Shown here: piece after piece, positions 1 to 64,000 of the stretch
Layout: each line of letters begins with the position of its first letter
How positions within the stretch are numbered: the stretch's first letter is position 1
Assembly: GCF_022385335.1 (NCBI RefSeq)
Contig: NZ_CP092431.1
Location: forward strand, 6,510,001-6,574,000
Reading direction: 5' to 3'
DNA length: 64,000 nucleotides
From: Streptomyces deccanensis
Lineage (GTDB): Bacteria; Actinomycetota; Actinomycetes; Streptomycetales; Streptomycetaceae
Notes under the pieces: generated by a model
Seen by the model: the letters and a program-made list of their open reading frames with translations, nothing else
Database searches by the model: none
What the model was told of the DNA's origin: nothing
Translations under genes and position numbers: made by a program

Positions 1-1047
1 TTCCCGCCGAAGCCGTCGTTGCGGCTGATCGCGGACACCTTCCGGTACTGCGGGGCGGAGATCCCGAAGTGGAACACGATCTCGATCTCGGGCTATCACA
101 TGGCGGAGGCGGGTGCCTCGCCGGTGCAGGAGATCGCGTTCACGCTGGCGGACGGCATCGAGTACGTGCGTACGGCGGTGGCGGCGGGGATGGACGTGGA
201 CGATTTCGCGCCGCGGCTGTCGTTCTTCTTCGTCGCGCGGACGACGGTCCTGGAGGAGGTGGCCAAGTTCCGGGCGGCGCGGCGGATCTGGGCGCGGGTG
301 ATGCGCGAGGAGTTCGGTGCGAGGGACCCGAAGTCGCTGATGCTGCGCTTCCACACGCAGACGGCGGGGGTGCAGCTGACGGCGCAGCAGCCGGAGGTGA
401 ACCTGGTGCGGGTGGCGGTGCAGGGGCTGGCGGCGGTGCTGGGCGGGACCCAGTCGCTGCACACCAACTCCTTCGACGAGGCGATCGCCCTGCCGACCGA
501 CAAGAGCGCCCGACTCGCCCTGCGGACGCAGCAGGTGCTGGCGTACGAGACGGATGTGACGGCGACCGTCGACCCGTTCGCCGGTTCCTACGTGATCGAG
601 AAGATGACCGACGACGTGGAGGCCGCCGCTGTCGAGCTGATGGGGAGGGTGGAGGAGCTGGGGGGTGCGGTGGCGGCGATCGAGCAGGGGTTCCAGAAGG
701 GCGAGATCGAGCGCAACGCGTATCGCATCGCGCAGGAGACCGACGCCGGGGAACGGGTCGTGGTCGGCGTCAACCGGTTCCAACTCGATGAGGAGGAGCC
801 GTACGAGCCGCTGCGGGTGGACCCCGCCATCGAGGCCCAGCAGGCCGAACGGCTGGCCCGGCTGCGCGCGCGCCGCGACCAGGGGGCGGTGGACACCGCC
901 CTCGCCGCCCTGAAGAAAGCCGCCGAAGGCACCGACAACGTCCTCTACCCCATGCGCGAAGCCCTCAAGGCGCGTGCCACCGTCGGCGAGGTGTGCAACG
1001 CCCTGCGCGAGGTATGGGGCACCTACACCCCCGTCGACGCCTTCTGA
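1..1047 (+). CDS. Methylmalonyl-CoA mutase family protein, large subunit (3' part)
   Basis: Only the last 348 codons are present; the reading frame is open from base 1 and the start lies outside the window. The visible part is the distal catalytic TIM barrel, with FHTQTAGVQLTAQQP, the LHTNSFDEAIALPT segment and DPFAGSYVIE, all typical of B12-dependent acyl-CoA mutases. The protein ends at EVWGTYTPVDAF with no C-terminal cobalamin-binding domain. Family members that stop here are about 560 residue large subunits of the IcmA type that pair with a separate small B12 subunit. It should interconvert methylmalonyl-CoA and succinyl-CoA, or isobutyryl-CoA and butyryl-CoA; the substrate-deciding residues are not all visible. 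Confidence 0.9.
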   Translation, partial: FPPKPSLRLIADTFRYCGAEIPKWNTISISGYHMAEAGASPVQEIAFTLADGIEYVRTAVAAGMDVDDFAPRLSFFFVARTTVLEEVAKFRAARRIWARVMREEFGARDPKSLMLRFHTQTAGVQLTAQQPEVNLVRVAVQGLAAVLGGTQSLHTNSFDEAIALPTDKSARLALRTQQVLAYETDVTATVDPFAGSYVIEKMTDDVEAAAVELMGRVEELGGAVAAIEQGFQKGEIERNAYRIAQETDAGERVVVGVNRFQLDEEEPYEPLRVDPAIEAQQAERLARLRARRDQGAVDTALAALKKAAEGTDNVLYPMREALKARATVGEVCNALREVWGTYTPVDAF

Positions 1048-1081
1048 CCGGCTGTCGGACCCTCGTGCGACACTCCCTTTC

Positions 1082-1735
1082 ATGTTCGGTGTCGTCGACC
1101 TCCCCACCTACCTGGCGGGCCTCGTCCTGATCGTGCTCCTGCCCGGGCCCAACTCCCTCTACGTGCTGTCCGTGGCCGCCCGGCGCGGGATACGGACCGG
1201 GTACCGGGCCGCCGCCGGCGTGTGGGTCGGGGACACCGTGCTGATGACGTTGTCGGCGGCGGGGGTGGCCTCGCTGTTGCAGGCCAACGCCGTGCTGTTC
1301 GGGATCGTGAAGTACGCGGGTGCCGGGTATCTGTCGTGGCTGGCGATCGGGATGCTGCGGGCCGCGTGGGGGATGTGGCGGAGCCGTCGCGAGCGGGTCG
1401 TGGAGGGGCCGGACGACGAGGTCGCGGAGGGCGAACGGCCGTTCCGGCGGGCCCTGGTGATCAGTCTGCTGAACCCGAAGGCGATTCTGTTCTTCGTCGC
1501 CTTCTTCGTGCAGTTCGTGGACCCGGGATACGCCTATCCGGCGCTCTCCTTCGTGGTCCTCGGCGCCTTCGCCCAGCTCGCCAGCTTCCTCTATCTGAGC
1601 GCGCTGATATTCAGCGGCACCAGGCTGGCCGCCACGTTCCGCCGCCGCAAGCGGTTGTCGGCGGGGGCGACCTCGGCGGCGGGGGCCCTGTTCCTGGGTT
1701 TCGCGGTCAAGCTGTCGCTGGCGAGCAGCGCGTAG
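1082..1735 (+). CDS. leuE: LeuE/LysE-family amino-acid exporter
   Basis: 217-residue membrane protein of the RhtB/LysE exporter superfamily. The N-terminus has the family signature LVLIVLLPGPNSLYVL, followed by RGIRTGYRAAAGVWVGD and NPKAILFFVAFFVQFVD. The match to E. coli leucine exporter LeuE runs along the whole protein by recall, with the usual five to six hydrophobic segments and a charged cytoplasmic loop around residue 110. The ATG at 1082 gives the family-standard length; frames upstream overlap the mutase gene. It is co-oriented with the mutase 34 bp away. Expected role is export of leucine or related hydrophobic amino acids. Substrate is inferred from homology only. Confidence 0.82.
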   Translation: MFGVVDLPTYLAGLVLIVLLPGPNSLYVLSVAARRGIRTGYRAAAGVWVGDTVLMTLSAAGVASLLQANAVLFGIVKYAGAGYLSWLAIGMLRAAWGMWRSRRERVVEGPDDEVAEGERPFRRALVISLLNPKAILFFVAFFVQFVDPGYAYPALSFVVLGAFAQLASFLYLSALIFSGTRLAATFRRRKRLSAGATSAAGALFLGFAVKLSLASSA

Positions 1736-1786
1736 CAGGGGCCGGCGCGGGCCGCGACCGCGGACCGCGGAAGGCGTCGAAGAGTG

Positions 1787-1814
1787 AGGGCGAAGCCCCG
1801 CGAGGCTTCGCCCT
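1787..1814 (+). terminator. Bidirectional hairpin terminator
   Basis: An 11-bp perfect stem (AGGGCGAAGCC / GGCTTCGCCCT) with a 6-nt loop lies between the convergent leuE-like gene and the secreted-protein gene. There is no long T tract, as is usual in Streptomyces. Confidence 0.7.
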
Positions 1815-1859
1815 GTTCAGCTCGATTCAGTTCGGTCCTGCTTGTTGAGCCCGTTCAGC

Positions 1860-2321
1860 TCAGTCCACCCACCACTTGCCGCACTTGGTGACGCCGTCGA
1901 ACTCGCCACAGGCGCGGGCGGCGTAGTTGGCGTTGAAGACGGACTGGGTGCGGCTGCCGGTGTAGGGGCCGCACATCTTCCAGCCGTCGCGCTTGGCCTG
2001 CTGATCGGTGACCGTGCCCTTGAAGTCGGGGAACGAGCGGTGGCTGCGGTCGACCCACAGCCGGTCGCCGGCCTTGCGCCCGGACTTGATCTCCGCGCGG
2101 CTGTAGCGGTCGAGCGCCGACTCGTTCTGCAGTTCGACACGGCGGCCGTTGAAGGTGAACGAGGCTCCTGACTCGACGGCCCTGAAGACGCCGACGACGG
2201 CGATGCCGTCGCAGTCGGCCTCGGTGGCCGAGGCCGCCGAGGCGGGGACGGCGACCAGGGCGCCGCTGCTGATCAGGACGGTCAGGGCCGCGACGGTGCG
2301 GCCCGCAAGGGGGTTCTTCAC
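1860..2321 (-). CDS. Small secreted protein of unknown function
   Basis: 153 residues starting at a GTG preceded by AAAGGA seven bases upstream. Residues 1-30 form a Sec signal peptide (MKNPLAGRTVAALTVLISSG, then AVPASA). The mature part of about 120 residues has four cysteines (DCDG, KMCGP, ARACGE, TKCGK), which suggests two disulfides, and ends in KWWVD. No family was recognised. It is likely an extracellular protein; a domain search would be needed to go further. Its upstream region carries an unusual 11-bp tandem repeat at 2483-2537. Confidence 0.75.
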   Translation of the reverse strand: MKNPLAGRTVAALTVLISSGALVAVPASAASATEADCDGIAVVGVFRAVESGASFTFNGRRVELQNESALDRYSRAEIKSGRKAGDRLWVDRSHRSFPDFKGTVTDQQAKRDGWKMCGPYTGSRTQSVFNANYAARACGEFDGVTKCGKWWVD

Positions 2322-2482
2322 AAGCGTTCCTTTGGTGGGTGACTGTGCGAGTGGGGGGTGACGCCGCGCGATGCCGCGCCGGACACCCACAGGTTCGAGG
2401 ACGCCGAGAACCCCTGGCAACAGCTGCCGCCCTACCGGGACAGTGAGACCATCTCGCCCCTGTGACCTGCGGAAACGGGATG

Positions 2483-2537
2483 CCTGTGGGACGCCTGTGG
2501 GACGTCGGTGGGATGTCTGTGGGACGCCGTCGGGAGG
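2483..2537. repeat. 11-bp tandem repeat, five units
   Basis: Units are CCTGTGGGACG, CCTGTGGGACG, TCGGTGGGATG, TCTGTGGGACG and a degenerate CCGTCGGGAGG. The 11-bp period is not a multiple of three, so it is not a coding repeat. It lies about 160 bp upstream of the secreted-protein start. Confidence 0.85.
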
Positions 2538-2626
2538 AGTCGTCCACAGAACCACGCCGGCATCACCGCCCCGCCCTCACCGCCCCGCCCTCAGCGCACG
2601 ACCGCCCCGCGCCACCGCCCCGCCCG

Positions 2627-3568
2627 TCACCCCACCGGCCGACGTGCCGCCCTCGCCTTCCTGATCGCCCTCGTCACCACCGGCGGCAGCAGGTCCGCCG
2701 CCAGCCTGCGGGCCGTGCTGCGCGGTGGGCGGCGGCGGGCCGGGGGCTGGGGCGCGGGAGCCACCGGGGCGGGAGCCGGCGGCTCGGGCTCGGTCCAGTG
2801 GCGGGACTTCGGGAACTCCGGGGCCTTCATGCCCTTGGACTTGAGGCGCAGAATGCGGTGCCCGGCGGCCTGCTGCTTGCTGAGGTGGCAGTCGTCCCGG
2901 TCCGCGACCATGGCGAGCAGCGCCTCCTGGAGGGGCTCGGGATCGTCCCAGGTGCCGTAGAGCTTCTGCGTGCTGAGGCAGACGGGGTTGAGGCCCCGGT
3001 TGAGGACGGCCTCCCACGCGGCGATGGAGACGCCGGGCGTGTGCTCCGAGCGGAAGTCGTCGAGGACGACCAGCCCGCCGGGCAGGAGTATGTCCCGCGC
3101 GGCGGTGATGTCGGCCTCGACGTGCTCGTACAGGTGCGAGGCGTCGATGTGCACGAACCGGCAGGAGCGCGGTTTCACCTCCCCCGGGACGATCGAGCTG
3201 GGGCCCTGGAGGACCCGGGGCAGCTCGTCGTGGAAGGAGAGGTAGTTCGCCTCGAAGGCCCGACGGGTGAGCGTGCTGCGGTACGACTTGGTGGCCTCCG
3301 CCGCGTTGGCGTCGTCCGGTGCGTCGCTCTCGAAGAGGTCGCAGACCGTGTAGGCCTCGCCCTCCTGGAGGTGGCGGCCGAGGAAGATGGCGCTCTTGCC
3401 CATGTAGACGCCGACCTCCAGGAGGTCGCCCCTCTCGCCCGCGACCTCCTGTCGGTTCAGGAACCAGTCGAAGAGCAGTTGGTCGAGCACCGGGAACCAG
3501 CCGGGAACGTCGTCGAGTTCCCGGGGGAGTCGGATCGTGCCGTGTTCAGAGGTCATTTCAGAGGCCAT
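2627..3568 (-). CDS. Class I SAM-dependent methyltransferase (Methyltransf_24 type)
   Basis: 313 residues. The SAM-binding region reads GDLLEVGVYMGKSAIFLG, followed by FVHIDASHLYEHVEADI and GGLVVLDDF, a pattern seen in sugar and small-molecule O-methyltransferases of the TylF/Methyltransf_24 group. The last 70 residues are a proline/arginine-rich tail (PAPAPVAPAPQPPARRRPP) that is probably disordered. The ATG at 3568 is chosen because AAGAAGG lies upstream; an internal ATG at 3556 is possible. It is the last gene of a minus-strand run with an acyltransferase and two glycosyltransferases, so methylation of a wall-polymer sugar is a reasonable inference. Confidence 0.75.
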   Translation of the reverse strand: MASEMTSEHGTIRLPRELDDVPGWFPVLDQLLFDWFLNRQEVAGERGDLLEVGVYMGKSAIFLGRHLQEGEAYTVCDLFESDAPDDANAAEATKSYRSTLTRRAFEANYLSFHDELPRVLQGPSSIVPGEVKPRSCRFVHIDASHLYEHVEADITAARDILLPGGLVVLDDFRSEHTPGVSIAAWEAVLNRGLNPVCLSTQKLYGTWDDPEPLQEALLAMVADRDDCHLSKQQAAGHRILRLKSKGMKAPEFPKSRHWTEPEPPAPAPVAPAPQPPARRRPPRSTARRLAADLLPPVVTRAIRKARAARRPVG

Positions 3569-3733
3569 GAGGACAGAAGACCTTCTTGCGTCGACGAGGC
3601 GAACAGGCGAACGGGCCTGGAACCTATGAGATGCCTTTGGCCCGGTCAAGGATGCTGCGGAGCCTCTCCCCGGAGGGGTTTTCGAATCCTCGCGTCGCAT
3701 GAACAGTGGGCCAATTCCAGGTTCCGGGACCGT

Positions 3734-4942
3734 TCAGCGGCGGCGTCCACCGAGCGACGCCCGCAGCAGCGGCTGCAACGGACGTTCGACCCACCGGTGC
3801 AGCAGCCAGGCGAGCCCCAGCATCAGCGCCACGGTGAGCACGACGGTCAGGAGCGACGGAACACCCAGCCTCTGGTGCAGTCCCTGGACCACCGGCCAGC
3901 CCAGGTGCTCGTGCACGAGGTAGAAGGGGTACGTCAGGGCCCCCGCGGTGGTCAGCCAGGGCCAGTTGACGCGGTTGAGCAGCCCCAGCGCCACGGCACC
4001 CACGGCCACGAAGCCGACGGCGACGGCGAGGGCGATGCCGAGCTGGGAGCGGTAGGAGAAGTAGTCGGGGTTCGGGGCGTGCCACATCGCCTCGACCGTC
4101 TGGTACTGGCTCAGCAGCAGACTGAAGACCACGATCAGCCAGGCGGCGGTGTCCCGGCGGTCGCGGTGTACCAGATACAGGCCCATGCCGCCGATGAACA
4201 GGGACGCGTACTCCGGCATCAGGATCATGTCCAGCAGCGGTTCGCCCGAGCCCTGCGCGATGACCGAGGCCAGGGTCCAGCCGCCGCAGAACCAGATCAC
4301 CCGTTTGCGGGTTACCCCGGGCAGCACCACGCACAACGCGAACAGGACGTAGAAGCGGACCTCCGCCCACAGCGTCCAGCAGACACCGAGGACGCGGTCC
4401 GCGCCGAGCGGCATCTGCAGCATCGTGAGGTTCACCAGGAACTCACTGACCGACACGCGCGCGTACGAGAGCCCCGGCAGCGCGAACACCGCCGCCACCA
4501 GGATCACCGCCGCCCAGTACGCCGGCAGCAGCCGGGACGCACGGGAGGCGAAGAACGCCTGCACCGAACGGCCCCAGCCGCTGGCACAGATCACGAACCC
4601 GCTGATCACGAAGAACGCCTGCACACCGGCCCAGCCGTAGGCGAGCCAGCTGTGGGCGGTGGGGAACTGCACGGAGGGCGACGCCCCCCATGCCTTCGCG
4701 ATCTCCCCGTCCCGCCCACCGTAGTGATAGGCGGCGACGGACAGGGCGGCTATCAGCCGCAGCCCGTCGAGAGCGTAGAGCCGGGGCGCCGATCGACGGG
4801 CGCCCGCTGCCGCGCCCCCCAAGGGGCGCGGGGCCGCGTCGATGTGCGGCTCCGCCGCGGGGCGCGACAAGCCCTCACCGGCCCGCACTTCAGACTCGAC
4901 ACGATCATCGGTCTGTGTGGAAGAGGTCACCGCAGAGCTCAT
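3734..4942 (-). CDS. Membrane acyltransferase 3 family protein (OafA/YrhL-like)
   Basis: 402 residues with about ten hydrophobic segments. After a 50-residue hydrophilic N-terminus comes the signature LYALDGLRLIAALSVAAYHYGG, which includes the conserved histidine (about residue 73) of acyltransferase-3 enzymes, and later LVHEHLGWP. These enzymes move acyl groups across the membrane onto extracytoplasmic sugars. The start codon overlaps the stop of the preceding glycosyltransferase gene (ATGA), so the two are translationally coupled. Likely role: O-acetylation or other acylation of the glycopolymer made by the neighbours. Confidence 0.85.
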   Translation of the reverse strand: MSSAVTSSTQTDDRVESEVRAGEGLSRPAAEPHIDAAPRPLGGAAAGARRSAPRLYALDGLRLIAALSVAAYHYGGRDGEIAKAWGASPSVQFPTAHSWLAYGWAGVQAFFVISGFVICASGWGRSVQAFFASRASRLLPAYWAAVILVAAVFALPGLSYARVSVSEFLVNLTMLQMPLGADRVLGVCWTLWAEVRFYVLFALCVVLPGVTRKRVIWFCGGWTLASVIAQGSGEPLLDMILMPEYASLFIGGMGLYLVHRDRRDTAAWLIVVFSLLLSQYQTVEAMWHAPNPDYFSYRSQLGIALAVAVGFVAVGAVALGLLNRVNWPWLTTAGALTYPFYLVHEHLGWPVVQGLHQRLGVPSLLTVVLTVALMLGLAWLLHRWVERPLQPLLRASLGGRRR

Positions 4943-6273
4943 CCCAGCGTCGCCCGCTTGAGCGACCGGGCCCGCCGAGCGACCCTGCGCACCGTCGCGT
5001 TACGCGGAATGAACGCGAGCTGCACCGGAATCCCACCGGGCAGCCCGAGCGAGGTCAGCCGCCGCCGCTTGAAGTACCGCAGCGTGTGCGTGCTCAGATG
5101 CCGCGTCAGATACGCCTCGGTCTCCGCCCGCAGCGACGGGTAGATCTTCGACTGCATCGCGAACCCCACCGCCCGGACCAGGCTGTTGAGGTCGGACACC
5201 GCCGCGCTCGGCCGCTGCGAGGCGACCGCCGCCGCGTCACCCAGCTCCGGCAGCAGCGCGTCCACGATCGTGACGGGCACCCGGTTGCTGTTCTCGTACG
5301 GGGCGAGCCGGTCCAGCAGCGTGCCCGTGCCGACGCGGGCGACCGGGAGGCCGTACAGCGCGGAGGCGGTGAGCAGGGCCGTCGAGAAGCAGCCGACGAC
5401 CAGGGCCGGACGCATCCGCTGGTAGAGCACCTCGGCGAGGACCGGCGTGTCCAGCACGGTCAGGTCGGCGCCGAGCCGCTCCGCCTCCTTCTCCAGTCCG
5501 CGCGACCAGCGGGCCGGGGCGCTGGGGTGCGGCTTGAACACGACCTTGGAGTGCCCGAGCGCGACGGCACCCTTCAGCATCCGTACGTGGAGGGCCTCCT
5601 CCTCCTCGGCGGTGAGGATGCCGAGCGCGGAGAGGTACTGGCCGAGCAGCAGCGCGGGCTCCTCGATCGCGGGCAACTCGTCGCCCGTGTCGACGAGTTC
5701 GGCCAGCACCTTCACGAAGGCGTCCGTCGGCACGATCTCCGCCTCGACGCCGAACTCGGTGAGCAGCAGCGGCTTGAGGTCCGGCACCAGGTCCAGGTGG
5801 AGGAGCCGGTCGATCCTCGTCCCCACCAGCGGGTCGATCTTGTTGCGGGTGGGACCGTAGCTCATCAGACCGTCGGCGTACACGGTCACGGGCGCGCCGG
5901 TGAAGATCTGGGCGACGCCGAGCGCCGGGTGGACCTGGATGGACTCCACGGCCAGTTCGACGTCGTCGTCGCCGAGGTTCCACAGCAGCCGCAGATGCCG
6001 CTCCCACAGCGGGACGTCGTCCATGCGGGGGGACCAACCGCCGGGGTGGAAGGGGGAGATGGTCTCGTTCCAGGAGATCACCTCGTCGAAGCGGGAGCGC
6101 AGCCGCTCGAAGCCGGGCATCTCGTCCGGGCCGGGGGCCGTCTCCGGGGTCGCCGCGTTGTTGGAGACCAGCAGGATGCGCCGGGAGGCGGGGCGGAAGC
6201 ACTCGGTGTCCAGGGCGGCGGCCAGCGTGGCCGCGCCGTACAGCGTGGACGCCATGAAGATCTGCGTGGTCAT
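4939..6273 (-). CDS. Polysialyltransferase-family glycosyltransferase
   Basis: 444 residues. The features match the alpha-2,8-polysialyltransferase-type family (PF07388-like): an N-terminal nucleotide-sugar fold beginning MTTQIFMASTLYGAATLAAA, a central VVFKPHPSAPARW motif with the conserved HP, and VVGCFSTALLTASALYG near the acceptor site. It overlaps both neighbours by ATGA, so it is coupled to the upstream GT2 gene and the downstream acyltransferase. With CMP-sugar synthesis genes divergently encoded 1.2 kb away, it is a good candidate for adding or polymerising the nonulosonic acid. Donor and linkage are inferred. Confidence 0.72.
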   Translation of the reverse strand: MTTQIFMASTLYGAATLAAALDTECFRPASRRILLVSNNAATPETAPGPDEMPGFERLRSRFDEVISWNETISPFHPGGWSPRMDDVPLWERHLRLLWNLGDDDVELAVESIQVHPALGVAQIFTGAPVTVYADGLMSYGPTRNKIDPLVGTRIDRLLHLDLVPDLKPLLLTEFGVEAEIVPTDAFVKVLAELVDTGDELPAIEEPALLLGQYLSALGILTAEEEEALHVRMLKGAVALGHSKVVFKPHPSAPARWSRGLEKEAERLGADLTVLDTPVLAEVLYQRMRPALVVGCFSTALLTASALYGLPVARVGTGTLLDRLAPYENSNRVPVTIVDALLPELGDAAAVASQRPSAAVSDLNSLVRAVGFAMQSKIYPSLRAETEAYLTRHLSTHTLRYFKRRRLTSLGLPGGIPVQLAFIPRNATVRRVARRARSLKRATLG

Positions 6274-7247
6274 GCGGCGACCCCCGAGGCGGCGGGACGG
6301 CGGCGCAGCCGGCGCAGCCGGGTGGCGCGCTGGACGTCCATGGAGTCGAGGGCGTCGTCGAGCACGTCCTGCGGCATTCTGCGCAGCGCGACCGCGCTCA
6401 TCGACTTGAGTTTCCGTGCCACCGCCGGCTCGAACCTTTCGATGGATCCCAAATGGTGGGAGATAATCGCGCAATAAGTGCGCACGGCCTTGGGGAGAAG
6501 CTGGTCCGCGTCCCGGTCCTGCGCGGTCTCCGCGATGACCTGGTCGAATGCGCGAATGAAATCGAGCTGTCGTACGTCGCCGATCTGGGTCAGCGAAGAG
6601 GCCACACCGCGCCGGTAGAAGACGCCGAGCAGCCCCACCGTGGCGAACGAATCGGCCTCCCGGTGGAGCTTCCAGATCCACGGCCGGTCCTCGGCCGTGC
6701 GCAGCCCGTGGGTGAAGTGCAGCACACCCTTGTCGACCAGTCGGCGGTGGTAGATGCCCGCCCAGGCGAACGCGTAGTCGACGGAGGTCGAGCGGTCCGC
6801 GGGCAGGATCGCGTCGCGCGGGTTCATCACCACGCCGCGCCGCCCGTTGGGCACGCGGTGGATCGAGCGGGCCCGCGCGGTGCACTGGACATGGTCCGTA
6901 CGCACGAAGTCGCAGCCCAACTCCTCGATGGCACCGAGCAGTTGAGGGTAGTACCCGGGGGCGAGCCAGTCGTCCCCGTCGAGGAACGTGAGGTACTCGC
7001 CGCGGGCCTTGTCGATGCCCGTGTTGCGCGCGGTCGCCAGTCCTCCGTTCTTCTCGTGTCTGACGTACACCGCCCCCGGCAGCTCGCGCTCCGCGCGCGC
7101 GAGAATGTCCGGTGTCTCGTCGCGGGAGCAGTCGTCGACGAGAATGAATTCGAAGTCCTCACGAGCGTTGGCTCCGAGGCTCTTCAGGGTGTCGGGCGCG
7201 TATTGCTGCACGTTGTAGAACGGCACGATGACGGAGAGCTTGACCAC
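6270..7247 (-). CDS. Family 2 glycosyltransferase
   Basis: GT-A fold transferase. The N-terminus VKLSVIVPFYNVQQYAP, the ILVDDCSRDETPDI segment and FLDGDDWLAPGYYPQL (DxD motif) define GT2. A C-terminal basic tail (RRLRRLRRRP) may bind the membrane. I place the start at the GTG of VVKLSVIV (7247, 325 residues) because the fold begins there; another GTG at 7289 would add 14 residues. It is the first gene of the minus-strand glycopolymer block, diverging from the DUF6716 gene. Probably adds a hexose to the wall polymer. Confidence 0.85.
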   Translation of the reverse strand: MVKLSVIVPFYNVQQYAPDTLKSLGANAREDFEFILVDDCSRDETPDILARAERELPGAVYVRHEKNGGLATARNTGIDKARGEYLTFLDGDDWLAPGYYPQLLGAIEELGCDFVRTDHVQCTARARSIHRVPNGRRGVVMNPRDAILPADRSTSVDYAFAWAGIYHRRLVDKGVLHFTHGLRTAEDRPWIWKLHREADSFATVGLLGVFYRRGVASSLTQIGDVRQLDFIRAFDQVIAETAQDRDADQLLPKAVRTYCAIISHHLGSIERFEPAVARKLKSMSAVALRRMPQDVLDDALDSMDVQRATRLRRLRRRPAASGVAA

Positions 7248-7445
7248 CCCCGTGACGTTAGGCGGCCCTCCGGCATTCGTCTTGACCACCTGCTTGATGT
7301 CAGGTGAACGACGCGTGGCGGAACCGTGAACCAGATGCTTTCCGGTGCCATTCGCGCCCCGATTCGCCGTTCGGCGATGTGCTGTTAACCCTTTGTTGTA
7401 TTCGGGTTGGGCCGTTCAACGGAATCGCTTCCTAGCGTCTTCGAT

Positions 7446-8825
7446 GTGCCAGCAAGTGCTACGAACGGCCTGCGAGTCGCCGTACTCGCGGATTCCGACA
7501 CCCGGTGGAAATGGGGCGCGCTCACCGCGACCCGTCTCGCTCCGGAGAACGCGGACATCCGCCTGGACGGCTTCCTCCTGCGCGGCCGAGCCACCCCCAC
7601 CGCCCGCCAGCTCCAGGAGGTCGGCGTCCGCCCCGACTCCCTGCGCGAGGTGACCGGCCTCGAATTCCTGCGCACCATGAAGGAGGCCACGAAGGACGGC
7701 ACCGACGAGAACGCTCACGAGGACGCGTACGACGTCGTCGTGCTCTCCCTCGTCGGCGGGGGCGTCCAGGCGATGCTGCACGGCCTGCGCCGGGCCTGGG
7801 CGGGGCGCACGAAGCGGCCCGTGGTCGTCACCGGTTACGTCGGTGTCGTCTACGAGAAGCTCGCCGACGGTCTGCTGCTGCGGCACGGCGCGGACCTCGT
7901 CCTCGCCAACTCCCGCCAGGACGCGGACCGTTTCCGGGCCGTGTACGAGGGCGTGGGCGCGGACGCCTCCTCGGTCACCGAGGTCGCCCTGCCGTTCCTG
8001 GGCGGCAGCCCGTACACCGGCACCCGGGACCCCTACACGGTCGTCTTCGCCGTCCAGCCGTCCGTCCCGGACAACCGCAAGGACCGGACGTACCTGCTGA
8101 ACCGCCTCGTCCAGCACGCGAGGCTGCACCCGGACCGCCAGGTGCTGCTGAAGCTGCGCTCCAAGCCGGGCGAGCACACCACGCACATCGAGGAACTCCC
8201 CTACCAGAAGCTGGCGGAGAAGCTCCCCGGCGGTCTGCCGGCCAACTTCCGCCTCTCGTACGGGAACATGGGCGAGGTCCTCGACACCACCGACCTGCTG
8301 GTCACCGTCAGCTCCACGGCCGCCCTGGAGTCGCTGCACCGCCGGATCCCCACCGTCGTCCTCACCGACCTCGGGATCCGCGAGACCCTCGGCAACCACC
8401 ACTTCGTGGGCTCGGGCTGCCTCGCCTCCTGGGACCAGCTGGACGCCGGGTACGAGCCGGCGCCGGACCCGGAGTGGGTGGCCCGGCAGGGCGTCGCCGC
8501 CGGCGGCACCTCCGGGACGGCCTCCGGGCAGGGCTCGTACGCCACCGCCTTCGACGCGGCCCGCACCCGCATCGCGAAGCTGGTCGCGGCGCCCGAACTG
8601 CCGCCCCTCGCCCCGTACTACACGCCCGTCACCGCGCCCGGCTACCTCCCCGGCATCCTCGCCCGCCACCACCTCGGCCCCGACGGAACACCGCTGCCCG
8701 GGGCGCCCGCCGCCGACCGGCAGGCCGGACCCGTACGGCAGATCGTGCGCCGGGCCGCACGCGGCGCCTACCGCCACGGGGTGCAGCGCGTGGCGCCCGT
8801 CATCCGCCGGATGGGGGAGCTGTGA
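7446..8825 (+). CDS. DUF6716 family protein, putative glycosyltransferase
   Basis: 459 residues from a GTG (MPASATNGLRVAVLADSDTR). It has two Rossmann-like halves: an N-terminal half ending near VVVTGYVGVVYEKLADGLLL and a C-terminal half with VLLKLRSKPGEHTTH and LLVTVSSTAALESLHR. The SSTAALESL element resembles the polysialyltransferase and GT-B group. I recognise it as the DUF6716 family, which has no established reaction that I know of. It is the first gene of the nonulosonic acid block and its stop is 45 bp before the cytidylyltransferase start. An in-frame TTG at 7407 is an unlikely alternative start. Confidence 0.65.
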   Translation: MPASATNGLRVAVLADSDTRWKWGALTATRLAPENADIRLDGFLLRGRATPTARQLQEVGVRPDSLREVTGLEFLRTMKEATKDGTDENAHEDAYDVVVLSLVGGGVQAMLHGLRRAWAGRTKRPVVVTGYVGVVYEKLADGLLLRHGADLVLANSRQDADRFRAVYEGVGADASSVTEVALPFLGGSPYTGTRDPYTVVFAVQPSVPDNRKDRTYLLNRLVQHARLHPDRQVLLKLRSKPGEHTTHIEELPYQKLAEKLPGGLPANFRLSYGNMGEVLDTTDLLVTVSSTAALESLHRRIPTVVLTDLGIRETLGNHHFVGSGCLASWDQLDAGYEPAPDPEWVARQGVAAGGTSGTASGQGSYATAFDAARTRIAKLVAAPELPPLAPYYTPVTAPGYLPGILARHHLGPDGTPLPGAPAADRQAGPVRQIVRRAARGAYRHGVQRVAPVIRRMGEL

Positions 8826-8869
8826 GCCGCCGCCCCTCCGCCTCGCAAGAGCCGCAAGGAGTTCCCGAC

Positions 8870-10171
8870 ATGTCCCACCCGGAAGCGGGCCAAGCGCCTT
8901 CCGCCCGCCGCGTCCTCGCCGTGATCCCCGCGCGCGGCGGCTCCAAGGGCGTCCCCGCGAAGAACCTCGCCCCCGTCGGCGGCGTCCCGCTGGTGGCCCG
9001 CGCGGTCCGCGAGTGCCTCGCCGCCCAGCTGGTGACGGACGTCGTCGTCTCCACCGACGACCACGCCATCGCCGCCGCCGCCCGTGAGTCCGGCGCCGAG
9101 GTGGTCCTGCGTCCCGCCGCCATCGCCGGCGACACCGCCACCTCCGAGGCCGCCGTCCTGCACGCCCTGGACGCCCACGAGTCCCGGCACGGCGCCCCGG
9201 TCGACGTCGTCCTCCTCGTCCAGTGCACCAGCCCGTTCATCCTCCGCGAGGACATCGACGGCGTGGCCCGGGCCGTCGTCGAGCACGGCGCCGACACCTC
9301 CCTCACCGTCGCCCCGTTCCACGGCTTCATCTGGCGGGACACCGCCGACGAGCCCGCGACCGCCGAGGCCGCCCACCCGGGAGCCGTGGCCGGTGAGACG
9401 CCGGAACCCACCGACACCGCCGGCGGCTACGGCGTCAACCACGACAAGTCCTTCCGCCCCCGGCGCCAGGACCGCCCGCAGGACCTGCTGGAGACCGGCG
9501 CCGCCTACGCCATGGACGCGGCCGGACTGCGCAAGCACCAGCACCGCTTCTTCGGCCGGACGGAACTCGTCCGCACCGACCCCGCCCGGGTCCTGGAGAT
9601 CGACGACCCGCACGACCTCGCCCGCGCCCAGGCCCTCGCACCGCTCTTCGACGCGAACCGCCCCGGCGCCCTCCCCACCTACGACGACATCGACGCCGTA
9701 GTCCTCGACTTCGACGGCACCCAGACCGACGACCGGGTGTTGATCGACTCCGACGGACGGGAGTTCGTCTCCGTGCACCGCGGCGACGGACTCGGCATCG
9801 CGGCCCTCCGCAGGAGCGGCCTGAAGATGCTCATCCTGTCCACGGAACAGAACCCGGTCGTCGCCGCACGGGCCCGGAAGCTGCAGATCCCGGTCCTCCA
9901 CGGCATCGACCGGAAAGACCTCGCACTGAAGCAGTGGTGCGAGGAGCAGGGCATCGCGCCGGAGCGCGTGCTCTACGTCGGCAACGACGTCAACGACCTC
10001 CCGTGCTTCGCCCTCGTGGGCTGGCCCGTGGCGGTCGGCAGCGCCCACGACGTCGTACGCGGCGCCGCACGCGCGGTCACCACCGTCCCCGGCGGTGAAG
10101 GCGCGATCCGGGAGATCGCCGGCTGGATCCTCGGCCCCTCCCTCGACTCTCTCGACTCCCTCACCAAGTAA
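8870..10171 (+). CDS. neuA: CMP-nonulosonate synthetase fused to KdsC-like HAD phosphatase
   Basis: 433 residues, two domains. Residues about 10-250 are an acylneuraminate cytidylyltransferase (VIPARGGSKGVPAKNLAPVG, LVQCTSPF, a late EIDDPHDLARA). Residues about 270-430 are a HAD phosphatase with motif I DFDGTQTD, motif II LST, a motif III lysine in GIDRKDLAL and motif IV GNDVNDLPC. Vertebrate CMP-sialate synthetase has the same order, but there the phosphatase nucleophile is lost; here the aspartates are kept. The predicted pathway is sugar 9-phosphate to free sugar to CMP-sugar. The ATG at 8870 has AAGGAG eight bases upstream; an in-frame GTG overlapping the previous stop is less likely. Confidence 0.88.
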   Translation: MSHPEAGQAPSARRVLAVIPARGGSKGVPAKNLAPVGGVPLVARAVRECLAAQLVTDVVVSTDDHAIAAAARESGAEVVLRPAAIAGDTATSEAAVLHALDAHESRHGAPVDVVLLVQCTSPFILREDIDGVARAVVEHGADTSLTVAPFHGFIWRDTADEPATAEAAHPGAVAGETPEPTDTAGGYGVNHDKSFRPRRQDRPQDLLETGAAYAMDAAGLRKHQHRFFGRTELVRTDPARVLEIDDPHDLARAQALAPLFDANRPGALPTYDDIDAVVLDFDGTQTDDRVLIDSDGREFVSVHRGDGLGIAALRRSGLKMLILSTEQNPVVAARARKLQIPVLHGIDRKDLALKQWCEEQGIAPERVLYVGNDVNDLPCFALVGWPVAVGSAHDVVRGAARAVTTVPGGEGAIREIAGWILGPSLDSLDSLTK

Positions 10172-10185
10172 GGAAATCCTCAGTC

Positions 10186-11124
10186 ATGAGCACCAACTCC
10201 CGTCTGCGCACGTTCGGTTCGAAGACCGCCGGCCCGGGTCACCCCGTCTACGTCGTCGGTGAGATCGGCATCAACCACAACGGTGAGCTGGAGAACGCCT
10301 TCAAGCTGATCGACGCCGCCGCCGAGGCCGGCTGCGACGCGGTCAAGTTCCAGAAGCGCACCCCCGAGATCTGCACCCCCCGCGACCAGTGGGACATCGA
10401 GCGCGACACCCCCTGGGGCCGCATGACCTACATCGACTACCGCCACCGTGTGGAGTTCGGTGAGGACGAGTACCGCCAGATCGACGAGTACGCCAAGAGC
10501 AAGAACATCGACTGGTTCGCCTCCCCGTGGGACACCGAGGCCGTCGCCTTCCTGGAGAAGTTCGACGTCCCCGCCCACAAGGTGGCCTCCGCCTCCCTGA
10601 CCGACGACGAGCTGCTGCGCGCCCTGCGCGCCACCGGCCGCACGGTCATCCTCTCCACCGGCATGTCGACCCCGAAGCAGATCCGCCACGCGGTCGAGGT
10701 CCTCGGCTCCGACAACATCCTGCTCTGCCACGCCACCTCGACGTACCCGGCGAAGGCCGAGGAGCTGAACCTCCGCGTCATCAACACCCTCCAGGCCGAG
10801 TACCCGAACGTCCCGATCGGCTACTCCGGCCACGAGACGGGCCTGCAGACCACCCTCGCCGCCGTCGCCCTCGGCGCCACCTTCGTCGAGCGCCACATCA
10901 CCCTCGACCGCGCCATGTGGGGCTCCGACCAGGCCGCCTCCGTCGAGCCCCAGGGCCTGACCCGTCTGGTCCGCGACATCCGCACCATCGAGGCCTCCCT
11001 CGGCGACGGCGTCAAGAAGGTCTACGAGTCCGAGCTCGGCCCCATGAAGAAGCTGCGCCGTGTCACCGGCGTCGTCGCCGAGGCGGAGATCGCCGTGGCG
11101 GCGGGCGAGCCGGTCGGCGTCTGA
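10186..11124 (+). CDS. neuB: Nonulosonic acid (Kdn-type) synthase, NeuB family without SAF domain
   Basis: 312 residues. The TIM barrel shows YVVGEIGINHNGELENAFKL, VKFQKRTPE, STGMST, HATSTYPAK, GYSGHETG and VERHITLDR, the standard NeuB order for condensing phosphoenolpyruvate with a hexose. The protein ends at AAGEPVGV just after the point where sialic acid synthases enter a roughly 60-residue antifreeze-like SAF domain; that domain is absent and does not follow in another frame. In known NeuB the SAF domain contacts the N-acetyl group of ManNAc, so its loss fits mannose or mannose-6-phosphate as substrate, giving Kdn. It starts 14 bp after the neuA stop, in the same operon. Confidence 0.85.
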   Translation: MSTNSRLRTFGSKTAGPGHPVYVVGEIGINHNGELENAFKLIDAAAEAGCDAVKFQKRTPEICTPRDQWDIERDTPWGRMTYIDYRHRVEFGEDEYRQIDEYAKSKNIDWFASPWDTEAVAFLEKFDVPAHKVASASLTDDELLRALRATGRTVILSTGMSTPKQIRHAVEVLGSDNILLCHATSTYPAKAEELNLRVINTLQAEYPNVPIGYSGHETGLQTTLAAVALGATFVERHITLDRAMWGSDQAASVEPQGLTRLVRDIRTIEASLGDGVKKVYESELGPMKKLRRVTGVVAEAEIAVAAGEPVGV

Positions 11125-11180
11125 CCCTCGGCCCCGGCCACCAGTAGATCCGTACTCACGGAAGCGACGGACATACGTCG

Positions 11181-12287
11181 ATGAGCCCCCGCACCGGAAC
11201 CGCCGGCCCCCACACTCTCGCCTTCGTCGAGAGCCCGGTACAGCTCCTGAACGTGCTGGAGTGGGCGCACACCCACGCCCTCGGCACCCCCGAGGACCCC
11301 GCCGCGGGGCCCTTCGGTTCCGGTGGCGCGGGGCTCACCCTGGTGATCCTGTCGCCGAACGACCCCATGACCCGGGGCCAGCTGCGCCGCATGGCGGAGC
11401 TGGCCCGGGACGAGGGCCACGACGTGCGCTGGGAGGAGGCGCGCGGCGGCACCGCCGCCCCCTTCCGCACCGTCGGCGGCCTCGCCCCGCTGCTGCGCGC
11501 GGCGCGCCGCATCGTCCTGGGCGACCCCTTCTCCCGGTATGTCCAGCTCCTGCTGACCATCACCCGGGCATCGGACGTGGTCGTCGTCGACGACGGCACC
11601 GCGACCATGGAGTTCGTCTCCCAGCTGGCCCGGGGCGAACGCCTCGTGCGCTGGCACCGCAAGGGCGGCCGCCCCGGCCCCCGCGACCTGATCTTCGCCC
11701 CGGTCTCCTCCAAGGCCCGTAAGCGCCTCACGCCGACCCCCGGCCGGCGCGTCGAGGTCTTCTCCTCCATGCCGATCGACGAGACCCCCGAGGGCGTCAC
11801 CGTCACCGCCAACGACTTCTCCTGGACCCGCTCCCGCTTCGGCCCGCCCCGCATCACCAAGGGCGCCGACCTCGTGGGCACCTCCCTCGTGGAGACCGGC
11901 GTGGTCGACGGCGACCGCTACCTCGAAGCCGTCCGCTCCCTCGCGAAGGCCCACGGCGCCACCCGGTACTTCGCCCACCGCCGCGAGAGCGCCGAGAAAC
12001 TCCACACCCTCGGCGCCGAGACGGGCCTGGAGATCGTCCGGCCCGACCTCCCGCTGGAACTCATCGCCCGCCGCGGCCCCATCGGCCGGACGATCCTGAG
12101 CTTCCCCTCGACGGTCGTCCACACCCTGCCCCTGGCCCTGGCCGGCACGGACGTGCGCGTCGCCGTCTGCGACATCGACCCCAGCTGGCTCACCGAGAAC
12201 GCCTCCCCCCGCGCCCAGGGCTTCCTGTCCGGCGTGACGGGCACGGCCCGCGACGTCCACCGCCTGTCGTCGGTGGCGTCGGCCTGA
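11181..12287 (+). CDS. GT52/polysialyltransferase-like glycosyltransferase
   Basis: 368 residues. It begins TLAFVESPVQLLNVLEW, the ESPxQLLN signature of lipooligosaccharide sialyltransferases and polysialyltransferase-like enzymes. It continues with VVVVDDGTAT, ATRYFAHRRESAEKL (matching the conserved YxPHRRE type motif) and FPSTVVHTLPLAL. It is the last gene of the block after neuB, 56 bp downstream. Together with the gene at 4939-6273 it gives two candidate transferases for the CMP-activated sugar. The family assignment is by motif only. Confidence 0.68.
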   Translation: MSPRTGTAGPHTLAFVESPVQLLNVLEWAHTHALGTPEDPAAGPFGSGGAGLTLVILSPNDPMTRGQLRRMAELARDEGHDVRWEEARGGTAAPFRTVGGLAPLLRAARRIVLGDPFSRYVQLLLTITRASDVVVVDDGTATMEFVSQLARGERLVRWHRKGGRPGPRDLIFAPVSSKARKRLTPTPGRRVEVFSSMPIDETPEGVTVTANDFSWTRSRFGPPRITKGADLVGTSLVETGVVDGDRYLEAVRSLAKAHGATRYFAHRRESAEKLHTLGAETGLEIVRPDLPLELIARRGPIGRTILSFPSTVVHTLPLALAGTDVRVAVCDIDPSWLTENASPRAQGFLSGVTGTARDVHRLSSVASA

Positions 12288-12750
12288 GGGAACCGGCGCG
12301 ACCCGTCCCGCTCGCCCGTGATCCCCGTCACCTTCGGCACGCGGGAACCACCCGGTCGATCCGCCCGCCGCCCGCGCCCCCGCGCGGGCCCACAACCGCA
12401 GGCCACCGCACCCGTCCCGCCTTGTAGCAGCAGTGTTCCGGCCGTTTCGTCGAACACATGACGTAGCCGACCGGTCGCGCGGTGGTGACGCTTCCGCCAC
12501 CGTGGGACGGCGGATACGTGGTAAGGGTGGAGTGTGGGAATCGTTCGGGCACCCCCGAACGTTTAGACGATGGGATTCGCGGGCAAACCCGGCGCTCCCG
12601 TCTCCGAGGGCCACCCGCACCGAAAGACGGACGGGTATACCCATCCCTGCCAATACGTATGCGTTGTGCGGCCGGAAAACTTCCCCTTACGGGCTGATTT
12701 TTTGTTGATCGAGGGTTAGAAGGTCGCCCGATCGCCCTACCCTTCAGAGG
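12288..12750. other. 463-bp intergenic region
   Basis: No gene was recognised. It contains a possible terminator hairpin near 12550, then an AT-richer stretch around 12690-12715 that probably holds the promoter of the downstream amidohydrolase gene. Confidence 0.5.
12542..12561 (+). terminator. Possible hairpin terminator
   Basis: CGTTCGGG and CCCGAACG form an 8-bp stem with a CACC loop, followed by TTTAG. It lies downstream of the glycosyltransferase block. Confidence 0.4.
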
Positions 12751-14016
12751 GTGAACCAACTGATGTCCCGAGAGTCCGAGGCCGATCTGCCAGGGGAAGC
12801 CGAAGCGTCGCTCCCCGGCACGTTGCCGGAAGCCCTGCGTGCCGAACTCGTCGCGTTCCGCCGCGACTTGCACATGCACCCGGAGCTCGGCAACCAGGAG
12901 TTCCGCACCACCGCCGCCATCAAGGCCCGCCTGGAGAAGGCAGGGCTCAGGCCGCGCGTGCTGGACAGCGGAACCGGACTCATCTGTGACATCGGCGACT
13001 GGAGCGGCGCCGACCACTCCGCGCTCGCGCTGCGCGCCGACATCGACGCCCTCCCCATCCCGGACACCAAGGTGGACTGCGACTACCGCTCCACCGTCCC
13101 GGACCGCGCCCACGCCTGCGGCCACGACGTGCACACCACCGTCGTCCTCGGCGCCGGCCTCGTCCTCGCCGACCTGCACCGCAAGGGCGAGCTGCCCCGC
13201 CCCGTCCGGCTGATCTTCCAGCCCGCCGAGGAGGTGCTGCCCGGCGGCGCCGCGGACGTGATCAGGACCGGCTCGCTCGAAGGCGTCGGCCGGATCATCG
13301 CCGTCCACTGCGACCCCCGCGTCGACGCTGGCCGCATCGGGCTGCGCCACGGCCCCATCACCTCGGCCTGCGACCGGCTGGAGCTCTCCCTGGACGGTCC
13401 GGGCGGCCACACCGCGCGCCCGCACCTCACCACCGACCTCGTCACCGCCGCCGCCCGGGTCGTCACCGACGTTCCCGCGCTGGTCGCCCGCCGCTTCGAC
13501 GCCCGCGCCGGGCTCGTCGTGACCTGGGGCCGCATCGAGTCGGGCCACGCGCCGAACGTCATCCCGCAGCACGCCGAGCTCTCCGGCACCGTCCGCTGCC
13601 TGGACATCAACGCCTGGCGGCAGGCCCCCGACCTGATCCACGAGGCGGTCCAGGAGGTCGCGGTCATGCACCGCGCCAAGCCCGAGATCAACTACATCCG
13701 GGGCGTCCCGCCGGTCGTCAACGACCCCGTCGTCACCGAGCTGCTGCACGACTCGATGGTGGCCCGGCGCGGCGTGAAGTCCGTCGAGGACACCGAGCAG
13801 AGCCTCGGCGGCGAGGACTTCTCCTGGTACCTGGAGCACGTCCCCGGCGCCATGGCCCGCCTGGGTGTCCGCCGCCCGGGCGACCTCACGGTCCGCGACC
13901 TCCACCAGGGCGACTTCGACGCCGACGAGCATGCCATCACCGTCGGCGTGGAGCTCTTCACCGCCGCCGCCCTCCTCGACGCGCGGATGCGCGTCCTCGA
14001 CGCGGCCGCCCGGTAA
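12751..14016 (+). CDS. M20 family amidohydrolase (peptidase M20D)
   Basis: 421 residues. The metal ligands are visible in FRRDLHMHPELGNQEF, ACGHDVHTTVVLGAG (HxDxH region), IFQPAEEVLPGG and a late GGEDFSWYLE; a dimerisation domain sits between (GHTARPHLTTD). This order is typical of IAA-amino acid hydrolase or N-acyl-amino acid amidohydrolase enzymes that cleave amide-linked acyl groups. The first codon is GTG at 12751; an ATG four codons later (12763) is possible. It stands alone before the nucleoside-transport block. The exact substrate is unknown. Confidence 0.85.
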   Translation: MNQLMSRESEADLPGEAEASLPGTLPEALRAELVAFRRDLHMHPELGNQEFRTTAAIKARLEKAGLRPRVLDSGTGLICDIGDWSGADHSALALRADIDALPIPDTKVDCDYRSTVPDRAHACGHDVHTTVVLGAGLVLADLHRKGELPRPVRLIFQPAEEVLPGGAADVIRTGSLEGVGRIIAVHCDPRVDAGRIGLRHGPITSACDRLELSLDGPGGHTARPHLTTDLVTAAARVVTDVPALVARRFDARAGLVVTWGRIESGHAPNVIPQHAELSGTVRCLDINAWRQAPDLIHEAVQEVAVMHRAKPEINYIRGVPPVVNDPVVTELLHDSMVARRGVKSVEDTEQSLGGEDFSWYLEHVPGAMARLGVRRPGDLTVRDLHQGDFDADEHAITVGVELFTAAALLDARMRVLDAAAR

Positions 14017-14256
14017 CCCCTCCCGCCCCCTCGGCTTGCGCCCCGCCCACCCTCGCGGCAGCCTGGTGCGCGTGTCCGGACGACCCCCGTACGGACCGCG
14101 CACCTTCACGCTGAAGTCACCCCATGTGCACGGATCGCGAGGGCCGGCGAAGGTGCCGTGCCCGACTCGTCCCTTTCGATCCCCTGGTTCACGAGGGCGT
14201 AACGGCCACCGGCACGAATGGATAACGGCCAGTCGAAACCCCGTTCCCAGGAGTGT

Positions 14257-14268
14257 CTACGCGCGTTA
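14257..14268. promoter_or_regulatory. Nucleoside-regulon operator, site 1 (variant)
   Basis: CTACGCGCGTTA, matching the perfect palindrome at ten of twelve positions. It lies 58 bp upstream of the first BMP lipoprotein start. Its right half overlaps a plausible -10 element (TTAATG). Confidence 0.75.
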
Positions 14269-14326
14269 ATGTGCGCCGAACTGAGCACCCGGCTGCGGGG
14301 CTTTGGAGAAGATGGGGAACTTCAAA

Positions 14327-15385
14327 ATGCGTCGGATTTCCAAACTGACCCGCGTCGCGGTGGGGGTCGCGTCGCTGGCGCTGGCCGCCACGGCCTGTGG
14401 TGGCACGAGCAGCGAGAGCGGCAACGGCGACAGCGAGACCACCAAGGGCGAAAAGGGCCTCGCGATCGCGTACGACATCGGCGGCAAGGGCGACCAGTCC
14501 TTCAACGACGCCGCGTACGCGGGCCTGGAGAAGGCTCAGAAGGAGTTCGGTTACCAGACCGAGGACATCGAGCCGACCGAGGGCGAGACGGACGCCGACA
14601 AGCAGCAGCGTCTGGAGTCCCTGGCCAAGCAGGGCTACAACCCGGTCATCGGTGTCGGCTTCGCCTACGGCCCCGCGATGGAGGCCGCGTCCAAGCAGTT
14701 CCCGGACACCACCTTCGGCATCGTGGACTCGGTCGTCGAGGGCGACAACGTCGCGTCCCTCGTCTTCGCCGAGCAGGAGGCCTCCTACCTCGCCGGTGTC
14801 GCGGCCGCCAAGGCCACCAAGACGAACACCGTGGGCTTCGTGGGCGGCGTCGACATCCCGCTCATCCACAAGTTCGAGGCCGGCTACAAGCAGGGCGTCG
14901 AGGACACCAGCGGCGGCAAGGTCAAGGTCGTCTCGCAGTACCTGACCCAGACGGCCGAGGAGGGCGGCTTCTCCAGCCCCGACAAGGGCAAGGCCGCCGC
15001 CGAGGGCCAGATCGAGAAGAACGCCGACGTCCTGTACCAGGCCGCCGGCCTCTCCGGCCAGGGTGTCATCGAGGCCGCCGCCAAGGCCAAGGTCTGGGCG
15101 ATCGGCGTCGACTCCGACCAGTACAACCAGGAGGCCCTGGCCCCCTACAAGGAGTACATCCTCACCTCCGCCCTCAAGGACGTCGGCGGCGCGGTCTACG
15201 CCCTCGCCAAGTCCGTCGAGGACGACAAGCCCCTCAAGGGCGTCCAGACCTTCGACCTGAAGGTCGACGGCGTGGGCCTCGCCGACTCCAACCCGAAGAT
15301 GGGCGAGATCGCCGGCCTCACGGACGCGGTCGCCAAGGCCAAGAAGGAAATCATCGACGGCACGATCAAGGTGAAGACCGAGTAA
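14327..15385 (+). CDS. BMP-family nucleoside-binding lipoprotein 1
   Basis: 352 residues. The signal peptide MRRISKLTRVAVGVASLALA is followed by the lipobox region ATAC, so the protein should be membrane-anchored by a diacylglyceryl cysteine. The mature part is a Bmp/PnrA fold: LAIAYDIGGKGDQSFNDAAY, TEGETDADKQQRLESLAKQG and NTVGFVGGVDIPLIHKFEAG. PnrA-type proteins bind purine nucleosides. The ATG at 14327 is chosen by alignment with the downstream paralogue and has GGGGA eight bases upstream; TTG/ATG codons just upstream are in frame. It is the extracellular receptor for the ABC importer encoded at 17-21 kb. Confidence 0.9.
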   Translation: MRRISKLTRVAVGVASLALAATACGGTSSESGNGDSETTKGEKGLAIAYDIGGKGDQSFNDAAYAGLEKAQKEFGYQTEDIEPTEGETDADKQQRLESLAKQGYNPVIGVGFAYGPAMEAASKQFPDTTFGIVDSVVEGDNVASLVFAEQEASYLAGVAAAKATKTNTVGFVGGVDIPLIHKFEAGYKQGVEDTSGGKVKVVSQYLTQTAEEGGFSSPDKGKAAAEGQIEKNADVLYQAAGLSGQGVIEAAAKAKVWAIGVDSDQYNQEALAPYKEYILTSALKDVGGAVYALAKSVEDDKPLKGVQTFDLKVDGVGLADSNPKMGEIAGLTDAVAKAKKEIIDGTIKVKTE

Positions 15386-15412
15386 CGGTCACACCTCTGC
15401 AAGTGCTGACGG

Positions 15413-15444
15413 GCGGGGCGGGTGTACACGTACACCCGCCCCGC
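15413..15444 (+). terminator. Terminator of BMP gene 1
   Basis: A perfect 14-bp stem, GCGGGGCGGGTGTA and its complement, with a CACG loop, 28 bp after the stop codon. Confidence 0.8.
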
Positions 15445-15617
15445 TCACTTGTGCCGCCCGGGTACCTCAGGGGCGCGAGGAACTGCGCGACCAGCCACAA
15501 CACACCCGCAGCCGCGACCCGGCCGAATCCACCCCCCACCACGCGCCCCCCAACCCCCGGCCACCCTTGCAACACGGCCCCATAACAACCCGGCCCACCA
15601 GGCTTCACCCGAAGGGT

Positions 15618-15629
15618 CTACGCGCGTTA
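15618..15629. promoter_or_regulatory. Nucleoside-regulon operator, site 2 (variant)
   Basis: CTACGCGCGTTA, identical to site 1. It lies 99 bp upstream of BMP gene 2 and overlaps a TTACTC-type -10 element. Confidence 0.75.
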
Positions 15630-15728
15630 CTCTGCGGCGAAAGCCATATAAGGCGCCGATGCTGTGAAGCACTACTGGTCAGTACTCTGATCCGTACCCT
15701 CCGGCGCTGTACGACAGGAGCACCACAC

Positions 15729-16781
15729 ATGCGCCGGGTTTCCCGTCTCGCGGTCGCGGGCGCAGCGACCGCCTCCCTCGCCCTCGCCCTCACCGCCTGC
15801 GGCGGCACCTCGACGGACGCCTCGTCGTCCGCCGACTCCAAGGGCGACCTGGGCCTCGCCATCGCGTACGACGTCGGCGGCAAGGGCGACCAGTCCTTCA
15901 ACGACGCGGCCTACGCGGGCCTGGAGCGGGCGAAGGAGGAGTTCGGGTACAAGACGCAGGACATCGAGCCCACCGAGGGCGAGACGGACGCCGACAAGGA
16001 GCAGCGCCTGGTCTCCCTGGCCAAGCAGGGCTACAACCCGGTCGTCGGCGTCGGCTACGCCTACGCGACGGCCGTGAAGGCCGCCGCCGAGCAGTACCCG
16101 GACACCACCTTCGGCATCGTCGACGACTCCACGGTCCAGCTGGACAACGTCGCGGACCTGGTCTTCTCCGAGGAGCAGGCCTCGTACCTCGCCGGTGTCG
16201 CGGCGGCCAAGTCCACGAAGACGAACACCGTCGGCTTCGTCGGCGGCGTGGACATCCCGCTGATCCACAAGTTCCAGGCGGGCTTCGAGCAGGGCGTCAA
16301 GGACACCAACCCCAAGGCCAAGGTGCTCACCCAGTACCTCACCCAGACGGCCGAGGAGGGCGGCTTCTCCAGCCCCGACAAGGGCAAGACCGCCGCCGAG
16401 GGCCAGATCGAGAAGAAGGCCGACGTCGTGTACGCGGCGGCCGGTCTCTCCGGTCAGGGCGTGATCGAGGCCGCCGCCGCGAACAAGATCTGGGCGATCG
16501 GCGTCGACTCCGACCAGTACGCGCAGGAAGCCCTCGCGAAGTACAAGGACTCCATCCTGACCTCGGCGACGAAGGACGTCGCCAAGGCGGTGTACAACCT
16601 GGCGAAGTCGGTCGAGGACGGTAAGCCCGCGACCGGTATCGTCAGGGGCGATCTGAAGACCGGCGAGGTCGGCCTCGCCGACTCCAACCCGAAGTTCAAG
16701 AGCGACACCGAGCTCCAGGAGGCCATCGCCACGGCCAAGGAGAAGATCATCGGCGGCGAGATCAAGGTCAGGACCAGCTGA
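15729..16781 (+). CDS. BMP-family nucleoside-binding lipoprotein 2
   Basis: 350 residues, a tandem paralogue of the preceding gene; most of the mature sequence is the same, including GGKGDQSFNDAAYAGLE and FVGGVDIPLIHKF. Signal peptide MRRVSRLAVAGAATASLALA leads into ALTAC, the lipobox. The ATG at 15729 has AGGAG eight bases upstream. The main differences are in the linker after the lipid-modified cysteine and near residues 130-140. It has its own operator upstream and its own terminator downstream. Likely an alternative receptor for the same ABC importer with a shifted nucleoside preference; that is inference. Confidence 0.9.
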   Translation: MRRVSRLAVAGAATASLALALTACGGTSTDASSSADSKGDLGLAIAYDVGGKGDQSFNDAAYAGLERAKEEFGYKTQDIEPTEGETDADKEQRLVSLAKQGYNPVVGVGYAYATAVKAAAEQYPDTTFGIVDDSTVQLDNVADLVFSEEQASYLAGVAAAKSTKTNTVGFVGGVDIPLIHKFQAGFEQGVKDTNPKAKVLTQYLTQTAEEGGFSSPDKGKTAAEGQIEKKADVVYAAAGLSGQGVIEAAAANKIWAIGVDSDQYAQEALAKYKDSILTSATKDVAKAVYNLAKSVEDGKPATGIVRGDLKTGEVGLADSNPKFKSDTELQEAIATAKEKIIGGEIKVRTS

Positions 16782-16900
16782 TCCAGGTCGACACCGACCG
16801 ACCCAGCCGTACCACGAGCAGCCGGGCGATCGAGGGGGAGTCTCGGACACCACCGAGGCCCTCCCGAAGTCGCCGGTAACCGCGGGGTTACGTCCGCTCA

Positions 16901-16935
16901 ACGGGGCACGGGGAGTATCGCTCCCTGTACCCCGT
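16901..16935 (+). terminator. Terminator between BMP gene 2 and the ABC operon
   Basis: A 15-position hairpin with a TATCG loop (left arm ACGGGGCACGGGGAG), one mismatch and one G-U pair. A small perfect stem GTAACC/GGTTAC lies just upstream at 16876-16891. Confidence 0.75.
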
Positions 16936-16977
16936 TGTCCCGGTGCGTCGCCGCCCAATTTCGATGCCGTAGGGGCG

Positions 16978-16989
16978 CTACGCGCGTAG
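16978..16989. promoter_or_regulatory. Nucleoside-regulon operator, site 3
   Basis: Perfect palindrome CTACGCGCGTAG upstream of the ABC-cdd-deoA operon. A TAGACG -10-like element overlaps its right edge, so a bound protein would block transcription. Confidence 0.8.
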
Positions 16990-17066
16990 ACGACCCCCCT
17001 TTCCCAGGAGAGTGCGCCATCAACGCGTCCAGCAGCCCTCCGGCCGACGCGGCGGTCAACGACTCG

Positions 17067-18670
<1,604 letters not shown>

Positions 18671-18671
<1 letters not shown>

Positions 18672-19795
18672 TGAAGAAGTTCGACAAGGAGCGGGTGCTC
18701 CTCGCCGTCGCCGGCCCGGTCCTCGCGCTCGCCGTGGCCTTCGCGCTGACCGCGATCGTGCTGCTGGCCTCCGGCAAGAACCCGGTCGAGCCGTTCTCGA
18801 TCATGTTCGAGCAGGCCTCGTTCTCCGACATCCAGGTCCGGATCATCAACCAGGCCTCGCTGTACTACATCGCGGCCCTCGCGGTGGCCATCGGCTTCCG
18901 GATGAACCTCTTCAACATCGGGGTCGACGGCCAGTACCTCCTCGGTGCCATGATCACCGCGATCGTCGGCGCCCACGTCGACCTGCCGGCCGCGATCCAG
19001 ATCCCGCTGCTGATGCTCACCGCGATCCTCACCGGCGCCTTCTGGGCCGGCATCGTCGGTGTCCTCAAGGTCACCCGGGGCGTCAGCGAGGTCGTCGCCT
19101 CGATCATGCTGAACGCGATCGCGACCTCCGTCATCGGCTACCTCTGGCTGCCGAACGTCTTCGGCGTCAAGGTCGGCAACAACAACACCACCGGCGAGAT
19201 GGCCGAGTCGGGCTGGGTGCCCGGCATCGACATGGGCAAGGCCGGCGAGATCTACGGCCTGGTCCTGCTCGCCGTCCTCCTCGGCGTCGGCTACTGGATC
19301 GTGATCAACCGCACCCGCTTCGGCTTCGACCTGCGCGCCTCCGGCGCCTCGGAGTCGGCCGCCGCCGCCAGCGGTGTCGACCCCAAGCGCATGGTCCTCA
19401 CCGCCATGCTGATCTCCGGCGGTGTCGCGGGCCTCGCGGGCCTGCCGATCCTGCTCGGCGACACCCACACCTACAGCCTCAACTTCCCCACCGGTATCGG
19501 CTTCCTCGGTATCGGCATCGCCCTCCTCGGCCGCAACAGCCCCGTCGGCATCGCCTTCGCCGCCCTGCTCTGGGCCTGGCTCGACAAGGCCTCCCCGGAG
19601 CTGGACTTCCACGGCTACGACAAGGAGATCGCGGTCATCATGCAGGGCCTGATCGTGCTCTCGGTCGTCGTCTCCTACGAGACCGTCCGCGAGTGGGGCC
19701 TGCGCCGCCAGCAGCGCCGCGTCGGCGCCGAGCTCGCCGCCGGGAACGTCCTCGGCGCCGACAACAACACCACGAAGGAGGTGGCTGGCCGATGA
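18671..19795 (+). CDS. Nucleoside ABC importer, permease 1
   Basis: 374 residues with about ten hydrophobic segments of the BPD_transp_2 family (YufP/NupB-like). Recognisable parts are ALAVAIGFRMNLFNIGVDGQ, GVSEVVASIMLNAIATSVIG and TGIGFLGIGIALLGRNSPVG. The start codon shares a base with the ATPase stop (TGATG). It pairs with the next gene to form a heterodimeric membrane channel for nucleoside import. Confidence 0.9.
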
Positions 19796-21066
19796 CCACG
19801 AGCACCACCGCGACCGACCTCAACCAGCCCTCGCTGGAGCCGACCGCCCCCACCGGGCGCAAGATGTCGCTGCCCGTGCTGCTGCTGGTCATCGCCGGCG
19901 TCCTGGCACTCACCTCGATCGTCCGCATCATCACCGGCGCCGACGGCATCACCAACGTCAGCCAGATGTCCACCGCGCTGGAACTGGCCGTCCCCATCGG
20001 CCTGGCCGGCCTCGGCGGTCTGTGGGCCGAGCGCGCGGGCGTCGTCAACATCGGCCTCGAAGGCATGATGATCCTCGGCACCTGGTTCGGTGCCTGGGCG
20101 GGCTTCCAGTACGGCCCCTGGACCGGCGTCCTGGTCGGCATCGCCGGCGGCGCGATCGGCGGCCTGCTGCACGCCTTCGTCACCGTCACCTTCAACGTCA
20201 ACCACATCGTCTCCGGTGTGGCGATCAACATCCTCGCCCTCGGCGCCACCCGCTACCTGGCGCCCCTCGCCTTCGAGGGCCACCAGGGCGGTTCGGCCAA
20301 GCAGTCCCCGCCGGTCGAGTCCATCGGTGACTTCACCATCCCGGGACTGTCGGACGCGCTGACCGAACTCAACTCCAAGGGCTGGTTCTTCGTCTCCGAC
20401 CTCGCCGGCCTGCTCGGCGGTCTGGTCACCAACGTCTCGTGGCTGACCCTCGTCGCCGTCGCCCTGGTCCCCGCCACCTGGTGGGTCCTGTGGCGCTCCG
20501 CCTTCGGTCTCCGGCTGCGCTCCTGCGGTGAGAACCCGGTCGCCGCCGAGTCCCTCGGCGTCAACGTCTACAAGTACAAGTACCTCGCCGTGATCATCTC
20601 CGGCGGGCTGGCCGGCCTCGGCGGAGCCTTCCTCTCCATCGTCGCCAACCCCTTCTACCTGGAGGGCCAGACCAGTGGCCGCGGCTTCATCGGTCTCGCC
20701 GCGATGATCTTCGGCAACTGGATGCCGGGCGGCCTCGCCCTCGGCGCCGGCCTCTTCGGCTACACCGACAGCCTCAACCTGCGCGGCGGCTCCGAGAACG
20801 TCCACGCCCTGCTCCTGCTCGGTGCCCTCCTGCTGGTCATCGGCGCGATCTGGCAGGCCGTGCGCAAGAAGTACGTCGCCGCCGCGATCACCTTCGTCGT
20901 CGGCGCCCTCGTCTTCACCTGGTACTCGACCACCAACGAGGTCCCGAACCAGGTCGTCGCCGCCACCCCGTACGTCATCACCCTGATCGTCCTCGCGCTC
21001 TCCGCCCAACGCCTTCGGATGCCGAAGGCGGACGGACTGCCGTACCGCAAGGGACAGGGCAAGTGA
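19792..21066 (+). CDS. Nucleoside ABC importer, permease 2
   Basis: 424 residues. Multi-spanning BPD_transp_2 protein (YufQ/NupC-like) with LWAERAGVVNIGLEGMMILG, HIVSGVAINILALGATRYLA and GRGFIGLAAMIFGNWMPGG. AAGGAGG precedes the ATG by about ten bases, and the ATG overlaps the previous stop (ATGA). Stop and next start overlap again (GTGA), so ATPase, permeases and cytidine deaminase are one translationally coupled unit. Confidence 0.9.
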   Translation: MTTSTTATDLNQPSLEPTAPTGRKMSLPVLLLVIAGVLALTSIVRIITGADGITNVSQMSTALELAVPIGLAGLGGLWAERAGVVNIGLEGMMILGTWFGAWAGFQYGPWTGVLVGIAGGAIGGLLHAFVTVTFNVNHIVSGVAINILALGATRYLAPLAFEGHQGGSAKQSPPVESIGDFTIPGLSDALTELNSKGWFFVSDLAGLLGGLVTNVSWLTLVAVALVPATWWVLWRSAFGLRLRSCGENPVAAESLGVNVYKYKYLAVIISGGLAGLGGAFLSIVANPFYLEGQTSGRGFIGLAAMIFGNWMPGGLALGAGLFGYTDSLNLRGGSENVHALLLLGALLLVIGAIWQAVRKKYVAAAITFVVGALVFTWYSTTNEVPNQVVAATPYVITLIVLALSAQRLRMPKADGLPYRKGQGK

Positions 21067-21470
21067 CCGCCGGCGCACCGGCCGAGGCCGACTGGGACGA
21101 GCTGCGCGCGGTCGCGCGGGACGCCATGTCCCACGCGTACGCCCCGTACTCGGGCTACCCGGTGGGCGTGGCCGCCCGGGTCGACGACGGCCGCACCGTC
21201 TCCGGCTGCAACGTCGAGAACGCCTCGTACGGCCTCGGCCTGTGCGCCGAGTGCGGACTGGTCTCGGAGCTGCAGCGCACGGGCGGCGGCAGGCTGACGC
21301 ACTTCACCTGCGTCGACGGCGAGGGCGAGATCCTCGTGCCCTGCGGCCGCTGCCGCCAACTGCTCTACGAGTTCGGTGGCCCCGGCCTCCTGCTGGAGAC
21401 CCCGGCGGGGATCGTCCCCCTCTCGGAGATGCTGCCCCAGGCCTTCGGCCCGGGCCATCTCACCAAGTAA
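21063..21470 (+). CDS. cdd: Cytidine deaminase
   Basis: 135 residues, the normal size of the homotetrameric class. Zinc and catalytic residues are visible: C61-A-E63 in LCAECG, and C94/C97 in PCGRC. NVENASYG binds the nucleoside. It converts cytidine and deoxycytidine to uridine and deoxyuridine, feeding the phosphorylase encoded next. The GTG start overlaps the permease stop, which ties import to deamination. Confidence 0.95.
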   Translation: MTAGAPAEADWDELRAVARDAMSHAYAPYSGYPVGVAARVDDGRTVSGCNVENASYGLGLCAECGLVSELQRTGGGRLTHFTCVDGEGEILVPCGRCRQLLYEFGGPGLLLETPAGIVPLSEMLPQAFGPGHLTK

Positions 21471-21477
21471 CTCCCGT

Positions 21478-21511
21478 GCGGCCCCTCCTGACGAACGGTC
21501 GGAGGGGCCGC
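21478..21511 (+). terminator. Hairpin inside the operon, between cdd and deoA
   Basis: GCGGCCCCTCC and GGAGGGGCCGC form an 11-bp stem with a 12-nt loop. It may cause partial termination or 3' end protection and set lower deoA levels. Confidence 0.55.
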
Positions 21512-21543
21512 GCACTTCCCAGAATCCGGAAGGACAGCCAGCC

Positions 21544-22827
21544 ATGGCCATGGACGCCATCTCAGTCATCCGCACCAAGCGGGACCGCGGCGAGCTCAGC
21601 GACGAGCAGATCGACTGGGTCATCGACGCCTACACCCGTGGCGAGGTCGCCGACTACCAGATGGCCGCCCTCAACATGGCGATCCTCCTCAACGGCATGG
21701 ACCGCCGCGAGATCGCCCGCTGGACCGCCGCGATGATCGCCTCCGGCGAGCGCATGGACTTCTCGTCCCTGTCCCGCCCCACCGCCGACAAGCACTCCAC
21801 CGGCGGCGTCGGCGACAAGATCACGCTGCCCCTGGCACCGCTGGTGGCGGCCTGCGGCGCGGCCGTACCCCAGCTCTCCGGGCGGGGCCTCGGCCACACC
21901 GGCGGCACCCTGGACAAGCTGGAGTCCATCCCCGGCTGGCGCGCCCTCCTGTCCAACGAGGAGATGCTGAACGTCCTGGACGAGGTCGGCGCGGTCATCT
22001 GCGCGGCGGGCGACGGCCTGGCCCCGGCGGACAAGAAGCTCTACGCCCTCCGCGACGTCACGGGAACGGTCGAGGCCATCCCGCTGATCGCCTCCTCCAT
22101 CATGTCGAAGAAGATCGCGGAGGGGACCGGCTCCCTGGTCCTGGACGTGAAGGTGGGCACGGGAGCCTTCATGAAGACCATCGAGGACGCCCGTGAGCTG
22201 GCGTCGACGATGGTGGGCCTCGGCACCGACCACGGCGTGAAGACGGTCGCCCTCCTCACGGACATGTCGACCCCGCTCGGCCTCACCGCCGGCAACGCCC
22301 TCGAAGTCCGCGAGTCGGTCGAGGTCCTGGCGGGCGGCGGCCCGGCAGACGTCGTGGAACTCACGATCGCCCTGGCCCGCGAGATGCTCGACGCGGCCGG
22401 GGTGAAGGACGCCGACCCGGCGAAGGCGCTGGCCGACGGCTCGGCGATGGACGCCTGGCGCCGCATGATCGCCGCCCAGGGCGGCGACCCGGACGCCCCG
22501 CTCCCCACCTCCCGCGAGCAGCACGTGGTGAAGGCGACCGCCTCCGGCGTCCTGACCCGCCTGGACGCCTACGACATCGGCATCGCCGCCTGGCGCCTCG
22601 GCGCCGGCCGCGCCCGCAAGGAGGACCCGGTCCAGGCCGCCGCGGGCGTCGAACTGCACGCCAAGCCCGGCGACCCGGTCACCGAGGGCCAGCCCCTGCT
22701 CACCCTGCACACCGACACACCCGAGCGCTTCGACTACGCCCTGGAGGCGGTGGAGGGCTCGTACGACATCGGGGCGCCGGGCACGGAGTTCGCGGCCTCG
22801 CCGGTGGTGCTGGAACGCATCGCCTGA
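21544..22827 (+). CDS. deoA: Thymidine phosphorylase
   Basis: 427 residues, normal for the family. Motifs: KHSTGGVGDKITLPLAPLVA (phosphate and substrate loop), SGRGLGHTGGTLDKLESIPG, and SSIMSKKIAEGTGSLVLDVK. It cleaves thymidine and deoxyuridine with phosphate to the base and deoxyribose 1-phosphate. The start ATG 21544 follows GGAAGGA. It is the last gene of the operon controlled by operator site 3 and is followed by a strong terminator. Downstream use of deoxyribose 1-phosphate is probably by the mutase at 42825 and DeoC at 38979. Confidence 0.95.
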   Translation: MAMDAISVIRTKRDRGELSDEQIDWVIDAYTRGEVADYQMAALNMAILLNGMDRREIARWTAAMIASGERMDFSSLSRPTADKHSTGGVGDKITLPLAPLVAACGAAVPQLSGRGLGHTGGTLDKLESIPGWRALLSNEEMLNVLDEVGAVICAAGDGLAPADKKLYALRDVTGTVEAIPLIASSIMSKKIAEGTGSLVLDVKVGTGAFMKTIEDARELASTMVGLGTDHGVKTVALLTDMSTPLGLTAGNALEVRESVEVLAGGGPADVVELTIALAREMLDAAGVKDADPAKALADGSAMDAWRRMIAAQGGDPDAPLPTSREQHVVKATASGVLTRLDAYDIGIAAWRLGAGRARKEDPVQAAAGVELHAKPGDPVTEGQPLLTLHTDTPERFDYALEAVEGSYDIGAPGTEFAASPVVLERIA

Positions 22828-22849
22828 CCTGCGTCTTTCTCATTCGGAT

Positions 22850-22883
22850 GAACGGGATCGGTGGACCCGCACCGGTCCCGTTC
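22850..22883 (+). terminator. Terminator of the ABC-cdd-deoA operon
   Basis: A 14-bp stem with one G-U pair (left arm GAACGGGATCGGTG) and a GACCCG loop, 22 bp after the deoA stop. Confidence 0.8.
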
Positions 22884-22925
22884 GGCATGCTGTAGTCGGT
22901 GACGCACCGATGGGAGAAAACCGCC

Positions 22926-23519
22926 ATGAGCGCACTCACTGTCGACCACGCGACGGCCAGTGGCCACGAGTGGGACGACCTCGTCCGAATCTGGCAGGAG
23001 ACGGACGCCCCCGAGGGCTGCAAGGTGGAGATCATCGAGGGGATCGTCACCGTGGCACCACCGCCCTCCAACGCCCACAACGACATTGCCGACCGCGTGC
23101 AGCGTCATCTCTATCGGGAGATCCCTGAAGACTGGGGGATCTACCAGACGCTGGGAGCGGCTGTACCGTCTCGTGTCGGTCTCTACATTCCTGATCTCGC
23201 TGTGGCGCCCAGGGGAGCCCTGTACGAGGGAGACGGCAACTACATCCCCGCAGCCGCCGCCGAACTGGTCGTAGAGATCACCTCGAAATCCAACGCGAGC
23301 AACGACCGGATCAAGAAAGCGGCGGGCTACGCACAAGCAGGAGTACCGCTGTACTTGCTCATCGACAGCTGGGCTCCGGGCGGTCCGACGGTGACGCTCT
23401 ACGGTGAGCCGAAGGGCGACGTCTATCGAGTGCTGCGGGCGGGCAAATTCGGTGACCCGATCGAACTCCCCGAGCCCTTCGCGCTCACGCTGGACACGAG
23501 CGTGTTCCCCACCAAGTAG
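22926..23519 (+). CDS. Uma2 family (DUF820) putative endonuclease
   Basis: 197 residues. The PD-(D/E)xK fold is suggested by CKVEIIEGIVTVAPPPSNAH, SRVGLYIPDLAVAP and AAELVVEITSKSNASND followed by DRIKKAAGYAQAGVPLYLLI, where the D...ExT..K spacing supplies the catalytic triad. Streptomyces genomes carry many Uma2 paralogues of unknown role. GGAG lies nine bases upstream of the ATG. It stands alone, outside the nucleoside operon. Confidence 0.88.
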   Translation: MSALTVDHATASGHEWDDLVRIWQETDAPEGCKVEIIEGIVTVAPPPSNAHNDIADRVQRHLYREIPEDWGIYQTLGAAVPSRVGLYIPDLAVAPRGALYEGDGNYIPAAAAELVVEITSKSNASNDRIKKAAGYAQAGVPLYLLIDSWAPGGPTVTLYGEPKGDVYRVLRAGKFGDPIELPEPFALTLDTSVFPTK

Positions 23520-23551
23520 GTCCGCCGGTACGGGGGTGTCCTCACGCACCG

Positions 23552-23938
23552 ATGAATTGCGTGACCTCGCGCGGTCTACCGATCGTGGACGCGACGACAC
23601 CCGCCGTACTCGTGCTGCCAGGCCCCGTCACCCGGGACGCGACGCCTCGGCTCTGTGCCGAGGTACGCGCGCGACTTCAGGAGACCGGGGGCGGGATCGT
23701 GGTCTGCGATGTCGGCGGTATCGGCCCCCCGGGCCTGGCCGCCGTCGACGCCCTGGCCCGGATGCAGCTCACCGCCCGCCGGGCCGGGGGCCGGATCCGG
23801 CTGCGGGACCCGGATCCGGCGCTGAGCGCGCTACTGGGCCTGGTCGGGCTTGCCTTCGAGGTGGAGGGGGAGGTCGAAGAGGGGGAACCAGCGGGCGGTG
23901 TCGAGGAAGCAGTGGAATCCGGCGATCCGGCCCTCTGA
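23552..23938 (+). CDS. STAS domain protein (anti-sigma antagonist-like)
   Basis: 128 residues. The central part AVLVLPGPVTRDATPRLCAEVR ... GIVVCDVGGIGPPGLAAVDALARMQLTARRAGGRIRL follows the STAS fold; a glycine/proline pair replaces the phosphorylatable serine region. The last 30 acidic residues are encoded opposite the 3' end of the convergent sigma-factor gene (108-bp overlap). The start could also be the GTG at 23588. Function unknown; possible regulator of an anti-sigma factor. Confidence 0.65.
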   Translation: MNCVTSRGLPIVDATTPAVLVLPGPVTRDATPRLCAEVRARLQETGGGIVVCDVGGIGPPGLAAVDALARMQLTARRAGGRIRLRDPDPALSALLGLVGLAFEVEGEVEEGEPAGGVEEAVESGDPAL

Positions 23939-24835
23939 GATCTCCAGCACCTGCACGGCCCACGCGCTGAAGCCGCCCTTCTCCGGGTCCGGTTTGTACT
24001 GCGCGAAGCCCGGCAGCCCGTTGACCGCGACCGGCACGAGGTGCGATCCGGCGCAGGGCGCGCCGAGGGTGGTCATGAACCCGGTGATGTCGCCGGTGCC
24101 GGTCAGCCACAGGTCGAACGGCGGCATCGTCATGACCGCGTCCTCGTGCAGCAGGGCCGTCAGCGCCGCCATGTCGTACCCCTCGAAGGCGGCCACGTAG
24201 CGCTCCAGCAGCTTCTGCTGCTCGTCGTCGAGGGGGTCGGAGACATCGGCCGCCGCGACCTGCCCGTCGCCCTCGGCGAGCGTCGCGCGGGCCCGCTGGA
24301 GGGCGCTGTTCACCGAGGCGACGGAGGTGTCGAGCAGCTCGGCGACCTCGCTGGCCTTCCACGCGAGCACCTCACGCAGGATGAGCACCGCCCGCTGCTT
24401 GGACGGCAGCTTCTGCAGCGCCGCCACGAACGCCAGCCGCACGGACTCCTTGGCCACGGCGGCATCCGCCGGATCGTCGGTGGTCGGCAGCACCCGGGCG
24501 TCCGGCACCGGCTCCAGCCAGGTGTTGTCGGGGCGGGGCGAGAGGGCGGCCTGCGCGAGCGGTGTCGAGTCGGTGAGATCCATGGGCCGTGCCCGCTTGT
24601 TCCCTGCGGTCAGCATGTCGAGGCAGACGTTCGTGGCGATCCGGTAGAGCCAGGACCGCAGGGACGACCGGCCCTCGAACTTCTCGTAGCTCCGCCAGGC
24701 CCGGATCATCGTGTCCTGCACGGCGTCCTCGGCCTCGAAGGACGACCCCAGCATCCGATAGCAGTACCCGGTCAGCTCGACCCGGTGTTTCTCCAGCCGG
24801 ACGTCCAGTTCCGCCGTCGCCGTACCGTCACTCAT
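23831..24835 (-). CDS. ECF sigma factor with C-terminal SnoaL-like domain
   Basis: 334 residues. Sigma region 2 is RVELTGYCYRMLGSSFEAED with DTMIRAWRSY; region 4 is LPSKQRAVLILREVLAWKAS then SEVAELLDTSVASVNSALQR. Residues about 205-334 form a SnoaL-like domain (LLERYVAAFEGYDMAALTAL ... MTMPPFDLWLTG). This matches the long SigG/TIGR02960-like group, in which the fused domain is thought to replace a separate anti-sigma factor. The ATG at 24835 gives this length. Its 3' end overlaps the convergent STAS gene. Confidence 0.85.
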   Translation of the reverse strand: MSDGTATAELDVRLEKHRVELTGYCYRMLGSSFEAEDAVQDTMIRAWRSYEKFEGRSSLRSWLYRIATNVCLDMLTAGNKRARPMDLTDSTPLAQAALSPRPDNTWLEPVPDARVLPTTDDPADAAVAKESVRLAFVAALQKLPSKQRAVLILREVLAWKASEVAELLDTSVASVNSALQRARATLAEGDGQVAAADVSDPLDDEQQKLLERYVAAFEGYDMAALTALLHEDAVMTMPPFDLWLTGTGDITGFMTTLGAPCAGSHLVPVAVNGLPGFAQYKPDPEKGGFSAWAVQVLEISEGRIAGFHCFLDTARWFPLFDLPLHLEGKPDQAQ

Positions 24836-24991
24836 GGCCAACCCACCCCTGTGGCTCACTCCGTCGCACGCACCCTTGCGCACCACCTCGGAAGCTACCG
24901 CAGCCCACTGACAATGGCCTGGCGAAGAGAAGAACGGTGAGGTCAGAGTGGTTGTACGGTGCCCGCGCCCCTCCTCAGGGAGAGAGGAAGC

Positions 24992-26257
24992 TCAGTGGAC
25001 CGGCACAGGCGCCCGCCGAGCCGCGCGCGACCCCAGCACAGTGATCCCCACAACCCCCACCACGGCCAGCAGCCCCAGCGAAACCGTCCCGCCCCAGCCG
25101 CTCGCGTGGAAGGCGACCGCCCCCAGCGTGCTGCCCACGCTGGAGCCCACGTAGTAAGCCGACTGGTACAGCGCCGACGCCTGCGCACGGCCCTCCTTCG
25201 CCGTGTGGCTCACCGCCGACGACGCGGCGGCGTGTCCCGCGAAGAAGCCGGCGGTGATGAGGACGAGGCCGAGCAGGACCACCGGGAGCGAGTCGGACAG
25301 CGACACCAGCAGACCGGCGGTCGTCGTGCCGCCCGCCAGGTACAGCGCGCCCCGACGCCCCAGCCGCCCCACCAGCTTCCCGGCGGTCGACGCCGACACC
25401 GTCCCCACCAGGTACACGAGGAAGATCGACCCGATGATCCCCTGCGGCAGGGAGAAGGGCGCGTCGGCCAACCGGTACCCGATCACCGTGTAGACGGCGC
25501 CGAAGACCGTCATGAACAGCGCGCCGATCGCGTACAGCCGACGCAGCAGCGGGTTGGCGAGGTGCGCCCGGACCGTACGGCCCAGCACCCGGGGCCGCAG
25601 CGAGCCCGCCACGAAGTGCCTCGGCGCGGGAAGCAGCAGCCGGAAGGCCACCGCGCACCCGACCGCGACCACCCCGAGCACGCCCAGCGCGACCCGCCAG
25701 CCCCACTCCTGGGCGACCCACCCCGTGACGACCCGCCCGCTCATGCCGCCCACGCTGTTCCCGGCGACGAAGAGACCGATCGCCGTGACGAGCGCCCTGG
25801 GCCGCACCTCCTCGGCGAGGTAGGCGGTGGCCGAGGCCGGCACCCCGGCCAGCGCGGCACCCTGCACGGCCCGCAGCACCACCAGCGCCCCCAGCGAGGG
25901 CGCGAAGGGGATCAGCAGCCCGACGGTCACCGCGACCGCCAGCGACACGGTCATCAACGTACGCCGCCCGAACCGCTCCGACAGCGCGCTCATCGGCAGG
26001 ACGAACAGCGCCAGCGCACCCGTCGCCGCCGACACCGTCCAACTGGCCGCGCTCGCCGTCGTCCCGAAACCGTCCGAGATCAGCGGCAGCAGGGCCTGCG
26101 TGGAGTAGAGCAGGGCGAAGGTCGCGACACCGGCGAGGAACAGCGCGAGGCTCATCCGCCGGTAGCCGGGCCCGCCCGGGGCCACACGGGAATCGACGGG
26201 GGTGCTGACTGATCCGGCGCCCACGCTGGTGGACGCCTCGGTACTCGCGGTAGGCAT
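24992..26257 (-). CDS. MFS transporter (YnfM-like)
   Basis: 421 residues with twelve predicted membrane spans. A 35-residue polar N-terminus precedes RMSLALFLAGVATFALLYST. The MFS loop 2-3 motif is SALSERFGRRTL. It is divergent from the LysR-family gene with only 63 bp between them, the usual arrangement of a drug-efflux gene and its regulator. Substrate unknown. Confidence 0.88.
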   Translation of the reverse strand: MPTASTEASTSVGAGSVSTPVDSRVAPGGPGYRRMSLALFLAGVATFALLYSTQALLPLISDGFGTTASAASWTVSAATGALALFVLPMSALSERFGRRTLMTVSLAVAVTVGLLIPFAPSLGALVVLRAVQGAALAGVPASATAYLAEEVRPRALVTAIGLFVAGNSVGGMSGRVVTGWVAQEWGWRVALGVLGVVAVGCAVAFRLLLPAPRHFVAGSLRPRVLGRTVRAHLANPLLRRLYAIGALFMTVFGAVYTVIGYRLADAPFSLPQGIIGSIFLVYLVGTVSASTAGKLVGRLGRRGALYLAGGTTTAGLLVSLSDSLPVVLLGLVLITAGFFAGHAAASSAVSHTAKEGRAQASALYQSAYYVGSSVGSTLGAVAFHASGWGGTVSLGLLAVVGVVGITVLGSRAARRAPVPVH

Positions 26258-26320
26258 GCCTCGAAACTACGTACGCCGAGATTCATCCGTCCAATGCATG
26301 GAACCGTCATAATCGTTCCC

Positions 26321-27328
26321 GTGACGCATCAGCAGAGGTCAGGGCCGCGGCTGTCACCGTCCGGTGACACAGAAGACATCGAGCAGACTGGGCACGCCGG
26401 GCGCACCGGATACACCGACGACATCGAGGACATCGTCCTGCGGCTCGCCCCCCGCCTCGCCTACTTCGCCGGGGTCGCCCGCACCGAGCACGTCACGCGG
26501 GCCGCGCAGGAGATGCAGGTCCCGCAGTCGACGCTGTCGCGGGCGATGGTCCGCCTGGAACAGGACCTGGGCGTCGACCTGTTCGCCCGCCGGGGGCGCA
26601 CGGTCTCCCTCACCCCCGCCGGCCGCACCTTCCACGCCTCCGTCGAGCGCGCCCTCACCGAGATCGAACGCGCCGCCGACGAGGTCCGCGCCGACGCCGA
26701 CCCCGCCACCGGCAAGGTCGCCTTCGGCTTCCTGCACACCATGGGCGCCGAGACCGTCCCCGGCCTCCTCCAGGCCTTCCGCGCCGAGCACCCCCGCGTC
26801 CGCTTCAGCCTCGTCCAGAACTACGGCGAGGCCATGCTCGAACGCCTCCGCGCGGGTGAACTCGACCTCTGCCTCACCTCTCCCGTCCCGGACGCCCCCG
26901 ACCTGGTGGCCCGCCGCCTCGACGAGCAGAAGCTCCGCCTCGTCGTCCCCGCCGACCACCGCCTCGCCGCCCGCAAACGCGTCCGCCTCGCCGAGGCCGC
27001 CGACGAAACCTTCGTCACCCTCGAACCCGGCTACGGCATGCGCCGCATCACCGACGACCTCTGCAAGGAGGCCGGCTTCAAGCCGCGCATCGCCTTCGAG
27101 GGCGAGGAGGCGGAGACGCTCCGGGGCCTGGTGGCGGCGGGCCTGGGCGTGGCCCTCCTGCCCCCACCGGCCGTCCCCCGGCCGGGTGTCGTCGAACTGA
27201 CGGTCACGGCCCCGAGAGCGGCCAGGGAGATCGGCGTCGCCTGGCTCGACGGCCACCCGGACACACCCCCGGTGGCGGCCTTCAAGAAGTTCCTGCTGTC
27301 GAGAAGGGGCAACTTGCTGAGCAGCTGA
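26321..27328 (+). CDS. LysR family transcriptional regulator
   Basis: 335 residues from GTG 26321. The helix-turn-helix is YFAGVARTEHVTRAAQEMQV then PQSTLSRAMVRLEQDLGVDL, followed by the usual substrate-binding domain (GKVAFGFLHTMGAETVPGLL). A CATAAT -10 element ends seven bases before this GTG, so the transcript is probably leaderless; an ATG at 26294 would place the promoter inside the gene. It likely controls the divergent MFS transporter gene. Confidence 0.85.
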   Translation: MTHQQRSGPRLSPSGDTEDIEQTGHAGRTGYTDDIEDIVLRLAPRLAYFAGVARTEHVTRAAQEMQVPQSTLSRAMVRLEQDLGVDLFARRGRTVSLTPAGRTFHASVERALTEIERAADEVRADADPATGKVAFGFLHTMGAETVPGLLQAFRAEHPRVRFSLVQNYGEAMLERLRAGELDLCLTSPVPDAPDLVARRLDEQKLRLVVPADHRLAARKRVRLAEAADETFVTLEPGYGMRRITDDLCKEAGFKPRIAFEGEEAETLRGLVAAGLGVALLPPPAVPRPGVVELTVTAPRAAREIGVAWLDGHPDTPPVAAFKKFLLSRRGNLLSS

Positions 27329-27403
27329 GCCGCAGCCGCGCCCCCTCAGGGGCGCGGGGAACTCCGCGAGAAGCCCCCCGGACCCGCGGCCGCGCCACGA
27401 ACC

Positions 27404-28174
27404 TCAGACACCCCTCTGCGGGCGAGCCACCCCGAAGCCGGAGGCGAGCGGCATCCGCAACCCCAACGGCGGCGGCGCCGCGAGCGCGTCCTCCACCGGC
27501 CGGGCGAACGCCCTCCCGAACAACACCCCCAGCACGAAATCCGCGGCCAACGCATGCACCTCGTCCCGGTACTGCGTCAACCCGTGCCGGTCCGCGTGCA
27601 CCTCGAACCGGCAGATGTCGGGGTTCGTCTTCTTCGCCCGCGCCGCGAACCGGAACGACAGCTCGGGATCCACCCGCTCGTCGTTCGTCCCGTGCACGAT
27701 CAGCACCCGCCGCCCGGCCAGCTGTTTCACCGGTTCGGGCGGCGCCGCCACATCCTCCTCGGGCAGCCAGGGAGCGATGGCCAGCACGGAGTTGACGGCC
27801 TCGTGCCCGGCCGCGTGCAGCGCGGCCCGCGCCCCCATGTGGAGCCCGACGAGACACACCGGGACGTCCCCGTAGCGCCGGACGACCTCGTCCGTGGCCC
27901 ACTCCGCGTCCCGCGCGAGGCGCGCCTCCGAACCGTTCCAGCCCCGGTAGCGGTAGTGCACGACATGCGTGGCCAGCCCCTCCGCACGGCCCGCGCGAGC
28001 GAGTCGGCGGCCGAGGGCGCGCACGGACGCCGTGGCCATCATGGGGGAGGGTCTGCGGGTGGATGCCTCGTCGCCGGCCGGGAGCAGCAGGACCACTCCG
28101 CTGACCGTGCTCGGCTCCGGGCCGATCGTCCGCCCAAGTCGGGGCGTCCGTACCGGCATTGCTTGCTGCGCCAT
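27404..28174 (-). CDS. Alpha/beta-hydrolase-fold protein with degenerate nucleophile
   Basis: 256 residues. The nucleophile elbow reads VCLVGLHMGARAAL, with histidine where the GxSxG serine should be. The aspartate region LIVHGTNDERVDPE and a late histidine (HADRHGLTQY) are kept. The overall pattern resembles dienelactone-hydrolase-like proteins. With the serine missing it is probably not a standard esterase and may be a binding protein. It is divergent from adenosine deaminase. A dispersed repeat lies at its 3' end. Confidence 0.7.
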   Translation of the reverse strand: MAQQAMPVRTPRLGRTIGPEPSTVSGVVLLLPAGDEASTRRPSPMMATASVRALGRRLARAGRAEGLATHVVHYRYRGWNGSEARLARDAEWATDEVVRRYGDVPVCLVGLHMGARAALHAAGHEAVNSVLAIAPWLPEEDVAAPPEPVKQLAGRRVLIVHGTNDERVDPELSFRFAARAKKTNPDICRFEVHADRHGLTQYRDEVHALAADFVLGVLFGRAFARPVEDALAAPPPLGLRMPLASGFGVARPQRGV

Positions 28175-28259
28175 GACAGAACAGTGTCAGAAGAGATGGT
28201 GTACGCCACCCGTCCTGTGGGTCACCGTTGGGTATCGACAGGACCGCCCGACAGGCGCT

Positions 28260-28271
28260 CTACGCGCGTAG
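28260..28271. promoter_or_regulatory. Nucleoside-regulon operator, site 4
   Basis: Perfect CTACGCGCGTAG, 16 bp upstream of the adenosine deaminase start codon and overlapping the promoter region (TTATCG may be the -10). Confidence 0.8.
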
Positions 28272-28287
28272 GGCTTATCGTGCGAAA

Positions 28288-29451
28288 ATGACGAACCAGA
28301 CCGACCCGACCGGTACCACCCCGGACTCGGACCAGATCCGCCGGGCGCCCAAGGTTCTGCTGCACGACCACCTCGACGGCGGCCTGCGCCCCGGAACCAT
28401 CGTCGAACTCGCCCGCGACAGCGCGTACTCCCACCTCCCCGAGACCGACGCCGACCGGCTCGGCGCCTGGTTCCGCGAGGCCGCCGACTCCGGCTCCCTG
28501 GAGCGGTACCTGGAGACCTTCTCCCACACCGTCGCCGTCATGCAGACCCGCGACGCGCTCTTCCGTGTCGCCGCCGAGTGCGCCGAGGACCTCGCCGCCG
28601 ACGGCGTCGTCTACGCCGAGGTCCGCTACGCCCCCGAACAGCACCTCGACGGCGGACTCACCCTCGAACAGGTCGTCGAGGCCGTCAACGACGGCTTCCG
28701 GGAAGGCGAACGGCGGGCCAGGGCCGACGGCCACCGCATCCGCGTCGGCGCCCTGCTCACCGCCATGCGGCACGCGGCCCGCGCCCTGGAGATCGCCGAA
28801 CTCGCCAACCGCTACCGCGACCTGGGCGTCGTCGGATTCGACATCGCGGGCGCCGAGGCCGGCTACCCGCCCACCCGCCACCTCGACGCCTTCGAGTACC
28901 TCAAGCGGGAGAACAACCACTTCACCATCCACGCCGGTGAGGCCTTCGGACTCCCCTCCATCTGGCAGGCCCTGCAGTGGTGCGGCGCCGACCGGCTCGG
29001 CCACGGCGTCCGCATCATCGACGACATCCAGGTCCACGCGGACGGCTCCGTGAAGCTCGGCCGCCTCGCCTCCTACGTCCGCGACAAGCGCATCCCGCTG
29101 GAGCTGTGCCCCAGCTCCAACCTCCAGACCGGCGCCGCCCGTTCGTACGCCGAGCACCCCATCGGGCTGCTGCGGCGACTGCACTTCCGCGCCACCGTGA
29201 ACACCGACAACCGGCTGATGTCCCACACCAGCATGAGCCGCGAATTCGAGCACCTTGTCGACGCTTTCGGTTACACGCTCGACGACATGCAGTGGTTCTC
29301 GGTCAATGCTATGAAGTCAGCATTCATTCCTTTCGATGAACGACTGGCCATGATCAATGACGTGATCAAGCCCGGATACGCCGAGTTGAAATCCGAATGG
29401 CTGTTCCGTCAGACGGCTTCCACCAGCGGTTCTGTCGACGAACAGGGGTGA
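28288..29451 (+). CDS. add: Adenosine deaminase
   Basis: 387 residues. Zinc ligands and catalytic residues are in [27 protein letters not shown] (catalytic Glu), DRLGHGVRI and [11 protein letters not shown]. It deaminates adenosine and deoxyadenosine to inosine and deoxyinosine, which PNP (44657-45481) can then cleave. The ATG 16 bp after the operator has no clear ribosome binding site, so the mRNA may be nearly leaderless. The terminator stem begins at the stop codon. Confidence 0.95.
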
Positions 29452-29500
29452 AAAGCGGCATCGGGAAGCGGTCACGTCGACGGCGACGCGGCCGCTTTTC
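29450..29500 (+). terminator. Terminator of add
   Basis: GAAAAGCGGC and GCCGCTTTTC enclose a 31-nt apical region; the right arm carries the T run. Confidence 0.65.
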
Positions 29501-29581
29501 GATGTTTGCCTCCGGCGGGACTTTGGTGTTTACGTTTCGGCACCGCTCACCCGTCACACGCATTCCAAGGACGCATTCAAC

Positions 29582-29953
29582 ATGAAGCAGTCTGCTGCCA
29601 AGACCCTCGGTGTCGCCGTCGTCGGTGCCGCCATCGCCGCCGCGGGCGCGGGCGCCGCGAACGCCGCGCCGGGTGCCCCCGAAGCCTCCCAGGCCCTGGG
29701 CACCGTCACCCAGGCACTGCCCGTGGAGAACGTCACGAAGGTGCTGCCGGCCGCCTCCGGTGCCCTCGCCCAGGGCCAGAGCGCGCTCGGCGCCGGCCTC
29801 GAAGCCGCCCAGCCCGCCGCCACCAACGTCCTCGCCGAGGGCCCCACCGCCCCCGTCGCCGGACTGCTCGGCGGCCTCCCCGTCGGCAAGACCCTCCCCG
29901 CCAAGGGCCTCGGCGTCAACGGCCTGCCCCTCGGCGGCGGCCCCGCCGCCTGA
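29582..29953 (+). CDS. Small secreted Ala/Gly/Pro-rich protein
   Basis: 123 residues. Signal peptide MKQSAAKTLGVAVVGAAIAA ends near ANAA. The mature chain is low in aromatic and charged residues and repeats LP and GLLGGLPVG elements. AAGGA lies ten bases upstream of the ATG, and a strong terminator follows. No known domain. It resembles in style the secreted protein at 36145-36555 (signal peptide, QAL-G-V-T-G stretch, PVAG-LLGG end), so the two may be distant paralogues. Confidence 0.75.
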   Translation: MKQSAAKTLGVAVVGAAIAAAGAGAANAAPGAPEASQALGTVTQALPVENVTKVLPAASGALAQGQSALGAGLEAAQPAATNVLAEGPTAPVAGLLGGLPVGKTLPAKGLGVNGLPLGGGPAA

Positions 29954-29973
29954 GGCACACCGCGACAGACGTA

Positions 29974-30003
29974 CGGGGCGCACCCCTCGAAGGGTGCGCC
30001 CCG
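29974..30003 (+). terminator. Terminator after the small secreted protein gene
   Basis: A perfect 12-bp stem CGGGGCGCACCC / GGGTGCGCCCCG with a CTCGAA loop; it also serves the convergent PspC gene. Confidence 0.85.
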
Positions 30004-30044
30004 TCGGCGTGCGCGCCGGCCGACAGCGGTCGGTCCGGCGCGCG

Positions 30045-30245
30045 TCACCAGGCCGTGCGGGCCTTGCCCTCGGAGGGGAACAGGATCCACAGGGCTATGT
30101 ACAGCAGGAACTGCGGGCCCGGAAGCAGACACGACACCAGGAAGATGACGCGCATCGTGGTCGCGGAGGTGCCGAAGCGCCGTGCCAGCGCGGCGCACAC
30201 TCCGCCGATCATCCGGCCTTCGGTGGGGCGGGCAAGGCGACTCAT
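30045..30245 (-). CDS. PspC domain membrane protein
   Basis: 66 residues, nearly all PspC domain: MSRLARPTEGRMIGGVCAAL ARRFG followed by a hydrophobic segment MRVIFLVSCLLPGPQFLLYI and ILFPSE. AAGGAG lies five bases upstream. PspC proteins are small inner-membrane components of envelope-stress responses; stand-alone versions are common in Streptomyces. Confidence 0.9.
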   Translation of the reverse strand: MSRLARPTEGRMIGGVCAALARRFGTSATTMRVIFLVSCLLPGPQFLLYIALWILFPSEGKARTAW

Positions 30246-30368
30246 GAGGGCTCCTTCGTCAGCGTAGGACGTCGACCGCGGGCCGACGGTGGGACGGGGC
30301 CCGAAGCGGCCACCGCTCTCTTTTCCACACCTTCGACGCTACGGTGACGAAGCGGACGAAGCATCCCT

Positions 30369-30923
30369 CTACGGGGCCATCCCCACCCTGGGAATCGTCG
30401 GGGTCCGACCCTGAGACAACTCCTCGGGGCGCGGCCGGCCCGTTCCCACCCGGGTCTCTGCCCTCCGCCGCAACGCCGACCTGACCGCCGGTACGACCGC
30501 GAGGTGGGCGAGGCCCACGCCGACCGTGTTCAGCAGGATCGAGTCGATGTCGACGACCTGACCGGGCACCCCGGTCTGCAACAACTCGATCGCCAGCGAC
30601 AGCAACGCCCCGGCCGCGACCGCGCGGGCCAGCGAGGCGAGCGGCGACACGGCGAGCCTGCCGTGCAGCATCGGCAGCAGGACACCCAGCGGGGCGAGCA
30701 GCGCCAGCCCCTCACCGATCCGATGGGCCGCCTCCGGCCAGCCGAGCGCGAGATCCGCTCTGATCCCGGCGAACGGCCGCAGATTCGCGGGACTCATCCA
30801 GGTGACGTCCAGCGGACGCAGCGTGATCCAGGCAACGACCGCGAGATGCGCGACGAGGAGGACACCCCCCGCCGCACGGACACGGACCCCGGCGCTACCG
30901 CCGTTCGTACCTTGAGGCTGCAC
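30369..30923 (-). CDS. VanZ family membrane protein
   Basis: 184 residues with four or five membrane spans. The VanZ-like order is seen in LVAHLAVVAWITLRPLDVTW (first span), GLALLAPLGVLLPML, LLSLAIELLQTGVPGQVVDI with the conserved E-x5-G-R/Q-x3-D element, and DSILLNTVGVGLAHLAV. The start is taken as GTG 30923; a TTG three codons earlier is possible. VanZ-type proteins are linked to glycopeptide tolerance in some bacteria, but most actinobacterial copies have no assigned role. Confidence 0.85.
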   Translation of the reverse strand: MQPQGTNGGSAGVRVRAAGGVLLVAHLAVVAWITLRPLDVTWMSPANLRPFAGIRADLALGWPEAAHRIGEGLALLAPLGVLLPMLHGRLAVSPLASLARAVAAGALLSLAIELLQTGVPGQVVDIDSILLNTVGVGLAHLAVVPAVRSALRRRAETRVGTGRPRPEELSQGRTPTIPRVGMAP

Positions 30924-31000
30924 GCCCCCCAAGACGCGGCCCCCGGCACGATCGGTTGCAGGGACTTTTTTGAGGCTCGGTTCGCCTCCGGGGCGCAGAA

Positions 31001-31112
31001 GCCTGTGTCGAGAGGGCGATCGTGCTCGGCCCTCCTTCGTCGGGCGCTGCGCGCTCCCCCACTCTCGGCTTCGCTCGAGCGGGAGGTGCCCCCATGCCCT
31101 CTCGACACAGGC
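31001..31112. repeat. 17-bp perfect inverted repeat enclosing a dispersed element
   Basis: Arms at 31001-31017 (GCCTGTGTCGAGAGGGC) and 31096-31112 are exact complements. The 78-bp interior includes a copy of the CTCTCGGCTTCG element (31062-31083). Sequence outside the arms is also partly complementary. It lies downstream of the afsQ operon and may serve as its terminator. Confidence 0.8.
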
Positions 31113-31216
31113 GCGCCCCTTCGGCTCACTCGCCGACCCTGTTGCAGTTGCCCTGGCAGTGGGCCTCTAGGGGTGGGCCGCCCGTGTTCGATCCGGCGGC
31201 CGTGCCTGCGTGGCCG

Positions 31217-31846
31217 TCAGGAGCCGTTGATCTCCTCGGAAGGCGGGTTGCCCTCGCCCGGGGAGGATTCGGTCTCCTGGGTGCAGTCGTAGCGGCGTAG
31301 CGACTCGGCGCTCGTGCTCGTGCTGCCCAGGACCACCGAGCCGTTGTCGCCGGCGGCGGCGGAGTCGGCGAAGGTGCAGACGATCTGGGCGAGGGCGTAC
31401 TTGGGCAGGGACTCCGGGGCGGTGGACAGGCGGAGCGTGTCCTCGGGGTCGCCGGGGGAGGGGCCCGTCACCGTCAGGCCGGGCGGGACGGCCGTCCTGT
31501 AGCCGGCCTCGTCCTCGACCTCGCTGGGGTCGGCGGCCAGGGCGTCCAGCAGGCCCTGGGCTACGGCGACCCGTCGCTGGGACTCCTCGGTGCCCTCGGC
31601 GACCTGCACCGAGCGGTTGACGCGGACGAGCGCCCCGGAGCAGAGCAGGAAGACCTCGACCGGCATGCCCGAGGGGGTCGCCTGGGGCGAGAGGTCCGTC
31701 GCCGACAGCTCGCACGGCACCATCGAGGGCGCCGGGCCGAAGTCCGTCGGCACCTGGGTGGCCCGGATGCCGCAGCCGGCGAGGAGGCCGGTGAGTGCCC
31801 CGGTCGCGACCAGGACGCGTACGGCTCGGGCGTCTCGTATCGTCAC
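31217..31846 (-). CDS. AfsQ-operon lipoprotein
   Basis: 209 residues. A short signal peptide ends in a lipobox, TGLLAGC, so the protein is predicted to be lipid-anchored outside the membrane. The mature part contains VPCELSATDLSPQ, VFLLCSGALVRVNRSVQV and IVCTFADSA, similar to the GerMN/LpqB-like accessory lipoproteins found with actinobacterial two-component systems. Its GTG start overlaps the afsQ2 stop (GTGA), so it is the third gene of the operon. It may modulate sensing by AfsQ2; that role is inferred. Confidence 0.8.
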   Translation of the reverse strand: MTIRDARAVRVLVATGALTGLLAGCGIRATQVPTDFGPAPSMVPCELSATDLSPQATPSGMPVEVFLLCSGALVRVNRSVQVAEGTEESQRRVAVAQGLLDALAADPSEVEDEAGYRTAVPPGLTVTGPSPGDPEDTLRLSTAPESLPKYALAQIVCTFADSAAAGDNGSVVLGSTSTSAESLRRYDCTQETESSPGEGNPPSEEINGS

Positions 31847-33444
31847 TGGCCGTCCCCTTCGCTGCCTGCCGGGCCGCCGTCGCCCTGCTCGCCGTCCCGT
31901 TCGTCCCGTTCCTTCGCGACCAGGGAGGCCGCGTCGCGGGGCAGGCGGAGGGTGAAGACCGCGCCGCCCTTGGGGGAGTTGGCGGCGGTGATCTCGCCGC
32001 CGTGGATGTGGGCGTTCTCCAGGGCGATGGACAGACCGAGGCCGCTGCCCTCGGAGCGGGGGCGGGAGGCGCTCGCCTTGTAGAAGCGGTCGAAGACGTG
32101 CGGGAGGACGTCCTCAGGGATGCCGGGGCCGTGGTCCCGCACCTCGATGAACAGGTTCTCGCCCTCCGTGCGCACCGAGACGCGCACCGGGGAGCCGCCG
32201 TGCTTGAGCGCGTTGCCGATCAGGTTCGCCAGGATCACGTCCAGGCGGCGCGGGTCGAGGTTGACGATGACGCCGCGCTCGGCGTCCAGTTCCACCGCGT
32301 CCAGCCAGGCGCGGGCGTCGATGCAGGCGGTGATCTGGTCGGCGATGTCCACGTCGTCGAGGACGAGCCGGGCGGTGCCCGCGTCGAAGCGGGTCACCTC
32401 CATCAGGTTCTCGACCAGGTCGTTGAGGCGCCGCGTCTCGCTGACGACGAGCCGTACCGCCGGTTCGATCATGGGGTCGAGGCTGCCCGTGTCGGCGTCC
32501 AGCTCCTCCTCCAGCACCTCCGTGACGGCGGTGATCGCCGTCAGCGGCGTACGGAGTTCGTGGGACATGTCGGCGACGAAGCGGCGGGACGCCTCCTCGC
32601 GGGCGCTCATGTCGTCGACCTTCTTCTCCAGGGACTCCGCCGCGAGGTTGAACGTCCGGGAGAGGTCGGCCAGTTCGTCCGTGCCGGAGACGCGCAGCCG
32701 GGTGTCGAGCTTGCCCTCGCCGAGGCGGCGGGCGGCCACGCCGAGGCGCTGCACCGGCTTCAGGACCGTGGTCGCGGCGGCCTGTGCGAGCAGCGCCGAG
32801 CCGATCAGCGACAGGCCCGTGGCGATACCGAGGGACCAGGCGAGGGAGTTGAGGTCCTTCGCCTCCTCCGCGAGGGACTTGCGCATGTAGCCGGTCGGCC
32901 CGCCGCCGATCATCTTCGCGCCGCCCACGAGGTACGGGGTGTCGCCGTCGATGACCCGCTGCCAGTACACGTGGTACGCGTGCTTGTTGCCCGAGGTGAG
33001 CTTCTGCCGCTTGTTGACGGCCTTCTGCAACGACGCGGGCACGTCCTCCAGCGAGAAACCCGTGAGCGCGTTGTCGGTCGAGGACCCGGTGACCGTCTCG
33101 CCGTCCGCGCCCTCGGCGATCAGCAGCACGCTGGAGCGCTCGCCGCCGTCAGCCATCTTGCGGGCCGCGACGCGCAGTTGGTCCTGTGTCGGGTTCGGGC
33201 GCAGGGTGCTCACATGGCTCTGCATCTCGCGCTCGAAGTCGTTGAGCGCCGCGTCCTGCGCGCGTGTCTGCACGGCCTCGCGGTTGAGCCAGTAGGCGAT
33301 ACCGGACGCCGACACGGCGGCCGTGAGCGCCACCAGACCGAACACGACCACCAGACGCAGCCGCAGACTGGTGAAACGGATCCGGGACTGCACTGTCCTG
33401 CGAGCCGCGGCCCAGCCGCGGATCCCCCCTGAAGCCTTCGTCAC
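31843..33444 (-). CDS. afsQ2: Sensor histidine kinase AfsQ2
   Basis: 533 residues. First membrane span LRLVVVFGLVALTAAVSASG, an extracellular sensor of about 170 residues, second span near SLIGSALLAQAA, HAMP (VLKPVQRLGVAARRLGEGKL), H-box FVADMSHELRTPLTAI, N-box LANLIGNALKHG and G-box GLGLSIALENAH. The GTG start overlaps the afsQ1 stop. In S. coelicolor AfsQ1/AfsQ2 control antibiotic production and development, notably in glutamate-containing medium. Identity is strong from the near-identical AfsQ1 next to it and from the sigQ context. Confidence 0.95.
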   Translation of the reverse strand: MTKASGGIRGWAAARRTVQSRIRFTSLRLRLVVVFGLVALTAAVSASGIAYWLNREAVQTRAQDAALNDFEREMQSHVSTLRPNPTQDQLRVAARKMADGGERSSVLLIAEGADGETVTGSSTDNALTGFSLEDVPASLQKAVNKRQKLTSGNKHAYHVYWQRVIDGDTPYLVGGAKMIGGGPTGYMRKSLAEEAKDLNSLAWSLGIATGLSLIGSALLAQAAATTVLKPVQRLGVAARRLGEGKLDTRLRVSGTDELADLSRTFNLAAESLEKKVDDMSAREEASRRFVADMSHELRTPLTAITAVTEVLEEELDADTGSLDPMIEPAVRLVVSETRRLNDLVENLMEVTRFDAGTARLVLDDVDIADQITACIDARAWLDAVELDAERGVIVNLDPRRLDVILANLIGNALKHGGSPVRVSVRTEGENLFIEVRDHGPGIPEDVLPHVFDRFYKASASRPRSEGSGLGLSIALENAHIHGGEITAANSPKGGAVFTLRLPRDAASLVAKERDERDGEQGDGGPAGSEGDGQ

Positions 33445-34118
33445 TGAGGCGTGTCCAACCGGTAGCCCACGCCGCGCACGGTACGGATCAGGGTCGGCGA
33501 CGACGGAACGTCCTCGACCTTGGCGCGCAGCCGCTGCACACACGCGTCCACCAGGCGGGAGTCGCCCAGGTAGTCGTGCTCCCACACCAGACGCAGCAAC
33601 TGCTGCCGGGACAGGGCCTGTCCGGGCCGGCGGCTCAGCTCCAGGAGCAGCCGCAGCTCGGTGGGCGTGAGCTGGAGGTCCTCGCCGTTCTTCGTCACCG
33701 TCATCGCCGCACGGTCGATCACGAGGGAGCCGAAGGTCGCCGCGTCGTTGGCCTCGCGCTCACCGCGCCGCAGCACCGCGCGGATCCGGGCGTCCAGCAC
33801 CCGCCCCTGCACGGGCTTGACCACATAGTCGTCCGCGCCCGACTCCAGGCCCACCACGACGTCGATGTCGTCGCTGCGCGCGGTGAGCAGGATGATCGGC
33901 AGCTGGTCGGTGCGCCGGATCCGCCGACACACCTCGAAGCCGTCGATGCCAGGCAGCATCACGTCCAAAACGATCAGATCCGGCCGCTGTTCGCGCAGCA
34001 GCTTGAGACCATCCTCGCCGGTGGCGGCGGTGGCGACACGGTGCCCCTGGCGCGTCAGTGAGAGCTCCAGGGCCGTGCGGATGGCGTCGTCGTCCTCGAT
34101 CAGCAACAGGGAAGGCAC
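33441..34118 (-). CDS. afsQ1: Response regulator AfsQ1
   Basis: 225 residues from GTG 34118 (VPSLLLIEDDDAIRTALELS), the length I recall for S. coelicolor AfsQ1. Receiver domain has phospho-acceptor D52 in LIVLDVMLPG; the OmpR-type winged helix ends LIRTVRGVGYRLDTPQ. An ATG six codons upstream (34136) is in frame. It is divergent from sigQ with a 265-bp region between them that contains a GTGAC-N6-GTGAC box. Confidence 0.95.
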   Translation of the reverse strand: MPSLLLIEDDDAIRTALELSLTRQGHRVATAATGEDGLKLLREQRPDLIVLDVMLPGIDGFEVCRRIRRTDQLPIILLTARSDDIDVVVGLESGADDYVVKPVQGRVLDARIRAVLRRGEREANDAATFGSLVIDRAAMTVTKNGEDLQLTPTELRLLLELSRRPGQALSRQQLLRLVWEHDYLGDSRLVDACVQRLRAKVEDVPSSPTLIRTVRGVGYRLDTPQ

Positions 34119-34271
34119 GGGCTCATTCTGGCCCATGGCATGGCGCCGAATCGACCGTTGGAGCGCTCCCACCCGACACCCGCACACGATCGTGCCGTTC
34201 GCGTAGCCGTACGACTCTTCTCTGTGATCGACCTGTGCCCCGTCCGGGCCGCACCCAGGGGTCCGACCCCT

Positions 34272-34287
34272 GTGACAGGTCTGTGAC
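34272..34287. promoter_or_regulatory. Predicted AfsQ1 binding site (GTGAC-N6-GTGAC)
   Basis: GTGAC at 34272 and again at 34283 with a six-base spacer (AGGTCT). This agrees exactly with the reported AfsQ1 direct-repeat consensus GTnAC-n6-GTnAC. It is 97 bp upstream of sigQ and 154 bp from the afsQ1 start. Confidence 0.85.
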
Positions 34288-34383
34288 AGTCGGCGGACAG
34301 AGCCATGAAGGTGAACCGGCAATCTTCTCGGCACAGGCAAGAAAGCAAGCCGAAGACCGGAACTCCACGACGGGGGGCGCGAG

Positions 34384-35151
34384 ATGAACACGCTGCACAG
34401 CACCAGCACTAGCGCAGTTGTCACGCGGCTCCACGACGTCGTCCGGAGCACGGAGAAGTCCGGTGCCGTGAGCGGGCGGGGGTGCGCTCGCGGCACCGGG
34501 CGTCAGCACACCACGTTCATGTCGGTGGTTGACGCACACGTGGGGGGAAGCGCCACGGGGGCAACGGGGGTCGCCCACGGGGGAACGGGGACTGCGTACG
34601 GGGAGGGCACGGGGGAACGCCGGTCTGTGTCGGAGGCGGAGTTCACCGCCTACGTCCAGGAGCGTCGTGCCTCCCTGTACGCAACCGCCTACCACCTGAC
34701 CGGAGACCGCTTCGAGGCCGAGGACCTGCTGCAGAGCGCGCTGTTCTCGACCTACCGGGCGTGGGACCGGATCAGTGACAAGGCCGCGGTCGGGGGCTAC
34801 CTCCGCCGCACCATGACCAATCTGCACATCAGCGCGTGGCGCCGCCGCAAGCTGAACGAGTACCCGACCGAGGAACTGCCGGAGACGGCGGGCGACACGG
34901 ACGCGATGCGCGGCACCGAACTGCGCGCCGTCCTGTGGCAGGCGCTCGCCCGGCTCCCCGAACTCCAGCGCACGATGCTGGTCCTTCGTTACTACGAGGG
35001 CCGCACCGACCCGGAGATCGCGGAGATCCTCGACATCAGTGTCGGCACGGTGAAGTCCAGCATCTGGCGGTCCCTCCGCCGGCTGCGCGAGGACGAGGTC
35101 CTCAGCTTCGGCCGTGACGAGGAGGAGTCCTTCGGGGAGCTTGTCGCCTGA
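34384..35151 (+). CDS. sigQ: ECF-type sigma factor SigQ
   Basis: 255 residues. A glycine/threonine-rich N-terminus (about residues 1-80, encoded by repeated G tracts) precedes sigma region 2 (ERRASLYATAYHLTGDRFEA, LLQSALFSTYRAW) and region 4 (LPELQRTMLVLRYYEGRTDP, ILDISVGTVKSSIWRSLRRL). This is the SigE-like subfamily without an anti-sigma domain. Divergence from afsQ1 and the AfsQ1 box identify it as sigQ, a reported AfsQ1 target in S. coelicolor. The N-terminal tail is longer than in typical ECF factors, and an internal start is possible at the ATG 34519. Confidence 0.92.
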   Translation: MNTLHSTSTSAVVTRLHDVVRSTEKSGAVSGRGCARGTGRQHTTFMSVVDAHVGGSATGATGVAHGGTGTAYGEGTGERRSVSEAEFTAYVQERRASLYATAYHLTGDRFEAEDLLQSALFSTYRAWDRISDKAAVGGYLRRTMTNLHISAWRRRKLNEYPTEELPETAGDTDAMRGTELRAVLWQALARLPELQRTMLVLRYYEGRTDPEIAEILDISVGTVKSSIWRSLRRLREDEVLSFGRDEEESFGELVA

Positions 35152-35159
35152 AGGTCTGT

Positions 35160-35284
35160 GGGGGGAGTAAGTAACGGGGGAAAAGCGGGGGGAGCACGGG
35201 GGAGAGCGGGGGGTACGGGGGAACGGGGAACGTCACGGTGGCGCGGGGGAGCGTCGGTGTGACGAGTGGGGGGATCACGGGGGA
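35160..35284 (+). other. G-tract array downstream of sigQ
   Basis: About ten runs of four to six G within 125 bases on the plus strand, separated by 2-14 nt. It is highly suited to G-quadruplex formation in the sigQ 3' untranslated RNA. Confidence 0.75.
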
Positions 35285-35285
35285 C

Positions 35286-35322
35286 GCGGGACTGGAGGGC
35301 CGGGGGGTCCGTCCAGTCCCGC
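35286..35322 (+). terminator. Terminator between sigQ and the uridine-kinase-like gene
   Basis: GCGGGACTGGA / TCCAGTCCCGC, an 11-bp stem with a 15-nt G-rich loop, followed by TTTC; bidirectional between convergent genes. Confidence 0.8.
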
Positions 35323-35365
35323 TTTCATGTCCGCCCCCGGGCCGTCCCGGTCTTCGTGTGCGGGC

Positions 35366-36004
35366 TCAGGCAGGCGCCTTCGCGATGCGGCCCGCGGCGG
35401 CCGCCGCCAGTCGGCCCAGGGCCTCGTCGCGGTCGCACGGGTGGGCGCCCAACTCCGTCTGGCGGGCCACGATCGAACGCTCCAGCCGCATCAGCCGCCA
35501 GCCGCGCCGCAGCAGGAACGGCACCGACTTGCGGCCCTCCTTGAGGTCGCGCAGGAAGCGGCGACGGAAGGTCGTCACCGGACCACGCGTCAGGCACAGC
35601 GCGTCCGCCAGCAGCCCGAGTTCACGGCAGCGTCCGACGATCTCGGCGGCGAAGATGCCCTCGGCGATGAACACCGGCGTCGGCCCGATGCGCAGTTCCT
35701 CCGCGCCGGTTCGCGCGCTGAGGGAGATGTCGTACGTCGGGACCGTCGTCGCGCTCGTGCGGCACAGCTCCTCGATCGCCGCGACGGCGGTGTCCGCGTC
35801 CCACGACAGCGGGTGGTCCCAGTCGATGTCCGTGCTGCCCTCCACCAGCGGCAGCGTCGGGTCCTCGCCCTCCTTGTAGAAGTCGTCGAGCCGCAGCACG
35901 GGCAGGCCGGAGCGGGCGGCGAGGAGGGACTTGCCCGAGCCGGACGGACCGGACAGCAGGACCACTCGGGTCGGTATCGAAGGATGCGGGAGATGCGAAC
36001 TCAC
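35366..36004 (-). CDS. Uridine kinase-like P-loop kinase
   Basis: 212 residues from GTG 36004. Walker A is VVLLSGPSGSGKSLLAARSG; LPVLRLDDFYKEGEDPTLPL matches the uridine kinase substrate region (DDFY); TVPTYDISLSAR and VFIAEGIFAAEIVG follow the family order. It should phosphorylate uridine or cytidine, or a related small molecule. GGA lies five bases before the start. It sits inside the nucleoside-gene neighbourhood but has no copy of the palindromic operator. Confidence 0.82.
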   Translation of the reverse strand: MSSHLPHPSIPTRVVLLSGPSGSGKSLLAARSGLPVLRLDDFYKEGEDPTLPLVEGSTDIDWDHPLSWDADTAVAAIEELCRTSATTVPTYDISLSARTGAEELRIGPTPVFIAEGIFAAEIVGRCRELGLLADALCLTRGPVTTFRRRFLRDLKEGRKSVPFLLRRGWRLMRLERSIVARQTELGAHPCDRDEALGRLAAAAAGRIAKAPA

Positions 36005-36144
36005 GAGAGTCCAGTGTGAGGCATCATGCGGCTCCCGCCGAGACGGCGGGTCGCCCTTGGAGCGCACATCACACCTCAACTACCGTACGTGTCTCTATGA
36101 TTACTTTCCGCAAGGGAAACGTTCAGCAGAAGGTGGCACCCCAG

Positions 36145-36555
36145 ATGGCTCGACTCTCGGCTCCCCAGAACCCCACCGCCCGGCGCGCGTTGCTGGCCGT
36201 CACGACCGCGGGGGTCGCGCTCGGCGCGGGCGCCGGTGCGGCCGCGGCGGCGGACGGTGCCGCCCCGGTCGTCGACGTGATGCGCACCCGGCCCACGTCC
36301 CTCGGCAAGGTCGACCCGCAGGCGGGCCTCCAGGCCCTGACCGGCACGGTCGGGTACGTCACCGGGCCGGTCGCGGGGCTCAAGCCCAACCCGCTGGCGG
36401 GCACGGGCGTCGACCCCCTCGACAACGGCGTGGGGACGCAGCTCGCCGACTTCCAGCCGCTGACGTCCACTGCCCTGACCGGGCCGGTGGCGCAAGCGCC
36501 GTCGGTCGGGAGCATTCCGGTGGCGGGGCCGTTGGTGGGCGGCTTGAAGGGTTGA
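36145..36555 (+). CDS. Small secreted protein of unknown function
   Basis: 136 residues from ATG 36145, preceded by GAAGGTGG. Signal peptide RRALLAVTTAGVALGAGAGA ends near AAAA. The mature region is proline/glycine/valine-rich (GTVGYVTGPVAGLKPNPLAG, PVAGPLVGGLKG) with no cysteine. An ATG at 36097 would add 16 residues without a good binding site. It resembles the small secreted protein at 29582-29953. Confidence 0.72.
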   Translation: MARLSAPQNPTARRALLAVTTAGVALGAGAGAAAAADGAAPVVDVMRTRPTSLGKVDPQAGLQALTGTVGYVTGPVAGLKPNPLAGTGVDPLDNGVGTQLADFQPLTSTALTGPVAQAPSVGSIPVAGPLVGGLKG

Positions 36556-36573
36556 CGGAAGCGGAGGGTCTCC

Positions 36574-36631
36574 GGGAACTGCGCGGTCCGTGGCACGGCG
36601 CGGGTCGTCCGTGGCTGGTCGCGCAGTTCCC
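36574..36631. terminator. Inverted pair of dispersed-element arms acting as terminator
   Basis: GGGAACTGCGCG at 36574-36585 and its complement at 36620-36631 enclose 34 nt between convergent genes. Confidence 0.65.
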
Positions 36632-36656
36632 CGCGCCCCTTACGGGGCGCCCCTCC

Positions 36657-37544
36657 TCAGTACGCCGACCCCGACGCGCCCAGCGATCCCGTCGGGTGCC
36701 AGACCGTCTTCGTCTCCAGGAACGCCGTCATGCGGTCGATGCCGGGCGTGGCCGACCAGTCGTCCACAGGCTGTGGACGCAGGACGCGCTTGAGGTTGTC
36801 GGCCGCGGCGATCTCCAGCTCCTTCGCCAGGACGTCGTCCGCGCCGGCCAGGTCGATCGCGTTGACGTCCTGGTGGGCCGCGAGGGGCGTCGCGATCTCC
36901 GACGTACGGCCCGAGAGGACGTTGACCACGCCGCCGGGGACGTCGGACGTGGCGAGGACCTCGCCGAGGGAGAGGGCCGGGAGGGGGGACCTCTCCGACG
37001 CCACGACGACCGCCGTGTTGCCCGTCGCGATCACGGGAGCCAGCACCGACACCAGGCCCAGGAACGACGAGTCCTGGGGGGCCAGGACCGCGACCACGCC
37101 CGTCGGTTCGGGGGAGGACAGGTTGAAGTACGGGCCCGCGACCGGGTTCGCGCCGCCGACCACCTGGGCGATCTTGTCGGTCCAGCCCGCGTACCAGACC
37201 CAGCGGTCGATCGTGGCTTCCACGACCGCGGCGGCCCTGGACTTCGACAGCCCCTCGGCGTCCGCGACCTCCCGTACGAACTGGCCCCTGCGGCCCTCCA
37301 GCATCTCCGCGACGCGGTACAGGACCTGGCCCCGGTTGTACGCCGTCGCGCCGGACCAGCCGCCGAACGCCTTACGGGCGGCGACGACCGCGTCGCGGGC
37401 GTCCTTGCGGGAGGAGAGCGGGGCGTTGGCCAGCCAGTTGTCCTTGGAGTCCGTCACCTCGTACACCCGGCCGCTCTCGGAACGCGGGAACTTCCCGCCG
37501 ACGTACAGCTTGTAGGTCTTGAAAACAGACAGGCGGTCAGACAT
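36657..37544 (-). CDS. Catalytically incomplete aldehyde dehydrogenase (ALDH16 second-domain type)
   Basis: 295 residues, about 60 percent of a normal ALDH. It has an NAD-binding-type half (YVGGKFPRSESGRVYEV, LAPQDSSFLGLVSVLAPVIA, GGVVNVLSGRTSEI) but stops just before the catalytic half. The general-base ELGGK segment is replaced by NLKRVLRPQPVDDW and there is no GQxC cysteine. Its start overlaps the end of the complete ALDH gene by eight bases. In ALDH16 enzymes a second, non-catalytic ALDH domain is fused after an active one; here the two are separate coupled genes. Likely a structural partner of the upstream enzyme. Confidence 0.85.
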   Translation of the reverse strand: MSDRLSVFKTYKLYVGGKFPRSESGRVYEVTDSKDNWLANAPLSSRKDARDAVVAARKAFGGWSGATAYNRGQVLYRVAEMLEGRRGQFVREVADAEGLSKSRAAAVVEATIDRWVWYAGWTDKIAQVVGGANPVAGPYFNLSSPEPTGVVAVLAPQDSSFLGLVSVLAPVIATGNTAVVVASERSPLPALSLGEVLATSDVPGGVVNVLSGRTSEIATPLAAHQDVNAIDLAGADDVLAKELEIAAADNLKRVLRPQPVDDWSATPGIDRMTAFLETKTVWHPTGSLGASGSAY

Positions 37545-38973
37545 CGAGGTACGCCTCCAGGCCGTGGCGGCCGCCCTCGCGGCCGAAGCCCGACTCCTTG
37601 TAGCCGCCGAACGGCGACGTCGGGTCGAACTTGTTGAACGTGTTGGACCAGACGACGCCCGCGCGCAGCTTGTTCGCGACGGCCAGGATCCGGGAGCCCT
37701 TCTCGGTCCAGATGCCCGCCGACAGGCCGTACTGGGTGTTGTTGGCCTTGGCGACCGCCTCGTCCGGGGTGCGGAAGGTGAGGACGGAGAGGACCGGGCC
37801 GAAGATCTCGTCACGGGCGATGGTGTGCGCCTGCGTGACGTTGGTGAAGAGCGTCGGGGCGAACCAGTAGCCGGAGGTGGGCAGTTCGCAGGCCGGGGAC
37901 CAGCGTTCGGCGCCCTCCGACTCGCCGCGCTCGACGAGCGAGGTGATCCGGGTCAGCTGCTCCTCGGAGTTGATCGCGCCGATGTCCGTGTTCTTGTCCA
38001 GCGGGTCACCGAGCCGGAGCGTGGACAGGCGGCGCTTGAGGGAGTCGAGCAGTTCGTCCTGGATCGACTCCTGGACGAGGAGGCGGCTGCCCGCGCAGCA
38101 GACCTGGCCCTGGTTGAAGAAGATGCCGTTGACGATGCCCTCGACGGCCTGGTCGATCGGGGCGTCGTCGAAGACGATGTTCGCGCCCTTGCCGCCCAGT
38201 TCCAGGGTGAGCTTCTTGCGGGTGCCCGCGACCGTCTTCGCGATCTGCTTGCCGACCGCCGTGGAGCCGGTGAACGCGACCTTGTTGACGTCCGGGTGCG
38301 CGACGAGCGCGGCGCCCGTGTCGCCGTATCCGGGGAGGATGTTGACGACACCCTTCGGGAGGCCGGCCTGGCGGCAGACGTCCGCGAAGAAGAGGGCCGA
38401 GAGGGGGGTCGTCTCGGCGGGCTTCAGGACCACCGTGTTGCCCGTCGCCAGGGCCGGGGCGATCTTCCACGCCAGCATGAGCAGCGGGAAGTTCCACGGG
38501 ATGACCTGGCCCGCCACGCCGAGGGGGCGGGGGTTCGCGCCGAAGCCGGCGTGGTCGAGCTTGTCGGCCCAGCCCGCGTAGTAGAAGAAGTGCGCCGCGA
38601 CCAGGGGGAGGTCGGCGTCGCGGGTCTCCTTGATCGGCTTGCCGTTGTCGAGGGTTTCGAGGACGGCGAGCTCGCGGGAGCGCTCCTGGATGATGCGGGC
38701 GATGCGGAAGAGGTACTTCGCGCGCTCCGCGCCGGGGAGGGCCGACCACTTCTCGAACGCCCTGCGGGCGGCCTGCACGGCGCGGTCCACGTCCGCCTCG
38801 CCCGCCTGGGCGATCTCGGAGAGGACCTCCTCGGAGGCGGGGCTGACCGTCTTGAAGACCTTGCCGTCGGCGGCCTCGGTGAACTCGCCGTCGATGAACA
38901 GGCCGTAGGAGGGGGCGATGTCGACGATCGCCCGGGACTCGGGGGCCGGTGCGTATTCGAATGCGGAAGCCAT
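37537..38973 (-). CDS. Aldehyde dehydrogenase
   Basis: 478 residues. NAD-binding VIPWNFPLLMLAWKIAPALA, VAFTGSTAVGKQI, general-base glutamate in LTLELGGKGAN (about residue 258) and catalytic cysteine in FFNQGQVCCAGSR (about residue 292) are all intact. It is encoded five bases after deoC. DeoC releases acetaldehyde from deoxyribose 5-phosphate, so oxidation of acetaldehyde to acetate is the likely job. Operator site 5 controls the three-gene operon deoC-ALDH-ALDH'. Confidence 0.92.
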   Translation of the reverse strand: MASAFEYAPAPESRAIVDIAPSYGLFIDGEFTEAADGKVFKTVSPASEEVLSEIAQAGEADVDRAVQAARRAFEKWSALPGAERAKYLFRIARIIQERSRELAVLETLDNGKPIKETRDADLPLVAAHFFYYAGWADKLDHAGFGANPRPLGVAGQVIPWNFPLLMLAWKIAPALATGNTVVLKPAETTPLSALFFADVCRQAGLPKGVVNILPGYGDTGAALVAHPDVNKVAFTGSTAVGKQIAKTVAGTRKKLTLELGGKGANIVFDDAPIDQAVEGIVNGIFFNQGQVCCAGSRLLVQESIQDELLDSLKRRLSTLRLGDPLDKNTDIGAINSEEQLTRITSLVERGESEGAERWSPACELPTSGYWFAPTLFTNVTQAHTIARDEIFGPVLSVLTFRTPDEAVAKANNTQYGLSAGIWTEKGSRILAVANKLRAGVVWSNTFNKFDPTSPFGGYKESGFGREGGRHGLEAYLDV

Positions 38974-38978
38974 GGGGA

Positions 38979-39932
38979 TCAGTCCACCGTCACGTAGTCG
39001 GGGCCGGAGTAGCGGCCGGTGGCCAGCTTCTGGCGCTGCATCAGCAGGTCGTTGAGGAGCGAGGACGCGCCGAAGCGGAACCAGTGGTTGTCCAGCCAGT
39101 CCTCGCCGACGGTCTCGTTGACCAGGACGAGGAACTTGATCGCGTCCTTGGTGGTGCGGATGCCGCCGGCGGGCTTCACACCGACCTGGACGCCGGTCTG
39201 GGCGCGGAAGTCGCGCACGGCCTCCAGCATGAGGAGGGTGTTGGCGGGCGTGGCGTTCACCGCGACCTTGCCGGTGGAGGTCTTGATGAAGTCGGCGCCC
39301 GCGAGCATGCCGAGCCAGCTGGCGCGGCGGATGTTGTCGTAGGTCGAGAGCTCGCCCGTCTCGAAGATGACCTTCAGGCGGGCCGCGTCGCCGCAGGCCT
39401 CCTTCACCGCGGTGATCTCCTCGTGGACCTTGAGGTAGTTCCCCGCGAGGAACGCGCCGCGGTCGATGACCATGTCGATCTCGTCGGCGCCCGCGGAGAC
39501 GGCCTCGCGGACGTCCGCCAGCTTCACGGCGAGGGGGGCGCGGCCGGCCGGGAAGGCGGTGGCGACGGAGGCGACCTTGACGGTGGAGCCGGCGACGGCG
39601 GCCTTGGCGGCGGGCACCATGTCCGGGTAGACGCAGACCGCGGCCGTGGCGGGCGTGGTGCGGTCGGTGGGGTCGGGGAGGACCGCCTTGGCGCCGAGGG
39701 ACCGGACCTTGCCGGGGGTGTCCGCGCCTTCCAGGGTCGTCAGGTCGACCATGGAGATGGCCAGGTCGATGGCGTACGCCTTGGCGGTCGTCTTGATGGA
39801 ACGGGTGCCGAGCGAGGCGGCGCGCGCCTCCAGGCCGACCGGGTCGACGCCGGGCAGCCCGTGGAGGAAGCGGCGCAGCGTGCTGTCGGACGCGGTGACG
39901 TCGGCGAGAGCGTGGGGTGCAGCTGTGGACAT
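38979..39932 (-). CDS. deoC: Deoxyribose-phosphate aldolase
   Basis: 317 residues. Class I aldolase motifs: VCVYPDMVPAAKAAVAGS, DEIDMVIDRGAFLAGN, the Schiff-base lysine in FIKTSTGKVAVNAT and a second active-site lysine in VGVKPAGGIRTTKDA. It is a long DeoC (actinobacterial/human-like type rather than the 220-residue form). It splits 2-deoxyribose 5-phosphate into glyceraldehyde 3-phosphate and acetaldehyde. Start ATG 39932; a GTG two codons upstream may be used on a leaderless transcript. Confidence 0.94.
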   Translation of the reverse strand: MSTAAPHALADVTASDSTLRRFLHGLPGVDPVGLEARAASLGTRSIKTTAKAYAIDLAISMVDLTTLEGADTPGKVRSLGAKAVLPDPTDRTTPATAAVCVYPDMVPAAKAAVAGSTVKVASVATAFPAGRAPLAVKLADVREAVSAGADEIDMVIDRGAFLAGNYLKVHEEITAVKEACGDAARLKVIFETGELSTYDNIRRASWLGMLAGADFIKTSTGKVAVNATPANTLLMLEAVRDFRAQTGVQVGVKPAGGIRTTKDAIKFLVLVNETVGEDWLDNHWFRFGASSLLNDLLMQRQKLATGRYSGPDYVTVD

Positions 39933-39951
39933 GGTCACCAGACGAGCATAT

Positions 39952-39963
39952 CTACGCGCGTAG
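39952..39963. promoter_or_regulatory. Nucleoside-regulon operator, site 5
   Basis: Perfect CTACGCGCGTAG, 19 bp upstream of the deoC ATG. On the minus strand it runs into GATATG, a good -10 candidate. Confidence 0.8.
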
Positions 39964-40151
39964 CGGGTGTACAGCCCTCGGAATGTTCGAACCGGCGCGG
40001 GCGGGCGCTCGGGCGGGCTCGTCAGGGGGTGGGGGTGCCTGTGGTGTCGCTCGTGCGGGTGGTGTGGGGCCGGTCGCGCAGTTCCCCGCGCCCCTTGCGG
40101 GGCGCTACCTCGGCTTCGGGCAGGCGTCGTGCGTCGGGCAGAATCGGACGT

Positions 40152-40814
40152 ATGAGCACCTCGGATCAGGCCCCCGCGTCGACGCCCGGCAAGCCCGGTA
40201 CGCCTGGCAAGCCCGTGTACAAGGACCGGGTGTACCGGTCGCCCGCCGGGCTGATGGGCGGGGTGTTGCTGCTCGGGCTGATCGGCTGGCTCGGTGGGGA
40301 CGCGGTGGTGTCGGGCGAGGGGAGTACGCCCTGGCTGGCGCTGGCGTCGATGCTGGTGTTCGTGCCGGTGGTGGTCGCGTTCTCGGTCCGGCCGGCCGTG
40401 TTCGCCAACGAGGACCGGCTGCGGGTGCGCAATCCGTTCCGGGTGATCGAGCTGCCCTGGGCGAGCGTGGTGTCGCTGCGGTCCGGTTACACGAACGAGG
40501 TCATCGACGAGAGCGGCACGAAGTATCAGCTCTGGGCGATTCCCGTCTCGCTGCGGGGGCGCAAGAAGGCCGCCCGGCAGCAGCTGCGGGAGGACCGCCG
40601 GGCGGCCAAGGGGGAGGGCGGCGGTCGTACCGCCCCGGCACGGCCCGTGCGGGCCGAGGCCGATCAGGTCATGGCCGATCTGCGGGACCTGTGCGAGGCG
40701 CGGGCGAAGGCGGCCGGGTCGCAGGGGAAGCCGAGTGTGCGGTGGGCCTGGGAGATCGTGGGCCCCGTGGCGGCCGGGGCCGTGCTGCTGGCGGTGCTGA
40801 TCGCTGTGGGGTGA
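40152..40814 (+). CDS. PH domain-containing membrane protein
   Basis: 220 residues. Two membrane segments (LMGGVLLLGLIGWLGG, WLALASMLVFVPVVVAFSV) are followed by a bacterial PH-like domain (RVRNPFRVIELPWASVVSLR, SGTKYQLWAIPVSL), a charged linker, and a C-terminal membrane segment (AGAVLLAVLIAVG). A CAGAAT -10 element ends eight bases before the ATG, so the mRNA is likely leaderless. Function unknown; common in Streptomyces next to the following gene. Confidence 0.85.
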   Translation: MSTSDQAPASTPGKPGTPGKPVYKDRVYRSPAGLMGGVLLLGLIGWLGGDAVVSGEGSTPWLALASMLVFVPVVVAFSVRPAVFANEDRLRVRNPFRVIELPWASVVSLRSGYTNEVIDESGTKYQLWAIPVSLRGRKKAARQQLREDRRAAKGEGGGRTAPARPVRAEADQVMADLRDLCEARAKAAGSQGKPSVRWAWEIVGPVAAGAVLLAVLIAVG

Positions 40815-41012
40815 CCCCCGGATCCGGTGGTTCGGTGGGCGCGCGGGGGCGGTGTGACGTAGGGCTCCGGGCGCCGGTTCGGCGGAGGAAGTCCGGACGT
40901 CTGTTCTATGGTGGCGCTGCTCGTGTGTCCCGCCTTCACAGCCTGGTTCGCTTGGATCGTGTCGGACCGCGCGCGGCGCATTGACGACGGCGGCCGGAGT
41001 GTCCACTAAACG

Positions 41013-42746
41013 ATGAGTACCGAGCTCGAACCCCAGTCCCCGCCCGGGGCCTCCCCACCGCCGCGTCCGCTGCCCGCGTACGCCGTGCCCGAGGGGTGCG
41101 TCGCCTGGAGCGGCGAGAAGTTGGAGGCCTGGGCGCGGACCCGGCCACCCCTGTGGGTGCCCGCGCGGACCCGGCCCCTGCATCTGCTCGCCGTGGTACC
41201 GGGCGGACTGATCGTCGGCTTCTGGCTGGCGAACTTCGTGGAACTGCCCGCCGCCCTCGCCGCACTGGTCCCGCTGCAACTGGTGTGGACCCTGGTCAGG
41301 CCCGAGGTCGTACGGTTCTCGGCGCCCGTACTGATGCTTCTGCTGGCCTGGTACGGCGGCTCGCACGACGTGCCGACCCTGGTGGGAGGCGTCGCCGCGA
41401 CCTTGACGTGGGCCATGGCCGAGATCCGGCTGAGCAAGCGCCGACTGCAGCGGCAGTGGGCTTCGGTCGCCGCCGAGGGGGTCACCGCCACGGTGCCGGA
41501 CGAGGTCGGGCCGCTGCGGCGCGGACGGTTCCTCATGGGGTTCGGGTGCCTGCTGACCGTGGTCGCGGTGGCGGTGCTCTCCTCCGTCTCCGGCTGGGAC
41601 GTCGCCACCGACCGGCACGAAATCACGCTCGTCGGCTGGTTCGTGGTCGGCTGGGGGCTCACCTCGCTGCTCTCCGGATGGCTGGGACGCAGGCGGGCCG
41701 CCGCGCTGCGGGGCGCGCCCGTGCCGGTGCTGCGGGTGCTCGTCCGTGACGGCGCCGACGGGGACGCCGAGGTCTTCGCCGCCGACGACGCGGACGCGCT
41801 GCGGCCGTTGTTCACCGTCGCCACCGAGGAGTGGTACGACGAAGAGGACGACGAGGACGAGCAGCGCGACGCCGGGGAGGAACGGGACGCGTTTCTCGAC
41901 GCCGTCGAGGGCGTCGACGATGACGACGACCAGCCCGGGCCCCTGCGCGAGGCCGTGCTGTACGGGGTGCCCCACGACGGGGCCGAGATCGTGATCGTCA
42001 GCGCGGCGGAGGCGCCGGAGGCGAGTCAGGAGACGGAGGCGGCCGAGGGCGGCGGTACGTCCGCCGAACTGGTCGTCGAGTCGTCCAGCGGGCCGGTGCG
42101 CCCCCTGTCCGAGCGGGCCGTACGGCACCGGGCCGCCGCGCAGCGGGCCAGGGCGAAGCGGCACACGGTCCACGAGGAGCTGCGGGCCACGGCCGTCACG
42201 GAGAGCCGGGCCCGGCTCGGGGACGAGCCGGTGTCCGTACGGCGCTGGCGGGCGGGCTGGGCCGACTGGTCCGCCGCCCTGTTCATGATCGTCACGATGG
42301 CCGCCGTGGGGCTGTACCCGGACGGACTGTGGCAGTACGTCCTCGGTGGCGTCCTCGGTGTCCTGGGCGTCCTGACGCTGCCCCAGATGCTCACCTGGCG
42401 CATCACGGCCGACCGTTCGGGGCTGTGGCTGAGCGGCTGGGGCCGGCCGCAGCACGTCGAGTGGGACGACCTCACGACCGTGCGCTGCGCCGGTGCCGTG
42501 CTGACGGTGGACAGCCGCCGGGCGTCGTTCCCGCTCTGGAGCGTCCGGGCGGAGCGCTGGCGCTGGTTGGAGCGGAAGCTGCGGCTCGTTCACCCGTACG
42601 AGAGGACCGCCGCCGAGATCACCGCCATGTGGCGGGACCCGGCGCTGCGGCCCGAGGGGGAGTACCAGGGCCGGAGGATGCCCTTGTGGCCGTTGAGCGT
42701 GGTGCTCGCCGTGGGGTGGGCGGCGGTGTTGGTCCTGGTGCCGTAG
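41013..42746 (+). CDS. Large PH-like domain membrane protein
   Basis: 577 residues. N-terminal membrane block (about 60-230) with four or more spans, then an acidic stretch (EEWYDEEDDEDEQRDAGEER), a basic helix (RHRAAAQRARAKRH), two more spans near residue 430, and a PH-like beta domain (LTWRITADRSGLWLSGWGRP, HVEWDDLTTVRCAGAVLTVD). A final span closes the protein. It follows the smaller PH protein in the same orientation, and both may act in the same envelope function, which is unknown. Confidence 0.75.
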   Translation: MSTELEPQSPPGASPPPRPLPAYAVPEGCVAWSGEKLEAWARTRPPLWVPARTRPLHLLAVVPGGLIVGFWLANFVELPAALAALVPLQLVWTLVRPEVVRFSAPVLMLLLAWYGGSHDVPTLVGGVAATLTWAMAEIRLSKRRLQRQWASVAAEGVTATVPDEVGPLRRGRFLMGFGCLLTVVAVAVLSSVSGWDVATDRHEITLVGWFVVGWGLTSLLSGWLGRRRAAALRGAPVPVLRVLVRDGADGDAEVFAADDADALRPLFTVATEEWYDEEDDEDEQRDAGEERDAFLDAVEGVDDDDDQPGPLREAVLYGVPHDGAEIVIVSAAEAPEASQETEAAEGGGTSAELVVESSSGPVRPLSERAVRHRAAAQRARAKRHTVHEELRATAVTESRARLGDEPVSVRRWRAGWADWSAALFMIVTMAAVGLYPDGLWQYVLGGVLGVLGVLTLPQMLTWRITADRSGLWLSGWGRPQHVEWDDLTTVRCAGAVLTVDSRRASFPLWSVRAERWRWLERKLRLVHPYERTAAEITAMWRDPALRPEGEYQGRRMPLWPLSVVLAVGWAAVLVLVP

Positions 42747-42765
42747 GGCCGGGCCGGTACGCGCG

Positions 42766-42797
42766 GAGGCCCCGACCGGATCACCGGTCGGGGCCTC
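42766..42797. terminator. Bidirectional terminator
   Basis: A perfect 14-bp stem, GAGGCCCCGACCGG and its complement, with an ATCA loop between the convergent PH-protein and mutase genes. Confidence 0.9.
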
Positions 42798-42824
42798 TCG
42801 TCGTTCCCGTTCTCGCTTCGGCGG

Positions 42825-44456
42825 TCAGATGCCCGCTGCCGCCGAGAGGTCCCGCTTGATGTCGGTCAGCAGGTCCGTCGCCTTCGCGCGGGCCGCCGGG
42901 AGGGCGGCGAGGTCGGCGACGGGCACCACGACCTCCAGGTAGCACTTGAGCTTGGGCTCCGTGCCGCTGGGGCGGACGATCACACGCGCGCCGTCGAGCG
43001 TGTAACGCAGGCCGTCCGTGGGCGGGAGCCGGTCCGTGCCCCGGGTCAGGTCCTCGGCCCGGGTGACGGGCAGGCCCGCGAGGGCGGTCGGCGGCTGCTC
43101 GCGGAGCCGTTCCATCGCGCGGGCGATGAGCGAGAGGTCCTGGACGCGGACCGAGAGCTGGTCGGTGGCGTGCAGACCGTGCTCGACGGCGATGTCGTCC
43201 AGCAGGTCGAGGAGGGTGCGGCCCTCCTCCTTCAGCCGCGAGGCGAGTTCCGTGATGAGCAGGGCCGCCGTGATGCCGTCCTTGTCGCGGACGCCCTCGG
43301 GATCGACGCAGTAGCCGAGGGCCTCCTCGTAGCCGTAGCGCAGGCCCTCGACGCGGGCGATCCACTTGAAGCCGGTGAGGGTCTCCTCGTAGGGCAGGCC
43401 CGCCTTCTCGGCGATCCGGCCGAGGAGGGACGAGGAGACGATCGACTCGGCGAAGGTGCCCTGGACACCGCGCGCGACCAGGTGGGTGGCGAGGAGCGCG
43501 CCGACCTCGTCGCCGCGCAGCATGCGCCAGTCGGAGCCGTCCTTGACCGCGACGGCACAGCGGTCGGCGTCGGGGTCGTTCGCGACGATCAGGTCGGGGT
43601 CCGTCTCGCGGGCCTTCGCGAAGGCCAGGTCCATCGCGCCGGGCTCTTCCGGGTTGGGGAAGGCGACCGTCGGGAACTCCGGGTCCGGCTCGGCCTGCTC
43701 GGCGACGAGGACGGGCTCCGGGAAGCCGGCCCGGGCGAAGGCCGCGAGCAGGGTGTCCTTGCCGACGCCGTGCATGGCCGTGTAGACCGTGCGGGCGCTC
43801 CGGGGGGAGCCGGGCGCGAGGACCGCGTCCGTACGGGCCAGATAGGCGTCCAGGACGCTGTCGTCGAGGGTGTCCCAGCCGGCCTCCGGGCGGGGGACGT
43901 CGTCGAGGGAGCGTACGGCGTCGATCTCGGCCGCGATGCCCGCGTCGGCCGGGGGCACGATCTGGGAGCCGTCGCCCAGGTAGACCTTGTAGCCGTTGTC
44001 GCGCGGCGGGTTGTGGCTGGCCGTGACCTCCACGCCGGCCACCGCGCCCAGGTGCCTTATGGCGAAGGCCAGGACGGGCGTGGGGAGGGGGCGGGGGAGG
44101 ACGGCCGCGCGCAGGCCCGCGCCGGTCATCACGGCGGCCGTGTCGCGGGCGAAGTCGGCGGACTTGTGGCGGGCGTCGTAGCCGATGACGACGAGGCCGC
44201 CGGTGGCGCCCTGCTTGTTCAGGTACGCGGCGAGGCCGGCGGCCGCGCGGATGACGACCGAGCGGTTCATGCGCATGGGGCCGGCGCCGAGTTCGCCCCG
44301 GAGACCGGCCGTGCCGAACTGGAGGGTGCCGGAGAAGCGGGTGGTCAGTTCCGCCGTGTCCGCCGCGTCGATCAGCCTGCCGAGCTCGTCCCGGGTGTCC
44401 GGGTCGGGGTCCTCGGCCAGCCACGCCTTGGCGCGGGCGATCAGGTCGTCGTGCAC
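42825..44456 (-). CDS. Phospho-sugar mutase (PGM2/PgcA-like; possible phosphopentomutase)
   Basis: 543 residues. Active-site serine loop VEVTASHNPPRDNGYKVYLG, metal loop VANDPDADRCAVAV, sugar loop EEALGYCVDP and phosphate loop VIVRPSGTEPKLKCY give the full alpha-D-phosphohexomutase set. The TASHNPPxxNGYKVY form is that of the PGM2/PgcA clade, which includes human phosphopentomutase. GTG 44456 has AGAGG nine bases upstream. It lies 200 bp upstream of the PNP gene's 3' end. Interconversion of (deoxy)ribose 1- and 5-phosphate would link PNP and DeoA to DeoC; a phosphoglucomutase or phosphomannomutase role is the alternative. Confidence 0.85.
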   Translation of the reverse strand: MHDDLIARAKAWLAEDPDPDTRDELGRLIDAADTAELTTRFSGTLQFGTAGLRGELGAGPMRMNRSVVIRAAAGLAAYLNKQGATGGLVVIGYDARHKSADFARDTAAVMTGAGLRAAVLPRPLPTPVLAFAIRHLGAVAGVEVTASHNPPRDNGYKVYLGDGSQIVPPADAGIAAEIDAVRSLDDVPRPEAGWDTLDDSVLDAYLARTDAVLAPGSPRSARTVYTAMHGVGKDTLLAAFARAGFPEPVLVAEQAEPDPEFPTVAFPNPEEPGAMDLAFAKARETDPDLIVANDPDADRCAVAVKDGSDWRMLRGDEVGALLATHLVARGVQGTFAESIVSSSLLGRIAEKAGLPYEETLTGFKWIARVEGLRYGYEEALGYCVDPEGVRDKDGITAALLITELASRLKEEGRTLLDLLDDIAVEHGLHATDQLSVRVQDLSLIARAMERLREQPPTALAGLPVTRAEDLTRGTDRLPPTDGLRYTLDGARVIVRPSGTEPKLKCYLEVVVPVADLAALPAARAKATDLLTDIKRDLSAAAGI

Positions 44457-44571
44457 GGGGGTCAACCTCTCGTCTCGTTCTTTGTTCGTCGGGGCGCTTG
44501 ATTGTCCCGGGGAGGGGGCGCGTTGTCGGGTGCGGGTGGGTGGGGCTTCTCGCGCAGTTCCCCGCGCCCCT

Positions 44572-44601
44572 GAAAAGCAGGGGCTGCGCCCCGTGCTTTT
44601 C
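44572..44601. terminator. Hairpin downstream of PNP
   Basis: GAAAAGCAGGGGC pairs with GCCCCGTGCTTTTC (one bulged C, TGC loop). Read on the minus strand it follows the PNP stop and is next to a dispersed-element copy. Confidence 0.65.
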
Positions 44602-44656
44602 GCCCCTAAAGGGCCGCAGGCTTCCGCACCCGACGACGAGACCCGCGCCCCGCGTC

Positions 44657-45481
44657 CTACAGGCGGTTCAGGACCTGCGTCAGCAGCGCGCCCATCCGTG
44701 CCGCCGAGTCGCGGCCGGCCTGGAGGACCTCTTCGTGGTTGAGGGGCTCGCCCGTCATGCCGGCCGCCAGGTTGGTCACCAGGGAGATGCCCAGGATCTC
44801 GGCACCCGCCTCGCGCGCGGCGATGGCCTCCAGGACCGTGGACATGCCGACGAGGTCCGCGCCGATGACGCGGGCCATGCGGATCTCCGCCGGGGTCTCG
44901 TAGTGCGGGCCCGTGAACTGCGCGTAGACGCCCTCTTCGAGGGAGGGGTCGATCTCCTTGCACAGGGCGCGCAGTCGCGGGGAGTAGAGGTCCGTGAGAT
45001 CGACGAAGTTGGCGCCGACGATCGGCGAGGTCGCCGTCAGGTTCAGGTGGTCGCTGATCAGCACCGGCTGGCCCGGACGCATGCCCTCGCGCAGACCGCC
45101 GCAGCCGTTGGTGAGGACGATCGTCTTCACACCGGCGGCGACGGCCGTGCGGACGCCGTGCGCGACGGCGGCGACGCCGCGGCCCTCGTAGTAGTGGGTG
45201 CGGCCCAGGAAGACGAGCGCGCGCTTGTCACCGATCCTGTACGAGCGGACCTTGCCGCCGTGCCCCTCGACCGCCGGCGGCGGGAAGCCGGGCAGCTCGG
45301 TGACCTGGAACTCGGCCTCGGGGGCGCCGAGGGCGTCCACGGCCGGAGCCCAGCCGGAGCCCATCACGAGGGCGACGTCGTGGGTCTCGGCGCCCGTCAG
45401 CTCACGCAGGCGCGCGGCGGCGGCGTCGGCGGCGGCGTACGGGTCGCCCTGGATGTCGTCCGGAAGAAGAGATGCGTTCAC
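44657..45481 (-). CDS. Purine-nucleoside phosphorylase
   Basis: 274 residues, trimeric (class II) PNP. Motifs: [14 protein letters not shown] (phosphate loop), [47 protein letters not shown] and [20 protein letters not shown]. It splits inosine, guanosine and their deoxy forms to base and (deoxy)ribose 1-phosphate. GTG start at 45481, with GGATAC as probable -10 on the minus strand just upstream, suggesting a leaderless mRNA. Operator site 6 lies 24 bp upstream. Confidence 0.94.
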
Positions 45482-45505
45482 GCGACGAGGGTATCCGGTT
45501 GGAGC

Positions 45506-45517
45506 CTACGCGCGTAG
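45506..45517. promoter_or_regulatory. Nucleoside-regulon operator, site 6
   Basis: Perfect CTACGCGCGTAG. Relative to the predicted PNP -10 (45491-45496) it covers the -35 region. Confidence 0.8.
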
Positions 45518-45619
45518 ATGACGAGGCGCACGGGATTGCGATCGTTGTCTTGTCGTTTCCAACACGGGGCGCCGGCGCGCGAGGGGCGTGCGGCGCGCTC
45601 GCGCTCCTCGGGCGGTCCC

Positions 45620-46057
45620 TCAGCAGGGGCGTTTGCGCAGTTCCATCACATAGTCGTGGGGCGCGCCGGCGGACTCCGCCGCGTCCGCCACCTCGCCCAG
45701 GTAGCGGGCGGAGGGCAGACCGCCCTCGTAGCCGTTGAGGACGTAGACCCAGGCGGGTTCCTCGCCGTCCAGGGTGTGTACGCGGACCCGCATCCGGCGG
45801 TATATGTCCAGGCCGACGCCGACCCAGCGGTCCATCGCGTCCTCGTCCATGGGGGCGATGTCGTAGAGGGCCACGAAGACCTGGGAGCGCGGGGCCTCCA
45901 CGACCGTGGCCAGGGCGCCCTCCCAGCCCATGTGCTCGCCGCCGAAGGTCAGCCGCCAGTCGTTCAGCCAGCCGGTTGCGCGCAGCGGGGAGTGGGGGGC
46001 GCGGCGGGACATCAGACGTGAGTCCAGGTTGCCCGCGTAGGCGGCGTAGAGCGACAT
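45620..46057 (-). CDS. Gamma-glutamylcyclotransferase-like protein
   Basis: 145 residues with MSLYAAYAGNLDSRLMSRRA at the start, the YxGNL/YGSN-type loop of the GGCT-like fold, then LTFGGEHMGWEGALATVVEA and VYVLNGYEGGLPSARYL. The ATG at 46057 is preceded by a TACCCT -10 element seven bases away, implying a leaderless mRNA. Expected activity is formation of 5-oxoproline from gamma-glutamyl peptides, but many such small proteins are unproven. Confidence 0.75.
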   Translation of the reverse strand: MSLYAAYAGNLDSRLMSRRAPHSPLRATGWLNDWRLTFGGEHMGWEGALATVVEAPRSQVFVALYDIAPMDEDAMDRWVGVGLDIYRRMRVRVHTLDGEEPAWVYVLNGYEGGLPSARYLGEVADAAESAGAPHDYVMELRKRPC

Positions 46058-46258
46058 GGGGGAGAGGGTACGGGAGCGCTCCGCTCGGGGAGCCGGGCGC
46101 CTATGGGGTGGGGGTGCCTGTTGTGTCGCGGGTGCGGGTGCGTTGTGGCTGGTCGCGCCCACGCGGCGGAGCCGCATATGTCACAGCCCCGCGCCCCTTG
46201 CGGGGCCGCCCGCACCCCGACTCGTTCGCACCCGTGCTCGTGCGGGACAATGGGGCAT

Positions 46259-47698
46259 GTGACTCGGATCGTGATCATCGGTGGCGGACCCGGCGGATAT
46301 GAAGCGGCGCTGGTGGCCGCGCAGCTCGGCGCGGAGGTGACCGTCGTGGACTGCGACGGTCTGGGCGGGGCGTCGGTGCTGACCGACTGCGTGCCGTCGA
46401 AGACCCTCATCGCGACGGCCGAGGTGATGACGACCTTCGACTCCTCGTACGAGGAGTTGGGGATCATCGTCGCCGACGACACCCCGCACATCGACACGCC
46501 CGCGCGTGTCGTCGGGGTGGACCTCGGCAAGGTCAACCGGCGTGTGAAGCGGCTCGCGCTGGCGCAGTCGCACGACATCACCGCCTCGGTGACGCGCGCC
46601 GGCGCGCGGGTCATGCGCGGCCGCGGGCGGCTGGCGGGGCAGCAGGACCTCGACGGGTCGCGCAAGGTGGTCGTGCGCGCCGCCGACGGGTCCGAGGAGA
46701 CCCTGACCGCCGACGCCGTGCTCATCGCCACCGGCGGACACCCGCGAGAGCTGCCCGACGCGCAGCCGGACGGCGAGCGCATCCTCAACTGGACCCAGGT
46801 CTACGACCTCGACGAGCTGCCCGAAGAGCTGATCGTCGTCGGGTCGGGTGTCACCGGTGCCGAGTTCGCCGGCGCCTACCAGGCGCTCGGGTCGCGCGTC
46901 ACGCTCGTGTCCAGCCGTGACCGGGTGCTTCCGGGTGAGGACCCGGACGCCGCCGCCGTTCTGGAGGACGTGTTCCGCCGTCGCGGCATGAACGTCATGG
47001 CGCGGTCCCGGGCCCAGTCCGCCAAACGGGTCGGGGACCGGGTCGAGGTCACGCTCGCGGACGGCCGGGTCATCACCGGCTCGCACTGTCTGATGGCCGT
47101 CGGCGCCGTCCCCAACAGCGCCGGGATGGGCCTGGAGGAGGCCGGGGTCAAGGTCAAGGAGTCCGGGCACATCTGGACCGACAAGGTCTCGCGGACCACC
47201 GCTCCCGGTGTGTACGCGGCCGGTGACGTCACCGGGGTGTTCGCCCTGGCCTCCGTCGCCGCCATGCAGGGCCGTATCGCCATGTACCACTTCCTCGGCG
47301 ACGCCGTGGCCCCGCTGAACCTGAAGACCGTGTCGTCCAACGTCTTCACCGATCCCGAGATCGCCACCGTCGGCTACACCCAGGCCGACCTGGACGCCGG
47401 GGTCATCGACGCGGTCGGTGTGAAGCTGCCGCTGCTGCGCAACCCGCGCGCCAAGATGCAGGGCATCCGGGACGGCTTCGTCAAGATCTTCTGCCGGCCG
47501 GGCACCGGCATCGTCGTGGGCGGTGTCGTGGTCTCCCCGCGCGCCTCCGAGCTGATCCACCCGATCTCGATCGCGGTCGACAACAACCTGACCGTCGAGC
47601 AGATCGCGAACGCGTTCACCGTGTACCCGTCGCTGTCCGGCTCGATCGCCGAGGTCGCGCGTCAGCTCCACACGCGCAAGTCGGGTGGCGGGGTCTGA
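46259..47698 (+). CDS. lpdA: LpdA-like NAD(P)H-quinone reductase (flavoprotein disulfide reductase family)
   Basis: 479 residues. FAD motif VTRIVIIGGGPGGYEAALVA, central LIVVGSGVTGAEFAGAYQAL for NAD(P)H, late FAD motif GVYAAGDVTGVFALASVA, and a dimerisation domain ending VYPSLSGSIAEVARQL. The CxxxxC redox pair is not complete: GGASVLTDCVPSKT retains only the second cysteine, as in M. tuberculosis LpdA (Rv3303c), which reduces quinones rather than lipoamide. A GACAAT -10 ends seven bases before GTG 46259 and overlaps an upstream ATG at 46250, so GTG is preferred. Confidence 0.9.
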   Translation: MTRIVIIGGGPGGYEAALVAAQLGAEVTVVDCDGLGGASVLTDCVPSKTLIATAEVMTTFDSSYEELGIIVADDTPHIDTPARVVGVDLGKVNRRVKRLALAQSHDITASVTRAGARVMRGRGRLAGQQDLDGSRKVVVRAADGSEETLTADAVLIATGGHPRELPDAQPDGERILNWTQVYDLDELPEELIVVGSGVTGAEFAGAYQALGSRVTLVSSRDRVLPGEDPDAAAVLEDVFRRRGMNVMARSRAQSAKRVGDRVEVTLADGRVITGSHCLMAVGAVPNSAGMGLEEAGVKVKESGHIWTDKVSRTTAPGVYAAGDVTGVFALASVAAMQGRIAMYHFLGDAVAPLNLKTVSSNVFTDPEIATVGYTQADLDAGVIDAVGVKLPLLRNPRAKMQGIRDGFVKIFCRPGTGIVVGGVVVSPRASELIHPISIAVDNNLTVEQIANAFTVYPSLSGSIAEVARQLHTRKSGGGV

Positions 47699-47916
47699 CG
47701 GCCTGACAGGTTCCGACGGTCGACGGCCTGACGGTTCGACGGCCCGACGGTCCGATGACCCGACGGTCAGTTGGTCCGACGGGCTGTCTGACCGATTTGT
47801 TACGGATTCCGTCCGGGATCGTCCCTATATCACTTCTCGCCCCACCCTGCGAACAACTTCTGCTATTCGGCGCAAACTGCTGAAAGCAGATGGTCGTTGG
47901 CGTTACTGTCAGTTTC

Positions 47917-48897
47917 GTGTTCGCTGCAGAACGTCGTCAATTGATCCTCGAAATGGTGCGGGCCAACGGAGCCGTGTCGCTCCGTGAGCTCGCCCGCGTC
48001 GTCCAGACCTCCGAAGTGACCGTACGGCGGGACGTGCGCGCTCTGGAGGCAGAAGGACTCCTCGACCGCCGACACGGCGGTGCGGTATTGCCGGGCGGGT
48101 TCACGCGGGAGTCCGGCTTTCCGCAGAAGTCTCATCTCGCGACCGCCGAGAAGACGGCCATCGCCGATCTCGCCGCGAGCCTCGTCGAAGAGGGCGAGGC
48201 CATCGTGGTCGGGGCGGGAACCACCACGCAGGAGCTGGCACGCCGGCTCGCGCGGGTCCCCGGGCTGACCGTCGTCACCAACTCCCTGTTGGTGGCCCAG
48301 GCGTTGGCCCACGCCAACCGTGTGGAGGTCGTGATGACCGGCGGCACCCTGCGCGGTTCCAACTACGCCCTGGTCGGCTCCGGAGCCGAGCAGTCCCTCC
48401 AGGGGCTGCGCGTCTCCAAGGCCTTCCTCTCCGGGAGCGGACTGACCGCCGAGCGCGGCCTGTCCACGTCCAACATGCTGTCGGCGTCCGTCGACCGCGC
48501 GCTGGTCCAGGCCGCCGCCGAGGTCGTCGTCCTCGCCGACCACACCAAGCTCGGCACCGACACGATGTTCCAGACGGTGCCGACGGATGTGATCACCCGG
48601 CTGGTCACCGACGATCCGCCCGGTCATGACGACCGCGCGGTCACCGAGCTGCAGGCCCTGGCCGATCAGGGTGTGCAGATCTCCGTGGCCGGGGCGTCGG
48701 GCGGCGGTGGCACGGGAGGCGATCCCGTCCCGGCGCGCCCCTCGCGCCGGGACGTGCCCCTCCCGGGACCCCGCCGCAACCAGGTCCACGGCACCGCGCC
48801 CCAGCTGCGCACCGCCACGGTCCTGGGCGAGCAGCCGCCCACCGGTGAACGGGAGCGGGAGCGCGCGGCCCGGGTCGCTGATCTGCGGCGCCGGTAG
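47917..48897 (+). CDS. DeoR-family transcriptional regulator
   Basis: 326 residues. N-terminal DeoR helix-turn-helix: [52 protein letters not shown]. The DeoR C-terminal sensor follows ([45 protein letters not shown]), which normally senses phosphorylated sugars. It has an unusual 70-residue basic, proline-rich tail ([20 protein letters not shown]). A TTACTG -10 element six bases from GTG 47917 suggests a leaderless start; ATG 47890 is an alternative. As the only DeoR gene near the six operator sites it is a candidate regulator, but it has no such site itself. Confidence 0.88.
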
Positions 48898-48938
48898 CCC
48901 CGCGCGGCCGGGCGGCGCCGGTAGCCTCGCGCGGCCGG
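48885..48938. repeat. 27-bp tandem duplication spanning the regulator stop codon
   Basis: Copies at 48885-48911 and 48912-48938 differ at one base (GCGGCGCCGGTAGCC then C or T). The first contains the TAG stop. A second, 13-bp duplication (TCCGGTGATGGCG) follows at 48946-48971. Confidence 0.9.
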
Positions 48939-49017
48939 GGAGTCTTCCGGTGATGGCGTCCGGTGATGGCGTCTGGTCGCTTTGCCGGATGCGTTGGGTC
49001 GCGGCCGGTTTCGGTGG

Positions 49018-49626
49018 CTACGGCTTCAGGCCGCGCAAGGTCAGTGTCAGCAGGCGGTCGGCCAGCTCCGGGTCGTTCGGGGTTTCCTCGGCCGCCAGCG
49101 CGATCGCATGGGTGAGCTGGAGCAGATCGCCGATGGACACGTCGTCGCGTACGGCGTGAGCGTGTTGCGCCCGCATGAGCAGCGCGGTGCCCGCCTCCCG
49201 GATGGGGGCGCAGCACCGGGCCAGGTCCGAGGCGTTCTCGTCCACGGCGCGGGAGTCCGCGTACGAGACCGTCATCAGGGCCTGCGCCAGCCCTCGGTAC
49301 TCGGCCGCGTGGGTGATGATGTCGCGCAGCCAGGCGACGAGTGCCGTGCAGGGTTGGTCCGCGTGCAGCTGCGCCTCGGCGCGGGCCAGCAGATCGGCGA
49401 CCGCTTCCTCGAAGACCGCGCTCAGGAGGGCCTGACGGTTGGGGAAGTGGCGGTACAGGGTGCCGATGCCCACGTCTGCCCGGCGGGCGATGTCCTCGAG
49501 CGAGGCGGTCGTGCCGTGTGCCGCGAAGGCGAGGCGGGCCTCGGTGAGCAGGCGGTCGCGGTTGCGGCGGGCGTCGGCGCGGAGGGGCCGCGCCCCTGCG
49601 GGGGGCTTGGCCGGGGTGGGGCTCAC
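49018..49626 (-). CDS. TetR family transcriptional regulator
   Basis: 202 residues from GTG 49626. The helix-turn-helix reads ARLAFAAHGTTASLEDIARR then ADVGIGTLYRHFPNRQALLS. The C-terminal domain has QALMTVSYADSRAVDENASD. A proline-rich 20-residue N-terminus precedes it. It is downstream of and co-oriented with accA2, separated by a dispersed repeat. Target genes unknown. Confidence 0.9.
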   Translation of the reverse strand: MSPTPAKPPAGARPLRADARRNRDRLLTEARLAFAAHGTTASLEDIARRADVGIGTLYRHFPNRQALLSAVFEEAVADLLARAEAQLHADQPCTALVAWLRDIITHAAEYRGLAQALMTVSYADSRAVDENASDLARCCAPIREAGTALLMRAQHAHAVRDDVSIGDLLQLTHAIALAAEETPNDPELADRLLTLTLRGLKP

Positions 49627-49787
49627 TGCGGCGTCACCTGCTCTCTTCTGGCTGGGCGTGTTCAGCCTAAGAGCTCGGGTGGCGGGGGTGGTTGCGCGGG
49701 TGTGGGTGGGTGGGGCTTCTCGCGCAGTTCCCCGCGCCCCTGAAGGGCCTACGGCCCATTCGGAGGCGCGGGGGTTTTGTGTTGTCG

Positions 49788-51560
49788 TCAGTCCTTGATC
49801 TCGCAGATGGCCGCGCCGGAGGTGATGGAGGCGCCGATCTCCGCGGTGAGGCCCTTGATGGTGCCGGAGCGGTGGGCGTTGAGGGGTTGTTCCATCTTCA
49901 TGGCTTCGAGGACGACGACGAGGTCGCCTTCCTTGACTTCCTGGCCTTCTTCGACGGCGACCTTGACGATGGTGCCCTGCATGGGGGAGGCGAGGGTGTC
50001 GCCGGAGGCGGCGGGGCCGGACTTCTTGGCGGCGCGACGCTTGGGTTTGGCGCCGGCGGCGAGGCCGGTGCGGGCCAGGGTCATGCCGAGGGAGGAGGGC
50101 AGGGAGACCTCCAGGCGCTTGCCGCCGACCTCGACCACGATCGTCTCGCGGTCGCCGTCCTCGTCGGTGTCGGTGTCGGCGGGGGCCGCGAAGGGCTTGA
50201 TGTCGTTGACGAACTCGGTCTCGATCCAGCGGGTGTGGACCGTGAAGGGGTCGCTGGAGCCGGTCAGTTCGGGAGCGAAGGCCGGGTCGGTGACCACCGC
50301 GCGGTGGAAGGGGATCGCGGTGGCCATGCCCTCGACGGTGAACTCCTCCAGTGCGCGGGCGGCGCGCTGGAGGGCCTGCTGGCGGGTGGCGCCGGTGATG
50401 ACGAGTTTGGCGAGCAGGGAGTCCCAGGCGGGGCCGATGACGCTGCCGGATTCCACGCCGGCGTCGAGGCGGACGCCGGGGCCGGTGGGTGCGGTGAAGG
50501 TGGTGACGGTGCCGGGGGCGGGGAGGAAGTTGCGGCCGGGGTCCTCGCCGTTGATGCGGAACTCGAAGGAATGGCCGCGCAGGGGCGGGTCGTCGTAGCC
50601 GAGGTGTTCGCCGTCGGCGATGCGGAACATCTCGCGGACCAGGTCGATGCCGGTGACTTCCTCGGTGACCGGGTGCTCGACCTGGAGGCGGGTGTTGACC
50701 TCCAGGAAGGAGATCGTGCCGTCCGCGCCGACGAGGAACTCCACGGTGCCGGCGCCGACGTAGCCGGCCTCCTTCAGGATCGCCTTCGACGCCGCGTACA
50801 GCTCGGCGTTCTGCGCCGGCGAGAGGAAGGGGGCGGGCGCTTCCTCGACGAGTTTTTGGTGGCGGCGCTGCAGGGAGCAGTCGCGGGTGGAGACCACGAC
50901 GACGTTGCCGTGGGTGTCGGCCAGGCACTGGGTCTCGACGTGGCGGGGCTTGTCGAGGTAGCGCTCGACGAAGCATTCGCCGCGGCCGAACGCGGCGACG
51001 GCCTCGCGGACGGCGGAGTCGTACAGCTCGGGGACCTCCTCCAGGGTGCGGGCGACCTTCAGGCCGCGTCCGCCTCCGCCGAAGGCAGCCTTGATCGCGA
51101 TCGGCAGGCCGTGCTCGCGGGCGAAGGCCACGACCTCGTCGGCGCCGGACACCGGGTCGGGGGTGCCCGCGACGAGCGGGGCGCCGGCGCGCTGGGCGAT
51201 GTGCCGGGCGGCGACCTTGTCGCCGAGGTCGCGGATGGCCTGCGGCGGCGGGCCGATCCAGATCAGGCCCGCGTCCAGGACCGCCTGGGCGAACTCCGCG
51301 TTCTCCGAGAGGAACCCATAACCCGGGTGGACCGCGTCCGCGCCCGCGTCCTTCGCCGCCTGCAGGACCTTGCCCATGTCCAGGTAGCTGGTCGCCGGAG
51401 TGTCACCGCCCAACGCGAACGCCTCGTCCGCGGCCCGCACATGCAGCGCGTCCCGGTCCGGATCGGCGTACACGGCCACGCTCGCGATCCCGGCGTCCCG
51501 GCACGCCCGGGCGACGCGGACAGCGATTTCGCCTCGGTTGGCGATCAACACCTTGCGCAC
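49788..51560 (-). CDS. accA2: Acyl-CoA carboxylase biotin carboxylase/BCCP subunit
   Basis: 590 residues, as recalled for S. coelicolor AccA2. Biotin carboxylase domain 1-450: [33 protein letters not shown] (ATP grasp glycine loop), [18 protein letters not shown] lysine-rich linker ([12 protein letters not shown]) leads to the biotin domain with the biotinylation site [12 protein letters not shown] 51560 has GAGGGAG upstream. It is the shared alpha subunit for acetyl- and propionyl-CoA carboxylase; the beta and epsilon subunits are encoded at 53.6-55.5 kb. Provides malonyl-CoA and methylmalonyl-CoA for fatty acids and polyketides. Confidence 0.95.
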
Positions 51561-51867
51561 GATGGCTCCCTCTCCTTGAAACAAGCCGAGTTTAGGGACT
51601 GCCGACACGGCGTTTCGACCCGTCCACAATGGTGAGCTTGCCCACACGGAGCGTGAATCGAGGCTCACTCAACCCGCGAAATCCCTTGTCGCACAGCATG
51701 GCGCAGGACTCCACGCGAAAACCCTAGCCCTCTGATGTGGTCAAGGTCTCTGTGCGGCCGCGCTGCGGCCGGTTGGGTTTCTTTGTGGAGTCCCTACTAA
51801 TGGCCCAACGATTCTTTGCTCTCGTAAGAACCCTTGTCCCGAGGTTTACCCGTTAGTAGCGTTCGCG
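51561..51867. other. 307-bp divergent intergenic region
   Basis: It carries the accA2 upstream region and the promoter of the 51868 membrane-protein gene. No gene or clear operator was found. Confidence 0.6.
51834..51862 (+). promoter_or_regulatory. HrdB-type promoter
   Basis: TTGTCC (-35) and TAGCGT (-10) with a 17-bp spacer. The -10 ends six bases before the ATG at 51868, giving a leaderless mRNA. Confidence 0.8.
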
Positions 51868-52464
51868 ATGTCTCGAACACCTACCTGGGGTAACGCGTCG
51901 GGGCGGCGAGGCGCTGAGAGCAGCAGGACGAGACAGGACGAGATCGGAAGTGGGTGGGGTCGGGTGATCCGCAGACCGGTGGCGGTGACGACGGCGATCG
52001 TGCTGTTCGTGGAGGGGCTCGGCATCGCCGGGGTCCAGTGGCTTCTCGGCACCGTCGTCGACCGGCAGAAGATGTCGCTCGCCGGGCTGGACTCCGGCGC
52101 GATGTCCGTCTCCACGAAGGCCGGGGGTGTTCTCTTCGGCCTCTACTTCGTCTTCTGTGGTGTGGTCGCGCTGCTCGTGGCCCTGCGCAACCGGCCGCCC
52201 GCCGGGCTCGGCCGGATCCTGCTCATCAGCGTCGCCGTCGTGCACGGGCTGCTCGGGGCGCTCGCCGTGGGGCTGGTCGGGTGGGGCGCGTTCGTGTTCA
52301 TGATGGTGGTGCTCGGGCTGGTGCTGCTCACGCTGTTGACGTACGACCGGCAGGGTGGGGTTGCTGACGCGGTGCCGGGTGGGGATGCCGGCGGGGGTGC
52401 CGGTGGGGCCGTGGCTGCCGGGGGGACGGAGTCGGCTGCTCCGGCGGTGCCCGGGGGTTCGTGA
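51868..52464 (+). CDS. Four-span integral membrane protein of unknown function
   Basis: 198 residues. Four hydrophobic segments are visible (AVTTAIVLFVEGLGIAGVQW; VLFGLYFVFCGVVALLVALR; ILLISVAVVHGLLGALAVGL; FVFMMVVLGLVLLTLLTY). A 35-residue polar N-terminus and a Gly/Ala-rich tail flank them. The start is supported by the leaderless promoter; GTG 51967 would begin just before the first span. No family known to me. Confidence 0.75.
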   Translation: MSRTPTWGNASGRRGAESSRTRQDEIGSGWGRVIRRPVAVTTAIVLFVEGLGIAGVQWLLGTVVDRQKMSLAGLDSGAMSVSTKAGGVLFGLYFVFCGVVALLVALRNRPPAGLGRILLISVAVVHGLLGALAVGLVGWGAFVFMMVVLGLVLLTLLTYDRQGGVADAVPGGDAGGGAGGAVAAGGTESAAPAVPGGS

Positions 52465-52473
52465 AGGGTCGCG

Positions 52474-53094
52474 TCAGTCGGTGCGCGGGGTCCACAGGTC
52501 GGTGATGGCCACGCCGAGTCGGGCCAGCAGGCGGCGCAGCAGGGGCAGGCTGATGCCGATGACGTTGCCGTGGTCGCCGTCGATGCCGTCGATGAACGGG
52601 GACGAGCGGCCGTCGAGGGTGAACGCGCCCGCCACGTGGAGGGGTTCGCCGGAGGCCACGTACGCGGCGATCTCCTCGTCCGTGGGGTCGCCGAAGTGGA
52701 CGACCGTGGAGGCGGTCGCGGAGGTGTAGCGGCCGGTGGCGGTGTCGTAGACGCAGTGGCCGGTCTGGAGGGTGCCGGCGCGGCCGCGCATGGACTTCCA
52801 GCGGGCGGTGGCCTCCTCGGCGTCCGCCGGCTTGCCGAGGGCCTCGCCGTCGAGGTCGAGGACCGAGTCGCAGCCGATGACGAGGGCGCCCTTGACCTCC
52901 GGTCTGGCCGCCACGACCGATGCCTTGGCTTCGGCGAGGGCGAGGGCCAGGTCGGCGGGGGTGGGGGCGGTGACGGCGTCCTCGTCCACTCCGCTGACGA
53001 TCACCTCGGGGGTGAGGCCGGCCTGGCGCAGGAGGTTCAGGCGGGCGGGGGACTGGGAGGCGAGGATCAGGCGGCGCGTTTGTGGGGCGGTCAT
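52474..53094 (-). CDS. maf: Maf-family nucleotide pyrophosphatase
   Basis: 206 residues. Begins [20 protein letters not shown] (SxxR phosphate-binding motif), then [19 protein letters not shown] and [20 protein letters not shown]. Maf proteins hydrolyse non-canonical or canonical NTPs to NMPs and pyrophosphate as a house-cleaning activity. A TACCCT -10 lies six bases before the ATG. It is downstream of the carboxylase subunit genes in the same direction, with mmpB in between. Confidence 0.93.
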
Positions 53095-53432
53095 GCACTC
53101 AGGGTATTGCGTGGGTTGGCGGGTGCGGGTCGGGTGGGGCGTGTTGGCGGGTGCGGGTGGTGCGGGCCGCGTGGGGTGGGTTGGCGGGTGCCGGTGGGTG
53201 GGGCTTCTCGCGCAGTTCCTCGCGCCCCTCTGGGGCGCGGCTGTCCCGCCGTGGGGGCTGGGGCGCCTGTGCGGTGGGTGGGTCGGGGGCGCGCCGGGGG
53301 GTGTCCGTCCTCGGAACGGCGCGGAATCGGTCGGCTGTGAAGTCGGACCTGTTGACGCGCCAACCGCTGCGGGCGGACACCCCCCGACACGCCCCCTTCT
53401 CGCCGTACGCGGCTCGCTCGACGTCGGGGTGC
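53095..53432. other. 338-bp repeat-rich intergenic region
   Basis: It holds GGCGGGTGCGGG-type short repeats (53115-53195), a dispersed-element copy at 53198-53240 and a long inverted repeat at 53295-53386. No coding region was found. Confidence 0.65.
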
Positions 53433-53561
53433 TCAGAGGATGCCAAGGACCAGCATGGCCAGGAGCATGGCGCAGGCCATGAGCACGCCGAGCCGCCGAA
53501 GCATGGCCTGCGTGTCACGCAGTTCCTTCGGCGGCTCGTTCTCAGGGTCGGACCAGAGCAT
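53433..53561 (-). CDS. mmpB: Morphogenic membrane protein MmpB
   Basis: A 42-residue protein, [20 protein letters not shown] then [22 protein letters not shown]. The polar first 25 residues precede one C-terminal membrane span. Sequence and size match the actinobacterial MmpB family as I recall it. It lies between maf and the acyl-CoA carboxylase epsilon gene. It is named for a role in hyphal morphogenesis; the mechanism cannot be judged here. Confidence 0.85.
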
Positions 53562-53633
53562 GCTGCGATGGTGCGCCGCCCGGCGGGCCGGGCGCCTGAG
53601 TACGCGTACTCAATTCGGTAGGAGAGGTTCCGC

Positions 53634-53843
53634 TCAGCCGGGCCAGTAGGTGCGGCTCCAGGTGGTCGGGCCCGGGGCCGGCAGGCGGTGGGCGGCGATG
53701 CGGGACGGGTCGGACCAGGCGTCGCGGGGGGCGGGCGCGTGGGGTGGCTCGGTGGCCGCCGCCGCGGCGCGGGCTCGGACGACGGCGAGGGCGGCGGCGA
53801 GTTCCTCGGGGGTCGGGTTGCCCCGTACGACCTTGATCGTCAT
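53634..53843 (-). CDS. accE: Acyl-CoA carboxylase epsilon subunit
   Basis: 69 residues. MTIKVVRGNPTPEELAAALA with VVRARAAAA and a C-terminal WSDPSRIAAHRLPAPGPTTW are the standard AccE/PccE features. Such epsilon subunits stabilise the alpha-beta carboxylase complex and raise its activity. It lies 16 bp downstream of the beta-subunit gene. Confidence 0.93.
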   Translation of the reverse strand: MTIKVVRGNPTPEELAAALAVVRARAAAAATEPPHAPAPRDAWSDPSRIAAHRLPAPGPTTWSRTYWPG

Positions 53844-53859
53844 GGCTGGGCTCCGGGGG

Positions 53860-55458
53860 CTAGAGGGGGATGTTGCCGTGCTTCTTGGGGGGCAGGGATT
53901 CGCGCTTGGTGCGGAGTTGGCGCAGGCCGCGGACGAGGTGGCGGCGGGTGTCGGAGGGGGTGATGACGGCGTCGACGTAGCCGCGTTCGGCTGCGGTGTA
54001 GGGGTTGAGGAGGGTGTCCTCGTACTCCTGGATGAGGCGGGCGCGGACGGTTTCGCGTTCGGTTTCGGGGGTGGCGGCGATGGTGCGGCGGTGCAGGATG
54101 TTGACGGCTCCCTGGGCGCCCATGACGGCGATCTGGGCGGTGGGCCAGGCGAGGTTGAGGTCGGCGCCGAGGTGTTTGGAGCCCATGACGTCGTAGGCGC
54201 CGCCGAAGGCCTTGCGGGTGATGACGGTGATGAGGGGGACGGTGGCTTCGGCGTAGGCGTAGATGAGTTTGGCGCCGCGGCGGATGATGCCCTCGTGTTC
54301 CTGGCCGACGCCGGGGAGGAAGCCGGGGACGTCGACGAAGGTCAGCACGGGGACGTTGAAGGCGTCGCAGGTGCGCACGAAGCGGGCTGCCTTTTCGGAG
54401 GCGTCGATGTCCAGGCAGCCGGCGAACTGCATCGGCTGGTTGGCGACGATGCCGACGGGGTGGCCCTCGATGCGGCCGAAGCCGGTGAGGATGTTGGGTG
54501 CGAACAGGGCCTGGGTCTCGAAGAACTCGCCGTCGTCCAGGACGTGTTCGATGACGGTGTGCATGTCGTAGGGCTGGTTGGCGCTGTCGGGGACGAGGGT
54601 GTCGAGTTCGCGGTCCTCGTCGGTGACGGTGAGGTCGGCCTGTTCGGGGAAGGCGGGGGGCTCGCTGAGGTTGTTGGAGGGCAGGTAGGACAGCAGCTGC
54701 TTGACGTAGTCGATGGCGTCTTTTTCGTCGCCGGCCATGTGGTGGGCGACGCCGGAGGTGGCGTTGTGGGTGCGGGCACCGCCCAGTTCCTCGAAGCCGA
54801 CGTCCTCGCCGGTGACGGTCTTGATGACGTCGGGGCCGGTGATGAACATGTGCGAGGTCTGGTCGACCATGACGGTGAAGTCGGTGATCGCGGGGGAGTA
54901 CACCGCGCCGCCCGCGCACGGGCCCACGACCAGGCTGATCTGGGGGATGACGCCGCTCGCGCGGGTGTTGCGGCGGAAGATCTCGCCGTACATGCCCAGG
55001 GCCATGACGCCTTCCTGGATGCGGGCGCCGCCGGAGTCGTTGATGCCGATGACGGGGCAGCCGGTCTTGAGGGCGAAGTCCATGACTTTCATGATCTTCT
55101 GGCCGAAGACCTCGCCGAGGGAGCCGCCCAGGACGGTGAAGTCCTGGGAGAAGACGGCCACCGGGCGGCCGTCCACGGTGCCGTAGCCGGTGACGACTCC
55201 GTCGCCGTAGGGGCGGTTGTTCTCCATGCCGAAGTCGGTGGAGCGGTGGCGGGCGAACTCGTCGAACTCCACGAAGGAGTCCTCGTCGAGGAGCAGTTCG
55301 ATCCGCTCACGGGCCGTCAGCTTGCCCTTGGCGTGCTGCTTCTCCACCGCGCGCTCGGAGCCGGCGTGCGTCGCCTCATGGATACGGCGCTGCAGATCCG
55401 CGAGCTTCCCCGCAGTCGTGTGGATGTCGATGTGTGCTGACTCAACCGGCTCGGACAT
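53860..55458 (-). CDS. pccB: Propionyl-CoA carboxylase beta subunit
   Basis: 532 residues, carboxyltransferase. Both crotonase-like halves are visible: [20 protein letters not shown] with [12 protein letters not shown], and [20 protein letters not shown] with [20 protein letters not shown]. The aspartate in GGAYDVM is the residue known in S. coelicolor PccB (Asp422) to favour propionyl-CoA over acetyl-CoA. It transfers CO2 from biotin on AccA2 to give methylmalonyl-CoA, which links to the mutase at the window start. Divergent from the biotin ligase gene. Confidence 0.94.
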
Positions 55459-55650
55459 CGGGATGCGGCTCCCTGCCTGCTCATGGGGACGTGAGGGATC
55501 GGTGCGTGTGGGTGCTGGGTGCTGGGTGCTGAGTGGTGTCGGGGACTTGGGTGTCTCGGCGCTCAGACGTGGGTGTGGTTACTCATCCGTAGCGTAGTGC
55601 TGCGCCTACCGTTCGGCAGTGCGGCGTTTACCACACCTAGGGTGGGTTGC

Positions 55651-56523
55651 ATGACGCCGCGAGATGCCTCAGACGACGGTAACGACAAGCCGGGTGGACG
55701 CTGGTCCGACCTGGACCGGCCGCCCCTCAACTCCGCCTCCCTGCGCCGGGCCCTGGTCCGGGACGGCGGGCTGTGGAGCTCCCTGGACGTGGTGCCGGTC
55801 GTCGGTTCCACCAACACCGACCTGGCGGCGCGGGCCGACGGGCTCCCCGAGGGCGCGGTGCTCGTCGCCGAGGAGCAGAAGGCGGGCCGGGGCCGCCTCG
55901 ACCGCGTCTGGACCGCGCCGCCGCGCTCCGGTCTGTTCTTCTCGGTCCTGCTCAAGCCGGTCGAGGTGCCCGTCCGGCACTGGGGCTGGCTGCCGCTCCT
56001 CACCGGCGTCGCGGTCGCGACCGGGCTGTCCCGGGCCGCCGGGGTCGACACGGCCCTCAAATGGCCCAACGACCTGCTGGTGACCGTGCGGGGCGAGGAG
56101 CGCAAGGCCGGGGGGATCCTCGCGGAGCGCGCGGGCGCGGAGGGTGTGGTCATCGGGATCGGCGTCAATGTCAGCCTGCGGGAGGACGAGCTGCCGGTGC
56201 CCGCGGCCGGGTCGCTGGCGCTCGCCGGCGCCGTGACCACGGACCGTGACCCGCTGCTGCGGGCCGTGCTGCGGTCGTTGGAGGACTGGTACGGGCGGTG
56301 GCGGGCCGCCGGGGGCGATCCGGCCGAGAGCGGTCTCCAGGAGACCTACGCCGCCGGGTGCGCGACGCTGGGGCGCACCGTGCGGGCCGAGCTGCCCGGG
56401 GACCGGTCGGTGGTGGGGGAGGCCGTGGCCGTGGACGGGGACGGGCGGCTGGTCCTCGCCACGGGGGAGGGCGTGCAGGAGCCGGTGGGGGCGGGGGACA
56501 TCGTGCATCTGCGGCCTGTGTGA
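55651..56523 (+). CDS. birA: Biotin--[acetyl-CoA-carboxylase] ligase
   Basis: 290 residues. After a 20-residue polar start comes VVPVVGSTNTDLAARA, the biotin/ATP loop AEEQKAGRGRLDRVW, KWPNDLLV and GGILAER, then the C-terminal SH3-like domain. There is no N-terminal helix-turn-helix, so it is a ligase only and not a repressor. TAGGGT ends seven bases before the ATG, indicating a leaderless mRNA. It biotinylates the AccA2 MKM site; placement next to pccB fits. Confidence 0.93.
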   Translation: MTPRDASDDGNDKPGGRWSDLDRPPLNSASLRRALVRDGGLWSSLDVVPVVGSTNTDLAARADGLPEGAVLVAEEQKAGRGRLDRVWTAPPRSGLFFSVLLKPVEVPVRHWGWLPLLTGVAVATGLSRAAGVDTALKWPNDLLVTVRGEERKAGGILAERAGAEGVVIGIGVNVSLREDELPVPAAGSLALAGAVTTDRDPLLRAVLRSLEDWYGRWRAAGGDPAESGLQETYAAGCATLGRTVRAELPGDRSVVGEAVAVDGDGRLVLATGEGVQEPVGAGDIVHLRPV

Positions 56524-56842
56524 CGTGGGGGTGTGCAGGGGGCGGGTGCGCGTGGTGGGCCAGGTGTGCGGTGAGTGATGTGTGGGCGGGGTGGGGGAGG
56601 GGGACCCGGGAGTGGTGCTGGGCCGGGGCGGGTTTCGCTCGCGGCGCTCGCCGGGTGCCGCCCGCGTCCACCTGTGCCGCCCCAGCGGCACGACTGCCCG
56701 CAGCTGGAAGGGGCGGCGGAGTGCGGCTGCCCGCCGGGGCGTCCACCAACGGGCCCACCTGACGGAGTGAGCTGGCGCACACCTGCCGTAGAGTTGAGGC
56801 CGGTCGAGTACGTGACCGCGGGAGATCGGAAGGGCAGCAGGA
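56524..56842. other. 319-bp intergenic region
   Basis: Between the biotin ligase and adenylate cyclase genes. It is G-rich; no gene, operator or strong hairpin was identified. Confidence 0.5.
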
Positions 56843-58006
56843 GTGAGCGTCGAGGACACGGGCTCCGGCACGGACGCGGATGGCCGCGTGGAGCCGCCCC
56901 CTCTCTCGGCTTCGCTCGAGCGGGGCGAGCCCCACGGCGTGGACGCCGACGAGGAGGACCCGCTGGCGCTACGGCTCGAAGGGCTGATCCTCGGGGCCGA
57001 GCGCCGGTACACCCCTTTTCAGGCGGCGCGCAGCGCCGGGGTCTCCATGGAGCTGGCGTCCCGTTTCTGGCGGGCCATGGGCTTCGCGGACATCGGTCAG
57101 GCCAAGGCGCTGACCGAGGCCGACGTGCTCGCGCTGCGGCGACTCGCCGGTCTCGTGGAGGCGGGGCTGCTGAGTGAGGCCATGGCGGTGCAGGTGGCCC
57201 GTTCCACCGGGCAGACCACCGCACGGCTGGCCGAATGGCAGATCGACTCCTTCCTGGAAGGGCTGACCGAGCCGCCGGAGCCGGGGATGACCCGGACCGA
57301 GGTGACGTATCCGCTGGTCGAGCTGTTGCTGCCGGAGCTGGAGGAGTTCCTCGTCTATGTCTGGCGGCGCCAGCTGGCCGCCGCCACCGGCCGGGTCGTC
57401 CAGGCCGCCGACGACGAGGAGATGGTCGACCGGCGGTTGGCTGTCTGCTTCGCCGATCTCGTCGGGTTCACCCGGCTGACCCGTCGGATGGAGGAGGAGG
57501 AGCTCGGCGAGCTGGTCGAGGCCTTCGAGACCACGGCGGCGGATCTGGTGGCGGCCAACGGGGGGCGGCTCATCAAGACCCTCGGGGACGAGGTGCTGTA
57601 CGCCACGGACGACGCGGGTGTCGCCGCCGAGATCGCGCTGCGCCTCATCGAGACCATGGCCAACGACGAGACGATGCCCGAGCTGCGCGTCGGCATGGCC
57701 TTCGGGACGGTGACGACGCGGATGGGCGACGTCTTCGGGTCCACCGTGAACCTCGCGAGCCGGCTCACCTCGATAGCGCCGAAGGACGCGGTCCTCGTCG
57801 ACGGGGCCTTCGCCGAGGAACTGACCCGCACGGGCGAGGCGCCCGCCTCCGAGGCCGAGGCCGCCGAAGCGGCGGCCGCCGCGGAGAAGGAGGGCGAGGA
57901 ACCTCCGACCTACCGCTTCGCCCTCCAGCCGATGTGGCAACGACCGGTGCGCGGGCTGGGCGTGGTCCAGCCGTGGCTGCTCACGCGGAGGCCCGGCAAG
58001 ACGTGA
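56843..58006 (+). CDS. cya: Adenylate cyclase (class III)
   Basis: 387 residues. An N-terminal regulatory region includes a helix-rich part (FQAARSAGVSMELASRFWRA, LRRLAGLVEAGLLSEAMAVQ). The cyclase domain begins VCFADLVGFTRLTRRMEEEE (metal aspartate), continues LIKTLGDEVLYAT (second metal aspartate) and GDVFGSTVNLASRLTSIAPK. In S. coelicolor the single Cya makes cAMP needed for germination and development. Residues about 20-31 (PLSASLERGEP) are encoded by a dispersed repeat. The GTG start has AGCAGGA immediately upstream. Confidence 0.9.
   Translation: MSVEDTGSGTDADGRVEPPPLSASLERGEPHGVDADEEDPLALRLEGLILGAERRYTPFQAARSAGVSMELASRFWRAMGFADIGQAKALTEADVLALRRLAGLVEAGLLSEAMAVQVARSTGQTTARLAEWQIDSFLEGLTEPPEPGMTRTEVTYPLVELLLPELEEFLVYVWRRQLAAATGRVVQAADDEEMVDRRLAVCFADLVGFTRLTRRMEEEELGELVEAFETTAADLVAANGGRLIKTLGDEVLYATDDAGVAAEIALRLIETMANDETMPELRVGMAFGTVTTRMGDVFGSTVNLASRLTSIAPKDAVLVDGAFAEELTRTGEAPASEAEAAEAAAAAEKEGEEPPTYRFALQPMWQRPVRGLGVVQPWLLTRRPGKT
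56903..56924. repeat. Dispersed element copy inside cya
   Basis: A 22-base core beginning CTCTCGGCTTCG is identical to intergenic copies at 31062-31083 and 63678-63699. Here it is read in frame. Confidence 0.85.
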
Positions 58007-58012
58007 GGGGAG

Positions 58013-58035
58013 AGAGCCGCCGGGTGGGCGGCTCT
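58013..58035. terminator. Terminator after cya
   Basis: AGAGCCGCC / GGCGGCTCT, 9-bp stem with a GGGTG loop, then TCTTC; it lies between convergent genes. Confidence 0.75.
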
Positions 58036-58092
58036 TCTTCGTCGTACGCCGGTGATGGTGGCTGCGGCTGTCGTGGGGGTGGCTGATGTCCG

Positions 58093-58989
58093 CTACCTGT
58101 TCAGGGCGTCGTTGACGCAGAGGCCGACGATCGGGACGCAGAGGCCCGGCTTGGTGGGCTTCGTGGGTGTCGTCGTGTCGTCGGGGGCGGTCGGTGTGGT
58201 CGGGGAGTCCGGTGCGGTCGGCTGCTGGGGGGCTGCCGCAGGGGGCTGGGTCGGTGCGGGAGCGGTGGGGCGGGCGGCCTCCGGGGCGCGGGGCGCCGTG
58301 GAAGTGTCCGGAGCCGGTGGGGTCCTGGGGAGGTCGCGGGCGCCGGGGGCGGAGGGGACGTCGACGCCGATGGAGGGGGCCGGCTGGTAGGCGGAGGGGG
58401 TCGGTGTGGGGGCGGGCCCTCCCGAGGACGGGGGTTGCTGTGCGGGTGTGGGGTTTCCGCTGCCCATGGGGGTGTCGGCGGTCGGGGCGCCCGCGTCGGT
58501 GGAGGGCTCGTCGCCCACGGTGGCCCCGGCCTCGGTCGTACCGTCCGTGACGTCGTCCGCCGCGCTCGGGGCCGGGCCTGCCGCGCCGACGCCGCCCACC
58601 GGGTCCGACGAAAGGCGCAGGAGGCTCAGCGCGCCCGCCGCCAGGGCCATGCCGCCCACCGCGAACAGCAGTTTCCGGGGCCGGGGCCGCCGGTGCCGGC
58701 CTCGGGGGCGGGGGGCGGGGTGGTCGGGGGTGTTGTCGGCCTGGGGCGGGGTGATGGGAAAGGGGGGCGTGCGGTTCGGCGGGGCCGCGGACGGCTTCCA
58801 GGGGGGTGGGGGCGTCGGCGGGCCTGCGGACGGCGCTGCCTGGGGCCTCGGCGTGGGCCTTGTCGGCCTTGGGGGTGCTTGTGGCGGTGTGGTGACCGCG
58901 CGGGTCGTGGGGGGCACTGCTGCCGTCGGTGGCTGCTGTGGCGCCCGTGGTGTGGTCTGCGTCGGCCGGGTGGCCGTGTTCGTCGTCAT
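58093..58989 (-). CDS. Proline-rich single-span membrane protein
   Basis: 298 residues. Residues 1-105 are Pro/Thr/Ala-rich and cytoplasmic (PPTPPPPWKPSAAPPNRTPP, then RGRHRRPRPRK). A single membrane span follows (LLFAVGGMALAAGALSLL). The external part is also Pro/Thr-rich and ends KPGLCVPIVGLCVNDALNR with two cysteines. GGGAGGGA lies six bases before the ATG. No enzyme domain; likely a wall-spanning structural or anchoring protein. Confidence 0.8.
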   Translation of the reverse strand: MTTNTATRPTQTTPRAPQQPPTAAVPPTTRAVTTPPQAPPRPTRPTPRPQAAPSAGPPTPPPPWKPSAAPPNRTPPFPITPPQADNTPDHPAPRPRGRHRRPRPRKLLFAVGGMALAAGALSLLRLSSDPVGGVGAAGPAPSAADDVTDGTTEAGATVGDEPSTDAGAPTADTPMGSGNPTPAQQPPSSGGPAPTPTPSAYQPAPSIGVDVPSAPGARDLPRTPPAPDTSTAPRAPEAARPTAPAPTQPPAAAPQQPTAPDSPTTPTAPDDTTTPTKPTKPGLCVPIVGLCVNDALNR

Positions 58990-59431
58990 GGTTCGTCCCT
59001 CCCCTGCGCGCCCGTGTCCCTCGGTGCGCCTATGGCGGAGCGCAGGTTATGCGCCGGGGTGGGGGGTGTGGCCGGAGAAGGCCCACATGTCACCCGTACG
59101 GGGAAAAGGACGCCGGGGTTTGTCAATGAGACGCGCCGCGAGAGCTCCCGTTGGGGTGGCCATGGGGCTTCCGGGTGACGCCCCCCGAGCGGGGTGCCGG
59201 CTGGGGCAGGGGCGACGGGGAATGGCTTGGCTGGGCAGGGCGGCTCGGGCAGAGGGCTGGGAGAGCAGGGTGGGGCGGCAGGGCCCGCTGGCCGGCTCGT
59301 CGGGGCGCTTGCGCTTCCGTGCGCACGGTTGTCGGTCCGGCCCCGCATTCGTCGGTCGGTCGGGGTTTCGTCCGGGGAGGAGGGCTGGGATGATCGTGGA
59401 AGTTGTTAACTGGCGTTAACTGGAGGGTGTC
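58990..59431. other. 442-bp intergenic region
   Basis: Between a divergent membrane-protein gene and the enoyl-CoA hydratase gene. The only notable item is the GTTAACTGG direct repeat just before the hydratase start. Confidence 0.5.
59405..59423. promoter_or_regulatory. GTTAACTGG direct repeat upstream of enoyl-CoA hydratase
   Basis: GTTAACTGG at 59405-59413 and 59415-59423, a 10-bp period, immediately upstream of the GGAGG ribosome binding site. Possible operator. Confidence 0.45.
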
Positions 59432-60241
59432 ATGGGTGTGGGGCAGGCGGAGGAGCGGCGGTTCGGGGAGTTCGTCGTGGTGCGGCGGCACGGGTACGTC
59501 GCCGAACTCGCGCTGGACCGGCCCAAGGCCATGAACGCCGTGTCGACCGACATGGCCCGCTCCGTCGCGGCGGCCTGTGATGCGCTCGCCGCCGACCGGG
59601 ACGTACGCGTCGTCGTGGTGACGTCGACGCACGAGCGGGCGTTCTGCGTGGGGGCGGACCTGAAGGAGCGGAACTCCTTCAGCGACGCCGACCTGGTGCG
59701 CCAGCGGCCCGTCGCCCGCGCCGCATACACCGGCGTACTGGAGCTGCCGATGCCCACGATCGCCGCCGTGCACGGCTTCGCGCTCGGTGGCGGCTTCGAA
59801 CTCGCCCTGTCCTGCGACCTGATCGTGGCCGACCGTACGGCGGTGGTGGGGCTGCCCGAGGTGTCGGTGGGGGTGATCCCGGGCGGTGGCGGTACGCAGC
59901 TGCTGCCGCGTCGGGTGGGGGCCGCGCGGGCCGCCGAGCTGATCTTCACGGCGCGGCGGCTGGAGGCCGAGGAGGCGCGGGAGTTGGGGCTCGTGGATCA
60001 GTTGGTGGAAGAGGGGCGGGACCGGGCGGAGGCCCTGGCGCTGGCCGAGCGGATCGCCGCGAACTCGCCGGTCGGGCTGCGCGCGGCCAAGCGCGCGCTG
60101 CGGCTGGGGCACGGCCTCGACCTGCGGGCCGGTCTGGAGGTCGAGGACGCGGCCTGGCGTTCGGTCGCGTTCTCGGGTGACCGGGCGGAGGGCGTGGCGG
60201 CGTTCAACGAGAAGCGGAAGCCCGACTGGCCGGGGGAGTGA
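59432..60241 (+). CDS. Enoyl-CoA hydratase/isomerase family protein
   Basis: 269 residues. Crotonase fold: VAELALDRPKAMNAVSTDMA, CVGADLKER (CoA loop), AAVHGFALGGGFELALSCDL (oxyanion hole and first catalytic Glu) and VGLPEVSVGVIPGGGGTQ (second catalytic Glu). Both acidic residues are kept, so hydratase activity is likely. GGAGG lies five to six bases before the ATG. Probable fatty acid or branched-chain acyl-CoA breakdown. Confidence 0.9.
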   Translation: MGVGQAEERRFGEFVVVRRHGYVAELALDRPKAMNAVSTDMARSVAAACDALAADRDVRVVVVTSTHERAFCVGADLKERNSFSDADLVRQRPVARAAYTGVLELPMPTIAAVHGFALGGGFELALSCDLIVADRTAVVGLPEVSVGVIPGGGGTQLLPRRVGAARAAELIFTARRLEAEEARELGLVDQLVEEGRDRAEALALAERIAANSPVGLRAAKRALRLGHGLDLRAGLEVEDAAWRSVAFSGDRAEGVAAFNEKRKPDWPGE

Positions 60242-60644
60242 GCGAGCGCCCTGGCGGGTGACGGGTGCCCTTGCGGCTTTGGCCGAGGGGCGGGGGCACC
60301 CTGTCGGGGCGGGGGTGTGAGTGGTGGGTGCCCGTCGGGCGGCGGTGCGACCGGGGCACCTGTCCGGGCGAGGGCGTGCGTGGGTGCCCGTCGGGCGGCG
60401 GTGTGCGTGGGTGCCTGTCGGGCGGGGTGTAAGCGGGGCGCTTGTCCGGGCGGTGGCGTGCGCGGGCGCCTGTCCGGGTGGCGGCGTAAGCGGGTTCCTG
60501 CTGCCCGGTGGTGGTGACACCAGCGCGGTCGGCCCCGGCGTGCGTGCGCTCTGGTGGTCGTTTCGGTTGCGGGGGCTGTGGGGCCGTACCCCTGTTCGCC
60601 CCACTAACGTCCCGAATCAGGGCAAAGCTACCTAGCCTGGGGTG
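60242..60644. other. 403-bp intergenic region with minisatellite
   Basis: It contains a degenerate tandem repeat and, at its end, the TAGCCT promoter element of the GGDEF gene. No gene. Confidence 0.6.
60291..60518. repeat. Degenerate 27-30 bp tandem repeat, about seven units
   Basis: Units follow the pattern GGTGCCYGTCSGGCGG then a G-rich stretch with GTGCG or GTAAG and a closing CGG/TGG. Unit length varies from 27 to 30 bases. Confidence 0.7.
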
Positions 60645-61814
60645 ATGGGAGAGGACAGGCGGCTGAGGGCCGTGGTCGCGTTGGCGCGGGGGATGGCGGG
60701 GGCGCGTACGTCGCGGGAGACGTGGTGGGCGGCCGCGGACGGGTCGTGTCGGGCGCTGTCGGGGAGCTTCGCCGCGCTGTCGGTGTGGGAGCGGGAGCGC
60801 GGGCTGCTGCGGGTGCTGGTGAACGTGGGGAACCGGGCGGCTGACGAGGAGGAGTTCCCGGAGGACGAGACGTATCCGGTGCACCAGTTCCCGGAGATCG
60901 CCGAGTTCCTGCACGAGCGGTGGCTGGAGGGCGGTGAGCCCAACGCCTGGGTGGAGACGGCCGCGGGGCCCGTCGGCGGGCGGCGGCCCGGCGGCTACTG
61001 CCATCAGCGCGTCGCCGCGCTGCGCCGGCGCGGGCGCGGCTGCTGCGTGGTGGCGCCCGTCGTGCTGAACGGCCGGGCGTGGGGCGAGCTGTATGTGGCC
61101 CGGCCCGCGGGGGAGCCCGTCTTCCACGGTGACGACGCCGCGTTCGCGACCGTGCTCGCGTCGGTCGTGGCGGCCGGGCTCGCGCAGTCCGAGCGGCTGG
61201 AGGAGGCCCGACGGCTCGCCTTCACCGACCCCCTGACCGGGCTGGGCAACCGGCGCGCGGTCGACCTCCGGCTCGACGAGGCGATGGAGGCGCACCGGCG
61301 TGACGGCACGGTGATCAGCCTGGTCGTCTGCGACCTCAACGGGCTGAAGAAGGTCAACGACTCCTACGGGCACGCGATGGGGGACCAACTGCTGGAGAGG
61401 TTCGGTTCCGTCCTGTCGCGCTGCGCGGCCGAACTGCGGGGCGTGCTCGTGGCGCGGCTCGGCGGGGACGAGTTCTGTCTGCTCACGGTGGGGCCGTCGG
61501 CGGACGACGTCGTGCGGGTCGCCGGAGAGCTGTGTGTGCGGGCGCGGGAGCTGGAGCCGGGGGACGGGGTCGCCTGTGGGGTCGCGTCGACCGGGGACGC
61601 GATCGGGCCCCTGCGCTCGGCCCGGCGGCTCTTCCGGCTGGCCGACGCGGCGCAGTACCGGGCCAAAGCGGCGGGTTCCGTCGAACCGGTCGTCGCGGGA
61701 CGGGAGGGGGAGGGCGCCGAGGACCCGGTGGTGAGCCTCGCCGACCGGCCGCCCGCGCCGGTCGATCCCGCGCACCCGGGGGACCGGCGCCGCATTCGAG
61801 GGCGCCGGTCCTAG
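60645..61814 (+). CDS. GAF-GGDEF diguanylate cyclase
   Basis: 389 residues. Residues about 20-175 form a GAF-like sensor (LSGSFAALSVWERERGLLRV, CCVVAPVVLNGRAWGELYVA). The GGDEF domain begins AFTDPLTGLGNRRAVDLRLD and holds an intact active site, ARLGGDEFCLL. The RxxD inhibitory site expected five residues earlier is missing, so feedback by c-di-GMP is probably weak. The start ATG is six bases after a TAGCCT -10 element (leaderless). It may correspond to CdgE of S. coelicolor by position, from memory. Confidence 0.88.
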   Translation: MGEDRRLRAVVALARGMAGARTSRETWWAAADGSCRALSGSFAALSVWERERGLLRVLVNVGNRAADEEEFPEDETYPVHQFPEIAEFLHERWLEGGEPNAWVETAAGPVGGRRPGGYCHQRVAALRRRGRGCCVVAPVVLNGRAWGELYVARPAGEPVFHGDDAAFATVLASVVAAGLAQSERLEEARRLAFTDPLTGLGNRRAVDLRLDEAMEAHRRDGTVISLVVCDLNGLKKVNDSYGHAMGDQLLERFGSVLSRCAAELRGVLVARLGGDEFCLLTVGPSADDVVRVAGELCVRARELEPGDGVACGVASTGDAIGPLRSARRLFRLADAAQYRAKAAGSVEPVVAGREGEGAEDPVVSLADRPPAPVDPAHPGDRRRIRGRRS

Positions 61815-61858
61815 GGCGGGCCGCGCGGCGGGTCGAGTCGGCGCGCGGTCCTGGGCTG

Positions 61859-61887
61859 CCCACGGCCAAGGGGGAGTGAGCCGTGGG
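61859..61887 (+). terminator. Terminator after the GGDEF gene
   Basis: CCCACGGC / GCCGTGGG, 8-bp stem with a 13-nt loop. Confidence 0.5.
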
Positions 61888-62048
61888 CCGGTCCGAGATC
61901 TCGACCCTACTCGCCTGTTGCGGCCCTTACCGCTCTGACCTGGGGGTTCTGATCAATCTCTGAGCAAGCTCCGATCGTTCTCCGAGGGGATTCCGATCTA
62001 CGCGGATTGCGGATCGGGGCGGGTAAGGAGCCCCTCCGCCGTTCGGTC

Positions 62049-62077
62049 GTGACATTCGGCGATTCAGTCCCTACGAT
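62049..62077 (+). promoter_or_regulatory. hutH promoter
   Basis: GTGACA (-35) and TACGAT (-10) with a 17-bp spacer; the -10 ends seven bases before ATG 62085, giving a leaderless mRNA. Confidence 0.7.
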
Positions 62078-62084
62078 CCTGAAT

Positions 62085-63638
62085 ATGGATATGCACTCTG
62101 TGGACACGGTGGTCCTGGGGACGTCCGGGGTCACCGCGGCCGACGTCCTCGCCGTGGCGCGCGCCGGCGCCCGGGTCGAGCTCTCCGACGAGGCGGTGAC
62201 CGCCCTCGCCGCGGCGCGCGAGATCGTGGACGCGCTGGCGGCCAAGCCGGAGCCCGTCTACGGCGTCTCCACCGGCTTCGGCGCCCTCGCGACCCGGCAC
62301 ATCAGTCAGGAGCTGCGCGCCCGGCTCCAGCGCAACATCGTCCGCTCCCACGCGGCCGGCATGGGGCCGCGCGTGGAGCGCGAGGTCGTGCGCGCGCTGA
62401 TGTTCCTGCGGCTGAAGACCGTCTGCTCCGGCCGGACCGGCGTACGGCCCGAGGTCGCGCAGACCATGGCCGACGTCCTCAACGCCGGGATCACGCCCGT
62501 GGTGCACGAGTACGGCTCCCTCGGCTGCTCCGGCGATCTGGCGCCGCTGTCGCACTGCGCGCTCACCCTGATGGGCGAGGGCGACGCGGAGGGTCCGGAC
62601 GGCGTCGTACGGCCCGCCGGTGAGCTGCTCGCCGCGCACGGCATCGCGCCCGTCGAGCTGCGCGAGAAGGAGGGGCTGGCCCTCCTCAACGGCACCGACG
62701 GCATGCTCGGCATGCTGGTCATGGCGCTGGCCGACCTGGAACTGCTCTACACATCGGCCGACATCACCGCCGCGATCTCGCTGGAGGCGCTGCTCGGCAC
62801 GGACCGGGTCCTCGCGCCCGAGCTGCACGCCATCCGCCCCCACCCGGGGCAGGCCGCCTCCGCGGCCAACATGCTCGCCGTGCTGAAGGGGTCGGGGCTC
62901 ACGGGCCATCATCAGGACGACGCGCCCCGGGTGCAGGACGCGTACTCGGTGCGGTGTGCTCCGCAGGTGGCCGGGGCCGGGCGGGACACGCTCGCGCACG
63001 CGCGGCTCGTCGCGGAGCGGGAGTTGGCGGCCGCCGTCGACAATCCCGTGGTCCTGCCGGACGGGCGGGTGGAGTCCAACGGGAACTTCCACGGGGCGCC
63101 GGTCGCGTACGTCCTCGACTTCCTCGCCATCGCGGTGGCGGATCTCGCGTCGATCGCGGAGCGGCGGACGGACCGGTTGCTCGACAAGAACCGGTCGCAC
63201 GGGCTGCCGCCGTTCCTCGCGGACGACGCCGGGGTCGACTCCGGGCTGATGATCGCGCAGTACACGCAGGCGGCGCTGGTGAGCGAGCTGAAGCGGCTCG
63301 CCGTGCCGGCCTCGGCCGACTCGATCCCGTCCTCCGCGATGCAGGAGGACCATGTGTCGATGGGGTGGGCGGCAGCGCGGAAGCTGCGGACCGCGGTGGA
63401 CGGGCTTGCCCGGGTGCTGGCGGTGGAGTTGTACGCGGGGACGCGGGGGGTGGAGCTGCGGGAGGGGCTGGTGGCGGCGCCGGCCACGCGGGCCGTGGTG
63501 GAGGCCGTGCGGGGGGCCGGGGTCGAGGGGCCTGGGCCGGATCGGTTTCTCGCGCCCGATCTGGCGTTGGCGGAAAGGTTTGTGCGGGAGGGGCGGTTGG
63601 TGGCGGCGGCGGAGTCCGTCACCGGGGGGCTCGCCTGA
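62085..63638 (+). CDS. hutH: Histidine ammonia-lyase
   Basis: 517 residues. VYGVSTGFGALATRHI, the MIO prosthetic-group loop GSLGCSGDLAPLSH, NFHGAPVAYVLDFLAIAVAD and ASADSIPSSAMQEDHVSMGW are the family landmarks. The MIO tripeptide is Cys-Ser-Gly rather than the more common Ala-Ser-Gly. It removes ammonia from histidine to give urocanate, the first step of histidine use. ATG 62085 is set by the promoter; a second ATG follows two codons later. Monocistronic, with a long hairpin terminator downstream. Confidence 0.95.
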   Translation: MDMHSVDTVVLGTSGVTAADVLAVARAGARVELSDEAVTALAAAREIVDALAAKPEPVYGVSTGFGALATRHISQELRARLQRNIVRSHAAGMGPRVEREVVRALMFLRLKTVCSGRTGVRPEVAQTMADVLNAGITPVVHEYGSLGCSGDLAPLSHCALTLMGEGDAEGPDGVVRPAGELLAAHGIAPVELREKEGLALLNGTDGMLGMLVMALADLELLYTSADITAAISLEALLGTDRVLAPELHAIRPHPGQAASAANMLAVLKGSGLTGHHQDDAPRVQDAYSVRCAPQVAGAGRDTLAHARLVAERELAAAVDNPVVLPDGRVESNGNFHGAPVAYVLDFLAIAVADLASIAERRTDRLLDKNRSHGLPPFLADDAGVDSGLMIAQYTQAALVSELKRLAVPASADSIPSSAMQEDHVSMGWAAARKLRTAVDGLARVLAVELYAGTRGVELREGLVAAPATRAVVEAVRGAGVEGPGPDRFLAPDLALAERFVREGRLVAAAESVTGGLA

Positions 63639-63677
63639 GTTTTCTCGCCCCCGCCGCCCCTACCCGTCCCTCCCCCA

Positions 63678-63699
63678 CTCTCGGCTTCGCTCGAGCGGG
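63678..63699. repeat. Dispersed element copy downstream of hutH
   Basis: Same 22-base core (CTCTCGGCTTCG...) as at 31062 and 56903, with flanking CCCCCA and GGTGCCCCC as in the 31062 copy. Confidence 0.8.
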
Positions 63700-63760
63700 A
63701 GGTGCCCCCACCAAGGGGCTGCGCCCCTTTGACCCCCAGCGTCCGTCCGGTGGGGGCTGG

Positions 63761-63809
63761 TCGCGCAGTTCCCCGCGCCCCTAAAAACGGGGCGCGGGGA
63801 ACTGCGCGA
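63761..63809. terminator. Bidirectional terminator built from two inverted dispersed-element copies
   Basis: A perfect 21-bp stem (left arm begins TCGCGCAGTTCCCC) with a 7-nt A-rich loop lies between the convergent hutH and sortase-substrate genes. Confidence 0.9.
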
Positions 63810-63834
63810 GAAGCCCCACTCACCGGCAGCCGAA

Positions 63835-64000
63835 CTACGCGCCCCCCACCGGCCCCAAGTCCTCGTGTTCGCGGCGGATCGAGTACGCGACGAACGCCGC
63901 GCCCACGCCCAGCATGGCCGTGCCGCCGATGATGTACGGCGTGGTGTTGGGGCTGCCGGTGTCGGCGAGTTCGCGGGGTTCGTCGGCGGTCGTGTCGGCG
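63835..64000 (-). CDS. LAxTG-type sortase-anchored surface protein (3' end only)
   Basis: The last 54 complete codons of a minus-strand gene cut by the window end. The visible part is a C-terminal sorting signal: ELADTGSPNTTPYIIGGTAM, then a hydrophobic span LGVGAAFVAYS and a charged tail RREHEDLGPVGGA. LADTG fits the LAxTG motif of class E sortases, as used by Streptomyces long chaplins. The nature of the ectodomain is unknown because it lies outside the window. Confidence 0.8.
   Translation of the reverse strand, partial: ADTTADEPRELADTGSPNTTPYIIGGTAMLGVGAAFVAYSIRREHEDLGPVGGA

Follow-up and report, generated by a model that had tools for sequence, protein, structure and literature searches.

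In Escherichia coli, deoCABD, nupG and tsx form the regulon of the repressor DeoR, whose effector is deoxyribose-5-phosphate and whose operator is a 16-bp AT-rich palindrome. PurR and CytR of the same organism, both of the LacI family, act on purine-synthesis or nucleoside genes through palindromic operators with a central CG, a frequent feature of LacI-family operators. The DeoR protein of Bacillus subtilis, a member of the SorC family, represses dra-nupC-pdp and is relieved by deoxyribose-5-phosphate. In Streptomyces, old hyphae that die yield extracellular nucleic acid, and aerial hyphae grow on the remains.

The locus described here lies in a stretch of 64,000 nucleotides from Streptomyces deccanensis, referred to below as the window. 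Like the E. coli DeoR regulon, it combines a DeoR-family candidate repressor carrying a sugar-phosphate sensor with putative targets that include deoC, thymidine phosphorylase, purine nucleoside phosphorylase and nucleoside uptake. It differs by an unrelated operator, by a protein that scores below the NCBIfam cut-offs for both DeoR and AgaR, and by the addition of a nuclease, a 5'-nucleotidase, an ABC-type importer and purSQL to the predicted targets. Purine-synthesis or nucleoside genes and a palindrome with a central CG are shared with PurR and CytR, but here one operator family spans catabolism and purSQL, and Pfam scans of the cluster proteins examined turned up no gene of the LacI type. 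With B. subtilis DeoR the common trait is nucleoside catabolism under repression, which is predicted in the present case; the protein family is another one, and a single local operon contrasts with an apparently dispersed regulon. According to passages of PMC6627660, XdhR of Streptomyces coelicolor is a purine-salvage repressor of xdhABC with ppGpp as effector, and purine supply feeds ppGpp and antibiotic production. XdhR is likewise a Streptomyces repressor of a purine-salvage step, but its target is different, its effector is ppGpp, and these passages do not tie it to the palindrome (PMC6627660). The CTACGCGCGTAG operator did not appear among the papers listed by searches of the open literature.

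Palindrome copies in the window

The features of the cluster are listed below; the starts of several genes are approximate.

14257..14268, + strand: putative operator CTACGCGCGTTA, 5' of BMP receptor 1; its TA appears to open the -10-like TAATGT (scan, orthologue comparison)
14303..15385, + strand: BMP/PnrA-type nucleoside receptor lipoprotein 1 (Pfam Bmp)
15618..15629, + strand: putative operator CTACGCGCGTTA, 5' of BMP receptor 2; its TA appears to open the -10-like TACTCT (scan, orthologue comparison)
15738..16781, + strand, start approximate: BMP/PnrA-type nucleoside receptor lipoprotein 2 (Pfam Bmp, ORF 15567-16781)
16978..16989, + strand: putative operator CTACGCGCGTAG, 5' of the ABC operon
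17013..22827, + strand: ABC ATPase, two permeases, cytidine deaminase and thymidine phosphorylase, a likely operon (Pfam)
26294-27328: LysR-type regulator near adenosine deaminase
28260..28271, + strand: putative operator CTACGCGCGTAG, 5' of adenosine deaminase
28288..29451, + strand: adenosine deaminase (NCBIfam NF006847, above cut-off)
33441-34496: response regulator inside the cluster
36657..38973, - strand: aldehyde dehydrogenase (37537-38973, profile matches) and, downstream, a probable second one, suggested by a weak second match in relatives
38979..39932, - strand: deoC, deoxyribose-phosphate aldolase (Pfam DeoC, 317-aa frame)
39952..39963, - strand: putative operator CTACGCGCGTAG, within the promoter spacer of deoC, with a -10-like TATGCT one base 3' of the site
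42825..44480, - strand: phosphoglucomutase/phosphomannomutase family protein (Pfam) downstream of the phosphorylase, probably a phosphopentomutase
44657..45481, - strand: purine nucleoside phosphorylase (NCBIfam TIGR01698, above cut-off)
45506..45517, - strand: putative operator CTACGCGCGTAG, 5' of purine nucleoside phosphorylase (scan, promoter and orthologue comparison)
47917..48897, + strand: DeoR-family regulator, candidate repressor (Pfam DeoRC and HTH_DeoR); its start is placed at the GTG at 47917 on the basis of conservation

The original prediction had placed four perfect copies of the 12-bp perfect palindrome CTACGCGCGTAG at 16978, 28260, 39952 and 45506, and two CTACGCGCGTTA copies at 14257 and 15618. 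Rescanning the window returned exactly these positions, and Pfam profiles agreed with the naming of the downstream nucleoside-use genes. Counted on the sequence, the spacing between site and start is about 16-34 bp at five genes and about 108 bp at the second BMP gene. A further two-mismatch match, GTACGCGCGGAG at 42757, lies 10 bp past the end of the ORF 41013-42746, away from any start.

Assuming independent bases at 71.4% GC, a perfect copy is expected about 0.007 times per window, as had been calculated before. With up to one mismatch, TACGCGCGTA was observed 8 times against 1.27 expected, and none of 100 shuffles reached 8. The excess of the 12-mer with up to two mismatches was weak (7 against 3.66, with 7 reached in 8 of 100 shuffles), so that the strength of the signal rests on the perfect copies. 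The whole genome (10.1 Mb) contains four of these, all within the window, and none of the reversed-pattern control. One-mismatch 12-mers were near background (33 places in all, against 23 for the reversed control); the genome-wide one-mismatch scan was consequently rejected as stand-alone evidence, and such matches were counted only where orthologues retain them. Among the 29 imperfect genome-wide matches, six have one identical 32-bp surrounding sequence; the two of these that were scanned both fall in 23S rRNA, and the remaining four presumably do so too.

Conservation of the sites and promoter geometry

All 150 Streptomyces genomes searched contain 2-6 copies of CTACGCGCGTAG, with a mean of 3.82 against 0.46 for the reversed-pattern control. 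The palindrome is also present in 32/32 genomes selected from 15 further genera of the Streptomycetaceae; outside the genus Streptomyces, it was found in 9 of the 220 genomes of a class sample. At individual genes, compared in 20 genomes of 9 genera, a perfect site precedes adenosine deaminase in 19/19 cases and a site with at most one mismatch precedes deoC and purine nucleoside phosphorylase in 20/20 each, while 0/305 other gene starts carry a perfect site; nine further Streptomyces clusters were picked from the list of motif matches, and their perfect copies are present by choice. Conservation is lower at the ABC operon (at most one mismatch in only 6/16 genomes) and at thymidine phosphorylase (within two mismatches in 5/18). 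Sites are retained in two genomes despite a distant transporter (46-47% identity for the ABC protein, 28-36% for the permeases). One operator type thus stands 5' of most uptake and breakdown units and is conserved at their orthologues, as expected for a nucleoside-catabolism regulon. Scattered matches and a lack of conservation at orthologues, which the original prediction had itself named as the outcome that would overturn it, were looked for, and the operator family withstood this test.

A -10-like TANNNT follows the deoC site at a fixed offset in 20/20 sequences. At adenosine deaminase it is found at +4 in 18/19 and at +3 in the other one; at purine nucleoside phosphorylase, it is at +12 in 14/20, with no TANNNT at the offset in 5/20. 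The offset is fixed in 10/13 and 10/14 sequences for the two BMP receptors, two sets that overlap; in 12 of 15 genomes, both lead to a single gene. The CTACGCGCGTTA copies, which are asymmetric, seem to have their TA in common with the -10-like box. They had been described as ten-of-twelve copies of the palindrome; their number and positions hold, but they are not simply degenerate, as the same form occurs in 141/150 family genomes and its TA appears to open the -10 box. Repression is suggested by this geometry, in which the site lies over the core promoter and keeps a constant spacing to the -10-like box. Perfect self-complementarity and clustering within 28.5 kb might also befit a DNA element with a structural or organisational role instead of an operator; this is scarcely credible given the gene-specific placement relative to the -10-like boxes, and the conserved distal copies at functionally matching genes described below.

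The linked DeoR-type protein as candidate repressor

The protein encoded at 47917 belongs to the DeoR family, with Pfam PF08220 (HTH_DeoR, N-terminal) and PF00455 (DeoRC sugar-phosphate sensor, C-terminal) both above the gathering cut-offs. Its sole PDB match below an E value of 0.001 is 7l6l, a deoxyribose operon repressor, with which the sensor motifs GTTT and DHxKxG align. It scores below the equivalog cut-off for the E. coli-type DeoR (75.9 bits with NF007961, for a cut-off of 244), and among the NCBIfam models AgaR outscores DeoR, both remaining below cut-off. Across 60 loci from 16 genera, 53 of the 54 positions of the helix-turn-helix (HTH) DNA-binding domain are invariant, as are 54/54 in the cluster genomes, where the HTH of the linked LysR-type protein is invariant at 24/57. 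The distribution of the protein is co-extensive with that of the site: in an order sample, all 87 Streptomyces genomes encode it at 87-100% identity, and the 32 genomes chosen from 15 other genera all do so at 83-95%, but genomes of other families gave a match in 8 of 12 cases, at only 40-46% identity. A perfect site is found 1.7-2.8 kb upstream of deoR in 78 of 80 named loci. Because of the invariant HTH, the shared restriction to the family, the tight linkage and the structural match, the DeoR-type protein is the best candidate for the repressor, and most likely the binder, of this operator family. Neither a characterisation of this near-invariant regulator nor binding or expression data appeared among the papers listed by searches of the open literature. 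Passages of PMC3224704 describe an S. coelicolor co-expression module with SCO4920, the DeoR protein, at its centre and do not tie this module to nucleosides.

The DeoR gene had been presented as the only linked candidate. It is still the best one, but not the only one, since the cluster also contains genes for a LysR-type regulator, a two-component system and ECF sigma factors. The response regulator occurs in 20/20 clusters with a median identity of 95% and 69 of 78 invariant C-terminal positions in 20 genomes; the invariance of DeoR is therefore not unique, which lowers confidence in it. Direct repeats are the usual targets of winged-helix response regulators of this kind, and a GTNAC repeat is assigned to those of the AfsQ1 type. 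In most of the clusters retrieved, the LysR gene is the neighbour of adenosine deaminase and the operator separates the two. In the window, the LysR gene is divergent and beside an MFS gene, and 0/18 LysR starts carry a site within two mismatches. LysR-type regulators recognize a T-N11-A box, and the 12-mer itself contains no such pair, which, with the variable HTH noted above, does not fit a LysR operator. It is improbable that either of these two proteins is the binder.

Self-regulation is common among local repressors. At none of 60 loci do the 250 bp upstream of deoR contain a site with two mismatches or fewer; six have one with three mismatches, and autoregulation was rejected. No common informative palindrome was obtained from a DeoR paralogue (about 44-48% identity) and order-level homologues. 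The missing deoR site would fit an unlinked binder, for example of the LacI family, that acts on the same operator and regulon while the neighbouring DeoR controls something else, and the regulators examined were those near the cluster. We regard such a binder as rather unlikely in view of the HTH invariance, the family-restricted co-extension and the linkage, all of which favour DeoR, and of the resemblance of its sensor to that of the deoxyribose operon repressor.

Putative unlinked targets

Candidate distal targets were sampled by protein, not by motif. Conserved variant sites were found 5' of a 5'-nucleotidase in 30/30 orthologues, of an ExeM/NucH-like nuclease in 5/5, and of purSQL in 31/31. 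The proposal of a local nucleoside regulon is thus borne out as to a single operator family at the nucleoside-use units, but not as to its being local.

The purS sites deviate from the perfect palindrome in 30/31 cases, 29 by one base and one by two, and the mismatch varies. Most of those compared have an AA/ATTT-like flank that is absent from the other sites. Both features could indicate a separate purine-synthesis repressor acting at purS, with DeoR or another regulator at the nucleoside genes. Such a division, which is compatible with a DeoR regulon, is possible without being probable: the core CTAC-CG-GTAG is identical, the remaining purS site is perfect, and outside the family none of the 23 loci where purS was found carries a site within two mismatches, the same limit as for the nucleoside sites. 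Over about 40 kb around purSQL, the purS site is alone at one mismatch or fewer in 9 of 10 genomes, and there is none at that level in the tenth.

Proposed mechanism

With moderate confidence, the palindrome is proposed to be the operator of a family-wide regulon for nucleoside and nucleic-acid use, repressed by the DeoR-type protein and released by a pentose-5-phosphate. A dimer of this protein would occupy CTACGCGCGTAG, within the core promoter or spanning it, and block RNA polymerase. Upon nucleoside entry, deoxyribose-5-phosphate or ribose-5-phosphate would bind the sugar-phosphate sensor domain and release the repressor. Release would open secreted nucleic-acid degradation (the 5'-nucleotidase, plus the ExeM/NucH-like nuclease in some strains), uptake by the BMP receptors and ABC transporter, then deamination, phosphorolysis, and breakdown by DeoC and aldehyde dehydrogenase; purSQL would join through its variant site. 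The regulon would serve nucleoside use and probably also the consumption of free DNA in Streptomyces and its relatives, which would assign a role to a near-invariant DeoR-type regulator and offer a direct handle on hyphal nucleic-acid recycling and purine supply. More tentatively, and with less than even confidence, one pentose-phosphate-driven DeoR-type repressor and an invariant 12-bp operator may tie extracellular nucleic-acid degradation to the import and breakdown of nucleosides and to the de novo synthesis of purines (purSQL) throughout the Streptomycetaceae. If true, purine supply would be connected with the reuse of DNA that dying hyphae leave behind.

Additional matches

No regulon query matched ten extra perfect sites, each in a single genome, or two perfect sites in one genome outside the family; with a control of about 0.46 per genome, many of the extra perfect sites are likely due to chance. 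One-mismatch matches were seen at other, tentative distal targets, among them a xanthine/uracil permease, an M23 peptidase and rpoB. At a second adenosine deaminase, likewise a tentative target, the 12-mer lies inside the first codons with 0-1 mismatch in 7 of 13 orthologues and is not there in the other six. Another palindrome, CTGCGCGCGCAG, occurs within about 40 kb around purSQL in three of ten genomes.

Palindrome copies in the window, the genome and the family

A motif scan of the window found the 12-bp palindrome CTACGCGCGTAG, a putative operator at nucleoside-use genes, and its ten-of-twelve asymmetric form CTACGCGCGTTA where the original prediction had placed them:

14257, CTACGCGCGTTA
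15618, CTACGCGCGTTA
16978, perfect CTACGCGCGTAG
28260, perfect CTACGCGCGTAG
39952, perfect CTACGCGCGTAG
45506, perfect CTACGCGCGTAG

The genome, a single contig of 10.1 Mb on which the window spans 6,510,001-6,574,000, contains four perfect copies, all inside the window, and exactly two copies of CTACGCGCGTTA, both at BMP genes. The reversed pattern, used as a control, was found 0 times in the same genome, and the one-mismatch matches, taken together, were close to background. Gene identities in the cluster were backed by Pfam and NCBIfam, namely two BMP receptors, an ABC ATPase and two permeases for uptake; cytidine deaminase, thymidine phosphorylase, adenosine deaminase, DeoC, an aldehyde dehydrogenase, a phosphohexomutase-family protein and purine nucleoside phosphorylase among the enzymes; and a DeoR-family regulator.

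The exact 12-mer occurred 573 times in 150 Streptomyces genomes versus 69 for the control (mean 3.82 versus 0.46 per genome, range 2–6 versus 0–3), with at least two copies in all 150. In a class-wide sample, it was present in 26/26 Streptomyces genomes versus 9/220 others. It was also present in all 32 hand-picked genomes of 15 other Streptomycetaceae genera. CTACGCGCGTTA was found in 141 of 150 family genomes, the control being mostly zero. It is nearly certain that a nucleoside regulon marked by the 12-mer exists. Nucleoside regulons under DeoR-type repressors are already known; what is new here is the operator, its occurrence across the whole family, and a regulon that combines nucleic-acid breakdown with purSQL, the purine synthesis genes. 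Among the open-literature matches listed, no paper on CTACGCGCGTAG or its regulon was recognised.

Six identical copies of a CTGCGCGCGTAG context (loci L007, L008, L015, L093, L099, L104) form a trap for 12-mer scans, as the two that were scanned, L007 and L093, lie within 23S rRNA.

Sites within the cluster

The cluster was compared in 20 genomes of 9 genera: the window and 19 fetched clusters, nine from Streptomyces (taken from the motif-hit list) and ten from eight other genera. Each start was examined from 200 bp upstream to 30 bp downstream. The site was perfect at 19/19 adenosine deaminase starts, at 13 of 20 DeoC starts (one mismatch in the other 7), and at 15 of 20 purine nucleoside phosphorylase starts (one mismatch in 5). 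The two BMP rows represent one and the same gene in 12/15 genomes; a site was present in either row in all 15 examinable genomes, as CTACGCGCGTTA in 11, CTACGCGCGTTT in 2 and CTACGCGCGTAC in 2. The 16 ABC ATPase starts comprised 4 with a perfect site, 2 with one mismatch and 10 without. In two relatives, G482 and G483, the ABC protein is just 46–47% identical, yet a site is kept upstream of the receptor or its place. No perfect site was found at 305 control starts from nineteen other cluster genes, some operon-internal; three had a one-mismatch site, all at thymidine phosphorylase, and five a two-mismatch site, of which two were at thymidine phosphorylase, two at ECF sigma and one at histidine kinase starts.

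The ABC ATPase has no ATG, GTG or TTG where a start is expected after the promoter (17000–17030, plus strand). A GGAG-type ribosome site followed by TGC GCC ATC was seen in 9/10 genomes with a match from residue 1, and ATC is a possible start codon.

Placement on the promoter

Read in gene orientation, the site lies on the core promoter, with −10 boxes assigned by pattern, not from mapped starts: at deoC it takes up the spacer, TATGCT coming one base downstream in 20/20 and TGTACA lying 17 bp further upstream in 6/20; at adenosine deaminase TANNNT starts four bases past the site in 18/19 and three bases in 1/19; at the phosphorylase the distance to TANNNT is 12 bases in 14 of 20 and 10 bases in one, and five have no such hexamer; and at the unlinked 5'-nucleotidase a TAGGCT-like hexamer lies four bases past the site. 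In the two overlapping BMP rows, the TA of CTACGCGCGTTA starts a TANNNT in 10/13 and 10/14, so that the asymmetry of the BMP site is best interpreted as the fusion of an operator with a −10 box. As a protein bound on the core promoter would block the polymerase, the placement makes repression by occlusion likely.

Sites at unlinked genes

The regulon had been predicted to be local, which does not hold. Some one-mismatch sites of the genome are kept among orthologues, which were selected on protein similarity and independently of the motif. CTACGCGCGTTG lies upstream of the 5'-nucleotidase in 30/30 fetched orthologues, the gene being present in 45/46 genomes. An ExeM/NucH-like nuclease (match to the model below cut-off, 180.9 bits versus 300) was found in 5/46 genomes, with a one-mismatch site in 5/5, and one further genome (locus L400) has a perfect site upstream. 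All 31 purS loci, 30 from the 46 genomes and the initial locus, have a site (1 perfect, 29 one-mismatch, 1 two-mismatch). Outside the family, 29 loci were searched; purS was absent from the results in 6, and none of the 23 purS loci found had a site within two mismatches. The conserved sites at these three genes make the regulon wider than the six units first proposed (two BMP receptors, ABC operon, adenosine deaminase, deoC unit, purine nucleoside phosphorylase).

In a second adenosine deaminase (L110:1562-2638 and orthologues), the 12-mer lies within the first codons in 7/13 orthologues, either as an intragenic operator or as a coding coincidence. Further candidate sites with one mismatch lie close to the start of rpoB (L100) and of genes for a xanthine/uracil permease (L109) and an M23 peptidase (L094), and two close one-mismatch copies were seen by an M17 aminopeptidase gene (L012/L013).

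Candidate binding protein

The DeoR-family gene concerned is:

47917-48897, plus strand, DeoR-family regulator, candidate repressor

DeoR is 87–100% identical in 87/87 Streptomyces genomes of the order sample and 83–95% in 32/32 chosen genomes of 15 other genera; in 12 genomes of other families identity was at most 46%, with 8 matched at threshold and 4 not. Among the best 80 of 509 relatives (named loci, 97–100% identity, nearly all Streptomyces, which fits a Streptomyces source for the window), a perfect site lies 1.7–2.8 kb upstream of deoR in 78, including 73/73 loci with at least 4.5 kb of upstream DNA. Over 60 loci from 16 genera, 53 positions are invariant in the HTH (residues 1–54), 103/154 in the sensor and 12/47 in the tail. 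Within the cluster genomes, the HTH is invariant at 54/54 positions (18 genomes) versus 24/57 for the linked LysR (19 genomes). The linked response regulator is likewise highly conserved (69/78 C-terminal positions invariant, median 95% identity, 20 genomes), so that DeoR does not stand out by invariance alone. Below E 0.001, DeoR matched a single PDB entry, 7l6l, a deoxyribose operon repressor. Counting against DeoR, the deoR gene itself has no site within two mismatches in 60/60 loci. Among the linked regulators compared, DeoR is the best candidate and somewhat more probably than not the binder, a confidence lowered by the gene-by-gene comparison of the clusters. That the same protein would bind at purS as at the nucleoside genes is slightly favoured.

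Upstream of deoR (47800-47917), a strongly conserved block around GTTACTGTCAGTTTCGTG is unrelated to the 12-mer, and another regulator may act on it.

Presumed counterparts in S. coelicolor

By synteny, the window presumably corresponds to the SCO4884–SCO4920 region, and DeoR is presumably the SCO4920 orthologue. A histidine kinase, a response regulator and an ECF sigma factor lie inside the nucleoside cluster (31843-35151) in 20/20 clusters fetched, and presumably resemble AfsQ2, AfsQ1 and SigQ.

SCO4920 is listed as a DeoR-family regulator down-regulated in glucose versus agar (PMC4848846). It was also the centre of a co-expression module without a nucleoside tie (PMC3224704), which lends no support to DeoR as a nucleoside repressor. 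Work on an argR mutant (PMC3293853) reports SCO4914, named deoxyribose-phosphate aldolase, as under-represented, and the genes of the secreted nucleotidase SCO2015 and the adenosine deaminase SCO5662 as raised, indicating that other regulators also act on such genes. SCO4908 is given as SigQ in PMC11538686.
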